DNA from: Thermoproteota archaeon
GTDB taxonomy: Archaea; Thermoproteota; Methanomethylicia; Culexarchaeales; B10-G16
Direction: 5' to 3'
Assembly (NCBI GenBank): GCA_003649185.1
Contig: QMRB01000005.1
Coordinates: forward strand, 1-52,438
Length of the DNA stretch: 52,438 nucleotides
Numbering within the stretch: position 1 is the stretch's first letter; each line of letters starts with the position of its first letter. Both the position numbers and the translations under genes were made by a program. Shown here piece by piece: positions 1-52,438 of this stretch. The notes below the pieces were generated by a model. It worked only from the letters and a program-made list of their open reading frames with translations, was not told where the DNA came from and did no database searches.

Positions 1-375
1 CCCGCAATTTTCACACTTATATAATTCAATCCTAACATTTACCTTAAGTTCATCTTTAACGGTAGATGCAAGTTCAAATTTATTGGTGAAGAATAAAGCC
101 TCTTCTGGACATATCTCAACACATCTCCCACAAAATACGCATTTATTTAGATTGATCTCCAATAATCTATGATCTTCTTCGTCTTTGAAGATGTTTGCAC
201 CTGTGCTGCATTGAACTGTACATGCTGCACAACCAATGCATTTTTCATCATCAAATTGCAGCTTACCTCTAAGTCCATCTGGTATTTGACTATATTTTTC
301 CTCTGGCTTTCCAGCTGGATACTTTATTGTTACAGGCTTCATTATAGCCGATAATGCCTCCTTAAATGCTTTCAT
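1..375 (-). CDS. NuoI/HycF-like 2x[4Fe-4S] ferredoxin subunit of group 4 hydrogenase (3' end off the window)
   Basis: Only the first 125 codons are present; the gene runs off the left edge. It starts at an ATG at 375, four bases after the stop of the upstream NuoH-like gene. Two ferredoxin cysteine motifs are visible: CIGCAAC with a fourth Cys at about residues 46-56, and CVFCGRC-VEICP at about residues 76-86. The first motif lacks the usual Pro after its last Cys (CS instead of CP). By family knowledge this subunit carries electrons between soluble ferredoxin and the NuoB-like subunit on the cytoplasmic face of Ech, Mbh, Hyf or complex I type enzymes. A further CENCG at the cut edge suggests an extra metal site in the missing part. 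It is the last visible gene of the minus-strand hydrogenase operon. Confidence 0.85.
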   Translation of the reverse strand, partial: MKAFKEALSAIMKPVTIKYPAGKPEEKYSQIPDGLRGKLQFDDEKCIGCAACTVQCSTGANIFKDEEDHRLLEINLNKCVFCGRCVEICPEEALFFTNKFELASTVKDELKVNVRIELYKCENCG

Positions 376-379
376 CAAA

Positions 380-1372
380 TTAAATCACCCCTATATAAAC
401 GAATATTAAGGATAGGATTATAGATAGGACTGATATCGGCCATACTCTAGTTATCATCCATTTAAATGCTTGATCAATTCTAAATCTTGGTGCTAATGCA
501 TTTATTATTGAAATTATGAACGTCATGATTAAGCATAGTATTATGAATGTTATGAAGTTTATAATCTTGTTTACTGGATTTATTGGCGGTAATATCTGCC
601 CACCAGCTAGGAATAAATCTACAAATAAACCTATTAATATTGATGTTAGGAAATACTTTGATGTATATAGTAATGCTAGATATTTACCTGAATATTCTGT
701 GAAGGGTCCAGCTACAATTTCAACTTCTGCATCTGGAATATCAAATGGTTTTAAGTGCAGTTTTCCAAGCAATCCTATGATGAAAGCTATTGCTGCTATT
801 GGATTTAGAATTATATATGGAATTGAATTCAATTGATGGTTAACTATTTTTTGAATTGAAAGACTATTTGATAGTATTGCTATCGAAAATATAGATGAAA
901 CTAATGTAACCTCAACTGTAAACATCAACTCTGCTTCACGTCTCACTCCAACTTCACTCCATGGAGAACCACTTGCAACCGCACCTATAAGCCAGAATAA
1001 TGTTACACCAACTATAAGATATATCAGGAAAATTATGTTTAATTCAAAGTTACCTAGAAGTGTGAAGCCTCCGTATGAAATAAAATATGAAGCAATGAAT
1101 ATCAATAGAAAACTTATCCAAGGCGAAATTTTAAATAAAGTTTTATTTGCACTTTTAGGTATAATTGACTCCTTATATAACAATTTAAGAATGTCATATA
1201 ATGGCTGAATTAATCTAGAAGTGCCAAGTAGCGGTTTTAATTCGCTATACATTGACGTTAATGGTCCAAGTCTAAATTGGGCTCTAGCAAATATTTTTCT
1301 AATTTCATATGAAAACAGAATTCCCAATAAGAAAGATATTATTGGTATTAATATTAATGGAATGATTATCAA
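380..1372 (-). CDS. NuoH/HycD/EchB-like membrane subunit of group 4 [NiFe]-hydrogenase
   Basis: This 330-residue protein is almost entirely hydrophobic, with about eight membrane segments, and matches the NuoH family. An N-terminal RAQFRLGP segment corresponds to the family's Q-R-x-GP signature. A central loop reads FDIPDAEVEIVAGPFTEYSG, which corresponds to the conserved acidic loop ahead of the EYSG motif. In the family this subunit anchors the peripheral hydrogenase arm and starts the proton or sodium path. The start is a TTG at 1372 with GGAGGT upstream at good spacing. It lies 2 bases after the NuoCD-like gene and 4 bases before the NuoI-like gene, so co-transcription is very likely. Confidence 0.9.
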   Translation of the reverse strand: MIIIPLILIPIISFLLGILFSYEIRKIFARAQFRLGPLTSMYSELKPLLGTSRLIQPLYDILKLLYKESIIPKSANKTLFKISPWISFLLIFIASYFISYGGFTLLGNFELNIIFLIYLIVGVTLFWLIGAVASGSPWSEVGVRREAELMFTVEVTLVSSIFSIAILSNSLSIQKIVNHQLNSIPYIILNPIAAIAFIIGLLGKLHLKPFDIPDAEVEIVAGPFTEYSGKYLALLYTSKYFLTSILIGLFVDLFLAGGQILPPINPVNKIINFITFIILCLIMTFIISIINALAPRFRIDQAFKWMITRVWPISVLSIILSLIFVYIGVI

Positions 1373-1374
1373 AT

Positions 1375-3015
1375 TTATACCTCCAATTTCTTGAGAGCTA
1401 ATCCTTTCATAAATTCATTATAACTTAAAATTGCCTTCTTACCCCTCTTATCATCTACAATTATTACTCTATCTGTACATGAAAAGCATGGATCTACACT
1501 CCCAATAATTATTGGTGCATCAGCTAAACTGTACCCCTTAAGCATGAATATTAGAGCTGAAATGTTACGGTAGCTTGGAGTTCTAATTCTAACTGTCTTT
1601 GGTATATTTGATCCATTTGAAGCTACATAATACAATAGTTCTCCTCTTGGTGCTTCCGTCTTTCTGATTGCTTCCCCTTCTGGGAATCCTTTTACTTCAA
1701 CTTTAATTGGGCCTGAAATTCTCTTTAACGCGTCTAGACATTGTAGACAGATGTCTATTGATACTAGTATCTCCTTAACTCTAACAATTGTTCTTGCGAA
1801 TACATCTTTACCTTCATCTACAATGATATCCCAAGTAGTATATTCTTCACTGTAAGCTGCATACGGGTTATCTTTTCTAACATCCATTTTCCACCCACTA
1901 GCTCTGGCTGTTGGTCCAACTGCACCTCCATCTTTAGCATCGTGAAGACTAAGAATGCCTATATCTTCAGTTCTAGCTCTAACAATACCATGGCTAACAA
2001 CTATTTCAGCTAATTTTTCAACTTCTTTTTTAACATCTTTAAGTTTTTCTCTAGCCTTTCTTATTTGCTGATCATTGATATCTCTTCTTACTCCACTAAT
2101 AGTTATCGCATCCATATGGACTCTATTTCCAGTTAAGAGTTCTGTACAATCTTGAACGTTCTCTCTAATTTTCCATGCCCACATTAAAAGTGTCTTAAAA
2201 CCTATAAGTTCACCTGCAACTCCAAGCCATAGTAGGTGGCTATGAATTCTATTTAATTCTGCGAGTAGGGTTCTAATGTATTGGGCTCGATCGCTTGGAG
2301 TTATATTTGCAATTGCCTCTACAGCCATTGTAAATGTTAATGCATGTGGAGTGTTACATATACCGCAAACTCTACTCACAAGGAATATATCTTTCCAAAA
2401 GCTTCTTCTTTCAGCTAGTTTCATTATTCCTCTATGATTAAATCCAACTTTAATATCAACATCAATTACTTCTTCACCATCAACCTTAACTTTAAAATAT
2501 CCCCCTTCAATCATTGCCGGGTGATATGGGCCAATTGGAAGAACACATTTTTTTCCAACTTTAACTGGTTTCCACTCTTCAGCTTTACTTTCAACTGGAT
2601 CTGGCCATTCGTGCGGTAAGAATATATGTCTTGGATCAGGATGACCATCAAATTTGATTCCCAATAGCTCCATAGTTTCCCTCTCAGCCCATAAAACTTG
2701 ATAGGTTATCTTTGATATTGATGGTGCAACTGCATGCTCTCTGGATAAATAAGTTTGAAGTATTATATGTGAATTAATACATAAATGATCTAAACCATAA
2801 ACGTGAATTAATTTTAATCCCTTATAACCTTCATCTGAAGCAGTAATATGGATAAGTCTTCCATCAATTGAAAGTAAGTATTTAGCTGCATCAATAAGCT
2901 TATCAACTGAAGTTTCAATGTAAACATGCCTACCGTTCATATCTAATTTAACTATTTTAAAGTTTGGTGAAAGTATTTTTTCAAGTTCACTTAACACTTC
3001 ATTTAGTTTGATCAT
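1375..3015 (-). CDS. Group 4 [NiFe]-hydrogenase large subunit with N-terminal NuoC-like domain (HycE-like)
   Basis: This is a 546-residue fusion: a NuoC/30-kDa domain at about residues 1-145, then a NuoD/[NiFe] large-subunit domain. Both nickel-binding cysteine pairs are present. The first is in RVCGICNTPH (C217 and C220), the second in DPCFSCTDR (C510 and C513). This separates it from complex I NuoD, which lost these cysteines, and marks a catalytic hydrogenase. About 33 residues follow the last Cys pair, longer than the short peptide usually removed after a DPCxxCxxH/R motif; whether it is processed cannot be seen. The start is ATG with GGAGGTGG upstream. No maturation (hyp) genes lie in this window. 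Confidence 0.93.
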   Translation of the reverse strand: MIKLNEVLSELEKILSPNFKIVKLDMNGRHVYIETSVDKLIDAAKYLLSIDGRLIHITASDEGYKGLKLIHVYGLDHLCINSHIILQTYLSREHAVAPSISKITYQVLWAERETMELLGIKFDGHPDPRHIFLPHEWPDPVESKAEEWKPVKVGKKCVLPIGPYHPAMIEGGYFKVKVDGEEVIDVDIKVGFNHRGIMKLAERRSFWKDIFLVSRVCGICNTPHALTFTMAVEAIANITPSDRAQYIRTLLAELNRIHSHLLWLGVAGELIGFKTLLMWAWKIRENVQDCTELLTGNRVHMDAITISGVRRDINDQQIRKAREKLKDVKKEVEKLAEIVVSHGIVRARTEDIGILSLHDAKDGGAVGPTARASGWKMDVRKDNPYAAYSEEYTTWDIIVDEGKDVFARTIVRVKEILVSIDICLQCLDALKRISGPIKVEVKGFPEGEAIRKTEAPRGELLYYVASNGSNIPKTVRIRTPSYRNISALIFMLKGYSLADAPIIIGSVDPCFSCTDRVIIVDDKRGKKAILSYNEFMKGLALKKLEV

Positions 3016-3017
3016 AA

Positions 3018-4505
3018 CTATCCACCTCCAATTAAAATTAGTTTTGAAGCTATGAGAAGGAAGATTCTATCAAGTCTATGAATCATTAATGTCATTAAAA
3101 TACATATTACTGCCAAAATTATTTTTGGAGTTAACATTAAACTCGGGATTTTGGTTACCGAACTTTTCGCTCTAGCTGAAATTAATGTGAATCCAATAAA
3201 TATTATAAGTTCAATTAATCCACTTGCATATAGGGATATACTAATTATTGTCGGTGGAATTTCGGTTAAATCTAAAATTTCCCCAGTTATTGTGTGAAAC
3301 ATGAAGTGCTTTGCATTATAGGCAGGAGTATATGGTACTAGCCCTGAAATACTAATTGCAGCTATAACCCATGACAATGATGTTATTGGAAGAGCTCTTG
3401 TAGCTGAACTTAATTTATGCCAATTTCTTTCTTTAAATTTCTTCAAATATGAGCCGCTGGCAAAGAACAATAATGCCTTACTAATGGAATGAATTGTTAA
3501 GTAATATAACATTCCTGAAAGTCCAATAATAAGTTGACTTACGGTTTGCCATGCAAATAAACTTGAAGCAGTAACCATATAAAGGCTACCTAAACTAACA
3601 ATACTACTGTATGCTATAACTCTCTTCAAATCTTTATCAAATATCATTCCGATAATTCCAACCCATATGCTTAATAATCCAATTATGGTTAAAGTTGAGG
3701 CTACAATGCTTTCATTCACATTCTGTGAAAATGAGAATGCTATTAAACATCTAAGTGCTGCTATGAATGGAATTTCAATAGTTACTCCAGATAAAATTGC
3801 ACTTATAGGTGCTGGAGCCTCGGAATGGGCATAAGGTAGCCACAGAATTCCTAATGGTAGTATTCCACTTTTGGTTGCAAATCCTATTAAAATTAGGATT
3901 GAAGCAATAGTTAAATCTCTAATTGGTATTGGCATTCTAGCTAATCTATAAATTTCAAGTGAGACAACATTCAATGATGTACTTCTAGCCAAAAAGTACA
4001 TTCCTGAAATTATGAATATTGACTCCACGACTGAAAATGCTAAATAGAGAACTGTCGCAAGTGCAGCTTTCCTTTTCCTCTCACCATAAAGTATCAGCAT
4101 TGCACTTAACGCAGTTGAAACCTCTAAGAATAGTAGCATTCCAAGAAGACTTTGAGCAAAAGCTAAACCAATTGAAGCTGCAGCGAAAGCATAAATAAGC
4201 GAGTTAAAAACTTTAAATCTAATTTCACTAATATTATTCAAATATGAATATGCATAAACTATTGATAGCAAACATATAAGTAATATAATTTCGCTCATCA
4301 GCAAGCCAACCGAATCAGCCTTTAGAGTTAAAATTGAAAATTCATGTCCACTCAGAGCTTTAATAAACATGTACATATTTAACACTAATGCTATTGATGA
4401 TATTGCTAATGATATTACAAAGCTAACTAACTTTCTGAAAGCTAATGATAATAGTGATGATATTAATGGCATTACCATTAAAATGATTATTTGAATTGAA
4501 TTCAT
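3018..4505 (-). CDS. NuoL/M/N (HyfB/Mrp antiporter)-like ion-translocating subunit
   Basis: This 495-residue protein has about 14 predicted membrane helices. It shows the family's two charged hallmarks: Glu in the FLEVSTALSAML helix at about residue 128, and Lys in FATKSGILPLG at about residue 211, followed by a conserved loop with HSEAPAPISA. In the family these residues form a proton or sodium channel driven by electron transfer in the peripheral arm. It overlaps the small upstream gene by 4 bases (ATGA) and lies 2 bases from the NuoCD-like gene. Only one antiporter-type subunit is seen here; others could lie left of the window. Which ion is moved cannot be read from the sequence. Confidence 0.9.
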   Translation of the reverse strand: MNSIQIIILMVMPLISSLLSLAFRKLVSFVISLAISSIALVLNMYMFIKALSGHEFSILTLKADSVGLLMSEIILLICLLSIVYAYSYLNNISEIRFKVFNSLIYAFAAASIGLAFAQSLLGMLLFLEVSTALSAMLILYGERKRKAALATVLYLAFSVVESIFIISGMYFLARSTSLNVVSLEIYRLARMPIPIRDLTIASILILIGFATKSGILPLGILWLPYAHSEAPAPISAILSGVTIEIPFIAALRCLIAFSFSQNVNESIVASTLTIIGLLSIWVGIIGMIFDKDLKRVIAYSSIVSLGSLYMVTASSLFAWQTVSQLIIGLSGMLYYLTIHSISKALLFFASGSYLKKFKERNWHKLSSATRALPITSLSWVIAAISISGLVPYTPAYNAKHFMFHTITGEILDLTEIPPTIISISLYASGLIELIIFIGFTLISARAKSSVTKIPSLMLTPKIILAVICILMTLMIHRLDRIFLLIASKLILIGGG

Positions 4506-4795
4506 GATTCCTCCTCCTCAAATGGAATTTTAACTCTATAGACTTCATCAGCACTTAAATAGGGCGGTTTAGCTACACCGCACATAAAAATATCTTCAAC
4601 ATCAACTTTCTCAGGTCTAATTGCAGGTATGATTGATATTAACAGGAAGTATGTTACTGAAATTGAGGAGATCTCTATTAGAAGCATTAATACTATTGAA
4701 CTGGTTGTAAGAAAAGCCAATATCAAACTAATTACTGCAGTTAATGATGCTACCATTAATGGTAAACGCTTATAGTTAACTTTCAATTTCCTCAC
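4502..4795 (-). CDS. Small two-helix membrane protein of the hydrogenase operon
   Basis: I do not recognise this 97-residue protein. It has a basic N-terminus, two hydrophobic helices (about residues 12-31 and 33-55) and a soluble, acidic C-terminal tail. The tail contains DIFMCGVAKPPY, somewhat like the Y-x-CG motif found in the tails of some NuoA or antiporter-like subunits. It may therefore be a detached tail of the antiporter subunit or a NuoA/NuoK-like filler; this is inference. The start used is GTG, overlapping the NuoB-like gene by 20 bases; a TTG at 4786 is an alternative. Its tight overlaps on both sides make it a structural part of the hydrogenase operon. Confidence 0.7.
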   Translation of the reverse strand: MRKLKVNYKRLPLMVASLTAVISLILAFLTTSSIVLMLLIEISSISVTYFLLISIIPAIRPEKVDVEDIFMCGVAKPPYLSADEVYRVKIPFEEEES

Positions 4796-5234
4796 CTACT
4801 TTTTTAGCTAAAATTTTAATTGCTGAAGCAATTCCATTAATAATTGCTTCAGGTTTAGGTGGACATCCGGGAACATAAACATCTACTGGGATAATTCTAT
4901 CCACTCCTCCAATAATCGCATATGTCTCCTCACCCTCATAATCATTGAAGATACCTCCCGAACATGCACATGCCCCGATCGCAACAACAACCTTTGGATC
5001 AGGAACTTGGCCATAAACTCTTTTCAAGAAGGGAGCAATTTGCTTAGATACTGGACCTGTCACAATTAAAATATCGGCATGTCTAGGAGAGCTAACTAAA
5101 GTTATTCCAAACCTTTCGACGTCAAATCTCGGAGTTAAAACTGCAACAAGCTCAATATCACATCCATTACATCCCCCAGCATGGAGATGGTAAATCCAAG
5201 GCGAATAGATGAACATTTTCTCCTTAAAATTCAT
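4776..5234 (-). CDS. NuoB/HycG/EchC-like [NiFe]-hydrogenase small subunit
   Basis: This 152-residue protein has the NuoB-family proximal [4Fe-4S] ligands: GGCNGCDIE (C22 and C25), GACACSGG (C89 and C91) and VPGCPPKPE (C124). The length is typical for group 4 small subunits, which carry a single cluster. By family knowledge it takes electrons between the large-subunit nickel site and the NuoI-like ferredoxin subunit. The ATG start overlaps the stop of the HdrB-like gene by 4 bases (ATGA). That overlap ties the Hdr-type gene directly to the hydrogenase genes. Confidence 0.92.
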   Translation of the reverse strand: MNFKEKMFIYSPWIYHLHAGGCNGCDIELVAVLTPRFDVERFGITLVSSPRHADILIVTGPVSKQIAPFLKRVYGQVPDPKVVVAIGACACSGGIFNDYEGEETYAIIGGVDRIIPVDVYVPGCPPKPEAIINGIASAIKILAKKVGEEIES

Positions 5235-6097
5235 AATACATCCTCCAATTCTTTAAAGATATGGTTAAATGGAACTCCATGAAGATCTAATCCTATCTCC
5301 TTAGGGGAAAAACCAAAAGCTAAAGCTATAAGCTCACTTAAATGAATAACAGGTAGATTATATTCCAATCCCTCATCCTTTAATGCTAACTCTGCCTTTT
5401 CAAATTGATCATAACAGGCAGGACAAGCGACTACGATCATCTCCGCACCAGCCTTCTTCATAGCATCCAATTTCCATTTAGTCCTCTCATGTATAGCCTT
5501 ATCCACAGAGGCAAGCATTAACGGATAACCGCAACAAACCCTCATTATTCCATAATCAACTATATTAACACCCAATGCTTCTACAATCTCCACCATATAT
5601 TTCACAGCGTTTCCTTCCTCGCACTTATAAAGCTTACATCCAGGATGAACAGCTACATTTATATTACTAAGATCAACCTTCACATTCTCCCTTATTCTCT
5701 CAACACCTACATCCTCAGCCAAGACTTGAGAATAATGTTTCACCTTAACGGTTCCTTTAAAAGATTTACCTGAAAATTTAAGAAAAGAATTTATTTGCTC
5801 TCTAAGTTTTTCATCATGAAGTAGTTCGCTTCTCGCCTCATGAAGCGTTTCCCAGCAACCATTACACATTACCAATATATCATTTCCCAGCTCCTCTGCT
5901 AATGCTAAATTTCTAGCCGCCACCACAAGCCAAGTATCATGATCAATAAGTCTAACTATTTCCGGAACAGGACAACAAGTTGCACCTTCAATATCCTTTA
6001 GCTCTAAGTCCAGCTGAGGAGCTATCTTTCTAAAAGCGATCTCAGCAAAAGGCTGCATAGAAGGAATATAGCATCCTAAAAATAAAGAATACTTCAA
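5231..6097 (-). CDS. HdrB-like CCG-domain protein within the hydrogenase operon
   Basis: This protein has two CCG (cysteine-rich) domains, the hallmark of heterodisulfide reductase subunit B and relatives. In the N-terminal half there are ATCCPVPE and CNGCWE. In the C-terminal half there are HPGC, VCCGYP and CPACYDQF. In characterised HdrB these motifs bind two noncubane [4Fe-4S] clusters that cleave a disulfide. The preferred start is TTG at 6097, giving MKYSLFLGC as in other HdrB proteins, with GGAGGT upstream; an upstream GTG at 6109 is possible. No classical HdrC accompanies it; the next upstream genes are a Cys-free small protein and a ferredoxin. Its real substrate is unknown. Confidence 0.85.
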   Translation of the reverse strand: MKYSLFLGCYIPSMQPFAEIAFRKIAPQLDLELKDIEGATCCPVPEIVRLIDHDTWLVVAARNLALAEELGNDILVMCNGCWETLHEARSELLHDEKLREQINSFLKFSGKSFKGTVKVKHYSQVLAEDVGVERIRENVKVDLSNINVAVHPGCKLYKCEEGNAVKYMVEIVEALGVNIVDYGIMRVCCGYPLMLASVDKAIHERTKWKLDAMKKAGAEMIVVACPACYDQFEKAELALKDEGLEYNLPVIHLSELIALAFGFSPKEIGLDLHGVPFNHIFKELEDVL

Positions 6098-6109
6098 CAT
6101 TACCTCCAC

Positions 6110-6388
6110 CTAATATTTAAATCGCTTCCTCTTCCAGTCCCATAAAACTCTGCTATCCAATTCTAAGTCACTTATAATTTTTCTTAGCTCATTTAGAGCT
6201 TTTTCATTTGAATATGCTGTGGGAGGCTTCTTCTCTAAACCAAGTTTAGCTCTAGTTCTCTGAAGAAAACCAGATAATCTAGGCACATGTCCCAACATGA
6301 AAATATTCTTCAATGGAGATTTAAACTGTCGGGGAAGGCCTTTAACTTCCTTTCTAAGCGGATATTTTTTTGTTTCAGCTCGACTCAT
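6110..6388 (-). CDS. Small basic Cys-free protein between ferredoxin and HdrB-like genes
   Basis: I do not recognise this protein of about 92 residues. It is rich in Lys and Arg, has no cysteines and no membrane segment, and ends in an aromatic/basic DWKRKRFKY tail. It occupies the place where an HdrC gene would be expected beside HdrB. The preferred start is ATG at 6388, inside the end of the ferredoxin gene; a GTG at 6397 adds three residues. Overlap upstream and tight spacing downstream (the HdrB-like start lies 12 bases away) argue that it is real and part of the operon. A linker or assembly role is speculation. Confidence 0.6.
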   Translation of the reverse strand: MSRAETKKYPLRKEVKGLPRQFKSPLKNIFMLGHVPRLSGFLQRTRAKLGLEKKPPTAYSNEKALNELRKIISDLELDSRVLWDWKRKRFKY

Positions 6389-6845
6389 ATTTAACACGCT
6401 CCAATGCTTCCCTTCTAGTTACAATTTTAAGAGCCCCAGTACTACAATATTTCGCACAAAGAAAGTCGCCTTTACATGCATCACATTTAACACTTACCTT
6501 CAAATAATCATCAAAATGTGGAATGGAGATAGGGCAAGCGAAGTTACAACTTTTACATCCAATGCATAGTATAGGATTTATTGTGACAAATCCAGTTTCA
6601 GGATCCTTCTCTATAGCTTTCGGTTCAACAGGGCATGCAGCTTGGCAGAAAGGGTCTTGGCAATGTGCACAATGAACATTTATGAACCTATTTTCGTTGA
6701 AGGGATCTCTTAGAACTTCCAGGTGGGCTTTCTCCAGATTCACTTCACCATAATGTGTGTAGGAGCAAACTACCATGCAATATAGGCAACCTGAACACAC
6801 ATTAGGATCATAAACCAATACTTTTTGATCTTCTTCTCTTGACAA
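6375..6845 (-). CDS. Poly-[4Fe-4S] electron-transfer protein (DmsB/HycB/AOR-ferredoxin type)
   Basis: This 156-residue protein has four cysteine groups typical of the DmsB/HycB family: CSGCLYCMVVC near residue 18, CAHCQDPFCQAACP near 59, CIGCKSCNFACP near 94, and CDACKGDFLCAKYC near 120. The family carries four [4Fe-4S] clusters and shuttles electrons between a catalytic subunit and a membrane or Hdr partner. It resembles the ferredoxin next to the aldehyde oxidoreductase at 47008-47538. The start is TTG at 6845 with GGGAGG upstream. It sits upstream of the HdrB-like gene and probably feeds electrons between that protein and the hydrogenase. Confidence 0.88.
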   Translation of the reverse strand: MSREEDQKVLVYDPNVCSGCLYCMVVCSYTHYGEVNLEKAHLEVLRDPFNENRFINVHCAHCQDPFCQAACPVEPKAIEKDPETGFVTINPILCIGCKSCNFACPISIPHFDDYLKVSVKCDACKGDFLCAKYCSTGALKIVTRREALERVKYESS

Positions 6846-6866
6846 TCAGCAGCCTCCCAAGAACAG

Positions 6867-7262
6867 CTACTCTTGATATTCCTTATAGCCTTCAGCATCC
6901 AGCAATTCTCCAAGTTCCTCTTCTAGATTAACTGGCTCTATGATTATGAGCCATCCGGCCCCGTAAGGATCCACATTTACCAGTGAAGGTTGCTTTAAAG
7001 CTCTCTCATTAACTTGTTTAATTTTCCCGCTTACAGGGGAAATCAGGTCACTTGTCGCCTTAGTAGATTCTATTATTCCGAAAGGTTCAAACTGTTCCAC
7101 TTCAGCTCCAACTTCTTCCAGCCTTATTCTTCTAACAGTCTTAAGCATCTTTTGGGCATAATCGGTTATTCCAACTTTAACGGTTCCATCCGATAATACT
7201 TCAGCCCATGTATGGTCAGGAGTATAGTATAATCCCTCCCTCAACTCGTATCTCTCAGCCAT
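6867..7262 (-). CDS. GcvH-like lipoyl carrier protein
   Basis: This 131-residue protein matches the glycine cleavage H-protein fold in length and sequence. There is an N-terminal YTPDHTWAEV, a KVGITDYAQ strand, and the lipoylation motif ESTKATSDL with the modified Lys at about position 68. The usual C-terminal GAGWL-x-I/V segment is also present. It is the first gene of the hydrogenase/Hdr operon, 21 bases upstream of the ferredoxin gene. No other glycine cleavage genes (GcvT, GcvP) are in the window. In sulfur-oxidising Hdr (sHdr) systems a similar lipoate-binding protein (LbpA) works with Hdr proteins, so an Hdr-linked role is a real alternative to glycine metabolism. Confidence 0.88.
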   Translation of the reverse strand: MAERYELREGLYYTPDHTWAEVLSDGTVKVGITDYAQKMLKTVRRIRLEEVGAEVEQFEPFGIIESTKATSDLISPVSGKIKQVNERALKQPSLVNVDPYGAGWLIIIEPVNLEEELGELLDAEGYKEYQE

Positions 7263-7393
7263 TTAAATCAACTCCCGAAATATTATATAATCAACTTGAT
7301 GACCTTAAATAATTTGCTATATCAAACCATAATCGATAAATAAATTTCAAGAACATATTTAAGATGCAACTAAACATTCATAGCGGTGAGAAC
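7263..7393. promoter_or_regulatory. Divergent promoter region between the gcvH-like and hdrA operons
   Basis: The two large electron-transfer operons diverge from this short spacer. On the minus strand a TATA-like TTATATAA at 7283-7290 lies about 25 bases before the gcvH ATG, which suggests a leaderless or very short leader. On the plus strand GATAAATAAAT near 7335-7345 would place transcription start near 7364. That gives a leader of about 30 bases with GGTGAG just before the preferred hdrA ATG at 7394. Shared control of both operons is possible; no operator palindrome is obvious. Confidence 0.5.
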
Positions 7394-9784
7394 ATGGATG
7401 AGAAGCCAAGGATCGGAGTATACGTCTGCCATTGCGGAGGAAACATTTCAAACATCATCGATGTGGAAAGAGTAAGAGAATTTGCAGCGAAACAGAAAGA
7501 TGTGGTTATAGCGAGAGACAATGAACATGTATGTTCAGATGCAGGTCAAAAGATGATACAGGAAGACATAAAGAAATATGGGCTGAATAGAATAGTTATC
7601 GCAGCATGCTCCCCAAAATTTCATGAACCAACATTTATGAATCTACTTGCAGAGTCCGGTTTAAATCCCTACATGCTTGAAATGGTTAATATTAGAGAGC
7701 AGGATTCATGGGTACATTCGGATGATCCTCAGGAAGCCACATTGAAAGCCATGGACCAGGTGGCAGCAGCCATCGCAAAGGTTAGGTTAAACAAACCTTT
7801 AGAGGAAAAGGAGGTTAAAATTGGAAACAGAGTTCTAGTTATAGGTGGAGGAATTGCTGGAATACAGGCAGCACTGGACTTAGCGGATTCAGGATGCAAA
7901 GTTATAATGGTTGAGAAGAAGCCTACAATAGGTGGAAGAATGGCCCAGCTGAGCTATACATTTCCAACAGACGACTGCTCCCTATGCATAATTTCACCTA
8001 AAATGGCTGCAGTGGCAAATCATCCAAACATTACATTGCTAACCTACAGTGAAGTTGAAGAAGTGGAGGGACATGTAGGTAACTTTAAGGTTAGAATTAA
8101 AGTGAAGCCGAGATATATAGATATGGATAAATGTGTTGCATGTGGACTATGCGCTGAGAAATGTCCAGTAAAAGTTCCAGACGAATTCAATTATGGTTTA
8201 AGAATGAGAAAGGCAATTTACATACCTCATGAAATGGCTGTTCCACTGAAATATTTAATCGATGAAGAACACTGCCTATATTTAAATAAAGGCATATGTA
8301 GAGTTTGCGAGAGAATATGTCCACAGAAAGCAATAAACTTTGAAGATAAAGTGAAAATTATTGAAACCACTGTAGATGCAATAATAGTTGCAACGGGATA
8401 TGATACATTCAACGCTGAAACAATAAAGCAGTATGGCTATGGAAGATATGCCAATGTAATCATCGCACCACAACTTGAAAGATTAGTTATGCCGACAGGG
8501 CCAACCAATGGAAGAGTCATCAGACTGTCAGATGGAAGAATAGCTAAAAGAATAGCCTTCATCCAATGCGTAGGATCAAGAGATGAACAGATTGGAAGAC
8601 CTGGATGTTCAAGGGTATGCTGCATGTATGCGATAAAGCAGGCAATGATACTTAAAAGACAAGACATAACAAGAGATGTATACATTTTCTACATTGATAT
8701 AAGGGCTTATGGAAAAGGATTTGAAGAATATTATATGAGAGCTCAGGAGCTTGGAGTAAAATTCGTAAGAGGAAAAGTTGGCGAAATAATTGAAGATCCA
8801 GTAACGAAGAATGTTATAGTTAAAGCTGAAGATACACTTACAGGGAAATGGCTTGAAATGGAATTTGACCTTGTAGTTCTATCCGTAGGGCTCATACCCT
8901 CAAAGGATACTGAGAAAATAGCGAAAATGTTGAAGTTAAATATTGGACCAGACGGATTTCTATTAGAAGCACATCCAAAATATAGGCCTGTGGACACCTT
9001 GAGGGAGGGTATATTTATCTGTGGATGCGCTCAGGGACCAAAAGACATAGCAGATACAGTTGCACAGGCAAGTGCAGCTGCAGGAAGAACACTTAGATTA
9101 TTAAGCCAGGGAAGAATAAAAATAGAGCCGATAAAAGTTTTCGTAAATGAAGATCTCTGCAATGGATGCGAAATATGCTTGGAGAAATGTCCACTTGGAG
9201 CTATAGGAATGGAGAATGGAAAGGCAAGAATTAATGAAGCAATATGTAATGGATGTGGAAGCTGCATATCATACTGCCCTAGAAACGCCATAGATTTAAG
9301 ACACTATGAAGAGGAACAGATAATAGAGGAGGTTAAAGAACTCTTGAAGAGTAAAAGTGAAGACGAAATAAGAATTATAGCATTCTTCGACGATTCATGC
9401 ACATATAGAGCTGCAGACCTTGCAGGGAACAGTCGAATAAACTATACAAGCAAAGTTAGAATTGTTAGAATACCCAGCTCAAGCAGACTTACACCAAGAA
9501 TAATTTTAAGTGCATTCAAATTTGGAGCTGACGGAGTATTCATAGGAGACTGTCTTCCAGGAGGATCACCATACCATCCAAAAGTACTGGACGTTATAAA
9601 TGACATTGTAAGGAAAAGTAGAAGGGAGCTGAGAAGATATAGAATTGACGCTAGAAGATTAAAGTTTGACATGATAGCTGTGGATACTGCTGAAAGATTG
9701 GCAAAAGACTTGGACGATCTAGCCTCAACAGCTGAGAGGCTTGGACCAGTATCAAAAAGTAAAAGGGATAAAATCAAAATTTAG
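7394..9784 (+). CDS. hdrA: HdrA-type flavin/iron-sulfur subunit with C-terminal degenerate MvhD domain
   Basis: HdrA is the flavin-containing bifurcation and electron-distribution subunit of cytosolic heterodisulfide reductases. Visible parts are an N-terminal VCHCGGN domain, a FAD-binding GGGIAG at about residue 151, the DCSLC segment near 195, a 4Fe-4S motif near 247-257 (CVACGLCAEKCP), a Cys-rich insert near 294-310, and two 4Fe-4S motifs (CNGCEICLEKCP, CNGCGSCISYCP). From about residue 658 an MvhD-like domain is fused, but three of its five usual cysteines are missing. The start at 7394 has a GGTGAG ribosome site and aligns with the paralog at 24970; an in-frame ATG at 7364 would be leaderless. 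It heads an operon with HdrC, HdrB and a TfrAB-like pair. Confidence 0.93.
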   Translation: MDEKPRIGVYVCHCGGNISNIIDVERVREFAAKQKDVVIARDNEHVCSDAGQKMIQEDIKKYGLNRIVIAACSPKFHEPTFMNLLAESGLNPYMLEMVNIREQDSWVHSDDPQEATLKAMDQVAAAIAKVRLNKPLEEKEVKIGNRVLVIGGGIAGIQAALDLADSGCKVIMVEKKPTIGGRMAQLSYTFPTDDCSLCIISPKMAAVANHPNITLLTYSEVEEVEGHVGNFKVRIKVKPRYIDMDKCVACGLCAEKCPVKVPDEFNYGLRMRKAIYIPHEMAVPLKYLIDEEHCLYLNKGICRVCERICPQKAINFEDKVKIIETTVDAIIVATGYDTFNAETIKQYGYGRYANVIIAPQLERLVMPTGPTNGRVIRLSDGRIAKRIAFIQCVGSRDEQIGRPGCSRVCCMYAIKQAMILKRQDITRDVYIFYIDIRAYGKGFEEYYMRAQELGVKFVRGKVGEIIEDPVTKNVIVKAEDTLTGKWLEMEFDLVVLSVGLIPSKDTEKIAKMLKLNIGPDGFLLEAHPKYRPVDTLREGIFICGCAQGPKDIADTVAQASAAAGRTLRLLSQGRIKIEPIKVFVNEDLCNGCEICLEKCPLGAIGMENGKARINEAICNGCGSCISYCPRNAIDLRHYEEEQIIEEVKELLKSKSEDEIRIIAFFDDSCTYRAADLAGNSRINYTSKVRIVRIPSSSRLTPRIILSAFKFGADGVFIGDCLPGGSPYHPKVLDVINDIVRKSRRELRRYRIDARRLKFDMIAVDTAERLAKDLDDLASTAERLGPVSKSKRDKIKI

Positions 9785-9797
9785 GAGGTGAATGTAA

Positions 9798-10169
9798 ATG
9801 TTTAGAGGATTATCTCAAAAAGTTTATGATTTAACCGGGATAAACGTTTACCTATGCCATCAATGTGGAATATGTAGTGGAAGCTGCCCATTAGTTAAAT
9901 CCATGGATATTCCTCCAAACATGGTGGTGAGAATGGTTCAAATGGATATGAATGAAGTTCTAAACTCAAAGACCATATGGATTTGCGCCTCATGCTTCAA
10001 CTGTACAGTTAGATGTCCAAGAAATATAGATCCTGCAAGAATAATAAATGCGCTTAGAATCATCAAGCAGAGGGAGGGAGTCTACGCTGTAGATTTAAGA
10101 AAAATTGAAAAATTAGAGGAGCTTCCACAGATAGCACTTATAGCTGCTTCAAGAAAATTAACGGGGTGA
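9798..10169 (+). CDS. hdrC: Heterodisulfide reductase subunit C
   Basis: This 123-residue protein has two [4Fe-4S] motifs in the classic HdrC arrangement: CHQCGICSGSCP at about residue 20 and CASCFNCTVRCP near 64, followed by the conserved R-x-I/ID-P region. It passes electrons from HdrA to HdrB. GGAGGTGA lies just before the ATG. It follows hdrA by 13 bases and overlaps hdrB by 4 bases (GTGA), so the three are one transcription unit. Its length is somewhat short but normal for the soluble family. Confidence 0.93.
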   Translation: MFRGLSQKVYDLTGINVYLCHQCGICSGSCPLVKSMDIPPNMVVRMVQMDMNEVLNSKTIWICASCFNCTVRCPRNIDPARIINALRIIKQREGVYAVDLRKIEKLEELPQIALIAASRKLTG

Positions 10170-11023
10170 ACGGGTTGAAGTTAATGTATTTTCCAGGATG
10201 CGCATTGAAGAGTACAGCCGAAGATTATGAGAAGACAGCTATAGCAGTGGCAGAAAAGCTTGGAGTAGAACTTCTAGAACTTGAGAGATGGAATTGTTGT
10301 GGAGTAGTATTCAACGTTGCAGCAGATGCAGTCATGCACCACATAGCTGCAGTAAGAGATCTAATAAGAGCCCAAGAGATGGGTAGAAAACTCAACGACA
10401 ATAGACTTGTAACCATATGTTCAATGTGCTACAGCACATTGAAAAGGGTGAATCAAATAGTTAAAGATGATCCTGAAAAGCTTAGAAACATCAACGAATT
10501 TATGGATGAAGAAGAAGACTATGAAGGCAACATCGAAGTAATACATTTACTGCAGGTTTTCAAAGACCTTGTCGGATATGATAAGATAAAGGAGAAGGTT
10601 TCAAGGCGAATGGAAAAGATTAAAGCTGCACCATTCTATGGATGTGCACTTCTAAGACCGAAAGAGGTAAGTATAGATGATCCTGAAGATCCAAAAATAA
10701 TGGAAGAGCTGATTGAAGCTCTAGGAGCAGAAGCAGTAAAATTCCCCTATGAGATAAAATGCTGCAGCAGCTATAATGTAATATATGATAGAAAGATAAC
10801 GGAGGAAACTGCAGCTGAAATTCAGAGAGCAGCTGAGAGATGGGGAGCAAACATAATTGTAACTACATGTCCACTCTGCCACTACAATCTGAACACATCT
10901 AAAAGAAAGAATGGAATACCAACCATATACTTCACAGAGTTAATGGCATATGCATTTGGATTGGAGGAAACACTCTCCCCTGAAACATTAAAAATTTTTA
11001 ATAAAATTTTGGAGGAGATTTAA
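10166..11023 (+). CDS. hdrB: Heterodisulfide reductase subunit B
   Basis: This is a two-CCG-domain protein with the residues of catalytic HdrB. The first domain has YFPGC, WNCCG and CSMCYSTLK; the second has YGCALLRP, KCCSSY and TTCPLCHYNL. These ligate the noncubane [4Fe-4S] clusters that reduce a disulfide substrate. The second CCG reads CCS rather than CCG, a mild departure. The start is GTG at 10166, overlapping hdrC by 4 bases; a TTG at 10175 behind GGGGTGA is also possible. It is followed directly (no gap) by the TfrB-like gene, so the HdrABC and Tfr modules are probably made together. Confidence 0.92.
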   Translation: MNGLKLMYFPGCALKSTAEDYEKTAIAVAEKLGVELLELERWNCCGVVFNVAADAVMHHIAAVRDLIRAQEMGRKLNDNRLVTICSMCYSTLKRVNQIVKDDPEKLRNINEFMDEEEDYEGNIEVIHLLQVFKDLVGYDKIKEKVSRRMEKIKAAPFYGCALLRPKEVSIDDPEDPKIMEELIEALGAEAVKFPYEIKCCSSYNVIYDRKITEETAAEIQRAAERWGANIIVTTCPLCHYNLNTSKRKNGIPTIYFTELMAYAFGLEETLSPETLKIFNKILEEI

Positions 11024-11716
11024 ATGGGTGAGCATGTTAAAAACGTTAAAATGGTTAAAATATATATTATGGGTAAGGAGTATGAGGTTCCTGAAGGATT
11101 AACCATAATGAAAGCCATGGAATATGCAGGATACAGATTCATTAGGGGGATCGGATGTAGAGGAGGATTCTGCGGAGCCTGCTCAACAATATATAGAATG
11201 AAGAATGATTATAGATTATATACTGGACTTGCATGTCAAACCACAGTTCAAGATGGAATGTACCTTGTACAGATACCTTTCACACCGGCAGAAAAGCCAA
11301 AATACAATGTTGACGAGTTAAAGCCAACTGGAACCACAATACTATCCATATTTCCCGAAATAGCTAGATGTGTAGCATGCAATGCATGCACAAAGGCATG
11401 TCCACAAAATCTTCAAGTTATGGATGCAATCCAAGCGATAAAGAGAGGAGACTTAGCAAAAGCCGCTGAATTATGCTTCGACTGCATATCATGCGGGCTA
11501 TGCACAATTAGATGTCCAGCTGAAATAATACATTACCATGCATTTCAACTTGTAAGGAGACTCTACGGAAAATATATAGCTAAAAAAGCAAAGCATCTTG
11601 AAGAGAGAGTGAAAGAAATACTTCAGGGAAAATATGATGAAGAACTTGAAAAATTAGCAAAGATGACCATAGATGAATGGAAGAAGCTCTATGAAGAGAG
11701 GGATATTGAAAAATAG
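11024..11716 (+). CDS. TfrB/SdhB-like iron-sulfur subunit
   Basis: This 230-residue protein has a plant-type [2Fe-2S] domain (GCRGGFCGAC at about residues 44-53 and a later Cys in GLACQ). Two further cysteine motifs follow: CVACNACTKACP near 115-126 and CFDCISCGLCTIRCP near 149-163. This is the order found in succinate dehydrogenase, fumarate reductase and thiol:fumarate reductase B subunits. It would carry electrons between the flavoprotein encoded next and HdrB or HdrC. Unlike methanogen TfrB it lacks fused CCG domains; a separate HdrB precedes it instead. GGAGGAG precedes the ATG. Confidence 0.9.
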   Translation: MGEHVKNVKMVKIYIMGKEYEVPEGLTIMKAMEYAGYRFIRGIGCRGGFCGACSTIYRMKNDYRLYTGLACQTTVQDGMYLVQIPFTPAEKPKYNVDELKPTGTTILSIFPEIARCVACNACTKACPQNLQVMDAIQAIKRGDLAKAAELCFDCISCGLCTIRCPAEIIHYHAFQLVRRLYGKYIAKKAKHLEERVKEILQGKYDEELEKLAKMTIDEWKKLYEERDIEK

Positions 11717-11727
11717 GAGGTGAAAAT

Positions 11728-13404
11728 ATGTCGCAGAAAGTTGGATATCCAGATTATATGAAGGAATTGATTAAAAAAGTTGAGGAGACAAGGGAGAGGA
11801 GACTTGAAGAAACATTTAGAAGACTGAAGCCTGAAGAAAAAGAAGAACTTCTCAGAAAATGGCATCCAGACTATAGGCCTGAAGGGAAGAGGCCTTTAAA
11901 GATTGGGCCTAGCAGAGGATTAAAAGTACCCCACGAAGTAGCAGATCTAATAGAAGCATATCCACTTATAAATCCAGATGAAATAGATTTAAGCAAAGTA
12001 GATTATGAAGCAGACATATTAATTATAGGTGGAGGAGGAGCAGCAGCATCAGCAGCTCTATGGGCAAACAATAGTGGAATACCTGCAGAAAACATTCTAA
12101 TAGCTACAAAACTTAGATTCGGAGATGCAAACACGAAGATGGCTCAGGGAGGAATTCAAGCAGCAGACAGACCTGAAGACAGCCCTACAAGACATTTTAT
12201 AGATATTATGGGTGGAGGACACTTCGCCAACGACCCTGAACTTGTAAAAGCACTGGTTAGAGATGCACCATTCATAATAAAATGGCTTGAAGATATGGGG
12301 GTAATGTTCGATAAAGATGAAGAAGGAAATATGATGGAGCTTTCAGGAGGAGGAACTTCGAGGAGAAGGTTGCATGCATGCAAAGACTACACGGGGCTAG
12401 AAATAATGAGAGTATTAATGGATGAAGTATGGAATAGGGGAATAAGAATCCTTGAATTTTCACCTGCAGTGGAACTTTTAACGGATGAAAATGGAGAGAG
12501 AGTGACAGGTGCAGTTCTATGGAACTTGGAGACAAAAGAATATTATATTGCTAGAGGAAAAGCTGTAATTCTGGCTACAGGGGGATTTGGAAGACTACAT
12601 ATACAAAACTTTCCTACAACAAACCATTACGGTGCAACCATGGATGGAGTGGTAATGGCCTACAGGGTTGGAGCAAAACTCAGAGATCTAGACTCCACTC
12701 AGTATCATCCCACAGGAGCAGCATATCCAGAACAAATAGTTGGATTACTGATAACTGAAAAATGCAGGGGACTTGGAGCTCAACTTGTAAACATAGATGG
12801 AGAACAATTCATATATCCACTTGAGGCGAGAGATGTAGTTGCATCTGCAATAATAAGGGAATGCTATGGAAGGGACAAGGGAATAGTTACCCCTACAGGG
12901 ATGAGAGGAGTATGGCTCGACATGCCTATGATAGAAATAATACATGGAGAGGGAACGATTAAAAGATATTTGGCTGCAATAAACAGAATGTTCACCAGAT
13001 TTGGAATAGATCCAACAAAGGAACCTGTACTCGTCTTTCCAACCCTCCACTACATGAATGGAGGAATATGCATAAATGTGAATGCACAGGTTTTAAATGG
13101 AGAGGGAAATCCGATAAAAGGATTCTTCGCTGCAGGAGAAACCACTGGAGGAGTACATGGAAAGAACAGGCTGATGGGAAACTCCCTTCTAGAAGTAACA
13201 GTTTACGGTAGAAGAGCAGGAATATCAGCTGCAAAATATGTTAAAAACAGCGAATATGGAAAAATATCATTAAACCATGTTAAAAGATATGAAAAAATGC
13301 TGATAGAAGCCGGAATCCCCCGCAAGAGAAAGGCTCCAATGCTTCTACCTGAATATAGAGGTGAAAAAGTACTTTCAAGAGCCATCTCCCTATTTCCAAT
13401 CTAA
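11728..13404 (+). CDS. TfrA/SdhA/FrdA-family flavoprotein
   Basis: This 558-residue flavoprotein has a FAD dinucleotide motif IIGGGGAAASAAL at about residue 98, after an unusual 90-residue charged N-terminal extension. Family motifs are visible: MAQGGIQAA, GGGTSRRRLHA, the His-containing TQYHPTGAAY, and the C-terminal GGVHGKNRLMGNSL. The family interconverts fumarate and succinate or related acids; in methanogens TfrA couples fumarate reduction to thiol oxidation. The actual acid cannot be read here, and L-aspartate-oxidase-like chemistry is also in the superfamily. The start follows GGAGGTGA. It is the last gene of the hdrA-led operon. Confidence 0.88.
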   Translation: MSQKVGYPDYMKELIKKVEETRERRLEETFRRLKPEEKEELLRKWHPDYRPEGKRPLKIGPSRGLKVPHEVADLIEAYPLINPDEIDLSKVDYEADILIIGGGGAAASAALWANNSGIPAENILIATKLRFGDANTKMAQGGIQAADRPEDSPTRHFIDIMGGGHFANDPELVKALVRDAPFIIKWLEDMGVMFDKDEEGNMMELSGGGTSRRRLHACKDYTGLEIMRVLMDEVWNRGIRILEFSPAVELLTDENGERVTGAVLWNLETKEYYIARGKAVILATGGFGRLHIQNFPTTNHYGATMDGVVMAYRVGAKLRDLDSTQYHPTGAAYPEQIVGLLITEKCRGLGAQLVNIDGEQFIYPLEARDVVASAIIRECYGRDKGIVTPTGMRGVWLDMPMIEIIHGEGTIKRYLAAINRMFTRFGIDPTKEPVLVFPTLHYMNGGICINVNAQVLNGEGNPIKGFFAAGETTGGVHGKNRLMGNSLLEVTVYGRRAGISAAKYVKNSEYGKISLNHVKRYEKMLIEAGIPRKRKAPMLLPEYRGEKVLSRAISLFPI

Positions 13405-13408
13405 CCTC

Positions 13409-13414
13409 TTTTTT
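13409..13414 (+). terminator. T-run at end of the hdrA-tfrA operon
   Basis: A run of six T follows the tfrA stop by a few bases. Archaeal RNA polymerase often stops on such runs without a hairpin. The next gene on the same strand starts about 90 bases later, so this is a plausible operon end. Confidence 0.35.
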
Positions 13415-13503
13415 ATCAACAATATTGTTGAAATCCATTCTTCAATAAAGTTGAATGAAAAGAAATTTCAAACATTAATTTTATAAGTTAAATAGGTGTT
13501 TTA

Positions 13504-14574
13504 ATGAGGATTATCGAAGTTGAAAACCTAGAAAAATATGTGCTTGGAGGGGCAGTGCTAGGTGGAGGGGGAGGAGGAAGCATTAAAGAGGGATTGAAGA
13601 TCGGCAGATTAGCTTTAAACATAGCACCCATCACCCTTCTAAATGCAGATGAAATTGAAGATGAAGATGTAGTGGTAACTGTTTCAGCAGTAGGTGTACA
13701 GTCAAAAGGCAAAATATTTCCATGGCAGCATATTAGAGCTGTAAAGCTTCTACAAGACTATGGTATAAAGATTGATGGACTCATATCAAGTGAATGTGGC
13801 GCTTCAGCCAATGTAAACGGTTGGATACAGTCAGCAGTCCTCAACATTCCAGTAATAGACTGTCCATGCAACGGCAGAGCCCATCCAACAGGCATTATGG
13901 GAAGCATGGGTCTCCACCGCTTAAAAAATTATGTTTCAATACAGGCTGCAGTAGGTAGAGATGGAAACCACTTTTCCGAAATGATTGTGAAAGGAAAACT
14001 TGAATCGACGAGTAGAATGGTTAGAATATTTTCATCAGAGATGGGTGGAATAATTGCAGTGGCAAGGAATCCAGTAAAAGGAAAATATGTTAGGAGAAAT
14101 GGAGCGCCAGGCGCACTTTCACTTTCAGAAAAGATTGGAGAAGCCATGCTTAAAGAAGAAGATCCAAAGGAAAAAGTTGAAAAGGCTTTAAACATATTGA
14201 AAGGCAAAATTATATGTGAAGGAGAAGTTATAGGTAAGAGACTTTACAGGAAGGGAGGATTCGATCTAGGATTCTTAAAAATAAAAGACTCTGGAAAAAA
14301 TAAATATACAGTCTACTTTATAAATGAATATATTGCACTTTACAGGTGGGAGGAAGAATTAGCACTCTTCCCAGATCTCATCAATATCTTCAACGCTGAA
14401 AACGGACAGCCCTTAAACTCATCGGAAGTAAAAATTGAAGATAAAGTTATAGTAACCTCTACTGGGAAAGAAAATTTAAAGTTGGGTTCAGGATTGAAAG
14501 ACTTAAAAGCATATGAAATTATATGTGAAATTCTAGAAGGAGAATTCAACTTGAAAGTAAAATTTCACATATAA
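13504..14574 (+). CDS. DUF917-family protein
   Basis: This 356-residue protein resembles the DUF917 family. It has an N-terminal Gly-rich GGAVLGGGGGGS turn at about residues 16-27, a central NGRAHPTG, and a C-terminal domain with EYIALYR. Members are often found near hydantoinase or oxoprolinase genes; one group is annotated S-methyl-thiohydantoin desulfurase. Here it stands alone between the Hdr/Tfr operon and membrane module A, with its own 5' spacer of about 100 bases. Its substrate is unknown. A loose link to the PxpB-PxpC fusion at 19944 is possible because both families recur in cyclic amide metabolism. Confidence 0.75.
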   Translation: MRIIEVENLEKYVLGGAVLGGGGGGSIKEGLKIGRLALNIAPITLLNADEIEDEDVVVTVSAVGVQSKGKIFPWQHIRAVKLLQDYGIKIDGLISSECGASANVNGWIQSAVLNIPVIDCPCNGRAHPTGIMGSMGLHRLKNYVSIQAAVGRDGNHFSEMIVKGKLESTSRMVRIFSSEMGGIIAVARNPVKGKYVRRNGAPGALSLSEKIGEAMLKEEDPKEKVEKALNILKGKIICEGEVIGKRLYRKGGFDLGFLKIKDSGKNKYTVYFINEYIALYRWEEELALFPDLINIFNAENGQPLNSSEVKIEDKVIVTSTGKENLKLGSGLKDLKAYEIICEILEGEFNLKVKFHI

Positions 14575-14592
14575 AAATAAATAGTGGGAAAT

Positions 14593-15324
14593 TTAAGTTT
14601 TGGCCGATGCTCTGCTCTTCACGTAGAGATCATATCCAATCAGAGTAACTAGAATTAGCAGTGCAATCCAGGGGAAGAATGTTTTATTCTCAGGTGCATA
14701 GGGCGGAACTCCCAATAGAAATTGACATCTACCAATGTAAAGCGACATCCTCGTCAAAATAGTGTAACCGTAGGCTGCACCGAATCCAGCCATCATAGTA
14801 TATCTTGCAAAAACGTTAATAGGCTTCCAAACTGGATGCGTCTGCCTAACTGTGAAAGTGAAGTATAACAGTACACATACAACCATTACAGCGGATAATA
14901 GATTGTTGAAGGCTGTCCAAGCATCCACACCTACAAGTTGAATTCCTGCAGTAGCTTTAACCTGTGTTAGAAGCTGTGCGAAAACCACAGTTCTAAAAGC
15001 TAATCCAAGTCCAGTTCCAGTTATAATGGCTAGAGGAATCCTGTAAAGCCAGAAATATTTTCTTGAGAATCTGAAGTACCAGAGCAGTCCTAAAAGAAGA
15101 GCGAAAGCGAAAGCTGTAACTCCTGTAGATGTGAGAGACCATCTCCCCTCCCACTGGCTTCTCATCCAATCCAAATCGTATGCAATTCCATAGCCTATGG
15201 CGCTTCCAATGAACATATGCTCTGCAAGCCTTGACCACGGATTCTCCCTATATAGGAAACTGTAAACAGCCAGGGTGAATAAAACTCCCAGAAAAGCTCC
15301 AAAATAGGTTGTGAAATCGCTCAT
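14593..15324 (-). CDS. Membrane module copy A, gene 4 (about seven membrane helices)
   Basis: I do not recognise the function of this 243-residue integral membrane protein. It is paralogous to the gene at 30175-30813: both share an N-terminal GA-x-x-G segment, YRENxxxRxAEH, a central hydrophobic block, LYFTFTV or MYFTFTV, RYTMM/RYILM and a GRxQ-L-L segment near the end. Copy A has an extra C-terminal helix. No heme-, Fe-S- or quinone-type motif is visible. The start (ATG behind GGAGGAGGA) overlaps the preceding gene by 4 bases. It is the last gene of the four-gene minus-strand operon. Confidence 0.75.
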   Translation of the reverse strand: MSDFTTYFGAFLGVLFTLAVYSFLYRENPWSRLAEHMFIGSAIGYGIAYDLDWMRSQWEGRWSLTSTGVTAFAFALLLGLLWYFRFSRKYFWLYRIPLAIITGTGLGLAFRTVVFAQLLTQVKATAGIQLVGVDAWTAFNNLLSAVMVVCVLLYFTFTVRQTHPVWKPINVFARYTMMAGFGAAYGYTILTRMSLYIGRCQFLLGVPPYAPENKTFFPWIALLILVTLIGYDLYVKSRASAKT

Positions 15325-16172
15325 TCCATTCTCCTCCTCCTTTTAGCGAAATATCCAATATTACCTATAATTACGAATGCTAGAACAAGTATATGTGAAG
15401 TTGATATGGCATCTGCAGCAGCAGTTGCAAGTTCAGGTCTGCCCAGAAGCTTCTCATATTCGGCTCCAGCTCTTAAACCTGGAAGCAGACCTAAACATTG
15501 TCCAGCTTGAACATAGGGAGCAACGGTTGGAGCCATAACTCCGATACATGCAACGAGCATTGGAACATGATAAGGCTCCCACCACTGTCTAACCCATTCA
15601 TCAGCCCCAGGAGTTCCAGTTTCAAGACTTATTAATATATCTACATCTTTAGCAGATTTTAAATGTTGCATTATCGGATACTGGCTGACAGGTTTTTTAT
15701 AAATATAATCTTTTGTAATGGTTCCCCAAATATCCCTTCCAAGAGCAGCCATAGCCTGCTCTCCTCCTGGAGCCCATCCCAGGAAGATCCAATCCTCACC
15801 GTAAACTTTATGATATGTTTGCTCCGGATTCAATTTATCTATAATCATTTTAGCTACTATTGGACCCTCATTCCACGTTGCGATAATTGCAAATTTTACA
15901 GGTCTCGAGAATAGATGATGGAATGTGGCAACGGCGATTGGATACAGTTCACCTAGAGCACTTAAACCGAAATCGAAGGATACGACAACCATCGATCCTG
16001 GAGGAAGCTTCTCAATAGCCTCATAATATGCGACGGTGCTGGGGCTTATGGAAATGGGTAATCCTATAGGGGAGATGAGCGGTGGAAGCACCACAATCCA
16101 TATTAACAGGTAAAGTATTCGTCTATCAATGTTTTCAAGTTTATCCCAGATTGTTTCACCCTCAGCCACCAT
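15321..16172 (-). CDS. Membrane module copy A, gene 3 (soluble alpha/beta domain between two membrane helices)
   Basis: This protein of about 283 residues has one membrane helix near its N-terminus (about residues 18-42), a soluble alpha/beta domain of some 200 residues, and a C-terminal helix ending in KRRRRME. It is paralogous to 30813-31679. Shared segments include an IGLP/LGLP-x-SIS boundary after the first helix, a DW-(I/V)-(F/Y)-(L/I)-G then GGE motif, LETGTPG versus SDTGDYG, VRQW/IRQW, and G-x-R-x-GAEYE-x-L before the last helix. The preferred start is ATG at 16172, behind GGAGGTGA and directly after the stop of gene 2. Function is unknown. Confidence 0.75.
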   Translation of the reverse strand: MVAEGETIWDKLENIDRRILYLLIWIVVLPPLISPIGLPISISPSTVAYYEAIEKLPPGSMVVVSFDFGLSALGELYPIAVATFHHLFSRPVKFAIIATWNEGPIVAKMIIDKLNPEQTYHKVYGEDWIFLGWAPGGEQAMAALGRDIWGTITKDYIYKKPVSQYPIMQHLKSAKDVDILISLETGTPGADEWVRQWWEPYHVPMLVACIGVMAPTVAPYVQAGQCLGLLPGLRAGAEYEKLLGRPELATAAADAISTSHILVLAFVIIGNIGYFAKRRRRME

Positions 16173-16173
16173 T

Positions 16174-16827
16174 CTACTCACCTCCACCCCTCAGATAGCC
16201 TCTCTCATATCCGGTCATAGCTCTAACTCCTAGAACTATTGCTCCCAAAGCACCTCCAATTAGAATTGCTCTCTGAGTGGACATGTTAGGTACATTGAAA
16301 AGCCAGTCACCTATAGTTCCGAAACCAGGCCAAACAGCAGTCCCAATAGGAGCATTCTTCAATAATAGAAGTGAACCTGCAACTAACAGTATGGTTGCCT
16401 CAAGCGACCTAGCCCTGAAGGCTCTATAGGCAGCGGAAGCTATGAAGAATGCTATAATCGAATACATGGTGCTTGACAACGGTGTCAAAACATTTCCATA
16501 GAGGAACTCGAATACTGAATTATCCAACCCTAAGCCTAACTCTCTGATTGGAAGCCCAAATATCAACATTATAACGAACATTGCAACCAGCGCTGTACTA
16601 TACTCCCATTGCGGTCTTCTCTTCATAATTCTTGGAATATGAAGTTGAAGTATAGCTATTGCACCTACAAATGTGGCTCCAGTACCCACAACCATTTGCC
16701 AGTTAACGAAAGTTGCTTGGAAATCTTCAACAGAAGCACCCAACGTGAAATAGTAGGGTAATATCTGTATCAATGCACATATGGCTGTAATTATTATTGG
16801 TATTTCAACACGTTTATACCATGCCAT
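16174..16827 (-). CDS. Membrane module copy A, gene 2 (multi-helix membrane protein)
   Basis: This is a 217-residue membrane protein with about six helices. It is paralogous to 31681-32325: both share the long identical stretch SAAYRAFRAR, then a helix LLVAGxLLLL, and a C-terminal helix before a Gly-rich tail. The repeated AYRAFRAR between helices is the most conserved part and is positively charged, so it probably faces the cytoplasm. The start has GGAGATGTGAG upstream, and the gene lies 4 bases after gene 1. No cofactor motif is visible and I do not recognise a characterised family. Confidence 0.75.
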   Translation of the reverse strand: MAWYKRVEIPIIITAICALIQILPYYFTLGASVEDFQATFVNWQMVVGTGATFVGAIAILQLHIPRIMKRRPQWEYSTALVAMFVIMLIFGLPIRELGLGLDNSVFEFLYGNVLTPLSSTMYSIIAFFIASAAYRAFRARSLEATILLVAGSLLLLKNAPIGTAVWPGFGTIGDWLFNVPNMSTQRAILIGGALGAIVLGVRAMTGYERGYLRGGGE

Positions 16828-16831
16828 AATC

Positions 16832-17611
16832 TCACATCTCCAAAAGTTTTACAATATAATTGGTTCCACTCAAACCCACTATTACGCCGAGAACTATAAG
16901 TGCAATTCCAATGAACTTGCCGATATCCTGTGCAACGATGCTTCCAACCATTGCAGGATCCTTAGATAGATAAGCGCCAGCAGCATAAATCTCCTCACCT
17001 ATCAAAGTATAGTCGGTTGCAACAACGAAGAATGGTATCTGATGAGTATTGGCGGTTCCAGAAACCTGTAATGCACCAACCCTCGCACCAGTCTCAGACA
17101 GCTGCAGAGACTCCGCCCAATAGGCACCGACCATGATGTTTGCTCCAGCCCTCTCCCTCTCCATCAAACTCATATAGCCCAGTGAATAGCCGAATTGGAA
17201 TCCTGAAAGATAAACTATATCTTCAGGTCTAAACTGTTCAGGTTTACCCTCCAATTTATAGGCAGTTTCAACAATCTCCCTTGCAATAGGATAAACTGAC
17301 ACCTGCCTTACAGGTACAATCACCCTTGTAGCATATCTTGCACAAAGTCTAGCCACATAGTTTAAGACGCTTAAACCTGCAATTGTCTGGGGACCGTATG
17401 TCGCATCTGAAAGTCCAGAAATGCCATGCGAACAAAATACAGGTCTACCCATCTCGGTGGCTCTTCCAATAGCCTCTTCAATGGCATCTAAACCTGAAAC
17501 CCTTCGAATTTCAGGAATATTGCCCTTCTCGCCGCGCTTGATAAAGTATAATGCAGACGCAGCCACTATCAATAGATATATTAATCCACTTACCCTTCCA
17601 GACTGTAACAT
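16832..17611 (-). CDS. Membrane module copy A, gene 1 (DUF6754-like, alpha/beta domain with membrane anchors)
   Basis: This 259-residue protein has one N-terminal helix (about residues 8-24), a soluble alpha/beta domain and one C-terminal helix (about 228-250). Its best signatures are DAIEEAIGRATEMGRPV, a GISG loop, LCARY, and a GTANTHQ-PF motif followed by DY-LIGEE-YAA-AYLSK. The gene at 32331-33140 has the same motifs. From memory it resembles proteins labelled DUF6754; this needs a profile search. It is the first gene of the operon, and a GAGGGATA ribosome site precedes the ATG. Conserved Glu, Arg, Thr and His residues suggest binding of a small ligand, but that is inference. Confidence 0.75.
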   Translation of the reverse strand: MLQSGRVSGLIYLLIVAASALYFIKRGEKGNIPEIRRVSGLDAIEEAIGRATEMGRPVFCSHGISGLSDATYGPQTIAGLSVLNYVARLCARYATRVIVPVRQVSVYPIAREIVETAYKLEGKPEQFRPEDIVYLSGFQFGYSLGYMSLMERERAGANIMVGAYWAESLQLSETGARVGALQVSGTANTHQIPFFVVATDYTLIGEEIYAAGAYLSKDPAMVGSIVAQDIGKFIGIALIVLGVIVGLSGTNYIVKLLEM

Positions 17612-17730
17612 ATTATATCCCTCAAAATACGAAAATATAGGCCACTGAACTTATTTGTATAATGGGAAATATATAAGAGTTATCGCAGATGAAGAATAAA
17701 AAATATAAGAAAGTAAAGTTTAAAGGTTAA

Positions 17731-17962
17731 AATCGTTTTAAGCAGCATGACAGAAAATTACAGGACAGACTTAGCATCAAAATCAGCCATATTAAGGATA
17801 AAGAAAGCGAAATCAACGAAAACATTCTTCTCTCCAACTAATAAATCGAAATAGTCAATGAAGCATGAAATGATTATAAAGGGAAAGTAGCTATACTAGA
17901 TTATATTTTAAGCTGCATCCCCCTTTCAGTTAAAGATTTAAATTATGGGAAAATTGAAGAAG
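17731..17962 (+). pseudogene. Intergenic region 17612-17962 with a possible decayed reading frame
   Basis: The spacer between module A and pycB has no intact gene. One plus-strand frame from 17731 reads like protein: an amphipathic segment with ISHIKDKESEINEN, interrupted by TAA TAA at 17839-17844 and TGA at 17866-17868. The same frame then continues with AILDYILSCIPLSVKDLNYG up to and past the 3' end of pycB. All pieces stay in one frame, as expected from point-mutation stops. AT-rich composition could also produce this by chance. The rest of the spacer holds the module A promoter area and nothing else I can support. Confidence 0.25.
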
Positions 17963-19369
17963 TTAAAAATACTTTAATTTCACATGATATTCTTTCCCAT
18001 CCATCAAAACTTTATATGAACCTTCCCTTAAAGCTGAAATCTTCTCCCTATATTTAAAGAATTTTAAAGCAGTTTCAGGAAAGAGTGCATAGGTCAAATA
18101 ATCCTCTTCCTTTTCCACATATTTTTTCGGCAGTTCCCTTTTAATTTTGGGAAGTATTGGTTGAAGAAGATCTGCAGGTCGACATTTAATCGGTTTCTCC
18201 CCTTCCAGCAATCTATTTTTAAGTGTTTCATTTATAGGTGCAGGAGGCCTACCATACAAGCCTTTAACGTAAGCCTTCACCTCATTTATTATCATTTTAT
18301 ATCTTCCGAAAAGCACGTTTAGAACTGCCTGTGTACCCACAATCTGTGAGAGAGGTGTTACAAGAGGAGGCCATCCGAGATCACGTCTCACCTTAGGAAT
18401 CTCCTCCAAAACCTCCGTTAACCTCTCCTCAGCATTCTGCTCCTTCAACTGTGCCAATAGATTACTGTACATTCCTCCAGGTATCTGATGTTCAAGAACT
18501 CTTACATCTACAGGAGGATTCTTCAAAGCATAATCATATTCGCCATATTTTCTTCTAATCATCCAAAAATATCTTGAAATTTTATATAGAAGATTCAGGT
18601 TAAGTTTAGGATCGAAAACTGTATTTTTAAGCATTACAGCCATGGTTTCAGCCGGTGAATGAGAAGTATACATAGACATGGATGAAACTGCACAATCTAT
18701 GAAGTCGGCGCCAGCCTCAACAGATTTAATTAAAGTTACTGGAGCCATTCCACTCGTAGTATGTGAGTGAACATCCACGGATATTTTAACCTCACTCTTA
18801 ATCCTGCTCACCAATTCATATGCCATGCTTGGAGTGAGAATTCCAGACATATCTTTAATGCATATTGAATCCACCTCCATGGCTGCAATATCCTTAGCCA
18901 GATCAACATAATAGCTAAGTGTATGAATAGGGCTTATAGTGTAAACCATGCACACCTGTACTTCAGCTCCAATTCTCTTTGCAGCTTTAACAGTGGTTTC
19001 AAGATTTCTCAAATCGTTTAAAGCATCAAATATTCTAAATATATCTATACCGTTCTCATAGGCCTTCTCAACGAACTCTACGCAGAGATCATCTGGATAG
19101 TGATGATAACCCACAAGGTTTTGGCCTCGAAGAAGCATTTGAAGCTTAGTTTTCCTAACTCTTTCACGAATTATTTTAAGCCTCTTCCAAGGATCCTCCA
19201 TCAAAAATCTTAAGGGTGCATCGAATGTGGCGCCACCCCAAACCTCAAGCGAATAGAATCCAACTTTATCCATCTCCTCGAGAATGGGAATCATGTCGCG
19301 TGTTCTAAGCCTAGTGGCGAGAAGTGATTGGTGAGCATCCCTCAAAGTTAAATCCACAATTTTAACCAT
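17963..19369 (-). CDS. pycB: Pyruvate/oxaloacetate carboxyltransferase (PycB / OadA carboxyltransferase domain)
   Basis: This 468-residue protein has the HMGL-like TIM barrel and the conserved C-terminal region of carboxyltransferases. Visible residues are DLTLRDAHQS (metal Asp and Arg), GGATFDAP, the Lys in IKDMSG that is carbamylated in relatives, and the metal-binding DVHSHTTSG. The biotin-carrier domain is encoded separately, 3 bases upstream. It could work as pyruvate carboxylase subunit B, oxaloacetate decarboxylase alpha, or a transcarboxylase 5S subunit. No biotin carboxylase (PycA) or membrane decarboxylase gene is in the window, so the partner must be elsewhere. Confidence 0.88.
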   Translation of the reverse strand: MVKIVDLTLRDAHQSLLATRLRTRDMIPILEEMDKVGFYSLEVWGGATFDAPLRFLMEDPWKRLKIIRERVRKTKLQMLLRGQNLVGYHHYPDDLCVEFVEKAYENGIDIFRIFDALNDLRNLETTVKAAKRIGAEVQVCMVYTISPIHTLSYYVDLAKDIAAMEVDSICIKDMSGILTPSMAYELVSRIKSEVKISVDVHSHTTSGMAPVTLIKSVEAGADFIDCAVSSMSMYTSHSPAETMAVMLKNTVFDPKLNLNLLYKISRYFWMIRRKYGEYDYALKNPPVDVRVLEHQIPGGMYSNLLAQLKEQNAEERLTEVLEEIPKVRRDLGWPPLVTPLSQIVGTQAVLNVLFGRYKMIINEVKAYVKGLYGRPPAPINETLKNRLLEGEKPIKCRPADLLQPILPKIKRELPKKYVEKEEDYLTYALFPETALKFFKYREKISALREGSYKVLMDGKEYHVKLKYF

Positions 19370-19372
19370 AAT

Positions 19373-19843
19373 TTAACCCTCTCCTCCAATTATCATTAAA
19401 GGTGAACCCACCTTCACATTCTCCTCTTCACCAACTAGAATCTCCCTTACAATTCCATTGATGGGAGATTTAACCTCAACCATCAATTTCATAGCCTCCA
19501 TGGTTAGAAGCGGATCATCCTTCTTCACCTTGCAGCCAACTTTAACATGGATTTTAACGATTCTGCCAGCCACTCTAGCCCTTATCAATCTTCCCTTACC
19601 GCCAATTGCTTCCCTTCCACCCTTCTCAACTTTAAGCTTATCCTTCACTGAATATACTTCCAAACAGTTATCCTCAAGTTTAACATTATACTGTACTCCT
19701 TCCAATCGAAATTGAACAGTATTCTCCGATTTAACTACATTTTCAAAGATTAAGAGTTCACCGTTCACTTCAACTTGGAAATTGCAGTTCGAAATCTCAT
19801 CGACACATTCCAAATGTTTAATTAAACCTATAATGGAAGCCAA
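19373..19843 (-). CDS. Biotin carboxyl carrier protein
   Basis: This 156-residue protein has a C-terminal biotinyl domain with MEAMKL, the biotinylated Lys being at about residue 119; the usual motif is EAMKM. A small beta-rich domain precedes it, as in the gamma/BCCP subunits of split carboxylases. The start is a TTG with no clear ribosome site, so the true start is uncertain. It is transcribed together with the carboxyltransferase gene 3 bases downstream and would present carboxybiotin to it. The first gene on the other side (19944) is divergent. Confidence 0.85.
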   Translation of the reverse strand: MASIIGLIKHLECVDEISNCNFQVEVNGELLIFENVVKSENTVQFRLEGVQYNVKLEDNCLEVYSVKDKLKVEKGGREAIGGKGRLIRARVAGRIVKIHVKVGCKVKKDDPLLTMEAMKLMVEVKSPINGIVREILVGEEENVKVGSPLMIIGGEG

Positions 19844-19943
19844 TCTGCTTTTAATTTGAAAGCCCCCTTAACATGCTTTCTAAATCTACCATCAATCTTA
19901 AATTGGCATCGGCTATATAGGTTTTGATGGCCGGTGACATTCA

Positions 19944-21704
19944 ATGCCAATATATGGAAAGTTTAAAATGAGAAGTTTCGGTGAGAATGCCTTACTGGTG
20001 GAGGTTTCAGATGAAATCAGCGTAGAGGCAAATGAAATAATAATCGATTTAAATAATAGAGTTAAAAAAACTGTGAAAGGAATTGTTGAAACAGTTCCAG
20101 CATATACTACGCTTCTAGTAATCTACAATCCTTTAAAAATAAATTTTGAAGAACTAACTGAAAAAATAAGAGAAGAGGAAGAGAAGATTAGAAAATTGAA
20201 GAGAAAGAGAAGAAATGGTCGGAGAAGAATAGTGGAGATTCCGGTGATTTATGGCGGAGAATTTGGACCAGACCTAAAAGATATAGCTGAACATGCAGGT
20301 ATAAGCGTTGAAGAAGTTGTCAAAATACATTCAAACCGAATCTACAGAGTTTACATGATAGGCTTCATACCTGGATTCCCATATATGGGAGAAGTGTCGG
20401 AGAAGATAGCTGCACCCCGATTGAAGAATCCTAGATTAAGGGTTCCAGCGGGATCTGTAGGCATCGCCGGAAAACAGACAGGTATATATCCATTTGAAAG
20501 TCCAGGCGGATGGAGAATAATAGGAAGAACACCTATAAGGCTCTTCAACCATGAAAAGAAGCCTCCCACCTTACTGAAGGTAGGGGATCACGTAAAATTT
20601 AGACCAATAGAAAGAGAAGAATACAACAGTTTACTGGCTAAGAGTAAAATGAAAATTGAAACAGAAAAATTTAAAGGTATACCGGCATTGAAAGTATTGG
20701 CAGCCGGTCCAGGAGTTACAATACAAGATCTTGGAAGAAGCGGCTACAGGGAGTATGGCGTTCCCTCCTCAGGAGCCCTAGATTTAGAATCTCTAATCTA
20801 CGCGAACATACTTGTCGGAAACAATATTTCATCAGCATGTATAGAGATTTTTCAAAGCTCCATTGAAATGGAAGCTTTAGAAAACATAGTCATAGCCATA
20901 ACGGGAGCAGAAGTGGAAGGAGAAATTGACGGTGAAAAAATCAGGGAATGGGAGGCAATTCCAATTAGAAAAGGTGGTAGATTAAGCATTCACAGCATGG
21001 TGAAAGGGATTGTAGCATACATTTCAATAGCTGGAGGAATCTCCGAGCCTATAATACTGGGAAGCAGATCCCACTATCTGAGAGGAAAGATTGGAAGAAG
21101 AATACGGGAAAACTCAACCATATATTTAGTTAAAAATAGATTTGAGGAGCTGGTTAAAGTTGCACCGGCAAGAAGACTGGAGAAGAAGACATGTATGGAT
21201 AGTGGAGAATTGAGAGTGATGCCGGGACCACATGAAGAAATCTTCAAGATAGAAGCCATAGACGAATTCTATAAGACAGAATTCAAAGTTTCAAGCAGCA
21301 TTGACAGAATGGGATATAGATTGGAAGCTGAAAAACCGAAATATTTGAAAGGTGTTGGAAGAATGATAAGTTGCGGTACAATTCCAGGTGCAATACAGAT
21401 ACCTCCAGATGGAAATCCAATAGTATTAATGATGGATGCCCAGACAACTGGAGGATATCCAATAATAGGAAAGTTGATAATTCCGGATTTATGGAGAATC
21501 TCCCAAATGGAACCTGGAAAAAAGATAAATTTCAAAAAGATTAACAGAATGGAAGCATTGAAAATTCTCAGAGAAAAGGAGGAGGAATTTAAGAGAACGG
21601 TGTCGAGATTAGATGAAGAATGTAAAAGATTTCTAAAGGAATTTGAACATTTAACCGTAAAATATGAGGAAAAAATTTTAGATTGCTGGCTTAAAAAACT
21701 ATGA
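19944..21704 (+). CDS. PxpB-PxpC (KipI-KipA) fusion, 5-oxoprolinase subunits B and C
   Basis: This 586-residue protein joins two domains usually encoded by neighbouring genes. Residues about 1-225 are KipI/PxpB-like, with GFIPGFPYMG, PRVPAGSVGIAG-type and YPFESPGGW motifs. Residues about 240-540 are KipA/PxpC-like, with GPGVTIQDLGRSGYREYGVP and the later MMDAQTTGGYP. PxpABC hydrolyses 5-oxoproline with ATP; the third subunit, PxpA, is absent here. A charged, possibly coiled-coil C-terminal tail of about 45 residues is added. GGTGA lies at good spacing before the ATG. The gene is divergent from the biotin carrier and its end overlaps the HMG-CoA reductase gene tail to tail by 6 bases. Confidence 0.88.
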   Translation: MPIYGKFKMRSFGENALLVEVSDEISVEANEIIIDLNNRVKKTVKGIVETVPAYTTLLVIYNPLKINFEELTEKIREEEEKIRKLKRKRRNGRRRIVEIPVIYGGEFGPDLKDIAEHAGISVEEVVKIHSNRIYRVYMIGFIPGFPYMGEVSEKIAAPRLKNPRLRVPAGSVGIAGKQTGIYPFESPGGWRIIGRTPIRLFNHEKKPPTLLKVGDHVKFRPIEREEYNSLLAKSKMKIETEKFKGIPALKVLAAGPGVTIQDLGRSGYREYGVPSSGALDLESLIYANILVGNNISSACIEIFQSSIEMEALENIVIAITGAEVEGEIDGEKIREWEAIPIRKGGRLSIHSMVKGIVAYISIAGGISEPIILGSRSHYLRGKIGRRIRENSTIYLVKNRFEELVKVAPARRLEKKTCMDSGELRVMPGPHEEIFKIEAIDEFYKTEFKVSSSIDRMGYRLEAEKPKYLKGVGRMISCGTIPGAIQIPPDGNPIVLMMDAQTTGGYPIIGKLIIPDLWRISQMEPGKKINFKKINRMEALKILREKEEEFKRTVSRLDEECKRFLKEFEHLTVKYEEKILDCWLKKL

Positions 21705-22970
21705 ACTTTTACTTCTCAAACGCATCAAAATCTCCTTAGCCTTATCAACTCTGATAACTCTGGATTTAACCAGCTCTTCAGCAACCTTCGATATTTCATC
21801 TCCAACAGCTCCAGCCATTATCGCAATGTTTCTAGCATGAAGCTTCATATGACCCTTCTGAATTCCCTCAGAAGCTAAAGCCCTTATAGCAGCTAAATTC
21901 TGAGCTAAACCCACAGCACCCATAACCTCAGCCAGTTCAGAACCGCTCTTAACACCTAAAATTTTAAGAGAAACTCTTGCTAATGGATTACTTTTAGTTG
22001 CACCGCCAACAATTCCAACAGCTATTGGAAGTTCAAGCCATCCTATTAAATCTCCATTCTCATCTTTCTCCCAAACGGAGAGCGATGTATATCTACCATT
22101 CCTAGCAGCATATGCATGGGCTCCAGCCTCAAGAGCTCTCGTATCGTTACCTGTAGCCAATGCCACTGCAATTATACCGTTCATAATTCCCTTATTATGG
22201 GTGGCAGCTCTATATGGATCAGAAGCTGCAAAAGCATAAGCATATATTATTCCATCCACCAAATCTTCACCTAAAACATCTTTTGGAACACGTGTATATG
22301 CCCTTACAAGCCTCTTATCCGCAAGGTTTGAAAGTATTCTCAAATATACTTTTCCACCAGTCAACTTTTCAATATATGGTGCAACAGCTTCAGCCATAGT
22401 GTTCACAGCGTTAGCACCCATAGCATCTCTAACATCCACCAATAGATGAACAATAACCATAGATCCTAAAAAAGTATTCAAAATTCGAACCTCTAAATCT
22501 TTAGCTCCACCGCCAAGTTTAACTAATATTGGATCCTGCCTATTAGCAATCTCCAATATTTCATCCTTATGCATCAATATTTCATATGTAGCCTTCCTAG
22601 GTGAAAGAACATTCACCAATTGGATCTGTCCAATCATAATTGGACCAGTACTGTTCGTGAAGATTCCGCCGCCAGTCCTAGTCAACTTTGCAGCATGACT
22701 TGCAGCTGCAACCACAGAAGGCTCTTCAATCACCATAGGAATCAGATAATCTCTACCGTTTATAAGAAAGTTGACTGCAACACCAAATGGAAGCTCAAAT
22801 GTACCTATAACATTCTCGATCATCTTGTCAGCCAAATCTAAAGGCATTCTTCCAGTCCTAGTTAAAAGTTCAACCTCCTCTTCAGTTAAATTTGCAAAAT
22901 CCCTTACAATTTTCAATCTTTCATTTACTGGAAGCTTATAGAATCCAGGTATCCTCGAACTCCTAGACAT
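21699..22970 (-). CDS. Hydroxymethylglutaryl-CoA reductase, class II
   Basis: This 423-residue enzyme matches class II HMG-CoA reductases (Pseudomonas mevalonii, Archaeoglobus type). Class features are ENVIGTFELPFGVA near residue 52, catalytic Glu in IEEPSVVAAASHAAK (about 83), Lys in ATHNKGIMNG (about 260), Asp in GNDTRALEAGAHAYA (about 276) and the His-containing KGHMKLHARN near 374-378. The reaction links HMG-CoA and mevalonate. In archaea it normally feeds isoprenoid lipid synthesis; in P. mevalonii it runs in the degrading direction. TATA-like TTATATAA lies about 45 bases upstream of the ATG. It converges with the PxpB-PxpC gene. Confidence 0.93.
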   Translation of the reverse strand: MSRSSRIPGFYKLPVNERLKIVRDFANLTEEEVELLTRTGRMPLDLADKMIENVIGTFELPFGVAVNFLINGRDYLIPMVIEEPSVVAAASHAAKLTRTGGGIFTNSTGPIMIGQIQLVNVLSPRKATYEILMHKDEILEIANRQDPILVKLGGGAKDLEVRILNTFLGSMVIVHLLVDVRDAMGANAVNTMAEAVAPYIEKLTGGKVYLRILSNLADKRLVRAYTRVPKDVLGEDLVDGIIYAYAFAASDPYRAATHNKGIMNGIIAVALATGNDTRALEAGAHAYAARNGRYTSLSVWEKDENGDLIGWLELPIAVGIVGGATKSNPLARVSLKILGVKSGSELAEVMGAVGLAQNLAAIRALASEGIQKGHMKLHARNIAIMAGAVGDEISKVAEELVKSRVIRVDKAKEILMRLRSKSS

Positions 22971-23136
22971 AAAGATTCCCCTATGAGAATTAAACTCACA
23001 AGTATTAAAGCTTATTATATAATTCTATAAAAGGAAAGCTTGAATTTAAAATCGCCGTCAAAAGTTCAACTATATTAAATAATTGATTAAGCGAAAAAAA
23101 TATCTTTACATTGGAAAAATGATTTCGGGATAGAAT

Positions 23137-23910
23137 ATGAGGATAGCTGTCTGCGTTAAGCATGCAGTAGATGTTTCACAGTTAAGGATGGATTCCGCAA
23201 CCGGAAAACCTCTAATCTCCACAGCTCCAATGAAGTTCAACGATCTAGACAGAAATGCCCTAGAAGAAGCGGTTCGAATAAAGGAGAAGATAGGTGGATC
23301 AGTGATAGCTATAACTTTTGGAGGAGAAAAGGCAAGAGAAATTTTAAGGGAAGCTTTAGCAATGGGGGCTGATGAGGCTATACAGATAGTGAACGATATT
23401 AATGTTAAACCTGACACTTATATAACGTCACAAGTATTATCTGAAATCTTAAAAATGAAAGGCCCATTCGATCTAATTCTACTTGGAGAAATGTCCATTG
23501 ACAGTTATTCATCTCAGATTGGACCTAGAATATCAGAAATATTGAACATGCCATGCATAACCTATGTTAGATCCATAGAAGTTAAGAATGGAAAGATCAA
23601 GGCTCAAAGAGACTTGGAGGATAGATATGAACTTGTGGAGGCTGAAACACCATGCATAATAACCGTAACTAGAGAGATAAATGTTCCAAGACTTCCACCA
23701 TTAATGGCAATTCTAAAAGCCTCAAGGAAACCTATTGAAAAGATAAATTTAAGCAGCCTCAAAATAGATGCGGAGCCGAAAGTATTACTCATAGATTTAA
23801 AAGGTCTAGAGGTGAAGAGAAAGAACATAGTCATAAAGGATAAACCGGTAGAGGAAATGGTGGAAGAACTCATCCAACACTTGGAAAAGGAGGGAGTATT
23901 GGAGGGATAA
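23137..23910 (+). CDS. etfB: Electron transfer flavoprotein beta subunit
   Basis: This 257-residue protein has the EtfB/FixA pattern: CVKHAVDVSQ at the N-terminus, NDLDRNALEEAVR, then ITFGG and ALAMGADEAI, and the LLGEMSIDSYSSQIGPRISE segment that contacts the nucleotide. Together with EtfA it forms a soluble FAD-containing carrier for electrons from acyl-CoA dehydrogenases. An acyl-CoA dehydrogenase is encoded at 33309. EtfB starts a plus-strand operon with EtfA and an HdrA paralog. Whether this ETF bifurcates needs a structure-based comparison of the beta-subunit flavin site. Confidence 0.93.
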   Translation: MRIAVCVKHAVDVSQLRMDSATGKPLISTAPMKFNDLDRNALEEAVRIKEKIGGSVIAITFGGEKAREILREALAMGADEAIQIVNDINVKPDTYITSQVLSEILKMKGPFDLILLGEMSIDSYSSQIGPRISEILNMPCITYVRSIEVKNGKIKAQRDLEDRYELVEAETPCIITVTREINVPRLPPLMAILKASRKPIEKINLSSLKIDAEPKVLLIDLKGLEVKRKNIVIKDKPVEEMVEELIQHLEKEGVLEG

Positions 23911-23912
23911 AG

Positions 23913-24875
23913 ATGGAAGAGATACTCATATACTCCGAAGACTATACTACGCTTTGCGAATTGCTAAGTAAGGGGAAATCGGAAGCTGAAGAAAAGAATA
24001 TTAAAGTTTCAGCCATATGCTCAGAGAAGCTGGACGAAGTGGAAAAACTGTTCAAATACGGCGCTGACAAAGTATATATGATTAAAGATTTAAATGAATT
24101 AAACTTGAACCCTGAAAAATTAACGGCAATTCTCCAAAAAATAATTTCAAATATCAAGCCAATAGCAGTAATTTTAGACTCTACAAAAAACAATAGAGAA
24201 GCAGCTGCCAGAATAGCTGCAAAATATAAAACTGGATGCATAACAGACTGCATAAACTTTAAAATTGAAGAAAACGGAGAACTCTCAGCGGAGAGAATGG
24301 TATACGCTTCAAAGGCAATAGCATTTGAAAAAATTAAAGGGAAACCTGCAGTGTTAACTATTCCAAGAAGAAGCTTCAAAGCTGAAATGAAATGGAACAA
24401 TCCAGTTGAAATAGAAGAAGTTGAAGTTAGAATTGAGAAAACTTCAATAAAAGTTTTGAAGACGGATGTAAAGAAGCTTGAAGGAAAACCGCTTGAAGAA
24501 GCTGAAATACTGATAGTTCTTGGAAGAGGAGTGAAAAGAAAGGAAGACTGCAATATGATAGAGGAGTTAGCGGAACTGTTGAAGGGACAAGTATCATGTA
24601 GCAGACCCATAGCCGCAGATTTAAAATGGTTTAACGAGTGGGTTGGACTTTCAGGCCACAAAGTTAAACCTAAACTTTATATTGGCATAGGAGTTTCAGG
24701 AGCAATACAGCATCTTGCAGGAATCCAAGGAGCAAAAATAATAGTGGCTATAAATAAAGATTCTGAAGCACCTATAATATCTGCAGCAGACTATGCCATT
24801 ATAGGAGACCTATACCAAGTTATACCTAAACTCATAGAGAATTTGAGGAAAAGAAAAGCGGAGCAATATAAATAA
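23913..24875 (+). CDS. etfA: Electron transfer flavoprotein alpha subunit
   Basis: This 320-residue protein has the C-terminal FAD-binding signature of EtfA/FixB: SRPIAADLKWF, then PKLYIGIGVSGAIQHLAG, AINKDSEAPI and ADYAIIGDLYQV. The N-terminal half is the usual Rossmann-like domain. It starts 2 bases after etfB with GGAGG upstream, so the two are translated together. About 95 bases separate it from the HdrA paralog on the same strand, which suggests that ETF delivers or receives electrons from that HdrA. Confidence 0.93.
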   Translation: MEEILIYSEDYTTLCELLSKGKSEAEEKNIKVSAICSEKLDEVEKLFKYGADKVYMIKDLNELNLNPEKLTAILQKIISNIKPIAVILDSTKNNREAAARIAAKYKTGCITDCINFKIEENGELSAERMVYASKAIAFEKIKGKPAVLTIPRRSFKAEMKWNNPVEIEEVEVRIEKTSIKVLKTDVKKLEGKPLEEAEILIVLGRGVKRKEDCNMIEELAELLKGQVSCSRPIAADLKWFNEWVGLSGHKVKPKLYIGIGVSGAIQHLAGIQGAKIIVAINKDSEAPIISAADYAIIGDLYQVIPKLIENLRKRKAEQYK

Positions 24876-24969
24876 ATATAACCTTTAATTTTTCTATAAA
24901 ATTTCTCCACAAATCAACAGTTACTAATATAATGGTAAAGTTATATTGATGTAGAGGTAGGGGAGAAGT

Positions 24970-26919
24970 GTGAAGATAGGAGTATACATATGTCATTGCG
25001 GAAAGAATATAGCTGGAGTTGTAGATGTTGAAAAAGTTGCCAAAGAAGCTGAAAAATTTAAACATGTAAGTATTGTACGCCACTACACATTTATGTGCTC
25101 AAAGAAAGGACAGGAATTGATAAAAGAAGATATTAAAAGTGGAAGAGTGGATAGAGTTGTAGTTGCAGCATGTTCACCCAAAATGCATGAAGAAACTTTC
25201 AGAAGAGCAGTTGAAGAGGCAGGGTTAAATGGATATCTACTTGAGATTGCAAATATAAGGGAACAATGCTCCTGGGTTCATGGAGAAAACCCAAAAGAAG
25301 CCACCGATAAAGCCATAGATTTAATTCATGCAGCAGTGATGAAAGTATCCAAATATAAACCGATAGAGAAGAGAGAATTCAAAGTTAGAAGAGAAGTTCT
25401 CATCATAGGTGGAGGAATTTCAGGTATAAGAGCAGCATTAGATTTAGCGAAAGCAGGATTAAAAGTCTACCTGGTTGAAAGAGAACCCACAATAGGAGGA
25501 AATATGGCTAGAATCGATAAAACATTTCCAACCTTAGACTGCTCTCTATGCATATTGACCCCTCTAATGAACGAGATCTCAACAAATAGAAATATAACAT
25601 TACTTACAAACAGTGAAATATTAAATGTGGAAGGCAGAGTCGGAGACTTCAAAGTAAAAGTATTAGTGAAACCTAGATATGTGAGGATGGATCGCTGCAT
25701 CTCATGTGGACTATGCGCTGAGAAATGTCCAGTAAAAGTTCCAGACGAATATAATTGTGGATTAAGCATGAGAAAAGCTATATATAAGCCGTTTCCACAG
25801 GCAATTCCAAGCACATATATAATCGACTCTGAAAACTGTTTGAAGCTAAATAAAAATATATGTGGAATATGCATGAAGATCTGTCCAACACAAGCAATCA
25901 ACTATGAGGATAAAGCGGTGGAGATGGAGCTTAAAGTTGGAGCTATAATAATAGCCACCGGATATGAACTCTTAGATCCAAGAAAGATAAGTGAATATAA
26001 TTATGATGGATTAAAAGACATTTACACGGGCATGGAGTTTGAAAGAATATATTCGGCTGAAGGACCTACCAAAGGCAGAATAATCTCGCCGAGAAATGGA
26101 AAAACTCCAAGGAAAATTGGAATAATATTATGTGCAGGGTCAAGAGATGAAAGATATCTACCATACTGCTGCAATATAGGATGCATGGCTGGACTTAAAC
26201 ATGCATATTACATTGCCACTTCAAATCCAGAAGCAAAAGTATACATATTCTACACGGATATTAGAGCTACTGGAAAGGGATATGAAGAATTCTATAGAAG
26301 AATTAGAAAAATGAAGAACATATTCTTCATAAGAGGAAAACCCATGGAAATAGAGGAGGAAAATGGAAAATTAAAAGTGGATATATATGATACAAATGCG
26401 GGGGAACTTTTCAGATTTAAACTGGACATGATAATACTTGAGACCGGATTAATTCCAAATCCAAATGTGGAAAAGATAATTTCAACCCTAAAAGTTTCAA
26501 GAAGCATGGATGGATTCATATTGGAAGCCCATCCGAAACTCAGACCGGTTGAGACAGCTATAAGAGGAATCTATGTCTGCGGATGTGCACAGGGATTAAA
26601 AGATATACCTGCAAGCATAGCTCAAGCATCTGCAGCTGCAGCGGAAACTATGAAACTTCTCTTAAAGGGAAAGGTGGAGGCTGAACCATACACTATTGAA
26701 ATAGACGAAGAGAAATGTAGTGGATGTGGAATTTGCACAGCCGTCTGCCCATACAATGCCATAAGAGTTGATTCTGAGAGAGGAATAGCTGAAGTTGACG
26801 AAGCCTCATGCAGAGGCTGCGGAACATGTGCAGCTGCATGTCCAACCAAAGCTATAAATCAAAGAAACTTTACAGACGAAGTAATCTCATCAGCATTGAC
26901 CGCAATTCTCAGAAGATGA
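24970..26919 (+). CDS. HdrA paralog of the EtfBA operon
   Basis: This 649-residue protein is a second HdrA without the MvhD tail. It shows VYICHCGKN at the start, FAD motif GGGISG near residue 145, LDCSLC near 190, CISCGLCAEKCP, a Cys-rich insert with CGICMKICP, and two C-terminal [4Fe-4S] motifs (CSGCGICTAVCP and CRGCGTCAAACP). It aligns closely with the HdrA at 7394 over its whole length, which supports the 7394 start there. Start is GTG behind GGGGAG. Its position after etfBA suggests an ETF-HdrA electron pathway, perhaps to the HdrCB-like pair encoded at 28200-29592 on the other strand. Confidence 0.92.
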   Translation: MKIGVYICHCGKNIAGVVDVEKVAKEAEKFKHVSIVRHYTFMCSKKGQELIKEDIKSGRVDRVVVAACSPKMHEETFRRAVEEAGLNGYLLEIANIREQCSWVHGENPKEATDKAIDLIHAAVMKVSKYKPIEKREFKVRREVLIIGGGISGIRAALDLAKAGLKVYLVEREPTIGGNMARIDKTFPTLDCSLCILTPLMNEISTNRNITLLTNSEILNVEGRVGDFKVKVLVKPRYVRMDRCISCGLCAEKCPVKVPDEYNCGLSMRKAIYKPFPQAIPSTYIIDSENCLKLNKNICGICMKICPTQAINYEDKAVEMELKVGAIIIATGYELLDPRKISEYNYDGLKDIYTGMEFERIYSAEGPTKGRIISPRNGKTPRKIGIILCAGSRDERYLPYCCNIGCMAGLKHAYYIATSNPEAKVYIFYTDIRATGKGYEEFYRRIRKMKNIFFIRGKPMEIEEENGKLKVDIYDTNAGELFRFKLDMIILETGLIPNPNVEKIISTLKVSRSMDGFILEAHPKLRPVETAIRGIYVCGCAQGLKDIPASIAQASAAAAETMKLLLKGKVEAEPYTIEIDEEKCSGCGICTAVCPYNAIRVDSERGIAEVDEASCRGCGTCAAACPTKAINQRNFTDEVISSALTAILRR

Positions 26920-26922
26920 AAA

Positions 26923-28131
26923 ATGCAAATAAAAATATTATATGGAGAGAAGACAGTTAAATGCGAAATTCCTGAAAGAAACCTAATTAAAACGCTATCG
27001 TTAAACGATAAGTTTGAAAAGTCTTTCACGAATAGAAGATGTCAGGGATTAGAGGAATTTCTAGAGAAAAATAACAATTATAATTGTAAATGATCATGAA
27101 AGGGCAACTCCAACATTCACTATTCTTGGAGACATATACAGCAAGATTAAAGATAAAAGATTTGAAATTCTCATTGCAAGCGGAGCACATAGACCTCCAA
27201 GAGAAGAAGAGTTGAAATGGATTCTGGGAGAAAAATATTGGAAGTTAAAGGAGAAAATAAAGATACATAACGCCGAAAAACCAGCTATATTGGAAAAACG
27301 AGATTTAAAAACCAGGTATATGTGAATAGGAGAATTTTGGAGGCTGAAAAAATAATAGTGATAGGATCTGTGGAGCCACATTACTTTGCAGGATATACAG
27401 GTGGAAGAAAATTTCTACTTCCAGGAATCTCGAGATATGAAACCATAGAGTATAATCATAAATTTGCATTGGATAAAAATGCGCAACCATTAAGGTTGAA
27501 GGACAATTCAGTACATGAAGACATGATGGAGGCACTTAAACTTCTAGACAGAGAAGAAGACATATATTCCATAATGACTGTAATTAATAGAAGAAGAGAA
27601 ATCATAAAGCTGGAAACGGGAAACATAAATAAAACATTCATGAAATGCGTTGAAAAAGCGAAGAAATTTTATACAAGGAGAATAGAGGAGAAAGCTGACA
27701 TCATAATTGCAGTGGCTGAATCATCCTTCAACATATCACTCTACCAAGCACATAAAGCCATAGAAAACGTTAAATCAGCGTTAAAGGATGAAGGAATCAT
27801 AATCCTCGTAGCTGAATGTAAAGAAGGGATAGGTCCAAGAAACTTCTACAATCTACTCTCATCCACAAGAAAACCTGAAGAAATAGTTAGAAAAATAGAG
27901 GAAAATTATAGATTGGGATATCATAAAGCAGCTAGACTGGCTGAATTAATGAAGAAAGCTGAAATATGGGCTGTAACATTACTTGAGAAGAACATTCTTA
28001 CCAAGATAAACTTGAAGCCATTTACAAATCTTCAAAAAGCAATAGATGAAGCTTTAAAGGAGAAGGGGAGAGATGCTGAAATCATGCTGATAAATGAAGC
28101 TGCAACCATAATCCCAATACTTGGCAATTAA
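26923..28131 (+). pseudogene. larA: LarA-family nickel-dependent racemase, broken by two frameshifts
   Basis: The gene starts at ATG 26923, 3 bases after hdrA. The first frame ends at 27091, but the LarA protein continues in the next frame from the A5 run at 27067-27071 (ITIIIVNDHERATPT, then ASGAHRPP). It returns to the first frame near 27290-27296, where one G seems missing, and runs on with VNRRILEAE to 28131. LarA residues that hold or protonate at the nickel-pincer cofactor are present: His in GAHRPP, His in EPHYFAGY, Lys in GGRK, His in YNH. Corrected length is about 402 residues, normal for LarA. Relatives racemise lactate or other 2-hydroxyacids. It is either newly inactivated or the assembly has errors here. 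Confidence 0.75.
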
Positions 28132-28199
28132 ATTTCCAAATGAATATAAAAGCATTCACATTCAAGACAATTATGAAATATTTATAAGAAAATGAAATT

Positions 28200-29069
28200 T
28201 TAATTTAAATATCCAAGCCGCCTTAACAATACTGCCACCGGAGATTTATTCAAGTGAAGTGCAACTTTTTCAGGCTTCAAACCTAAAGCCAAACCCAGAA
28301 GTTGAGGATAATATAGTACAGGAATATCGGCTTTAACATTGGAAGCCTTTGCAGAATCCATGTAATTTGTCTCCATAATTTCACCTCCATGTGGACATGA
28401 AATTATAATTCCATCACATGAACTATCTGCAGCCTCTTTAATTCTATTTCCACTCAAAGTTAATCCAACATCCATACTTGTCTTTGAGATAGCCCATCCA
28501 CAACAATCTAAATGGTTTCTTCCCTCAGCCCCTAAAACCTCAACCAATTCTAGAAGCTTTAAAGGTTTCTCATTACTGTCCATCTTGGGATGATCTCCAG
28601 GTCTAAAGGAATAGCATCCGGGATGAATGGAGAAGCAGTATCCTTCAAGCTTCCTCTTCAAATGGGAACTTATCTTCTCCAATCCTATATCATCATGCAA
28701 CACTTCGATTAAATGTTTAAATTTAAGATTCCCCTTAAACTCTAAATCTTCCTCCTTTAACAATTCATTAACCCATTCTAAAAGTTCTGAATTGCCAGAT
28801 AAAAGTCGAATAGCATAGGTTAAAGATTCATGGCACCAATTACAGAGTAGAAGTGTTGGAGCATCAAAATCTTCGAGAACCGACATAAGTCTAGCGGACA
28901 GATAGATCCAGCCATAAGAGTTTAAACTTCTCAAGGGAAAACCGCAACAATTAACATTCTCCGGATAAATTATCTCAACTCCCAGTTCATTTAGAACCGT
29001 CAAGGCAGAAAATTCATAGGCATATTGCTGGGTGGCTGATAGACATCCTGGAAAGAAAACATATCTCAT
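28200..29069 (-). CDS. HdrB-like CCG-domain protein linked to membrane module B
   Basis: This HdrB-like protein of about 289 residues has two CCG domains. The first shows VFFPGC, VNCCGFP and CNWCHESL; the second shows HPGCYSF, DCCGWA and SCPHGGE. The last motif lacks the second Cys of the usual CPxC, so the C-terminal cluster may have one ligand fewer. The preferred start is ATG at 29069, giving MRYVFFPGC; an upstream TTG at 29093 overlaps the HdrC-like gene. It lies directly after the HdrC-like gene and closes the operon that begins with membrane module B. Confidence 0.83.
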   Translation of the reverse strand: MRYVFFPGCLSATQQYAYEFSALTVLNELGVEIIYPENVNCCGFPLRSLNSYGWIYLSARLMSVLEDFDAPTLLLCNWCHESLTYAIRLLSGNSELLEWVNELLKEEDLEFKGNLKFKHLIEVLHDDIGLEKISSHLKRKLEGYCFSIHPGCYSFRPGDHPKMDSNEKPLKLLELVEVLGAEGRNHLDCCGWAISKTSMDVGLTLSGNRIKEAADSSCDGIIISCPHGGEIMETNYMDSAKASNVKADIPVLYYPQLLGLALGLKPEKVALHLNKSPVAVLLRRLGYLN

Positions 29070-29073
29070 CTTC

Positions 29074-29592
29074 TCATACATCCTCCTTTTCAAACGCCTT
29101 CATAACGTTCATTTGAAATTTTTCTAAATTTTTAGGTCCCTTGAGAAGTGGAAGATTTAGATTTGAACGATCATATTCAATGCTATCTGAACCTAGAACT
29201 TTCATCTCCTCCTGAATAAACCCCCTCTCCAACAGGGTTGACAGCATCTTCAAGTAGGATTGTGGAACACTCTCACCCTTCAAAACTGCAAGATTTCTCA
29301 AAGCTATAAAAACTTCTACAGGTGAAACTTTCTGTGGACATGCATCCCTACATTTCTGGCATTGAGTACAAGCCCAAATCAAATCGGACTTTAAAAGTGC
29401 AGGAATCAAGCCCAATCTAACCCTCTCCACAACCCTGCTCGGATAATTCTCCATTAAAACCATAACCGTGCAACCGCTTGTACATTTACCACACTGGAGA
29501 CAGGCTAAAGGATCTAACTCTAATGGAAACTTTAAAAGTTCATCTAGAAGTTTCATATCTGCAAGTTCGCTTAGAAGCGAAACCTCAACCAT
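29074..29592 (-). CDS. HdrC-like 2x[4Fe-4S] protein linked to membrane module B
   Basis: This HdrC-like protein of about 172 residues has CLQCGKCTSGC near residue 31 and CTQCQKCRDACP near 78, followed by the family's SPVEVFIALR segment. The first motif lacks the usual Pro after its last Cys. A C-terminal extension of about 60 residues is unlike the short HdrC at 9798. Start is ATG at 29592, behind GGGGAGG; a TTG at 29601 would be too close to that site. It begins 55 bases after the last membrane-module gene on the same strand, so co-transcription is likely. Confidence 0.83.
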   Translation of the reverse strand: MVEVSLLSELADMKLLDELLKFPLELDPLACLQCGKCTSGCTVMVLMENYPSRVVERVRLGLIPALLKSDLIWACTQCQKCRDACPQKVSPVEVFIALRNLAVLKGESVPQSYLKMLSTLLERGFIQEEMKVLGSDSIEYDRSNLNLPLLKGPKNLEKFQMNVMKAFEKEDV

Positions 29593-29647
29593 TAAATTCA
29601 ACCTCCCCTTAGATAAATCAGCAACCTTGATTTAAATATTCCCTGGA

Positions 29648-30091
29648 TCATAATCCGCCAAATGGGATAAGCAGCCCCAACTCATAGATTATAATATATG
29701 CGATGGAGTTGAGAAGGAGGAGGAGAGCTAATAGATCACCTCTCCCAAAGGAACCTTTAAAGAAGACGTATTTATAGGTGAAGTATTCAACGGAAACCAT
29801 ACATACAAAGAAGATTAAAGCGTAAACTACAATGTAAATAATATAGCTTAAACTGTAGATGAAGAATAGTAGATCTTTAAAGTGGAAAATTTGAATATAC
29901 ATTACAGTGAAGAACAAAGTTGAGCCTAGAAAATTGGCTGCCAACAATTTAAATATAAAAGGAAAATTTCTTGAAAACTTTCCTAATAGGAGAATGGAGA
30001 AAAACACTTTAACAATGGAAGATGCAGCGACGAGATATAGGAATGCTGAAAACAGTAATTCAACATATGATGAAGCATAAATCTCTATCAA
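29648..30091 (-). CDS. Membrane module copy B, extra gene 5 (four membrane helices)
   Basis: I do not recognise this 147-residue protein. It has four hydrophobic helices separated by short loops and is rich in Phe, Tyr and Ile. A basic-aromatic loop (YFTYKYVFFKGSFGRG) lies between helices 3 and 4. It has no counterpart in copy A. Start is TTG behind GGTGG. It sits 83 bases after gene 4 and 55 bases before the HdrC-like gene, so it could be the membrane anchor that joins the module to the HdrCB pair; that is inference. Confidence 0.65.
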   Translation of the reverse strand: MIEIYASSYVELLFSAFLYLVAASSIVKVFFSILLLGKFSRNFPFIFKLLAANFLGSTLFFTVMYIQIFHFKDLLFFIYSLSYIIYIVVYALIFFVCMVSVEYFTYKYVFFKGSFGRGDLLALLLLLNSIAYIIIYELGLLIPFGGL

Positions 30092-30174
30092 TATTCCACC
30101 TAAAATAATTATAATGACAATAGCAATATGAAAGTTTCCACAATAAAATTAAATAAAGAAATGGAAGTTTAAGG

Positions 30175-30813
30175 TTAGGGCCATGGAATAATTTTGAACA
30201 CTTGGAGTAGATATTGAACTCTTCCTGAAAGCATTGCCATTCTGAACTGAACAGTATTTCCAAAATATACTCCCAATCCCAGCATTAATATGTATCTTCC
30301 AAGCCTCGTCGGATAGTAATATGCACCTTTATGTTCAACGGTGAATGTAAAATACATTGTTACAAGGATGAAGCCCAATCCAATCCATATATAGTTAAAC
30401 CAGTCTAATGGAGAACCATTTATCGGAGGCGTTATTGAGCCTAACACTTGATCTATAATTGAAGCCGTCAACGACCCTCTTATGGCTACACCGAAACCTA
30501 TTCCGACAAGGAATGAAACAGTATATCTCGCCATCCATCTAACCTGTTTAAATGGCAGAGTATAAAGCATTAAACCTAAAATTATTGGAACAATGTAGGT
30601 TAATTGACCATTGCTCAGTGGAGCTATAATATTATTCTGAATCATGCTTACAGCTTGAACTATTGAAACGGCAAATGTAACAGCTATATATGTGTGTTCA
30701 GCGAATCTGAAGACTAAATTCTCCCTGTAAAGAATATAGCTGTAGATGGCTATAGTTAGAAATGCTCCAACCCATGCACCTAAAATTTCCACAGGTTCAG
30801 TTGGATATGGCAT
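30175..30813 (-). CDS. Membrane module copy B, gene 4
   Basis: This is a 212-residue membrane protein, paralogous to 14593-15324. Shared features are a GAW-x-GAFLTIAIY N-terminal helix, YRENLVFRFAEH, a central hydrophobic pair, TMYFTFTV, and SGRVQYLLQ close to the C-terminus. It lacks the additional C-terminal helix of copy A. The ATG overlaps the stop of gene 3 by one base (TAATG), with GGAGGTGGAGG upstream. No known cofactor-binding motif is visible. Confidence 0.75.
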   Translation of the reverse strand: MPYPTEPVEILGAWVGAFLTIAIYSYILYRENLVFRFAEHTYIAVTFAVSIVQAVSMIQNNIIAPLSNGQLTYIVPIILGLMLYTLPFKQVRWMARYTVSFLVGIGFGVAIRGSLTASIIDQVLGSITPPINGSPLDWFNYIWIGLGFILVTMYFTFTVEHKGAYYYPTRLGRYILMLGLGVYFGNTVQFRMAMLSGRVQYLLQVFKIIPWP

Positions 30814-31679
30814 TATCCTCCACCTCCCTTCTTCCCTCTAGTCATAAAGTAGCATATATTCGCCAACAGTACGGCGAATATTGTTAGGAGATGTGAAACG
30901 TTCAATGCATCCATACGTTGAGTTCCCTCTCCCAATGATCCTATAAGCCTCTCGTATTCAGCTCCTCCCCTAACACCTTTAAGTGCACCTACAGCTAATC
31001 CAGCATTATAGTATGGTATGAATGTGGAATAGTTCATAGCTATTCCCACCTCAGCAACCTTCGTCTTATATCTTACAGCCCACTGTCTAATGTAGTAGTC
31101 TCCATAGTCACCTGTATCTGAAGTTACCACTAATGCTATGTCAGCTGCATTGTGAACTTTTTGAAGCAGTGGAATTTGATCTGCAGGAGTGCCGAACTTG
31201 TCGGCTTTAATTACGGAGTGAAGATCATCCGCCAACTGTGCAACTGCAGCTTCACCTCCAGCTAAAAGTCCAATGTAAACCCAGTCCACTCCATATTTAT
31301 AGTCTCCAGAGCCAACCTGTTCATTAGCCCACTTAAGCTGCGGAACCCTTGCCTTTATAGCATTCATCGTCATATCCACATCCGTATAGAAGCCCCAGAA
31401 GATTATTTTGACCCCTCTGGAAACGAGATGCTTCGTTACAGCTACAAGTCCTGGAAGAACTTCAGGCCATGCACTTACACCTGCCTGTATACCCACCACT
31501 GCCACATCATCTGGACCTAAAGTTTCAATATAATTATATAGGGTGAGCGTCGTCTCCGAAATGGAGACCGGCAGACCCAATGGATATAGGAAGGGTACCG
31601 CTAGAAGGATGAATAGAGTCCAATATAGAACTCGTCTATCCAATTCTCCAAGTTTAACCCATATACTCTTCTCACCCAT
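30813..31679 (-). CDS. Membrane module copy B, gene 3
   Basis: This protein of about 288 residues is paralogous to 15321-16172: an N-terminal helix (about residues 20-40), a soluble alpha/beta domain and a C-terminal helix ending in a Gly/Lys tail. Shared segments include the LGLPVSIS boundary, DWVYIGLLAGGE, a TSDTGDYGDYYIRQW motif, and GVRGGAEYERLIG before the last helix. Asp and Tyr residues are more frequent in copy B. The preferred start is ATG at 31679, behind GGAGGTG and just after the gene 2 stop; a TTG at 31700 would overlap gene 2. Function unknown. Confidence 0.75.
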   Translation of the reverse strand: MGEKSIWVKLGELDRRVLYWTLFILLAVPFLYPLGLPVSISETTLTLYNYIETLGPDDVAVVGIQAGVSAWPEVLPGLVAVTKHLVSRGVKIIFWGFYTDVDMTMNAIKARVPQLKWANEQVGSGDYKYGVDWVYIGLLAGGEAAVAQLADDLHSVIKADKFGTPADQIPLLQKVHNAADIALVVTSDTGDYGDYYIRQWAVRYKTKVAEVGIAMNYSTFIPYYNAGLAVGALKGVRGGAEYERLIGSLGEGTQRMDALNVSHLLTIFAVLLANICYFMTRGKKGGGG

Positions 31680-31680
31680 C

Positions 31681-32325
31681 TCATCCACCTCCACCTTCAA
31701 CTACACCTAGAAATCTCTTCTCAGCACCCATCAGAACTCTTATTCCGAAGAGGATTAATCCGAAGGCTGCAGTGAAGAGCAGAGCTCTCATAGCAGGAGT
31801 TTCACCATTCAACTGTAACCATTCATTTATCGCTGGAATCTGATTCCAAATAACCTCTCCAACAGTACAGTTTCCAAGCATTACAAGTATTCCAGCTATT
31901 AATAGTATGCTTGACTCCAAGTTTCTAGCTCTAAAAGCCCTGTAAGCAGCTGAGAATATGTAGAATCCAGTAGTTGCATATAGAGTTGCACCCAGCGGAG
32001 TATAAACCCAAGTGAAACTCCATTTATAGAAACCTGTAGACTGACTTATCAATCCGGCAACTGTTACTATAAAAGTCAATATGAACAGCCAGGCGCTGAA
32101 ATACCATCTTCCAGGAGTTCTTCTACGAATATGGTTTAAATGAACCCTTGCAGCTGTTAAAAATCCCAATGCCAATGCAAACCATCCTATACCTGTAGCC
32201 CATGTCTGAAATGTTTGAACAGCATTCTGAACCTCTGAAATATCGAAGAAGTAGCCGAAGAGGGTTAAACCCATAACCACACCTGTTATAAATATGAATA
32301 TTTCAGGTCTCCTCGCAACACTCAT
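31681..32325 (-). CDS. Membrane module copy B, gene 2
   Basis: This membrane protein of about 214 residues has six helices and is paralogous to 16174-16827. The identical SAAYRAFRAR loop is present, followed by NLESSILLIAG and a last helix ending in a Gly-rich tail. The start used is ATG at 32325 with GGTGAT upstream; ATG at 32331 or GTG at 32337 would extend it and overlap gene 1. The loop between the first two helices contains HLNHIRRRTPG, a basic turn also seen in copy A (HIPRIMKRRP). Function unknown. Confidence 0.73.
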   Translation of the reverse strand: MSVARRPEIFIFITGVVMGLTLFGYFFDISEVQNAVQTFQTWATGIGWFALALGFLTAARVHLNHIRRRTPGRWYFSAWLFILTFIVTVAGLISQSTGFYKWSFTWVYTPLGATLYATTGFYIFSAAYRAFRARNLESSILLIAGILVMLGNCTVGEVIWNQIPAINEWLQLNGETPAMRALLFTAAFGLILFGIRVLMGAEKRFLGVVEGGGG

Positions 32326-32330
32326 ATCCA

Positions 32331-33140
32331 TCACCACTTCAAGAAGGAGCTTACCACAGGTATCCCTACAACTTCAAGAATGAAGCCTAGCAGAGTTATA
32401 GCTAGAAGAATGAATTTTATCCAGTCTTCACTGGCTATGCTTGCCACCTGCATAGGCTCTTTGGAGATATAGGCTGCGGCTGCATATAATTCCTCTCCGA
32501 TGAGAACATAGTCGCATGTGGCAACTATGAATGGAAGCTGATGTGTATTGGCGGTTCCACCTATCTGCATTGCACCTATAAAGTTTGCAGCCTCCCCTAT
32601 AACTACAGATTCATAGTATAATCCGCCGATCATCATGTTAGCCGCAGGCCTCTCCCTCTGAAAAGTTCCAAGTATCGCTGTAACCATTGTAGATTGGCTT
32701 GGCTGATAGCGAATCATCTTAGGATCAAATCTTTCAGGTTTACCTTCCTTCAAATAGGATAATCTTAAAGTCTCCTCCATCAATGGAATAGCGTCAGCTT
32801 GAGCCATATTGATTATCAACGGTACATCATATCTTGCACAGAGTTCTCCAACATATCCGAGAATACTTATAGAAGCCACCATTTGGGGACCTTGCCACGA
32901 AGATAATGAGCCGCTTATACCTGGAGTATAATGTACAGGTTTACCCATCTCAGCAGCTCTACCCACAGCCTCCTCGATGGCATCTATCGCTATAAGCCTT
33001 CTCATTTTAGGCGGTCTTCCACTCTTCGACATACTGTATGCAGCATAGAATAATACTAGTACAAGTAGTAGAACTATTAGACTTGAACCTCTACCCTCTA
33101 TTAGAATGCTCTGCACACTTAACATTAGAGCTGTCTGCAC
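32331..33140 (-). CDS. Membrane module copy B, gene 1 (DUF6754-like)
   Basis: This protein of about 269 residues is paralogous to 16832-17611. It has an N-terminal helix, a soluble alpha/beta domain with AIDAIEEAVGRAAEMGKPV, GISG, GPQ and LCARY, then IGGTANTHQLPF, CDYVLIGEELYAAAAYISK, and a C-terminal helix. The preferred start is GTG at 33140, behind GGAGGAG; a TTG at 33155 is possible. It is the first gene of a probable seven-gene operon that ends with HdrC- and HdrB-like genes. A TATA-like stretch (ACTATAAAAT on the minus strand) lies about 25-35 bases upstream. Confidence 0.75.
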   Translation of the reverse strand: MQTALMLSVQSILIEGRGSSLIVLLLVLVLFYAAYSMSKSGRPPKMRRLIAIDAIEEAVGRAAEMGKPVHYTPGISGSLSSWQGPQMVASISILGYVGELCARYDVPLIINMAQADAIPLMEETLRLSYLKEGKPERFDPKMIRYQPSQSTMVTAILGTFQRERPAANMMIGGLYYESVVIGEAANFIGAMQIGGTANTHQLPFIVATCDYVLIGEELYAAAAYISKEPMQVASIASEDWIKFILLAITLLGFILEVVGIPVVSSFLKW

Positions 33141-33222
33141 ATTCAACTCCTCCAATTAAATATTTTATAGTTTTATGTGAAACTGATGCTAAATATGTGT
33201 AAAATTCCGTTTAAAAGCATTA

Positions 33223-33239
33223 TGTAACAGCTGTAACAG
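33223..33239. repeat. Tandem TGTAACAG repeat upstream of membrane module B
   Basis: Two direct copies of TGTAACAG lie back to back with a central CAGCTG. They sit about 80-95 bases upstream of the module B start and about 70 bases downstream of the end of the acyl-CoA dehydrogenase gene. A regulatory site for module B is possible; the match is short. Confidence 0.25.
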
Positions 33240-33308
33240 TATGGTTTAATAGATGTTCCATTACTTTCAAATTCAAAATTTAAATAAAAAATAAAAATTA
33301 TTTAATAT

Positions 33309-34583
33309 TTAGCTGGGTCGAACATACTTACTTCCAATAAGATCCCTTGCAATAATGTATCGCATAATATTCTGTGCGCCCTCAGCCCCGATCACATATG
33401 AGAATAGTCCAAGCCAAGCCCTATAGACTGGACACTCCTTAGTATATGCGAAGGCTCCATGCCATTTCATAACCTCTTCAGCCACATCCACAGCAGTTTC
33501 AGGAGCCCACATTTTAGCCAAAGCCACTGGAACATTCAAATCTTTAGGATTCAATGTGGGATCCTTCTCCAAATATATTTTGTCAGCCATTCTGGCAGCC
33601 CTATATACGAAGTATCTTGCAGCCTCATATTTGGCATAGAGCTCGGCAAATTTGAAATTTATCCCTTGAAAAGAGGAGATATATCTTCCTCCAAAAAGTT
33701 TTCTCTGCTTAAACCATTCCGCAGCCTTCTCGAGAAGCCATTTAGTTGCACCAATACAGGCTGCAGCTACAACGATTCTTGCAAGGTTGAAACCCTCCAT
33801 CACATGATAGAATCCTTTATTCTCCTCTCCAAGCAGATATCTGCCATCTAGATCGAAGTTTTCAAGTATAAAGCCTCCAGTTGTCAATCCATGTCTACCT
33901 ATATCTGGATAGATGGTGGGGTTGAAGCCCTCCTTCAAGGAACCGTTGCTCTTGGCTAAAAGGGCGAAAGCTGAGAGACCTCTATGCCCCTCGCCGCCGG
34001 TTCTTGCAACTAGAAACCATCCTCCACCCCATGGAAGCTTAGTTACTTCTCCAACCCCACTTATATATGCCTTCTCACCGTTCAAAACATATTTTGATCC
34101 ATCCCTTTTAGCAGTGGTTTTTATTCCAGCAACATCTGATCCTCCCTGAGGCTCAGTGGTTGCTATTCCGAAGAAGCCTCTACCCTTAGCAACCTGCGGA
34201 ATAATCTCCTCACACACTTCATCTCTACCGAACAATTGTAGAGCGAAAGGCCAACCATTATTTAGAAGAGTATATACGGCTACAGCTACAGCTGGATCGG
34301 CATATGCCACCTCCTCCACGGCTATAACAGCCATAGTATATGTTCCATCCTGTCCGCCGAATCTACTGCTACATGGAATGGCGAATAAGCCTTGCTCACC
34401 CATCTTTTCGTATAAGTTTAATGGAAGATTCATAGGATCCTTTTCAGCTGCATCATCTATCTCAATCCATTTGGGAGCAATATATCTCTGACAGAACTCA
34501 ACCACTACATTTCTGAATAGACGCTCCTCTTCACTGAACGTTAAAACCGCATTTTTAGGATAATTCAACATAGAACTGCACAT
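33309..34583 (-). CDS. Acyl-CoA dehydrogenase family protein
   Basis: This FAD enzyme of about 424 residues has the acyl-CoA dehydrogenase pattern. It shows CQRYIAPKW at the start, a GCQG-like central GIATTEPQGGSDVAG with GEKAYISG, and a C-terminal HGAFAYTKECP followed by IGAEGAQN, where the Glu matches the catalytic base position. It oxidises an acyl-CoA and passes electrons to ETF; the operon at 23137 supplies one. The preferred start is ATG at 34583, behind AAGGGA; TTG at 34598 is the alternative. It is followed by module B on the same strand after a 170-base spacer, so a shared transcript is uncertain. Confidence 0.9.
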   Translation of the reverse strand: MCSSMLNYPKNAVLTFSEEERLFRNVVVEFCQRYIAPKWIEIDDAAEKDPMNLPLNLYEKMGEQGLFAIPCSSRFGGQDGTYTMAVIAVEEVAYADPAVAVAVYTLLNNGWPFALQLFGRDEVCEEIIPQVAKGRGFFGIATTEPQGGSDVAGIKTTAKRDGSKYVLNGEKAYISGVGEVTKLPWGGGWFLVARTGGEGHRGLSAFALLAKSNGSLKEGFNPTIYPDIGRHGLTTGGFILENFDLDGRYLLGEENKGFYHVMEGFNLARIVVAAACIGATKWLLEKAAEWFKQRKLFGGRYISSFQGINFKFAELYAKYEAARYFVYRAARMADKIYLEKDPTLNPKDLNVPVALAKMWAPETAVDVAEEVMKWHGAFAYTKECPVYRAWLGLFSYVIGAEGAQNIMRYIIARDLIGSKYVRPS

Positions 34584-34691
34584 AAACAATCCCTTCAATA
34601 CTTAAATCTCTACGTTAAAAGTCTTTCTGGTTGAGGGATATGAAAAATTTAATCGTAAAGTTTAAATATTGAAGAGATATAGTCAAAGTCA

Positions 34692-35129
34692 ATGTTCGAC
34701 AAAAAACAAATATTAAATCGGCAAATAACGATTCTAAAGGATCATAAAAAAGTTAAACTCCAAAAACTGATAAAAGAAGCAGGAGAAGCGGGAAGAATCC
34801 TCAGCACAGCAAAAACCCTTGAAGAAGCGAGAAGCAGAATCTTCAAATATATAAATGAACTGGAATATCAACTGCTAAACAAAACTGAAAAATCAAATAG
34901 AAACATAATAGATGATTGGCTCACAATGGAAACAACAAAAATTCTAAAGAAGATCTTCTCAAAAACAAGCGAAGAAAAAGCTGGATTCAGCACGCTGAAA
35001 ACCTTATGGATTCTAATGAGAAAACCGGAAGAAAATTTGGATAAGATTTCAGAGACATTCATCTCAGAATTCATCCACCTATTCTCAGCATTAAATGGAA
35101 GAACAAGATATGGAGATGGATGGAGATGA
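34692..35129 (+). CDS. Small charged helical protein paired with the KamA-like gene
   Basis: I do not recognise this 145-residue protein. It is strongly helical and basic, without cysteines or membrane segments. Its end overlaps the start of the radical SAM gene by about 10 bases, so translation is coupled and a functional partnership is likely. It may be a small subunit or a substrate-like carrier; nothing in the sequence decides. The ATG lies about 95 bases downstream of the divergent acyl-CoA dehydrogenase. Confidence 0.6.
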   Translation: MFDKKQILNRQITILKDHKKVKLQKLIKEAGEAGRILSTAKTLEEARSRIFKYINELEYQLLNKTEKSNRNIIDDWLTMETTKILKKIFSKTSEEKAGFSTLKTLWILMRKPEENLDKISETFISEFIHLFSALNGRTRYGDGWR

Positions 35130-36538
35130 AGTACACGGCGAGAAGAGGAGAAGGAGTTAGAAGATCAAGATTTCTAGATCAAATGTGGATGAAAATGAGG
35201 AAATATCTTGAAAGATACCGTTCAGGACTAGATCCAGAAATTATCAACATAAGAATGGAAAATAAGAGGAGAATACTCCAATTATTATCTGGAAGTGAAG
35301 ATGACTGGAAAAATTATAAGTGGCACTTCAAAAACGTATTCAAAGGAGAAGAAGGATTAAGACAAATAATAAAACTGAAAGTTAAACTATCCGAAGAGGA
35401 AGTAGATGCCATAAGTAAAGCCGTAGAAAACCAGATACCGTGGGGTATAACTCCATATTATCTTCACCTCTTCCAATTCAACGGAAAAACGATGGAAGAT
35501 CTACAGGTTAGAAAACAAGTTATACCTTCAAGATTCTACGTTTCAAAGATGATTGAACATTTAGATGAGAAGGAAACCTACTTCGATTTCATGGGGGAAC
35601 ATGACACTACACCATGCAACCTAATAACTAGAAGATATGTAACCATAGCCATAATAAAGCCATACGATTCATGTCCACAGATCTGCGTATACTGCCAGAG
35701 AAACTGGATGGTTAAAGAACCATTCGACAAGGCAGCATCCCACAGCATAAGAGAAATAGATGAAGCTTTAAACTGGTTTCCAGAACATGAAGCCATAAGA
35801 GAGATTCTAATAACAGGCGGAGACCCCTTCGTATTAAACAATAAGATGATAGAATATCTGCTAGGCAGAATAGCTGAAATCGACCATATTGAAAGTGTAA
35901 GATGGGGAACGAGAACACTTGTAACGGTACCTATGAGAATAGATGGAGAACTCGCTGAAATACTTGGAGAATACAACATTATAGGTAAAAGAACGATCTC
36001 AGTGGTAACCCATATTGAAAGCGCATATGAAATAACTCCTGAAATGGTTGAGGCAGTAAAAATGTTGAAGAAGCAGGGAATCAACATCTATAATCAACAA
36101 GTCTACACTCTTTACACGAGCAGAAGATTCCAAACAGTCCATCTAAGAATTCTTCTAAGAAAAATTGGAATAGACCCATACTATACATTTTATGCTAAAG
36201 GTAAAAGGGAACATGAGGAATACCTAGTTCCAATAGCCAGAATACTCCAAGAGAGAAAAGAGGAGGCAAGACTGCTTCCAGGACTCTTCAGAACAGATGA
36301 ACCTGTCTTCAACGTTCCAAAACTGGGAAAAACTCATCTCAGAGCATGGCAAGACAGGGAATTGATAGGAATTACGGAGAAGGGGGAGAGAGTCTACATC
36401 TTTCATCCATGGGAGAAGGGAATATGCAGAACTGAAGGATATGTTTACAGAGATATATCCATAGGGGAATATTTAGATAAGCTTAAAAAATTAGGGGAAA
36501 ACATGGAGGATTACAGAACCATATGGCACTACTTCTAA
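35120..36538 (+). CDS. KamA-family (lysine 2,3-aminomutase-like) radical SAM protein
   Basis: This 472-residue protein has the KamA layout. It shows WGITPYYLHLF near residue 108 (family: I-T-PYY), then the radical SAM Cx3Cx2C (C185, C189, C192) in DSCPQICVYCQRN, GGDPFVL near 227, and a VVTHIES segment. The usual cluster context CRHCTRRR is replaced by CVYCQRNW, and the Gly-rich PLP-lysine motif (PGGGGK) by PKLGK. It therefore probably belongs to a diverged subfamily, and whether it binds PLP is open. Known members shift an amino group on lysine, glutamate or EF-P. It is translated with the small upstream protein. Confidence 0.82.
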   Translation: MEMKYTARRGEGVRRSRFLDQMWMKMRKYLERYRSGLDPEIINIRMENKRRILQLLSGSEDDWKNYKWHFKNVFKGEEGLRQIIKLKVKLSEEEVDAISKAVENQIPWGITPYYLHLFQFNGKTMEDLQVRKQVIPSRFYVSKMIEHLDEKETYFDFMGEHDTTPCNLITRRYVTIAIIKPYDSCPQICVYCQRNWMVKEPFDKAASHSIREIDEALNWFPEHEAIREILITGGDPFVLNNKMIEYLLGRIAEIDHIESVRWGTRTLVTVPMRIDGELAEILGEYNIIGKRTISVVTHIESAYEITPEMVEAVKMLKKQGINIYNQQVYTLYTSRRFQTVHLRILLRKIGIDPYYTFYAKGKREHEEYLVPIARILQERKEEARLLPGLFRTDEPVFNVPKLGKTHLRAWQDRELIGITEKGERVYIFHPWEKGICRTEGYVYRDISIGEYLDKLKKLGENMEDYRTIWHYF

Positions 36539-36550
36539 GTTGACAAAGCC

Positions 36551-37291
36551 TCATCGAGATCTCTCAGCCTCCAAATTCTCCTTCAAAGCCCTTAAAATTC
36601 TATCAGTCACCTCTCCAATCAATTTTTCAGCAAATTCGGCTGAAGCTCTACCAGGATCTCCAAGCCCACCAGTATCTGTGATTTCATCGAAATATCTGAA
36701 ACCCTGTATAGGAGACTTCAATTTAATTTTAGGTTTTACAATTCTATCCTTCCTTACAAGGTCAGGCCTATAATATAGCATTATACTGGTCTCATGTTCA
36801 CATGCATGTCCCCATCCGGGAACCGTCCACTCATCGATCAGATCCCTGGCAAAAGAAGTCCAATGAATAAGATATGTTTTCATTCCAGTCTCAACTCTTA
36901 CAAGCTGCAGAGCTAAAGATAAAGGAGATGTGTTTCCACCATGAAAATTTACGGCGGCAAATCTTCTGGCACCATGCCTATGAACACTTACACCAATATC
37001 CTTCACCAAGTGAATATAAGTCTCCAAACCTAAAGTCACTGTACCCGGAAAATGCATATGATGCTCAGAACAGCCATATGGAAGCACTGGAAGCGATACA
37101 AGTTTTAAATTATATTTATCGGATCCTTTCAGAATTTCATCCACCAAATACATAGCTCTAACCGTATCAACACTTAATGGAAGATGTGGACCATGCTGCT
37201 CCAAGCTTCCGGTGGGAAGAAGCACATAGTCAGCTTCTCTTAAAGCTTCACCCGCCTCGCTCCACGTCAACTCATCCAGCTTCCAAAACAT
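36551..37291 (-). CDS. Creatininase-family metal amidohydrolase
   Basis: This protein of about 246 residues has the creatininase family's metal-binding pattern: GSLEQHGPHLPLSVDT (Glu, His, Asp), FHGGNT in the middle and ACEHETS near residue 168 (Glu). Relatives include creatinine amidohydrolase, the archaeal formamide hydrolase ArfB used in flavin and F420 synthesis, and mycofactocin MftE. The substrate cannot be assigned. The preferred start is ATG at 37291, with GGAGGTG upstream; the longer TTG start at 37306 would swallow that site. It converges with the KamA-like gene, ending 12 bases away. Confidence 0.82.
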   Translation of the reverse strand: MFWKLDELTWSEAGEALREADYVLLPTGSLEQHGPHLPLSVDTVRAMYLVDEILKGSDKYNLKLVSLPVLPYGCSEHHMHFPGTVTLGLETYIHLVKDIGVSVHRHGARRFAAVNFHGGNTSPLSLALQLVRVETGMKTYLIHWTSFARDLIDEWTVPGWGHACEHETSIMLYYRPDLVRKDRIVKPKIKLKSPIQGFRYFDEITDTGGLGDPGRASAEFAEKLIGEVTDRILRALKENLEAERSR

Positions 37292-37388
37292 GAAGTCCAC
37301 CTCCAAACATCTCTCATATAAACTTTAACATTTTAACATTTACTATCAATAAATAGAAGAACACTTATAACAGCTTTATACAACTATT

Positions 37389-37934
37389 TTGGTGAATAGG
37401 GGAGGGAGAAGAATTAAACTAGATGAATATGCAGCTTTAATCAGCAGAGCTGAAACAATATATATTTTTGGAGTGGCAGAAGATGGAAAACCATACATTA
37501 TTGTACAATCAGACAGAAAGCTGAAAGTGGACAGAGAAACTTTGGGAGAAGCAAAAATAATCGCGAAGCCTCCACTTATAACCATTCAAATCAAAATTAA
37601 ACAGGGAAAAATAAAAGACAAACATGAAATTCTAATTTTACCTGAAAGTGGAGAACTAAAAAACTTTTTGAATGCATTGTTAGAAAAGAAAACAATATAT
37701 TTAAGCTTAATGGATGAAGAAGACTTCAAAGAATTATATAGGCTAATAGCCGATGAAAAAGAAATTGAAGGAGAATATGAAAAGGCAGTTACATTTGAAA
37801 TTCCAGTTGAAAATATTGACGAAATAGATAAAACTCTAACTTTAATTAAAATTATAGATAAAGAAGTAATAGATGAGATTAACAGAATACTGGAAAAAGA
37901 GCAGAGGAAAAATTTAAGGAAAATGAAAATATAA
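37389..37934 (+). CDS. Hypothetical protein upstream of translin homolog
   Basis: I do not recognise this protein of about 181 residues. It has an N-terminal beta-rich half (YIFGVAEDGKPYIIVQSD) and a C-terminal helical, very acidic/basic half. No cysteines, signal peptide or membrane segment are visible. The start is TTG at 37389 or GTG at 37392; a TATA-like CTTATAAC about 25 bases upstream suggests a leaderless transcript. It precedes the translin homolog by 10 bases on the same strand, so they likely act together or share control. Confidence 0.6.
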   Translation: MVNRGGRRIKLDEYAALISRAETIYIFGVAEDGKPYIIVQSDRKLKVDRETLGEAKIIAKPPLITIQIKIKQGKIKDKHEILILPESGELKNFLNALLEKKTIYLSLMDEEDFKELYRLIADEKEIEGEYEKAVTFEIPVENIDEIDKTLTLIKIIDKEVIDEINRILEKEQRKNLRKMKI

Positions 37935-37944
37935 GAGGATAAAA

Positions 37945-38598
37945 ATGAAAAATATTGAAAAAATATTAGAAGAAATTAGAAAAATACATGAAAGAATGAT
38001 TGAAGAATATGAGGAGAAAAATAAGCTGCAAACAAAGTTCAGAGAAATTCAAAGAATATGTGGAGAAGCAGTAACAGCAATTCATAGAGGAAAAATCGAA
38101 GAAGCAGAAGAGAAGATTAAAAGAGCAGAAGAAAAAATAAAGATTGAAAAAGTTAAAGTGAACCTGAAGAATTCGACATTAAACTCCACAGTTACAACTG
38201 CAATCCAAGAATATGTTGAAGCAAAATCGCTTCTAGAAATAGAAAAGAACAATAGACTTCCAACCATAGATGAACTGGAAATCTCAGAAAAAGCATACAT
38301 TCTAGGATTAGCCGATCTAATCGGAGAACTTAGAAGAAGAACGCTAAACCATCTAATTAAAGGTGAAATTGAAAAGGCAAAGGAAAAATTCGGATTGATG
38401 ATAATCCTCCACCAAACACTTCAACAATTAGAATATCCAAGATCACTTATACCTGGATTGAGAAGCAAGCTTGACGCAATGAGAAGAATCATAGAGGACA
38501 CTGAAAAGATAATTACACAGGCAACTATAAGCTTAAAACTATATGAAAAGTTAAAGGAAATTTACGATGAAAAGAAACTGGATGAGATAAACTTTTAA
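37945..38598 (+). CDS. Translin family protein
   Basis: This 217-residue helical protein matches the translin/TRAX family. Its best signature is AYILGLADLIGELRRRTLNH at about residues 114-133, which contains the Glu and Arg conserved in the family. Further hallmarks are a Tyr/Pro-rich turn (LEYPRSLIPGLRSKLDAMRRIIEDTE). TRAX homologs form RNA-binding oligomers, and the archaeal forms can act as an endoribonuclease. GAGGATA lies before the ATG. The upstream hypothetical gene is 10 bases away, and the inositol-phosphate synthase gene follows 46 bases later. Confidence 0.85.
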   Translation: MKNIEKILEEIRKIHERMIEEYEEKNKLQTKFREIQRICGEAVTAIHRGKIEEAEEKIKRAEEKIKIEKVKVNLKNSTLNSTVTTAIQEYVEAKSLLEIEKNNRLPTIDELEISEKAYILGLADLIGELRRRTLNHLIKGEIEKAKEKFGLMIILHQTLQQLEYPRSLIPGLRSKLDAMRRIIEDTEKIITQATISLKLYEKLKEIYDEKKLDEINF

Positions 38599-38644
38599 CC
38601 TAACCGAATATTAATGAATAGCGTAGCTAAATGAAGGTGGTTAC

Positions 38645-39802
38645 GTGATAAAAACAGTTCTACTAGGCCAAGGAATGGTGGCAGACCATCTAGCAGTTGG
38701 AATTGAAAGAATAAAGATGGGAGAATTAGAGCCATATGGAATTCCACTTGCAAACAAGAATTTAAAGTATAGCATAGAAGACATAGAGATTGTGGGAAGC
38801 TACGATGTAAACGTGGAGAAGATTGGAAGAACAATATATGATGTGGCTGAAAGAGAGCTTGAAAGCAGAATAAACATTCCATTAAAACTTAAAGATATAG
38901 AAGTTTTAAGGGGGCTGCATCTTGGAAGCCTTAGAGGATTAAAAGTAAACGCCGAGGGATTAGAAGAAAAGAAAAGCCTCAGAGAAGCCATAAATGAACT
39001 TGTAGATCAATGGAGAAAAATGAAACCCGATGTAATAATCAACGTGATAACCACCGAGTATGGAGAACCATTCAGAGATTTAAAGCTTTTAGAAAATGCT
39101 GTAAAGAAAGAGGATGCTGAAAGATTGACAGCTTCACAGGCATATGCATATGCACTGTCAAAATACAGTGAAGAAACCGGTAGAAGAGCTGCATTTATAA
39201 ACGTTATACCTACACCTCTAGCAAATGATGAAGCCATAGTAAAGCTATATGAAAAGAAAAAACTTATCATTCTGGGAGATGACGGAGCTACTGGAGCAAC
39301 TCCGCTCACATCAGACCTCCTCGAACATTTAGCTGAGAGAAATAGAAAAGTGGAATTTATAGTTCAATTCAATATTGGAGGAAACATGGACTTCCTTGCA
39401 TTAACCATTCCAAAGAAGAATTTGATGAAAGAAGCCACTAAAAGCAGCATTGTTAAAGATGTTTTAGGCTATGATACGCCACACTACATTAAACCAACAG
39501 GATTCCTAAAGCCTCTGGGAGACAGAAAATTCGTCTCCCTCCACATGGAATATCGAACATTCAACAATTTAAAAGATGAAATATATGTTAATTTGAGGAT
39601 GAACGACAGCCCAGCACTTGCAGGAAACCTTGTAGATCTAATAAGGCTTGCTAAAATAGCTTTAGATAAACATGCATGTGGAACCATATATCCGATAAAC
39701 GCATTCTTCATGAAAAAACCTGGACCGAAAGGATCCAAATCCATCTCGAAGATAATTGCATATCAAAAACTTCTAGAATGGATTGAAACTATGAGAGATT
39801 AA
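38645..39802 (+). CDS. Inositol-3-phosphate synthase (archaeal type)
   Basis: This 385-residue protein resembles archaeal myo-inositol-1-phosphate synthase. It has an N-terminal VLLGQGMVADHLAVG NAD-binding segment, PTPLANDEA near residue 192, GDDGATGATPLTSDLLEHLA near 217-236, QFNIGGNMDFLAL near 244, and a C-terminal IKPTGFLKPLGD. It makes inositol phosphate from glucose-6-phosphate for membrane lipids or osmolytes. The start is GTG with GGTGG upstream. It sits in a plus-strand row with the translin and YchF-like genes. Confidence 0.87.
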   Translation: MIKTVLLGQGMVADHLAVGIERIKMGELEPYGIPLANKNLKYSIEDIEIVGSYDVNVEKIGRTIYDVAERELESRINIPLKLKDIEVLRGLHLGSLRGLKVNAEGLEEKKSLREAINELVDQWRKMKPDVIINVITTEYGEPFRDLKLLENAVKKEDAERLTASQAYAYALSKYSEETGRRAAFINVIPTPLANDEAIVKLYEKKKLIILGDDGATGATPLTSDLLEHLAERNRKVEFIVQFNIGGNMDFLALTIPKKNLMKEATKSSIVKDVLGYDTPHYIKPTGFLKPLGDRKFVSLHMEYRTFNNLKDEIYVNLRMNDSPALAGNLVDLIRLAKIALDKHACGTIYPINAFFMKKPGPKGSKSISKIIAYQKLLEWIETMRD

Positions 39803-39847
39803 ATTAATATTTTAATGGTAGAGTAAAATTGATGTGAGGAAGAAGAA

Positions 39848-41062
39848 TTGGTGAAGATAGGGCTCATAGGGAAGACGAATACTGGAAAAACCACATTCTT
39901 CAATGCTGCAACACTTATGAATGCAGAAGTATCCACCTATCCATTCACAACGAAGAAATCGAACATTGGAACAGCATATGTTCAAACACTATGTGTATGC
40001 AGAGAATTAAATGTAAAAGATAATCCTAGAAACTCCATATGTATAGATGGATGGAGATTTATTCCAATAGAATTAATAGATCTACCTGGACTGATAAAAG
40101 GAGCATATATGGGTAGAGGTTTAGGAGATCAATTTCTAAACGTTGCAATGCAGGCTGATGCACTGCTCCACATAGTGGATGCTTCGGGAAGCATAAATGC
40201 AGAGGGAAAAATATGTGAACCTGGACTTGGAAATCCAATAGCAGACTATTACGAGATAGAATATGAAGTAGTCCAATGGTTCAAGAAAGTATTAAAGCAG
40301 AATAGAATATCCATTGAGAGGAGGATGAGAGGTGGAAACACAACTCTAGTAGATGCATTATATCCAGTCTTCTCAGGAATGAAAGTTACAAGGAAGATGA
40401 TAATGGAAAGTTTAGAGAAGACGGGGATAGAGGGCAAGCCAATATGGAATTGGAGTGAAGAAGACTATGAAAAATTTGCACAAGAATTGAGAAAAATATC
40501 TAAACCCACACTTATAGTGGCAAATAAAATGGATCTAGGTCCAGCCGAAGAAAACTATGAAAAAATGGTGGAAGAATTTGGAAGATCAATAGTCGTCCCC
40601 TGCAGTGCTGAAGCAGAACTCGCATTGAGAAGAGCAGAACAAAAAAAGCTTATAAAATATGTTCCAGGAATGGAAATGTTCAAAGTTATAGATGAAGCAA
40701 AGCTTACAGCAAAGCAGAAATGGGCATTAAACTATGTTCAAAGAAGAGTTATGGGCAGAATCTTTAGAACTGGAGTTCAACAAGCATTAAATATAGCAGT
40801 ATTCAAACTTCTAAAAATGAATGTAATATATCCAGTGGAGAATCCAAGAAAACTTTCAGATAAACGTGGAAATGTACTGCCAGATGCATTTCTCATGCCT
40901 CCAAATGCGACAATACTGGATTTAGCTTTAAAAATTCACACGGAACTTGCAAAGGGATTAATATATGGATTAGACGTTAAAACAGGTATAAGATTGCCAA
41001 AAGATTACGTGCTCAGAGATAGAGATGTAATAAGCTTAATTACAGCGTCAAAACGTAAATAG
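39848..41062 (+). CDS. YchF/OBG-like GTP-binding protein
   Basis: This 404-residue protein has an N-terminal GTPase domain: GKTNTGKTTFF (G1), IDLPGLIKGA (G3) and ANKMDLG near residue 219 (G4). It ends in a TGS-like domain (KLSDKRGNVLPDAFLMP and a last GIRLPKDYVLRDRDV). The NKxD motif is intact, so it should prefer GTP rather than ATP, unlike bacterial YchF. The family is linked to ribosome or translation control. The start is TTG at 39848 or GTG at 39851, giving the family's M-V-K-I-G. It has an insertion of about 45 residues after G3. Confidence 0.87.
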   Translation: MVKIGLIGKTNTGKTTFFNAATLMNAEVSTYPFTTKKSNIGTAYVQTLCVCRELNVKDNPRNSICIDGWRFIPIELIDLPGLIKGAYMGRGLGDQFLNVAMQADALLHIVDASGSINAEGKICEPGLGNPIADYYEIEYEVVQWFKKVLKQNRISIERRMRGGNTTLVDALYPVFSGMKVTRKMIMESLEKTGIEGKPIWNWSEEDYEKFAQELRKISKPTLIVANKMDLGPAEENYEKMVEEFGRSIVVPCSAEAELALRRAEQKKLIKYVPGMEMFKVIDEAKLTAKQKWALNYVQRRVMGRIFRTGVQQALNIAVFKLLKMNVIYPVENPRKLSDKRGNVLPDAFLMPPNATILDLALKIHTELAKGLIYGLDVKTGIRLPKDYVLRDRDVISLITASKRK

Positions 41063-41064
41063 AA

Positions 41065-41675
41065 CTAGGAAAACACATTTAAAATTTGAAGATTACTTGG
41101 AGAGTTGACGTTGAAAAATATGTTGTATCCAGCCATCTCAACAAGTTTTTCACAGGAAACGTAGAGAACACTTCCAAGCATTCCGATTACTCGTCTAAAC
41201 GAGATGCTTCCACCATCCAATCCTTCCAAAACCCTTCTCAAAGAAAATGTGGAGAAACCGCTATGCAAAGGCTCCAAGTATCCATTACTCCACTTTGAAA
41301 CAACTGCGTCAACTCCGCCTCGAAAAAGTCTATTCATAATCAAGGATACAGTGATGCTTTTAATTAAAGGCATGTCTGCACCTGTTACAAAAACATAACG
41401 TTCATCTACATATTTCAAACCGCCCAGAACACCTCCAAGCAAACTATCTATAGATGAATCATAGCTGAAGATTAAATTGCCATCAGAATCTGCTAAAATC
41501 CTTCTTATAGACTTCTCCTGCCATCTATACTTAACTGCAAGAATAATCCTTCCACAAATATTCTCCAATTCACATATAACATGTTTAATTAAAGGGTTAC
41601 TTTAAAGGAAATACACGGTTTAAAGTTGCCCAGCCTACTTGAAGATCCACCGCAAAGAAATATATAATCAAACAT
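41065..41675 (-). pseudogene. MobA-like molybdenum cofactor nucleotidyltransferase, frameshifted
   Basis: The intact frame (41065-41568) starts late, without the nucleotide-binding N-terminus. Upstream, from ATG 41675 behind AAAGGAA, another frame supplies it: FLCGGSSSRLGNFKP, the MobA Gly-rich loop with Arg and Lys. That frame stops at TAA after FKVTL, and the other frame picks up with PLIKHVICELENICG. One base missing from the CCC stretch near 41591-41594 would join them into a protein of about 203 residues, the normal MobA size. TGADMP (about residue 95) is the conserved metal-binding Asp region. MobA adds GMP to molybdopterin. It is a real lesion or an assembly error. Confidence 0.65.
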
Positions 41676-41782
41676 TTCCTTTAAAATGAAATATGCGCAT
41701 TAAAATGTAAAAATTGTCGATAAAAGTCAATCTTAATACTTATAAACATATAGAGCATATCATGTGATGGATGTGAACAAAG

Positions 41783-43453
41783 TTGAATGGAGCCGAATTA
41801 ATTGTAAAAATATTGGAAGATAAAAATGTAAAATTAATTTTCGGACTGCCAGGATACAATATTCTACCAATATATGAAGCTATAAGAAAGTCGAACATAG
41901 AACATGTATTGGTAAAACATGAACATGCATCCGCAATAATGGCAGATGTATATGGAAGATTAACATTAAAACCTGGAATAAGCCTTGTGACTGCTGGGCC
42001 TGGAGCATTAAACTCGGCTACAGGGGTAGCCACAGCCTATTCAGCATGTTCACCAATGCTCCATTTAACGGGCCACTGCTCAACCCAAGATAAAATACAA
42101 CCCTTCCACGGAGTAGATGAATGGCTATTTCTGGAGAAAATATTTAAAAATATAACTAAGTGGAGTAAAACCTTAACGGATCCTGAAGACATAGCTGAAT
42201 CCCTCAACAAGGCTTTTCGAATAGCCAGTTCAGGTAGAAAGGGACCCGTCCACCTTTCATTTCCAACAGACATTCTAGAAGCTGAAATAAAAGGTGAAAG
42301 TGAATTCAAAGAGAATTATCAGTTGAAATTTAAAATGGAAATGGATGAAATCTTCGAAGCTTTAAAATCTTCAGATAAACCGTTGATAGTTGCAGGTAAA
42401 GGTGTTTTAAGAACGGGAGCATGGAGTGAACTTAAAGCGTTTGCAGAGGAAATTTATGCACCCATATCCATTTCAAGGAGAAATAGAGATATACTTCCAT
42501 TCAGCGAACCACTCTACACGGGATATATGGTGGTAGGCGCATTCACAAGAAACCTTCCAGAACAGATAGTGAAACTCTTCGAAGAAACCGATCTAATATT
42601 AACTTTCGGATTGGAGAGAGGTGTCAGAATGCAGAGAAGGTTCACAGAGACAGCTGAAAAGAGAAAAATCCGAATAATACATGTATATCAAGAGGATATT
42701 CTTCCAAGAATTAAGAGGAAAGGAGAAATATTGGAAGTAAACATACCCAACCTTAAAGGCTTCATTCAAGATGCAACCATTAAAATTAAAGGGAAATATA
42801 GAAGTAAGTGGAGAAATCTGGAGGAGAGAATAAGGAAAATTAAAGAGGAAATAGAGAAAGAACTCAGAGAATTCGCATATCAACATTCAGATGAAAAACC
42901 CATACATCCAGCATATCTAGTTCAACTCATCAAGGAAAAAGTGGAGAAAAATGCAATATTAACGTTAGATGTAGGTGGAAGCTCATCATGGATGGAACTC
43001 TACCATAGAAGCGAAACCTCTAACAGCATACTCTCACCGGAAAGATTTGGAAGCATGGGATATGCTTTCCCAGCAGCGATAGCTGCAAAGAAGATTAAGC
43101 CTGAAAGACAAGTTGTAGGAGTTACAGGAGATGGAGGACTACTTATGAATCTAAGCGAAATATCAACAGCAGTGGAGCAAAGGTCAGATATAAAAATATT
43201 CGTAATGAACGATTATAAATACACGATGATTCTGAAACTACAGATAAGTAGATTTGGATATCCACCTTTCCAAGTCGATATACATACACCTAACTTCGCT
43301 GAATGTGCAAAATCATTCGGTGCAAAAGGACTTAGATGTGAAGATCCGAAAGATCTAGAATCCATAGTTGAGGAAGCATTAAACATGAAAGGTCCACTCA
43401 TAGTAGATGTGAACACAACATGCCAATACGAATTCTACAAGTATAGGGTATGA
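41783..43453 (+). CDS. Thiamine diphosphate-dependent enzyme, acetolactate synthase-like
   Basis: This 556-residue protein has the three-domain layout of ThDP decarboxylase/ligase enzymes. It shows IFGLPGYNI and HEHASAIMADVYGR (catalytic Glu near residue 54) in the N-terminal domain and TAGPGALNSATG. ThDP-binding GVTGDGGLLMN and the Asn in VMNDYKY appear near residues 447-480. It could be acetolactate synthase, oxalyl-CoA decarboxylase, phosphonopyruvate or sulfopyruvate decarboxylase; no regulatory small subunit (IlvN) is nearby. The start is TTG with GATGTGA upstream. It overlaps the M20 hydrolase gene by 4 bases. Confidence 0.85.
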   Translation: MNGAELIVKILEDKNVKLIFGLPGYNILPIYEAIRKSNIEHVLVKHEHASAIMADVYGRLTLKPGISLVTAGPGALNSATGVATAYSACSPMLHLTGHCSTQDKIQPFHGVDEWLFLEKIFKNITKWSKTLTDPEDIAESLNKAFRIASSGRKGPVHLSFPTDILEAEIKGESEFKENYQLKFKMEMDEIFEALKSSDKPLIVAGKGVLRTGAWSELKAFAEEIYAPISISRRNRDILPFSEPLYTGYMVVGAFTRNLPEQIVKLFEETDLILTFGLERGVRMQRRFTETAEKRKIRIIHVYQEDILPRIKRKGEILEVNIPNLKGFIQDATIKIKGKYRSKWRNLEERIRKIKEEIEKELREFAYQHSDEKPIHPAYLVQLIKEKVEKNAILTLDVGGSSSWMELYHRSETSNSILSPERFGSMGYAFPAAIAAKKIKPERQVVGVTGDGGLLMNLSEISTAVEQRSDIKIFVMNDYKYTMILKLQISRFGYPPFQVDIHTPNFAECAKSFGAKGLRCEDPKDLESIVEEALNMKGPLIVDVNTTCQYEFYKYRV

Positions 43454-44610
43454 TAATGGAAACTGTGAAACTGCTTCAAAAACTTATAAAAACTCCAAGC
43501 CTCTCAGGAAAAGAAGAAAAAATTGCAAAGATTCTCAGAGAAGAACTCAACAGGATAGGAGTTGACAGAGTAGAATTAGATTCCTATGGAAATATTATAG
43601 CAGAGATCCGTGGAGGAGGAGAAGAATCGATAATGCTTGAAGGCCACATGGATCATGTGCCTCCAGGAAAAATGGAAAACTGGAAGTATCATCCATACTC
43701 CGCTAAGATCATCGATAACGAAATATTTGGAAGAGGAAGTGTAGACATGAAGGGATCGATAGCTGCAATGATAAAGGCATTGGAAAAAGCAGCAGAAAAA
43801 GAATGGAATAGGAACATAATTCTCACATTAGTAGTCCATGAAGAAACAGTTGAAGGAGCAGCGATAAGAAGAATATTCGAAGAGAAGATTAAAATTAAAC
43901 CTGAAATCATAATAATCGGAGAACCGACAAATCTTAACTTGGCATTAGGTCACAGAGGAAGAGCACTTATAAAAGTGGAGCTTACTGGAAGAACAGCCCA
44001 TGCAAGTATGCCTGAACAAGGCTTAAACATGATAAATGCAGCATCAAAATATATTCGAAAAATAATGGAGATCAAGCTTCCAAAAGATTTATGGCTTGGA
44101 GAAGCAACTATAACGCCGATAAGCATAGAATGCACACCTAAAGGACTTCCCCAAATCCCCGACAACTGCACAATAATATTTGACAGAAGACTAGTGCTAG
44201 GCGAAGAAGAAGATGAAACATTGAAACCGTTAAATGAAATATTAGAGGAATTTAAGGAGGAAAATATAATTTTAAATGGAAATGCAGTAATACTTGAAGA
44301 AACAGTGAAATGCTGGACAGGTAGAAAGATAAAGGTGAAAGACTATTTTCCAGCATGGATGACACATAGAGAAGATGAAGCAATCATCAAATTGGAGAGA
44401 ATATTAAAAGATTTAAAACCGCAAAAAATATACTGGAAATTCAGTACGGACGGAGTCTACACTTCGGGAACAGCTGGAATAAAAACCGTTGGATTTGGAC
44501 CGGGAGACTGGAGAATAGCCCACCAACCCAACGAACATATAAATTTAAGGATGGTGCTTAAAGCCTCAGAAAAATACTATCAGATTATTGAAAAATTCGG
44601 AGAAGAATAA
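43450..44610 (+). CDS. M20-family metal hydrolase (ArgE/DapE/YgeY type)
   Basis: This 386-residue enzyme has the M20 dinuclear-zinc pattern: EGHMDHVPPGK (His and Asp), GRGSVDMKGS (Asp), VVHEETVEGAA (Glu-Glu), an IGEPTNL motif, and GFGPGDWRIAHQPNEHI with the last His. Relatives deacetylate N-acetyl-ornithine or succinyl-diaminopimelate, or belong to the YgeY hydrolase group; the HMDHVPPG motif is most like YgeY. The start overlaps the previous gene by 4 bases (ATGA), so it probably acts in the same pathway as the ThDP enzyme. It converges with the nitroreductase gene after 5 bases. Confidence 0.88.
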   Translation: MIMETVKLLQKLIKTPSLSGKEEKIAKILREELNRIGVDRVELDSYGNIIAEIRGGGEESIMLEGHMDHVPPGKMENWKYHPYSAKIIDNEIFGRGSVDMKGSIAAMIKALEKAAEKEWNRNIILTLVVHEETVEGAAIRRIFEEKIKIKPEIIIIGEPTNLNLALGHRGRALIKVELTGRTAHASMPEQGLNMINAASKYIRKIMEIKLPKDLWLGEATITPISIECTPKGLPQIPDNCTIIFDRRLVLGEEEDETLKPLNEILEEFKEENIILNGNAVILEETVKCWTGRKIKVKDYFPAWMTHREDEAIIKLERILKDLKPQKIYWKFSTDGVYTSGTAGIKTVGFGPGDWRIAHQPNEHINLRMVLKASEKYYQIIEKFGEE

Positions 44611-44615
44611 AAGAA

Positions 44616-45134
44616 TTATTTTATTGGTTTAAAGCTGCTTCCATAGCAATTAATAGAATATATTTGGCTTATAGGCCTCCTAGATCTGGCTGAAGGCTTC
44701 TCAGCGGGATAACCAACAGTCAGCAACGCCACAACCTTGAATCGTCTAGGAATATTGAGCAGAGATTTCACAGCCTCCTCATCGAATGCACCTATCCAAC
44801 ATGTTCCCAAGCCGAGATCACATGCAGCAAGAACCACATGCTCTAAAGCTATAGTCGTATCAACAACAGCCCATTTAGGTGAAAGCTCCATATCAGCTAA
44901 ACCTACAATTATGGCTGAAGCTTCTCCGACAAATCTCTGCCTCCTACATGCATTTACAAGCCGCTCTTTAAGCTTTCCATCTAAAACTATTATTAAATGC
45001 CATGGTTGAAGATTTCTTGCACTTGGAGCCCATCTTGCAGCATTCAATAATATTTTAAGCTTCTCATATTCTAGAGGTTTATCCAAATATGTTCGGATAC
45101 TTCTCCTCCTCAAAATGCTTTCATAGACACTCAT
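44616..45134 (-). CDS. Nitroreductase family FMN protein
   Basis: This 172-residue protein has the nitroreductase pattern: RRRSIRTYLDKPL at the start, AARWAPSARNLQPWHLIIV (FMN binding), an ALEHVVLAACDLGLGTCWIGAFDE segment and a C-terminal LTVGYPAEKP. It reduces small electron acceptors, but the family is broad. It is the last gene of the minus-strand AOR operon, overlapping AOR by 4 bases (ATGA). A link to aldehyde oxidoreductase electron flow is suggested only by position. Confidence 0.88.
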   Translation of the reverse strand: MSVYESILRRRSIRTYLDKPLEYEKLKILLNAARWAPSARNLQPWHLIIVLDGKLKERLVNACRRQRFVGEASAIIVGLADMELSPKWAVVDTTIALEHVVLAACDLGLGTCWIGAFDEEAVKSLLNIPRRFKVVALLTVGYPAEKPSARSRRPISQIYSINCYGSSFKPIK

Positions 45135-47011
45135 TTATATCGCTCCCTAACCTTTTCCAAAGCCTTGTCAACACTTTCCAAACCAAGCTTTCTTAAAACT
45201 TCACTTTTAGGTATACCGTTCTCATCCCATCCCACAGCCTCATAATATTGCCTCTTCAAATCCTCCACTTCCTTTCTATCTGCAGCCTGCCCCTTATATG
45301 GTCCTGATGGGAGAGGTTCATAGAATCTAAGTGGATTGTCATCGTGAATTCTCGGATCCCATGTGAAGTCTGGGCCTCCTAAAAGTAGCACTGCCCTTTG
45401 AATTTGAAGAATTCTTAAACCATCTCCATTCGCCCACTTCTCAGCTGTTTGATGATAGCCTGTTACAGCCTCATAGAATTTCCAGATCAATGAGGGATCC
45501 GGATAAAAGTTGAATATGCATACAACTGCAGAATCACACATAATTCTTATAAGTTCGCTTCCAGAGGAGTGGATCGGCAATCTTGCCACAGATGTATGGT
45601 CACCGCCCTGAACGGAGCAGGCGTAAGCTATTGGAGTCGGATAATCCATTTTACTTCTAATTCCATGTGCACCGACACCAGTACCCTTCACTTGAACGAC
45701 ATATGGCATTAAATCTCTACCTTTCATCTCTCCCAGTTTCAGAGCAGCTCTAAATGTGCCTTCCGCCAAAATATCTCCAATACCCTTTCTATAGGCTATC
45801 ATCTCGGCAAGCTTGGCGAATGCTTTAGGGTCACCCCACTTCAACTCCAATCCATCCAGATCATCCTTGGTTAAAATACCTCTCTGATAGAGTTCCCCAG
45901 CAAATCCTAGAACATTTCCCCCGTTAATTCCACATATACCTAGATCGTCGATTACAGATGAAACATAGACATTGCCTTCAGGAGTGAATATTCCAAGATT
46001 GGTTCCAAGATAAGCCTGCAACTCGTAATCCGGATTATCCGTTATGGCTCCAGCGTAAGGTCCAGTCTTAACTACAGCTATCTTTAGACATGTTGTTGGA
46101 CATCCATAATCACCCCAATATCTTTTAACCCAAACTTTACGTTCAAATCTGTCTACTCCAAAACTCTTCTCATCATGCCACTCCTCCTGCCAATTTCTAA
46201 TAGGCTCAGAGCTTAAAGAATATCCAACACTGTATCCTGCGCTTCCAGTACCCCACCTCCGCATCCCATCCCTCGCAATACATAAATCGTAAACCCTGTT
46301 GATCAGCGAAACCGTCTTCACAGGATCATATACATCTGGAAGGGGACCCGACCCCTTTGCAACTATAGCTTTAAGCATCTTCGAACCCATAACTGCACCA
46401 TATCCACCGTAACCTGCAGCATGAGTCCACTTCTCCATTACAACAGCAACTCTTGTAAGATTTTCACCTGCAGGGCCAATATATAATATGGACGGATCCT
46501 TCCACTCCCCGAAACGTGGATATCTTCTCTTAAGCTCATCTCTACATTCCTTCGTCAATCTGACAAGAGTTTTTTTACCGTCAAGCCCCCATAGATGAGA
46601 TGCATCTCTAATTTCAACATCCTCATCTTTGATGAAAAGGTAGACGGGATCTTTTGAAGCTCCACTAATTATTATACCATCATAGCCGGCGCATCTAAGG
46701 TCAACTCCAAATTCTCCTCCAACAGTGGATCCTATGATTCCATTGCTCTGAGGAGATTTACCTGAAATGCAAATTCTACCTCCAGGATAATATCCAGTTA
46801 ATGGTCCAGCAGCGATGACCAGGAGATTTTCAGGTCCAAGAGGATCCACCTTCTCCCATTCAGCTCCAAGCCTATCCCATAGAAACTTTACTGCGACTCC
46901 GCGGCCGCCAACATAATGTTCAAGCAGCTCCTCCTCTAAATCTAAAACTTTAATCTTCTCTCTGCTCAAATCAACCTCTAAAAATTTACCATTATAACCT
47001 CTACTCTTCAT
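45131..47011 (-). CDS. Aldehyde:ferredoxin oxidoreductase family tungsten enzyme
   Basis: This 626-residue protein matches the AOR family. Signatures are an N-terminal LEVDLSREKI and YVGGRGVAVKFLW, pterin-binding PGGRICISGKSP, VGGEFGVDLRCAGYDGIIISG, and the central domain. The usual iron-sulfur motif CxxCxxxC is altered here to DYGCPTTC, so an Asp stands where the first Cys ligand normally is. A late Cys in CDSAVVC is present. AORs oxidise aldehydes to acids and reduce ferredoxin. The gene overlaps the upstream ferredoxin-like gene by 4 bases and the downstream nitroreductase by 4 bases. Confidence 0.9.
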   Translation of the reverse strand: MKSRGYNGKFLEVDLSREKIKVLDLEEELLEHYVGGRGVAVKFLWDRLGAEWEKVDPLGPENLLVIAAGPLTGYYPGGRICISGKSPQSNGIIGSTVGGEFGVDLRCAGYDGIIISGASKDPVYLFIKDEDVEIRDASHLWGLDGKKTLVRLTKECRDELKRRYPRFGEWKDPSILYIGPAGENLTRVAVVMEKWTHAAGYGGYGAVMGSKMLKAIVAKGSGPLPDVYDPVKTVSLINRVYDLCIARDGMRRWGTGSAGYSVGYSLSSEPIRNWQEEWHDEKSFGVDRFERKVWVKRYWGDYGCPTTCLKIAVVKTGPYAGAITDNPDYELQAYLGTNLGIFTPEGNVYVSSVIDDLGICGINGGNVLGFAGELYQRGILTKDDLDGLELKWGDPKAFAKLAEMIAYRKGIGDILAEGTFRAALKLGEMKGRDLMPYVVQVKGTGVGAHGIRSKMDYPTPIAYACSVQGGDHTSVARLPIHSSGSELIRIMCDSAVVCIFNFYPDPSLIWKFYEAVTGYHQTAEKWANGDGLRILQIQRAVLLLGGPDFTWDPRIHDDNPLRFYEPLPSGPYKGQAADRKEVEDLKRQYYEAVGWDENGIPKSEVLRKLGLESVDKALEKVRERYK

Positions 47012-47538
47012 TTATACACCTCCTTAAATTTACCGTAAATATTTTCGGCAAGCTCCTCAGTTATCTCCTCAGGTGTTCTAGCGTAAAGTCTACACTGCTT
47101 TTCAACACCAGATCTTGGAACAATCCAGAGAACATTATATTTAGCTCTCTGACAGATCTTAACGCATTGAGGATCACCGTCACAGAGATCGCATATTAAA
47201 ATGTATTTTCCATTGGGATGTAAATGTGGAATTCTGCCTGGACATGCATCGATACATTTTCCACAGGCAATACACTTCTCCTTATCCACGATTACAGCTC
47301 CAGTAGCTTCATTCACGCTTAAAGCATTCACTGGACATGCATTTACACATGGATAGTCGTGGCATTGAGTGCAGAAATGTGGAAATTCAAGTCCTGGAAC
47401 AAGTTTGAAAACTCTTATTCTTGAAGCTTCAGGCCAAATTTTACCTTCATGGTAAAGGCTGCAGGCAATTTCACATAATCGGCATCCACTACATCTTTGA
47501 AGGTCACGCATAATCCAGATTGCACTCTTCTTCGACAA
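47008..47538 (-). CDS. AOR-associated poly-[4Fe-4S] protein (DmsB/HycB type)
   Basis: This 176-residue protein has four cysteine groups of the DmsB/HycB family: CSGCRLCEIAC near residue 16, CTQCHDYPCVNACP near 56, CIACGKCIDACP near 88, and CDLCDGDPQCVKIC near 115. It likely carries electrons away from AOR, whose gene follows with a 4-base overlap. It is a paralog of the protein at 6375-6845. The start is TTG at 47538, preceded by GGATGTGAT, close to the ideal GGAGGTGAT; an ATG at 47511 is a weaker alternative. Confidence 0.88.
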   Translation of the reverse strand: MSKKSAIWIMRDLQRCSGCRLCEIACSLYHEGKIWPEASRIRVFKLVPGLEFPHFCTQCHDYPCVNACPVNALSVNEATGAVIVDKEKCIACGKCIDACPGRIPHLHPNGKYILICDLCDGDPQCVKICQRAKYNVLWIVPRSGVEKQCRLYARTPEEITEELAENIYGKFKEVYK

Positions 47539-47632
47539 GATATCACATCCATTATTACATGATAAACATTTATCAATAATATTTTGCTAGAAGATACTTA
47601 AACTTTAAGGATTAAAAATGAAATAGTTTTAA

Positions 47633-47812
47633 GTGGACTTACTTGTCCACAATCCATGAATATTACAGTAAATTCTAGCCCAAACATTTTCAGCTTCAAC
47701 ATTAAAGGATGCGAGAATAAGACCACTCATTTCCCTTTATAATCTTCTGGAAAATTCACTTTTCCCATGGTTGTCTGTGCAGTGAAGTGTGGCGCTTCAC
47801 CCCTAACAAGGG
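47633..47812. ncRNA. Intergenic region 47539-47889 with a run of hairpins
   Basis: No gene is visible in this 351-base spacer. It contains four compact inverted repeats: GTGGAC/GTCCAC (47633-47650), GGAAAA/TTTTCC (47749-47765), GTGAAGTG/CGCTTCAC (47782-47800, loop TGG) and CCCT/AGGG (47801-47812). The last two abut and make a short GC-richer island in AT-rich surroundings. A small structured RNA or a leader of the Lrp gene is possible; the strand cannot be decided. TATA-like AATTTTAAG near 47862 probably serves the Lrp gene. Confidence 0.3.
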
Positions 47813-47889
47813 TAATCTATATACTTTTCTTCCAAATTCAACCCTTCAAAGGTTTCAATAAATTTTAAGTTAGCCGGAATATTTAAATT

Positions 47890-48311
47890 ATGATTCGAAT
47901 TTCAAACCAGCAGATCCTGAGAATCCTCATGGAAAACTCGAGAACACCCATCATGAAGATAGCTGAAAAGCTGGGGGTAAGTGAAACTGCCATTAGAAAG
48001 AGAATTAGAAAGATGGAGAAGGATGGAACAATAAAGAAATATACGGTTGAGATAGATCCAAGAAAGCTCGGATACAATGCCATAGCATTAATAGGATTGG
48101 ATACTGTTCCCGAAAAATTAATTACAACCATAGACAGGTTGAAAGAAGAAAAAGATATAATACATTTATATTCTGTCAGTGGAGATCACATGATTCCAGC
48201 TGAATGCTGGTTCAGAAACTTCGATGAGATGAAAGATTTCAATAAAAATCGGCGAAGATGGAAAGTGTCACCAAGATCTGTCCAGCAATAATATTGGAGA
48301 AGATAAAATAG
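47890..48311 (+). pseudogene. Lrp/AsnC-family transcription regulator with a C-terminal frameshift
   Basis: The protein opens with an AsnC-type helix-turn-helix (about residues 8-50, with IAEKLGVSETAIRKRIRKM) and the start of the RAM ligand domain (YNAIALIGLDT, then SGDHM). After DEMKDFNKN the frame turns into unrelated sequence and stops at 48291. Another frame supplies the expected family ending, KMESVTKICPAIILEKIK, stopping at 48311. One A missing from the run at 48243-48247 explains this and would give a normal protein of about 140 residues. It may be an assembly error or a recent mutation. The start is likely leaderless. Confidence 0.7.
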
Positions 48312-48336
48312 CTAGAATTAAAATATTTATGTTGAA

Positions 48337-48768
48337 ATGGATGTGGGATGCACTATCATCATGGATCTGGATAGATTTGCAGAATACACTTTGAGGAAGG
48401 GGTTAAACCAATATAAGCCTAACATCATAACAGGTACATTAACACATCTAGTAGAGGAATTTATAGAGAAATTTCATGCTGTACACATCTTCGGCCTAGA
48501 CGAGGAGAGAGGAACGGAGGAAGTAATCCTAGAATTACCATACGTAGATGAGGAACTGCTTGAAAAAATACGTTTAGAATTGGAGAGAATTAGAAGAGTT
48601 ATTGAGAAGCTGGGTGGAAGCATAACTATAGCGGTTTCAACAGGGCCAGTAACATGTAAACCTGTAGGGAAGCGGCGGGAAGCATACATGGATTTTAATA
48701 GGAGGAAGGCTTCGAAAATTCTGAGAAGAGCTAAAAGGAGAGGTGGAAATAGAGTAATAATATTTTAA
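48337..48768 (+). CDS. Small GGDEF-like (palm-fold cyclase-type) domain protein
   Basis: This 143-residue protein starts with IIMDLDRFAEY, where D10-x-D12-x-F14 looks like the first metal-binding segment of GGDEF/palm nucleotidyl cyclases. It ends with ASKILRRAKRRGGNRVIIF, very like the C-terminal A-L-xx-AK-xx-GxNRV pattern of GGDEF domains. The central GG[DE]EF motif itself is not recognisable; the position reads FHAVHIFGLDEERG. Archaeal GTP cyclohydrolase III is a distant palm-fold relative. Enzyme activity is unproven. The gene lies 25 bases after the Lrp gene on the same strand and may be read with it. Confidence 0.5.
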   Translation: MDVGCTIIMDLDRFAEYTLRKGLNQYKPNIITGTLTHLVEEFIEKFHAVHIFGLDEERGTEEVILELPYVDEELLEKIRLELERIRRVIEKLGGSITIAVSTGPVTCKPVGKRREAYMDFNRRKASKILRRAKRRGGNRVIIF

Positions 48769-48815
48769 ATGTAAAGAACTTTTACTGAAATGAAAATTCA
48801 ACGTGAATGAAAAGA

Positions 48816-48836
48816 TTTAAATTTAGGTTTACCTAA
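48816..48836 (+). promoter_or_regulatory. feo promoter TATA box with DtxR-type operator
   Basis: TATA-like TTTAAAT (48816-48822) is followed at once by a perfect inverted repeat TTAGGT-TT-ACCTAA (48823-48836). The arms match the TTAGG/CCTAA arms of DtxR/IdeR iron boxes. It would lie between the TATA box and the transcription start, so a bound regulator should block transcription. The DtxR-family gene at 51798-52256 is the obvious candidate. The feoA start is 31 bases downstream. Confidence 0.65.
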
Positions 48837-48867
48837 CTTTTTGAAGAAACAACATGGAGGAGGAGCA

Positions 48868-49101
48868 GTGAAAGAGAGAAAACTGAGCGATCTAAATCCA
48901 GGTGAAATGGGAATCATAATTAAGGTTACAGGCAACCCATCACTTAGAAGACGTCTTCTAGACATGGGACTCGTTAAAGGAGCCACAATAAAAGTCGTTA
49001 GAAGAGCCCCTCTAGGAGATCCAATAGAGATCCTCGTAAAAGGCTACAATCTCAGCCTAAGAAGGGAGGAATGCTCCAATGTATATGTATCGACCAAGTA
49101 G
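48868..49101 (+). CDS. feoA: FeoA domain protein 1
   Basis: This protein of about 77 residues has the SH3-like FeoA pattern: KLSDLNPGEMGIIIKVTGN, RRRLLDMGLVKGATIKV, and a final GYNLSLRREECSNVYV. FeoA assists the FeoB ferrous-iron transporter. The preferred start is GTG at 48868, right behind GGAGGAGGA; a TTG at 48841 would add nine unfamiliar residues. It is the first gene of the iron-uptake operon and overlaps the second FeoA gene by 23 bases. An operator for an iron regulator lies just upstream. Confidence 0.88.
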   Translation: MKERKLSDLNPGEMGIIIKVTGNPSLRRRLLDMGLVKGATIKVVRRAPLGDPIEILVKGYNLSLRREECSNVYVSTK

Positions 49102-49330
49102 AATAATCCCCCTAGCCATGCTTCCCGAAGGAGTTAGAGGAATAATAGTCAAAATTATTGGAGGAAGAGGACTCGTTAGAAGATTAACAGAGATGGGTTT
49201 CACTCCAGGCATAGAAGTCACAGTTCTAAAGTCAAGTTTCCAAGGACCAATCCTAGCCATGATTCGAGGCTCAAGAATAGTTATCGGCCGAGGAGTAGCC
49301 ATGAAAATATTGGTGGAAGTTGGAGGTTAA
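49079..49330 (+). CDS. feoA: FeoA domain protein 2
   Basis: This 83-residue protein is a second FeoA domain: IPLAMLPEGVRGIIVKIIGG, RRLTEMGFTPGIEVTVL, and GSRIVIGRGVAMKILV. Start is ATG behind GGAGGA, inside the end of the first feoA gene. Two FeoA proteins before one FeoB occur in other prokaryotes. They may form a heteromeric regulator of the FeoB G-domain; that is inference. The feoB gene follows 3 bases later. Confidence 0.88.
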   Translation: MYMYRPSRIIPLAMLPEGVRGIIVKIIGGRGLVRRLTEMGFTPGIEVTVLKSSFQGPILAMIRGSRIVIGRGVAMKILVEVGG

Positions 49331-49333
49331 AAG

Positions 49334-51334
49334 TTGAAGATAAAGGTTGCCCTTATAGGAAATCCAAATGTAGGTAAATCTCTAATCTTCAACAATCTTA
49401 CAGGTGGAAGATCACATATTGGAAATTGGCCTGGAAAGACCGTTGAGAAGAAGGAGGGAAGATGCATTTACAATGGAGTTGAAATGGAGATCATAGATTT
49501 ACCCGGAGTCTACAGTTTAACAGCCCAATCCATAGATGAATTGATAGCAAGAGACTACATAATTGAGGAGAAACCTGACATAGTTATAGACATTGCAGAT
49601 GCCTCAAACCTGGAGAGAAACCTATATTTAACTTTACAGCTCATGGAGCTCGAAGTAAAACTCATACTAGTTTTAAACAAAATGGATATAGCTGAAAATT
49701 TAGGCTACAATATAGATGTTGAAGCCCTCTCCAAGAAACTTGGAATTCCAATAGTTACAACCATAGCTACAGAAGGAAAAGGAATGGACGAACTTAAAAA
49801 AATCATAGCTGAAAGCATTCATAGAGAATGGAAAGCCAAAAAGATAAGTTATGGAAGAGAAATAGATGAACTGATATTTAAATTTGAAAAATTAATTGCA
49901 GTAGAGAGGCAGTTCTCGACGAAATATCCGACCAGATGGCTTGCCATAAAAATTTTGGAAAGAGATGAAGACATATTAAAGAAAATTAAAAAAAGCAGAA
50001 ATTTAGATGAAATTTTAAAAAATATTGATGAAAGCATTAAAGTATTAGGTGATGAACCTGACGTCGCTTTAGCTGAGAAAAGATATGAATGGATATCAAG
50101 CATTCTCCCACAGGTTTTGAAAGGCATTAGGCCGGTAACTCTATCGGACATGCTGGACAAAGTCTTCTTAGACAAACATTTAGGAATACCCATATTTCTA
50201 TCCTTATGGTGGAGTCTCTTCAGATTTACATATGATGTTTCAGCTCCACTCTCAGATTTAATAGACATCTTCTTCAATCGGCTTGGAGACATAGTGAAGG
50301 AATATATTTCCAATGAGCAGCTTGCATCCTTCATTGCAGATGGAATTCTAGGCGGAATTGGCGGAGTCCTAGTCTTTCTACCCTCAATACTCTTCCTATT
50401 CTTCGGACTATCCATACTTGAAGATAGTGGATATCTTGCCAGAGCAGCATTTGTAATGGACAAGTTAATGTATAAGTTGGGGTTGAATGGAAGATCTTTC
50501 ATACCCATATTGCTGGGTTTCGGCTGCAATGTTCCAGCTATAATGGCAACTAGAACCATTAAAAACGAAAAAGATAGAGTGTTAACGATCGTGGTGAATC
50601 CTCTAATCTCATGCAGTGCAAGACTGCCAGTTTACATTCTAATTGGAGGGGCAGTTCTCGGAGAATATGCAACTGCAGGAGTATATTCAATGTATATTTT
50701 AGGAATAGTTTTAGCTGTTTCAATGGCTCTTCTATTTAGAAGAATAATACCCTTCTTTAAGAGTGGGAGAACTCCGTTCATAATGGAGCTTCCAATGTAT
50801 GCCAAGCCGATCTTAAAAACTACAGTTATACATATGTGGGAGAGAGGTTCACTCTTCCTTCGGAAAGCTGGAACAATAATATTTCTAGGCGTAATATCAG
50901 TATGGTTTCTCTCAACCCATCCATGGGGCTCCCCCATAGAGGAGACATATATAGCTATTCTTGGAAAAATTCTGGAACCCTTATTCTACCCATTAGGATT
51001 CGATTGGAGAGGGGCAGTAGCCCTCTTCTTCGGATTTATTGCAAAGGAGATAGTTGTCGGAGCATTCTCAATCTTCTTCGGTTTTGGAGGGGAAGGAGAA
51101 GAGGAATCATTAAAACAATATATTCGAACCCATAAGATCTTTACACCTTTAACGGGATATGCTTTCATGGCTTTCACCCTAACCTATATACCTTGCATTG
51201 CAACTCTCGGCGCAATTTACAGGGAGACGGGATCTTGGAAATGGGTGCTCTTCACAGTTACATATGAATTGATACTAGCATATACAGTTGCATTCACCAT
51301 AGTTACAGCGGGCCATCTACTGGGATTTACATAG
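49334..51334 (+). CDS. feoB: FeoB ferrous iron transport GTPase
   Basis: This 666-residue transporter has an N-terminal G domain: GNPNVGKS (G1, residue about 9), GNWPGKTVE, DLPGVYSL (G3) and LNKMD (G4). A GDI-like helical region follows, then a membrane part of about eight to ten helices from residue 280, with two Gate motifs. Conserved membrane residues include GFGCNVPAIMATRTI and a later TYIPCIATLGAI. It moves Fe2+ into the cell. The start is TTG with GGAGGT upstream. It is in an operon with two FeoA genes and a small membrane protein. Confidence 0.95.
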   Translation: MKIKVALIGNPNVGKSLIFNNLTGGRSHIGNWPGKTVEKKEGRCIYNGVEMEIIDLPGVYSLTAQSIDELIARDYIIEEKPDIVIDIADASNLERNLYLTLQLMELEVKLILVLNKMDIAENLGYNIDVEALSKKLGIPIVTTIATEGKGMDELKKIIAESIHREWKAKKISYGREIDELIFKFEKLIAVERQFSTKYPTRWLAIKILERDEDILKKIKKSRNLDEILKNIDESIKVLGDEPDVALAEKRYEWISSILPQVLKGIRPVTLSDMLDKVFLDKHLGIPIFLSLWWSLFRFTYDVSAPLSDLIDIFFNRLGDIVKEYISNEQLASFIADGILGGIGGVLVFLPSILFLFFGLSILEDSGYLARAAFVMDKLMYKLGLNGRSFIPILLGFGCNVPAIMATRTIKNEKDRVLTIVVNPLISCSARLPVYILIGGAVLGEYATAGVYSMYILGIVLAVSMALLFRRIIPFFKSGRTPFIMELPMYAKPILKTTVIHMWERGSLFLRKAGTIIFLGVISVWFLSTHPWGSPIEETYIAILGKILEPLFYPLGFDWRGAVALFFGFIAKEIVVGAFSIFFGFGGEGEEESLKQYIRTHKIFTPLTGYAFMAFTLTYIPCIATLGAIYRETGSWKWVLFTVTYELILAYTVAFTIVTAGHLLGFT

Positions 51335-51347
51335 GAGGTGAAGGTTA

Positions 51348-51791
51348 ATGGAGATTAAGAATGGAAAACTTTTAACCATATATATTTCAATTTTAAGCTT
51401 ACTTTATGCTGCCACAGGAATCCTCGAAATAATCTCAGCACTATTAAACCTAATTATAGGTATAGGTTTAAGCTGGATTCCACCCGACCTATTCGGAGGA
51501 TTTTCAGCACTCGTGATAAGCGCAATCTTTTTCAAAGCAATCTTCCCATGGAGAAGGAGGAAAAAGGCGAACCCGTATCTTTTAGGGGCAACCTTAATGT
51601 CCATGATCTTCGGAACCCTCTACATATTAATTTTCATAGCTACAGGAATAGACGCATACATTGTAAATGAAGAGTGGAAGTGGATTACAGATTTGATGAG
51701 ACCTGAAATATGGTTGGCTGCAGCTTCAACACCCTTAACTTATATGGCATGGATTAAAATGCTTAAAGAATTTAAAGGTAAAGCTAACTGA
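51348..51791 (+). CDS. Four-helix membrane protein in the feo operon
   Basis: I do not recognise this 147-residue protein. It has four hydrophobic helices (about residues 7-30, 33-62, 76-100, 120-140) and a basic WRRRKKANPY loop between helices 2 and 3. A strong GGAGGTGA precedes the ATG and it follows feoB by 13 bases. A role as an accessory membrane subunit of iron uptake is plausible from position alone. It converges with the DtxR-family gene, 6 bases away. Confidence 0.65.
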   Translation: MEIKNGKLLTIYISILSLLYAATGILEIISALLNLIIGIGLSWIPPDLFGGFSALVISAIFFKAIFPWRRRKKANPYLLGATLMSMIFGTLYILIFIATGIDAYIVNEEWKWITDLMRPEIWLAAASTPLTYMAWIKMLKEFKGKAN

Positions 51792-51797
51792 AATGTC

Positions 51798-52256
51798 TTA
51801 TTGAAATTCAGATTCCTCGCAGGGTGGATGTTCACCGCTCTCACAAAACTTCTTGAAATGTTCAAGCCATCTAGGACTTCTAGGAGCATTCTGAACGAAC
51901 TCCACAAATTTGGATAAAAGTTTCATAGTTTCAGGATGAACATAATGTTCAATTCTACATGCATCCTCCTCAGCGATTTCAGAGCGGACACCTAAAATTT
52001 CAAGGAAGTTTCTAAGAGTTTCATGCCGCTTAATAACATTTTCAGCTATAGCTTCACCCCTAGATGTAAGTTTCACACTTTTATATTTCTCATACTTCAC
52101 TAATCCTCTCTTAGCAAGCTTCTGAATCATTTCGGTTGCAGTGGGCATTTTAACATTTAAAAGTGAAGAAATGTCGGACATTTTAGCATAACCCTTCCTC
52201 CTAACAAGCAGATATATGGCTTCAAGATAATTTTCAACAGCTTCACTACCCAACAT
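51798..52256 (-). CDS. DtxR/MntR/IdeR-family metal-dependent repressor
   Basis: This protein of about 152 residues has an N-terminal winged helix with NYLEAIYLL and VKMPTATEMIQKLAKRGLV, then a dimerisation/metal domain with ITERH-like VIKRHETLRNFL, EEDACRIEHYVHPETM and a C-terminal CESGEHPPC. The Cys, His and Glu spacing fits the DtxR/MntR metal sites. Such proteins repress metal-uptake genes when Fe2+ or Mn2+ binds. The neighbouring feo operon has a matching operator. The preferred start is ATG at 52256, since upstream residues are unlike the family; it is likely leaderless. Confidence 0.88.
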   Translation of the reverse strand: MLGSEAVENYLEAIYLLVRRKGYAKMSDISSLLNVKMPTATEMIQKLAKRGLVKYEKYKSVKLTSRGEAIAENVIKRHETLRNFLEILGVRSEIAEEDACRIEHYVHPETMKLLSKFVEFVQNAPRSPRWLEHFKKFCESGEHPPCEESEFQ

Positions 52257-52368
52257 CAAGAATATATAGATGAGGGAGAAATAAAAATTAACCGGCCTCA
52301 AATTTCAACTGAAACATTTTAAGAAGCATCACAGTCTACAACATAACACATATATAACTTAACCAGGT

Positions 52369-52391
52369 TTTCATCATACATGATGATGAAA
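52369..52391. repeat. Perfect inverted repeat near the right edge
   Basis: TTTCATCAT and its exact complement ATGATGAAA flank a 5-base ACATG spacer. A TATA-like TATATAAC lies about 12 bases to its left. It sits about 110 bases upstream of the DtxR-family start, or in front of a gene beyond the window. It may be an operator, but its arms do not match the TTAGGT box of the feo promoter. Confidence 0.35.
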
Positions 52392-52438
52392 TGATTCCTC
52401 AACTTCTATCCATAAACTCTGCAAGCAAAACTTTAAGA

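Follow-up and report, generated by a model that had tools for sequence, protein, structure and literature searches.

A four-gene DUF6754 membrane module of archaea and bacteria that looks like a shared-motor machine

Introduction

In ECF transporters, a shared energising module serves many substrate-specific units (PMC3246461). For the Pfam family DUF6754 (PF20539), we found no mention in the literature that we searched, and the Pfam entry itself describes a domain of unknown function without reference to the other proteins treated here, which we call F2, F3, F4, MutL and c7. Relatives of MutL/GlmL (PF13941), a family of accessory proteins of methylaspartate mutase and of ornithine degradation, are known as helpers of B12 mutases and are not known to act in transport. 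Literature searches on MutL and B12 gave us nothing on membrane modules.

Here we describe a four-gene membrane module, two copies of which (A and B) lie in a 52,438-nt stretch of DNA from a Thermoproteota archaeon (contig QMRB01000005.1), hereafter the window. The module appears to be a shared-motor machine that has not been described before, and it may import nutrients. Two genes outside the window follow the module in its distribution. They encode a divergent MutL/GlmL-type protein and a barrel-sandwich protein resembling RnfC/NqrA (c7); the first-pass annotation, which took the system to consist of four genes, had missed both.

Results

All eight module genes are present as open reading frames on the minus strand, in the same order in both copies and tightly packed as first annotated, with intergenic gaps of -20 to +4 nt. 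In copy A, F1 lies at 16832..17611, F2 at 16174..16827, F3 at 15321..16187 and F4 at 14593..15324; the corresponding genes of copy B lie at 32331..33155, 31681..32337, 30813..31700 and 30175..30813. Copy B had been said to end at 33140, which is an in-frame GTG; we take the start of F1 to be the TTG at 33155. The four shared motifs that had been reported (DAIEEA-GRA-EMG, GTANTHQ-PF, SAAYRAFRAR in F2 and FTFTV in F4) were all found in both copies. The proteins are full-length paralogues, with BLASTP E values of 5e-68 to 5e-24 that are far beyond chance: 44% over 231 aa for F1 (E 4.7e-68), 34% over 216 aa for F2 (E 2.3e-36), 36% over 294 aa for F3 (E 6.7e-56) and 30% over 199 aa for F4 (E 5.4e-24).

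Both F1 proteins belong to DUF6754, scoring 283.4 bits (E 1.7e-84) in copy A and 236.8 bits (E 2.9e-70) in copy B against a curated cut-off of 27 bits, and the family also covers F1 of the genome's other two modules and the relatives tested. F2, F3 and F4 had no family match in Pfam or NCBIfam, and sequence searches gave no significant solved relative for F1 or F3. A defence system was considered and set aside, as PADLOC returned 0 matches at E 0.01 for 10 proteins, including the four of copy A. The earlier statement that no known complex could be assigned is supported, with the correction that F1 belongs to a named Pfam family; a match of all four families to a characterised complex was not found, nor was a failure of the families to co-occur elsewhere.

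As had been proposed, F1 and F3 of copy A are each modelled by AlphaFold (pLDDT 82.5 and 95.8) as a single alpha/beta domain with a membrane helix on either side, and F2 and F4 are multi-helix proteins with 4 to 6 hydrophobic segments by hydropathy (six and four for F2 of copies A and B, five for either F4). F3 of copy B has two hydrophobic segments around a 220-aa stretch, and the third segment that hydropathy gives for F3 of copy A (residues 208-226) is folded into the domain in the AlphaFold model, as a strand and a helix. The charge pattern, applied to 109 modules, places the F1 domain in the cytoplasm in 96 and outside in 5, and the F3 domain outside the cytoplasm in 98 against 1, with some noise since each gene was taken to begin at the first possible start codon following a stop and N-termini may be too long. 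The charges thus predict that the membrane separates the two domains, those of copy A included.

The F1 and F3 domains are predicted to be Rossmann-like, and we read no function from the fold. The best fold matches, Sir2 for F1 (Z 11.1; 145 aligned, rmsd 3.8) and MT0777 for F3 (Z 10.1; 140 aligned, rmsd 3.4), stand only about 1 above unrelated Rossmann-like rows. RCK/TrkA-type ion-channel domains occur among the many Rossmann-like rows of these lists, and we count them neither for nor against transport. The helices and strands of F1 and F3 are similarly arranged along the chain in the models; we do not claim homology between the two, since hhalign scores of 26.1 and 20.6 compare with up to 24.9 and 23.5 for 26 unrelated profiles. 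An earlier profile comparison among all four families was likewise weak, and homology of F2 and F4 (E 0.017) is not claimed either. Between paralogues, F1 is the best conserved part, with a ratio of 0.50 against 0.40-0.42 for F2 to F4, as would be expected of a part that faces a shared motor.

A long N-terminal arm (>80 aa) is present on 48 of 109 F1 proteins, and in 43 of them a hydrophobic segment stands at the N-terminus. The arm is frequent outside Bacillota and archaea, one of two such F1 proteins scanned has an Fn3 match above cut-off, and F1 reaches up to 974 aa (L111, L118). Such arms would suit a machine for cell-surface assembly, sensing or secretion, in which the extracytoplasmic arms of bacterial F1 and the F3 domains would bind surface partners while an actin-fold protein drives assembly. 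We think this unlikely, as F1 is short in archaea and in most Bacillota, including the genomes with the most copies (9 to 11 matches), and the neighbours tested in those two groups include metabolic enzymes.

The module occurs in many phyla, with at least 428 relatives of F1 and up to 11 matches per genome. F1 was found in 5 of 61 archaeal genomes (with 4, 5, 7, 6 and 7 matches) and in 40 of 149 Planctomycetota genomes. Counting outward from F1 genes, the complete, ordered set F1-F2-F3-F4 surrounds 27 of the 29 F1 genes that the five archaeal genomes contain. In 80 mostly bacterial loci, it surrounds 82 of 96; these loci are the best 80 of the 428 or more relatives in order of similarity to this archaeal F1. 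Median gaps for F1-F2, F2-F3 and F3-F4 are 12, 2 and 0 nt. The four families therefore co-occur in the same order in archaea and bacteria, a check that the first reading of the locus had proposed, and three F1 genes (L088, L092, L112) lack adjoining F2 to F4. The genome from which the window comes holds four modules, A and B being two of them, and its synteny groups cross genus boundaries; a purely local duplication is therefore rejected, and what had been described as a duplication within one locus is a pair among four paralogues of a module widespread in bacteria. Searches of plasmids with copy A F1 and of viral contigs with the F1 profile gave no match, and we dropped a phage or plasmid origin. 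Among the carriers are a genome under the label Symbiobacterium thermophilum (L060), which is a cultured species, and Planctomycetota genomes whose contigs run to several megabases.

The distribution of c7 follows that of F1 closely. It is present in exactly the five of 61 archaeal genomes that have F1 and in 48 of 50 F1-bearing genomes, or 38 of 40 when the ten whose sequences went into the c7 alignment are excluded; the two that lack it are a Poribacteria genome of 5.2 Mb (G076) and a Bathyarchaeota genome of 0.7 Mb (G069). Among the 149 Planctomycetota, one of which supplied a row to the c7 alignment, 35 have both F1 and c7, 5 only F1 (in assemblies that may be incomplete), 2 only c7 (one of them a short contig-end fragment, G162) and 107 neither (p 2.8e-26), and for F1 and MutL the corresponding counts are 35, 5, 7 and 102 (p 9e-22). 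The genes are also close together: c7 and MutL lie at most 1.5 kb apart in 30 of the 32 Planctomycetota genomes that have both on one contig, c7 and F1 in 24 of 28 (from a hand-copied list that gives between one and a few of the F1 positions in each genome, not all), and the order c11-c6-MutL-c7-F1 recurs in L083, L095, L098 and L133. Each archaeal carrier has a single MutL and a single c7, the latter spread across two contigs in G001, alongside four to seven modules. This one-to-many ratio is not universal, since several c7 matches occur in some Bacillota genomes. That the gene order has been kept by chance, with no joint function, is hardly credible: the three orphan F1 genes speak for it, and against it stand the identical order in archaea and bacteria and the co-occurrence with c7 and MutL in archaea, where these are unlinked to the module.

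MutL scores above the PF13941 cut-off in all five archaeal carriers, at about 402-409 bits. The Pfam match is full-length (E 1.8e-128), the protein is about 620 aa long, and GlmL-type models match at 1e-62 to 1e-67. The c7 protein of L115 matches RnfC_N (PF13375) at 20.5 bits (E 5.2e-4), under the cut-off of 25.6, and c7 also gave a weak match to NqrA_N (E 0.014). These matches could point to a membrane enzyme or redox complex in need of reactivation, in which MutL would be an ATP-using repair chaperone, as for coenzyme B12 mutases, and c7 an electron or cofactor subunit like RnfC/NqrA. A B12-binding match below cut-off in one L060 MutL ORF (E 0.0079) would fit, as would the Hdr, ETF and acyl-CoA dehydrogenase genes that surround copies A and B. 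However, no Fe-S, flavin or B12-binding domain scored above the Pfam cut-off in the F1 to F4 and c7 proteins scanned, MutL falls short of the NCBIfam GlmL model TIGR01319 (143.8 and 168.8 bits for an archaeal and a bacterial representative, against a cut-off of 204.05), and only one of ten annotated neighbours of archaeal modules of several groups is a redox protein (a flavin reductase). We regard the redox reading as quite unlikely. By eye, no B12-dependent mutase subunit was seen beside MutL in the ORFs of L138, L140 and L141, which cover 1.5 kb or less on each side.

Copies A and B have different neighbours. Directly upstream of copy A, on the same strand, lie genes for an OadA/PycB-type carboxyltransferase (17963..19369; PF02436, PF00682) and, before it, a biotin carrier protein or BCCP (19373..19843; PF00364), whose EAMKLM motif we take to be the biotinylation site. 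OadA holds this place before copy A F1 in 5 of 5 genomes, with gaps of about 70-350 nt, and BCCP precedes OadA in all 4 genomes whose contig reaches that far. In the corresponding position before copy B F1, at gaps of about 140-160 nt, an acyl-CoA dehydrogenase (33309..34598 in the window, minus strand, by Pfam match) is found in 5 of 5 genomes. A small membrane protein with no Pfam match (29648..30091, minus strand) lies downstream of copy B, and phmmer found its relatives in copy-B loci of other genomes (L050, L051, L052, L055). These distinct and conserved neighbours fit the earlier suggestion that the two copies serve two different partners or substrates, although not its premise of a local duplication.

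Copy A might be the membrane part of a biotin-dependent decarboxylase, in place of OadB: OadA would pass a carboxyl group to the biotin carrier, F1 to F4 would release CO2 and perhaps pump an ion, and other modules would partner other soluble enzymes, as the dehydrogenase beside copy B would suggest. The five genomes, three of which reach 90% completeness or more with no more than 5% contamination, have no match to a biotin carboxylase C domain, OadB (PF03977) or Carboxyl_trans domain (controls were positive in 13, 2 and 12 of 14), so their OadA is left without a known partner; a transcarboxylase as the explanation of OadA and BCCP was rejected, since Carboxyl_trans is absent in 5 of 5. Across the 80 loci, however, phmmer found 0 matches to the window's OadA and acyl-CoA dehydrogenase and a single ORF matching its BCCP (L089), F1 to F4 have no Pfam similarity to OadB, and the decarboxylase leaves MutL and c7 unexplained. 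We consider it distinctly improbable.

At some loci the neighbours include small-molecule hydrolases. Amidohydrolases made up 11 of 73 near neighbours against 0 of 48 far ones (p 0.0028) at 26 of the 80 loci, from Bacillota and Bathyarchaeota; this is a small test and in part a post hoc one, because these loci were picked after several amidohydrolases had been noticed there. The two sets leave out the MutL, c7, c6 and c11 genes deliberately and one ordinary L060 gene (4594-5475) inadvertently, and the full sets of 80 near and 49 far proteins again gave 11 and 0. Three of the eleven matches come from L068 and two from L072. Further amidohydrolases lie beside archaeal modules (L046, L053/L054, L056), and no plain catabolic theme was seen by inspection among neighbours outside Bacillota and archaea.

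Discussion

That F1 to F4, MutL and c7 belong to one functional system is, in our judgement, very probable. We propose that F1 to F4 form one membrane complex, with F2 and F4 as its helical core, the F1 domain in the cytoplasm and the F3 domain outside. This complex would work with the cytoplasmic MutL/GlmL-type actin-fold protein, which probably binds ATP and would use it in the module, and with c7 as an adaptor, both encoded elsewhere in this genome. One MutL/c7 pair would serve several modules, and the modules would then be interchangeable, partner- or substrate-specific units on a shared motor. Each module would most likely move a different small organic solute, with F3 as the external capture domain and F1 as the contact to the motor. 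Taken whole, the statement that substrate-specific membrane modules, most likely transporters, share one MutL/c7 ATPase unit is our best reading, which we put forward tentatively. The wider one, that archaea and bacteria possess a class of machine in which an actin-fold ATPase and a barrel-sandwich adaptor drive interchangeable transport modules of four subunits each, making an importer with a shared motor and no relation to ABC and ECF systems, is doubtful.

Direct support exists for the linkage, the distribution, the co-occurrence and adjacency of MutL and c7, the archaeal copy ratio, the topology indicated by charge and the hydrolase neighbours at some loci. Against transport we count that no transporter family scored above cut-off by sequence in Pfam or NCBIfam, that F3 is a single Rossmann-like domain and not a two-lobed binding protein, the three orphan F1 genes, the five c7-less genomes among 40 F1-bearing Planctomycetota, and the frequent F1 arms outside Bacillota and archaea. 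That no transporter subunit was the top fold match proves nothing.

If the module transports solutes, what many uncultured groups can take up has been misjudged; if it is an enzyme partner, the orphan OadA gains the half that it lacks. MutL, in turn, would have a function beyond B12 enzymes. With carriers such as the Symbiobacterium thermophilum-labelled genome and the large-contig Planctomycetota, an experimental test looks possible.

Among described systems, DUF6754 supplies a name for F1. The MutL described here differs from GlmL in staying under the NCBIfam cut-offs and in its link to c7 and a membrane module. The resemblance of c7 to the N-terminal barrel-sandwich domain of RnfC/NqrA is a weak profile match below cut-off, and no Fe-S or flavin domain was matched in c7. 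Copy A recalls the Na+-pumping biotin decarboxylases (OadB/GcdB/MmdB) in sitting behind OadA and a biotin carrier (17963-19843), and it differs from OadABG in that the beta subunit is found in none of the five genomes. Unlike ABC and ECF transporters, the F1 to F4, MutL and c7 proteins scanned have no Pfam match to an ABC ATPase, T or S component, and the ATPase candidate has an actin fold. The likeness to ECF transporters lies in the working principle and not in the proteins, which are unrelated: one energising unit would serve many membrane units, as it serves the S components.

Organization and distribution of the module

The four membrane-protein genes F1 to F4 lie in this transcription order on the minus strand in both sets, copy A at 17611-14593 and copy B at 33155-30175, and their products are full-length paralogues with identities of 44, 34, 36 and 30% for F1, F2, F3 and F4 (E 5e-68 to 5e-24). 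The duplicated module described in the first-pass annotation stands, but as part of a system that is larger and more widespread than was claimed, and the two dedicated partner proteins that belong to it make it testable, which is the main gain of this analysis. F2, F3 and F4 had no match above the curated cut-off in Pfam or NCBIfam; F1 corresponds to the Pfam domain family DUF6754. Two further copies of the module are found in the same genome, on contigs C38 and C40.

Among 61 archaeal genomes (the window's own and 60 relatives), DUF6754 is present in five, all of one order and with 4 to 7 matches each, and is absent from two more genomes of that order, which are 42 and 45% complete. When we checked whether the four families co-occur, using the surroundings of 27 F1 genes outside the window together with the two within it, 27 of these 29 archaeal genes were found in complete, ordered F1-F4 sets. 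One set (L038) is truncated at the edge of its contig, and another (L055:8625-9816, in genome G001) is a remnant of copy B in which F1 is followed by a fused F2/F4 ORF without F3; a full-length acyl-CoA dehydrogenase ORF still adjoins this remnant. At locus L048, the F2 ORF is short, at 127 aa.

Named genomes hold at least 428 relatives of F1, and the best 80 of these were analyzed with their loci: four are from Bathyarchaeota and the remainder from bacteria, including Bacillota (Symbiobacterium, Fermentithermobacillaceae), Cloacimonadota, WOR-3/Stahlbacteria, Zixiibacteriota, Poribacteria, Fermentibacteria and Planctomycetota. These 80 loci contain 96 F1 ORFs, 82 of them in complete F1-F2-F3-F4 sets; nine are cut by the end of a locus or contig, three lack adjoining F2-F4 (L088, L092, L112), one is in an unusual order (L105) and one is an overlapping duplicate (L084). 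The genes are tightly packed, with median gaps of 12, 2 and 0 nt for F1-F2, F2-F3 and F3-F4 across 109 sets, in which only six gaps reach 200 nt or more. Double modules, tandem or convergent, occur at L059, L064, L078, L095, L104, L122, L125, L127 and L131, and 32 further genomes carry 1 to 11 F1 matches each.

Protein architecture

AlphaFold models of the copy A proteins (F1, pLDDT 82.5 from 12 sequences; F3, pLDDT 95.8 from 61 sequences) confirm the earlier description of proteins 1 and 3 as one domain held by two membrane helices, the domain being a Rossmann-like sheet. Common descent of F1 and F3 is not supported despite the like order of their helices and strands; neither had a significant solved relative in the sequence search, and their fold matches are spread over Rossmann-like proteins of many kinds. 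Lysine and arginine are richer after the first helix than before it in 96/109 F1 proteins from complete modules (opposite in five), and richer before than after it in 98/109 F3 proteins (opposite in one). This opposite charge bias places the F1 domain in the cytoplasm and the F3 domain outside. An N-terminal arm of more than 80 aa, frequent in bacteria, is found on 48/109 F1 proteins, and one of two such F1 proteins scanned has an Fn3 match over the cut-off; such an arm would lie outside the cell, which fits the topology. Two F1 proteins of 974 aa (L111:5844-8768 and L118:5844-8768) have a very long arm before DUF6754.

Two partner proteins

In several bacteria the module is preceded by a run of neighbour genes: families c11 and c6, then a member of the MutL family (PF13941), and finally c7, which is about 375 aa long and weakly similar to the RnfC/NqrA barrel-sandwich. 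Each of the five archaeal carriers has one PF13941 gene, with c7 directly 3' of it in the four where the contig extends far enough; in the window's genome c7 is on another contig. Across the 61 archaeal genomes, c7 occurs in exactly the five with DUF6754, which gives one MutL and one c7 per 4-7 modules (the c7 of G001 is divided between two contigs, and this genome has two further short weak matches). It was also detected in 48 of the 50 genomes that supplied F1 loci, with several c7 matches in some of the 32 further genomes mentioned above, and was not found in G069, a 0.7-Mb genome, or G076, a Poribacteria genome.

Among 149 Planctomycetota genomes, F1 is present in 40, c7 in 37 and PF13941 in 42. 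F1 and c7 occur together in 35, F1 only in 5, c7 only in 2 and neither in 107 (Fisher p 2.8e-26), and for F1 and MutL the counts are 35, 5, 7 and 102 (p 9e-22), although these p values overstate the strength of the association because genomes from a single phylum are not independent samples. The agreement between archaea and bacteria is the better argument.

MutL contains the stretches DVGSTTTK and GLGGATTN, which we take to be phosphate motifs of the actin-like ATPase superfamily, and its sequence suggests that it uses ATP. At L083, L090, L098, L123 and L133 the MutL-c7-F1-F4 run stands behind c8 genes that by eye resemble the glycine dehydrogenase subunits GcvPA/GcvPB, and at L083 a gene of family c13, lipoate-ligase-like by eye, follows F4.

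Genomic neighbours and possible function

Conserved neighbours differ from paralogue to paralogue. The carboxyltransferase OadA is directly upstream of copy A in 5/5 genomes, with the biotin carrier BCCP upstream of OadA in 4/4 where sequence reaches, and an acyl-CoA dehydrogenase is directly upstream of copy B in 5/5. In other archaeal groups the genes beside the module encode an AsnC-type ligand-binding protein, a GDPD phosphodiesterase, a DUF885 protein or amidohydrolases. Across 26 loci from Bacillota and Bathyarchaeota, 11/73 tested neighbours within 3 kb (at 8/26 loci) are amidohydrolases, against 0/48 farther away (p 0.0028, with loci and enzyme class picked partly post hoc). Paralogues that each stand beside a different small-molecule enzyme and share one ATPase-like partner are what would be expected of transporters that depend on a common motor, and we infer that the modules may form such a family.

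Directly behind one archaeal module, an ORF of 82-84 aa is present in 4/4 genomes (L032:8513-8761, with orthologues at L030, L033 and L034), and its L032 member is a lone Lrp/AsnC ligand-binding domain. The window also holds a LarA-like ORF (27322-28131) in which the N-terminal Pfam match begins only at position 147 of the 204-position profile, most of the N-terminal domain being missing.

The OadA-type carboxyltransferase and biotin carrier beside copy A (17963-19843, minus strand) have no known partner, since the five archaeal carrier genomes gave no match to the biotin carboxylase C domain (controls positive in 13/14), the OadB-type sodium pump subunit (2/14) or Carboxyl_trans (12/14). In known enzymes, as described in passages of PMC8473912, decarboxylation of carboxybiotin and movement of Na+ are both the work of the hydrophobic beta subunit, and copy A, a membrane complex at hand next to OadA and BCCP, could be their membrane partner. 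However, when the OadA and BCCP of the window were compared with the 80 other loci analyzed, OadA had no match and BCCP a single one, to one ORF, so we keep this explanation as a rival only and favour the reading as transporters with a shared motor.

Relation to the Ehe cluster

Passages of PMC9723716 on transporters, membrane, biotin, uncharacterized or hypothetical proteins (12 of 14 places) do not mention the module. The Ehe hydrogenase cluster of Candidatus Culexarchaeia comprises a NiFe hydrogenase, HdrB, an ion antiporter subunit, GcvH, HdrA2B2C2 and SdhA, with CdhA also listed (PMC9723716); CdhA was not seen among the window genes named by eye. The left part of the window (380-13404) resembles this cluster in gene content, its genes being named by eye, which suggests that the window derives from Candidatus Culexarchaeia; copy A lies close behind this part.
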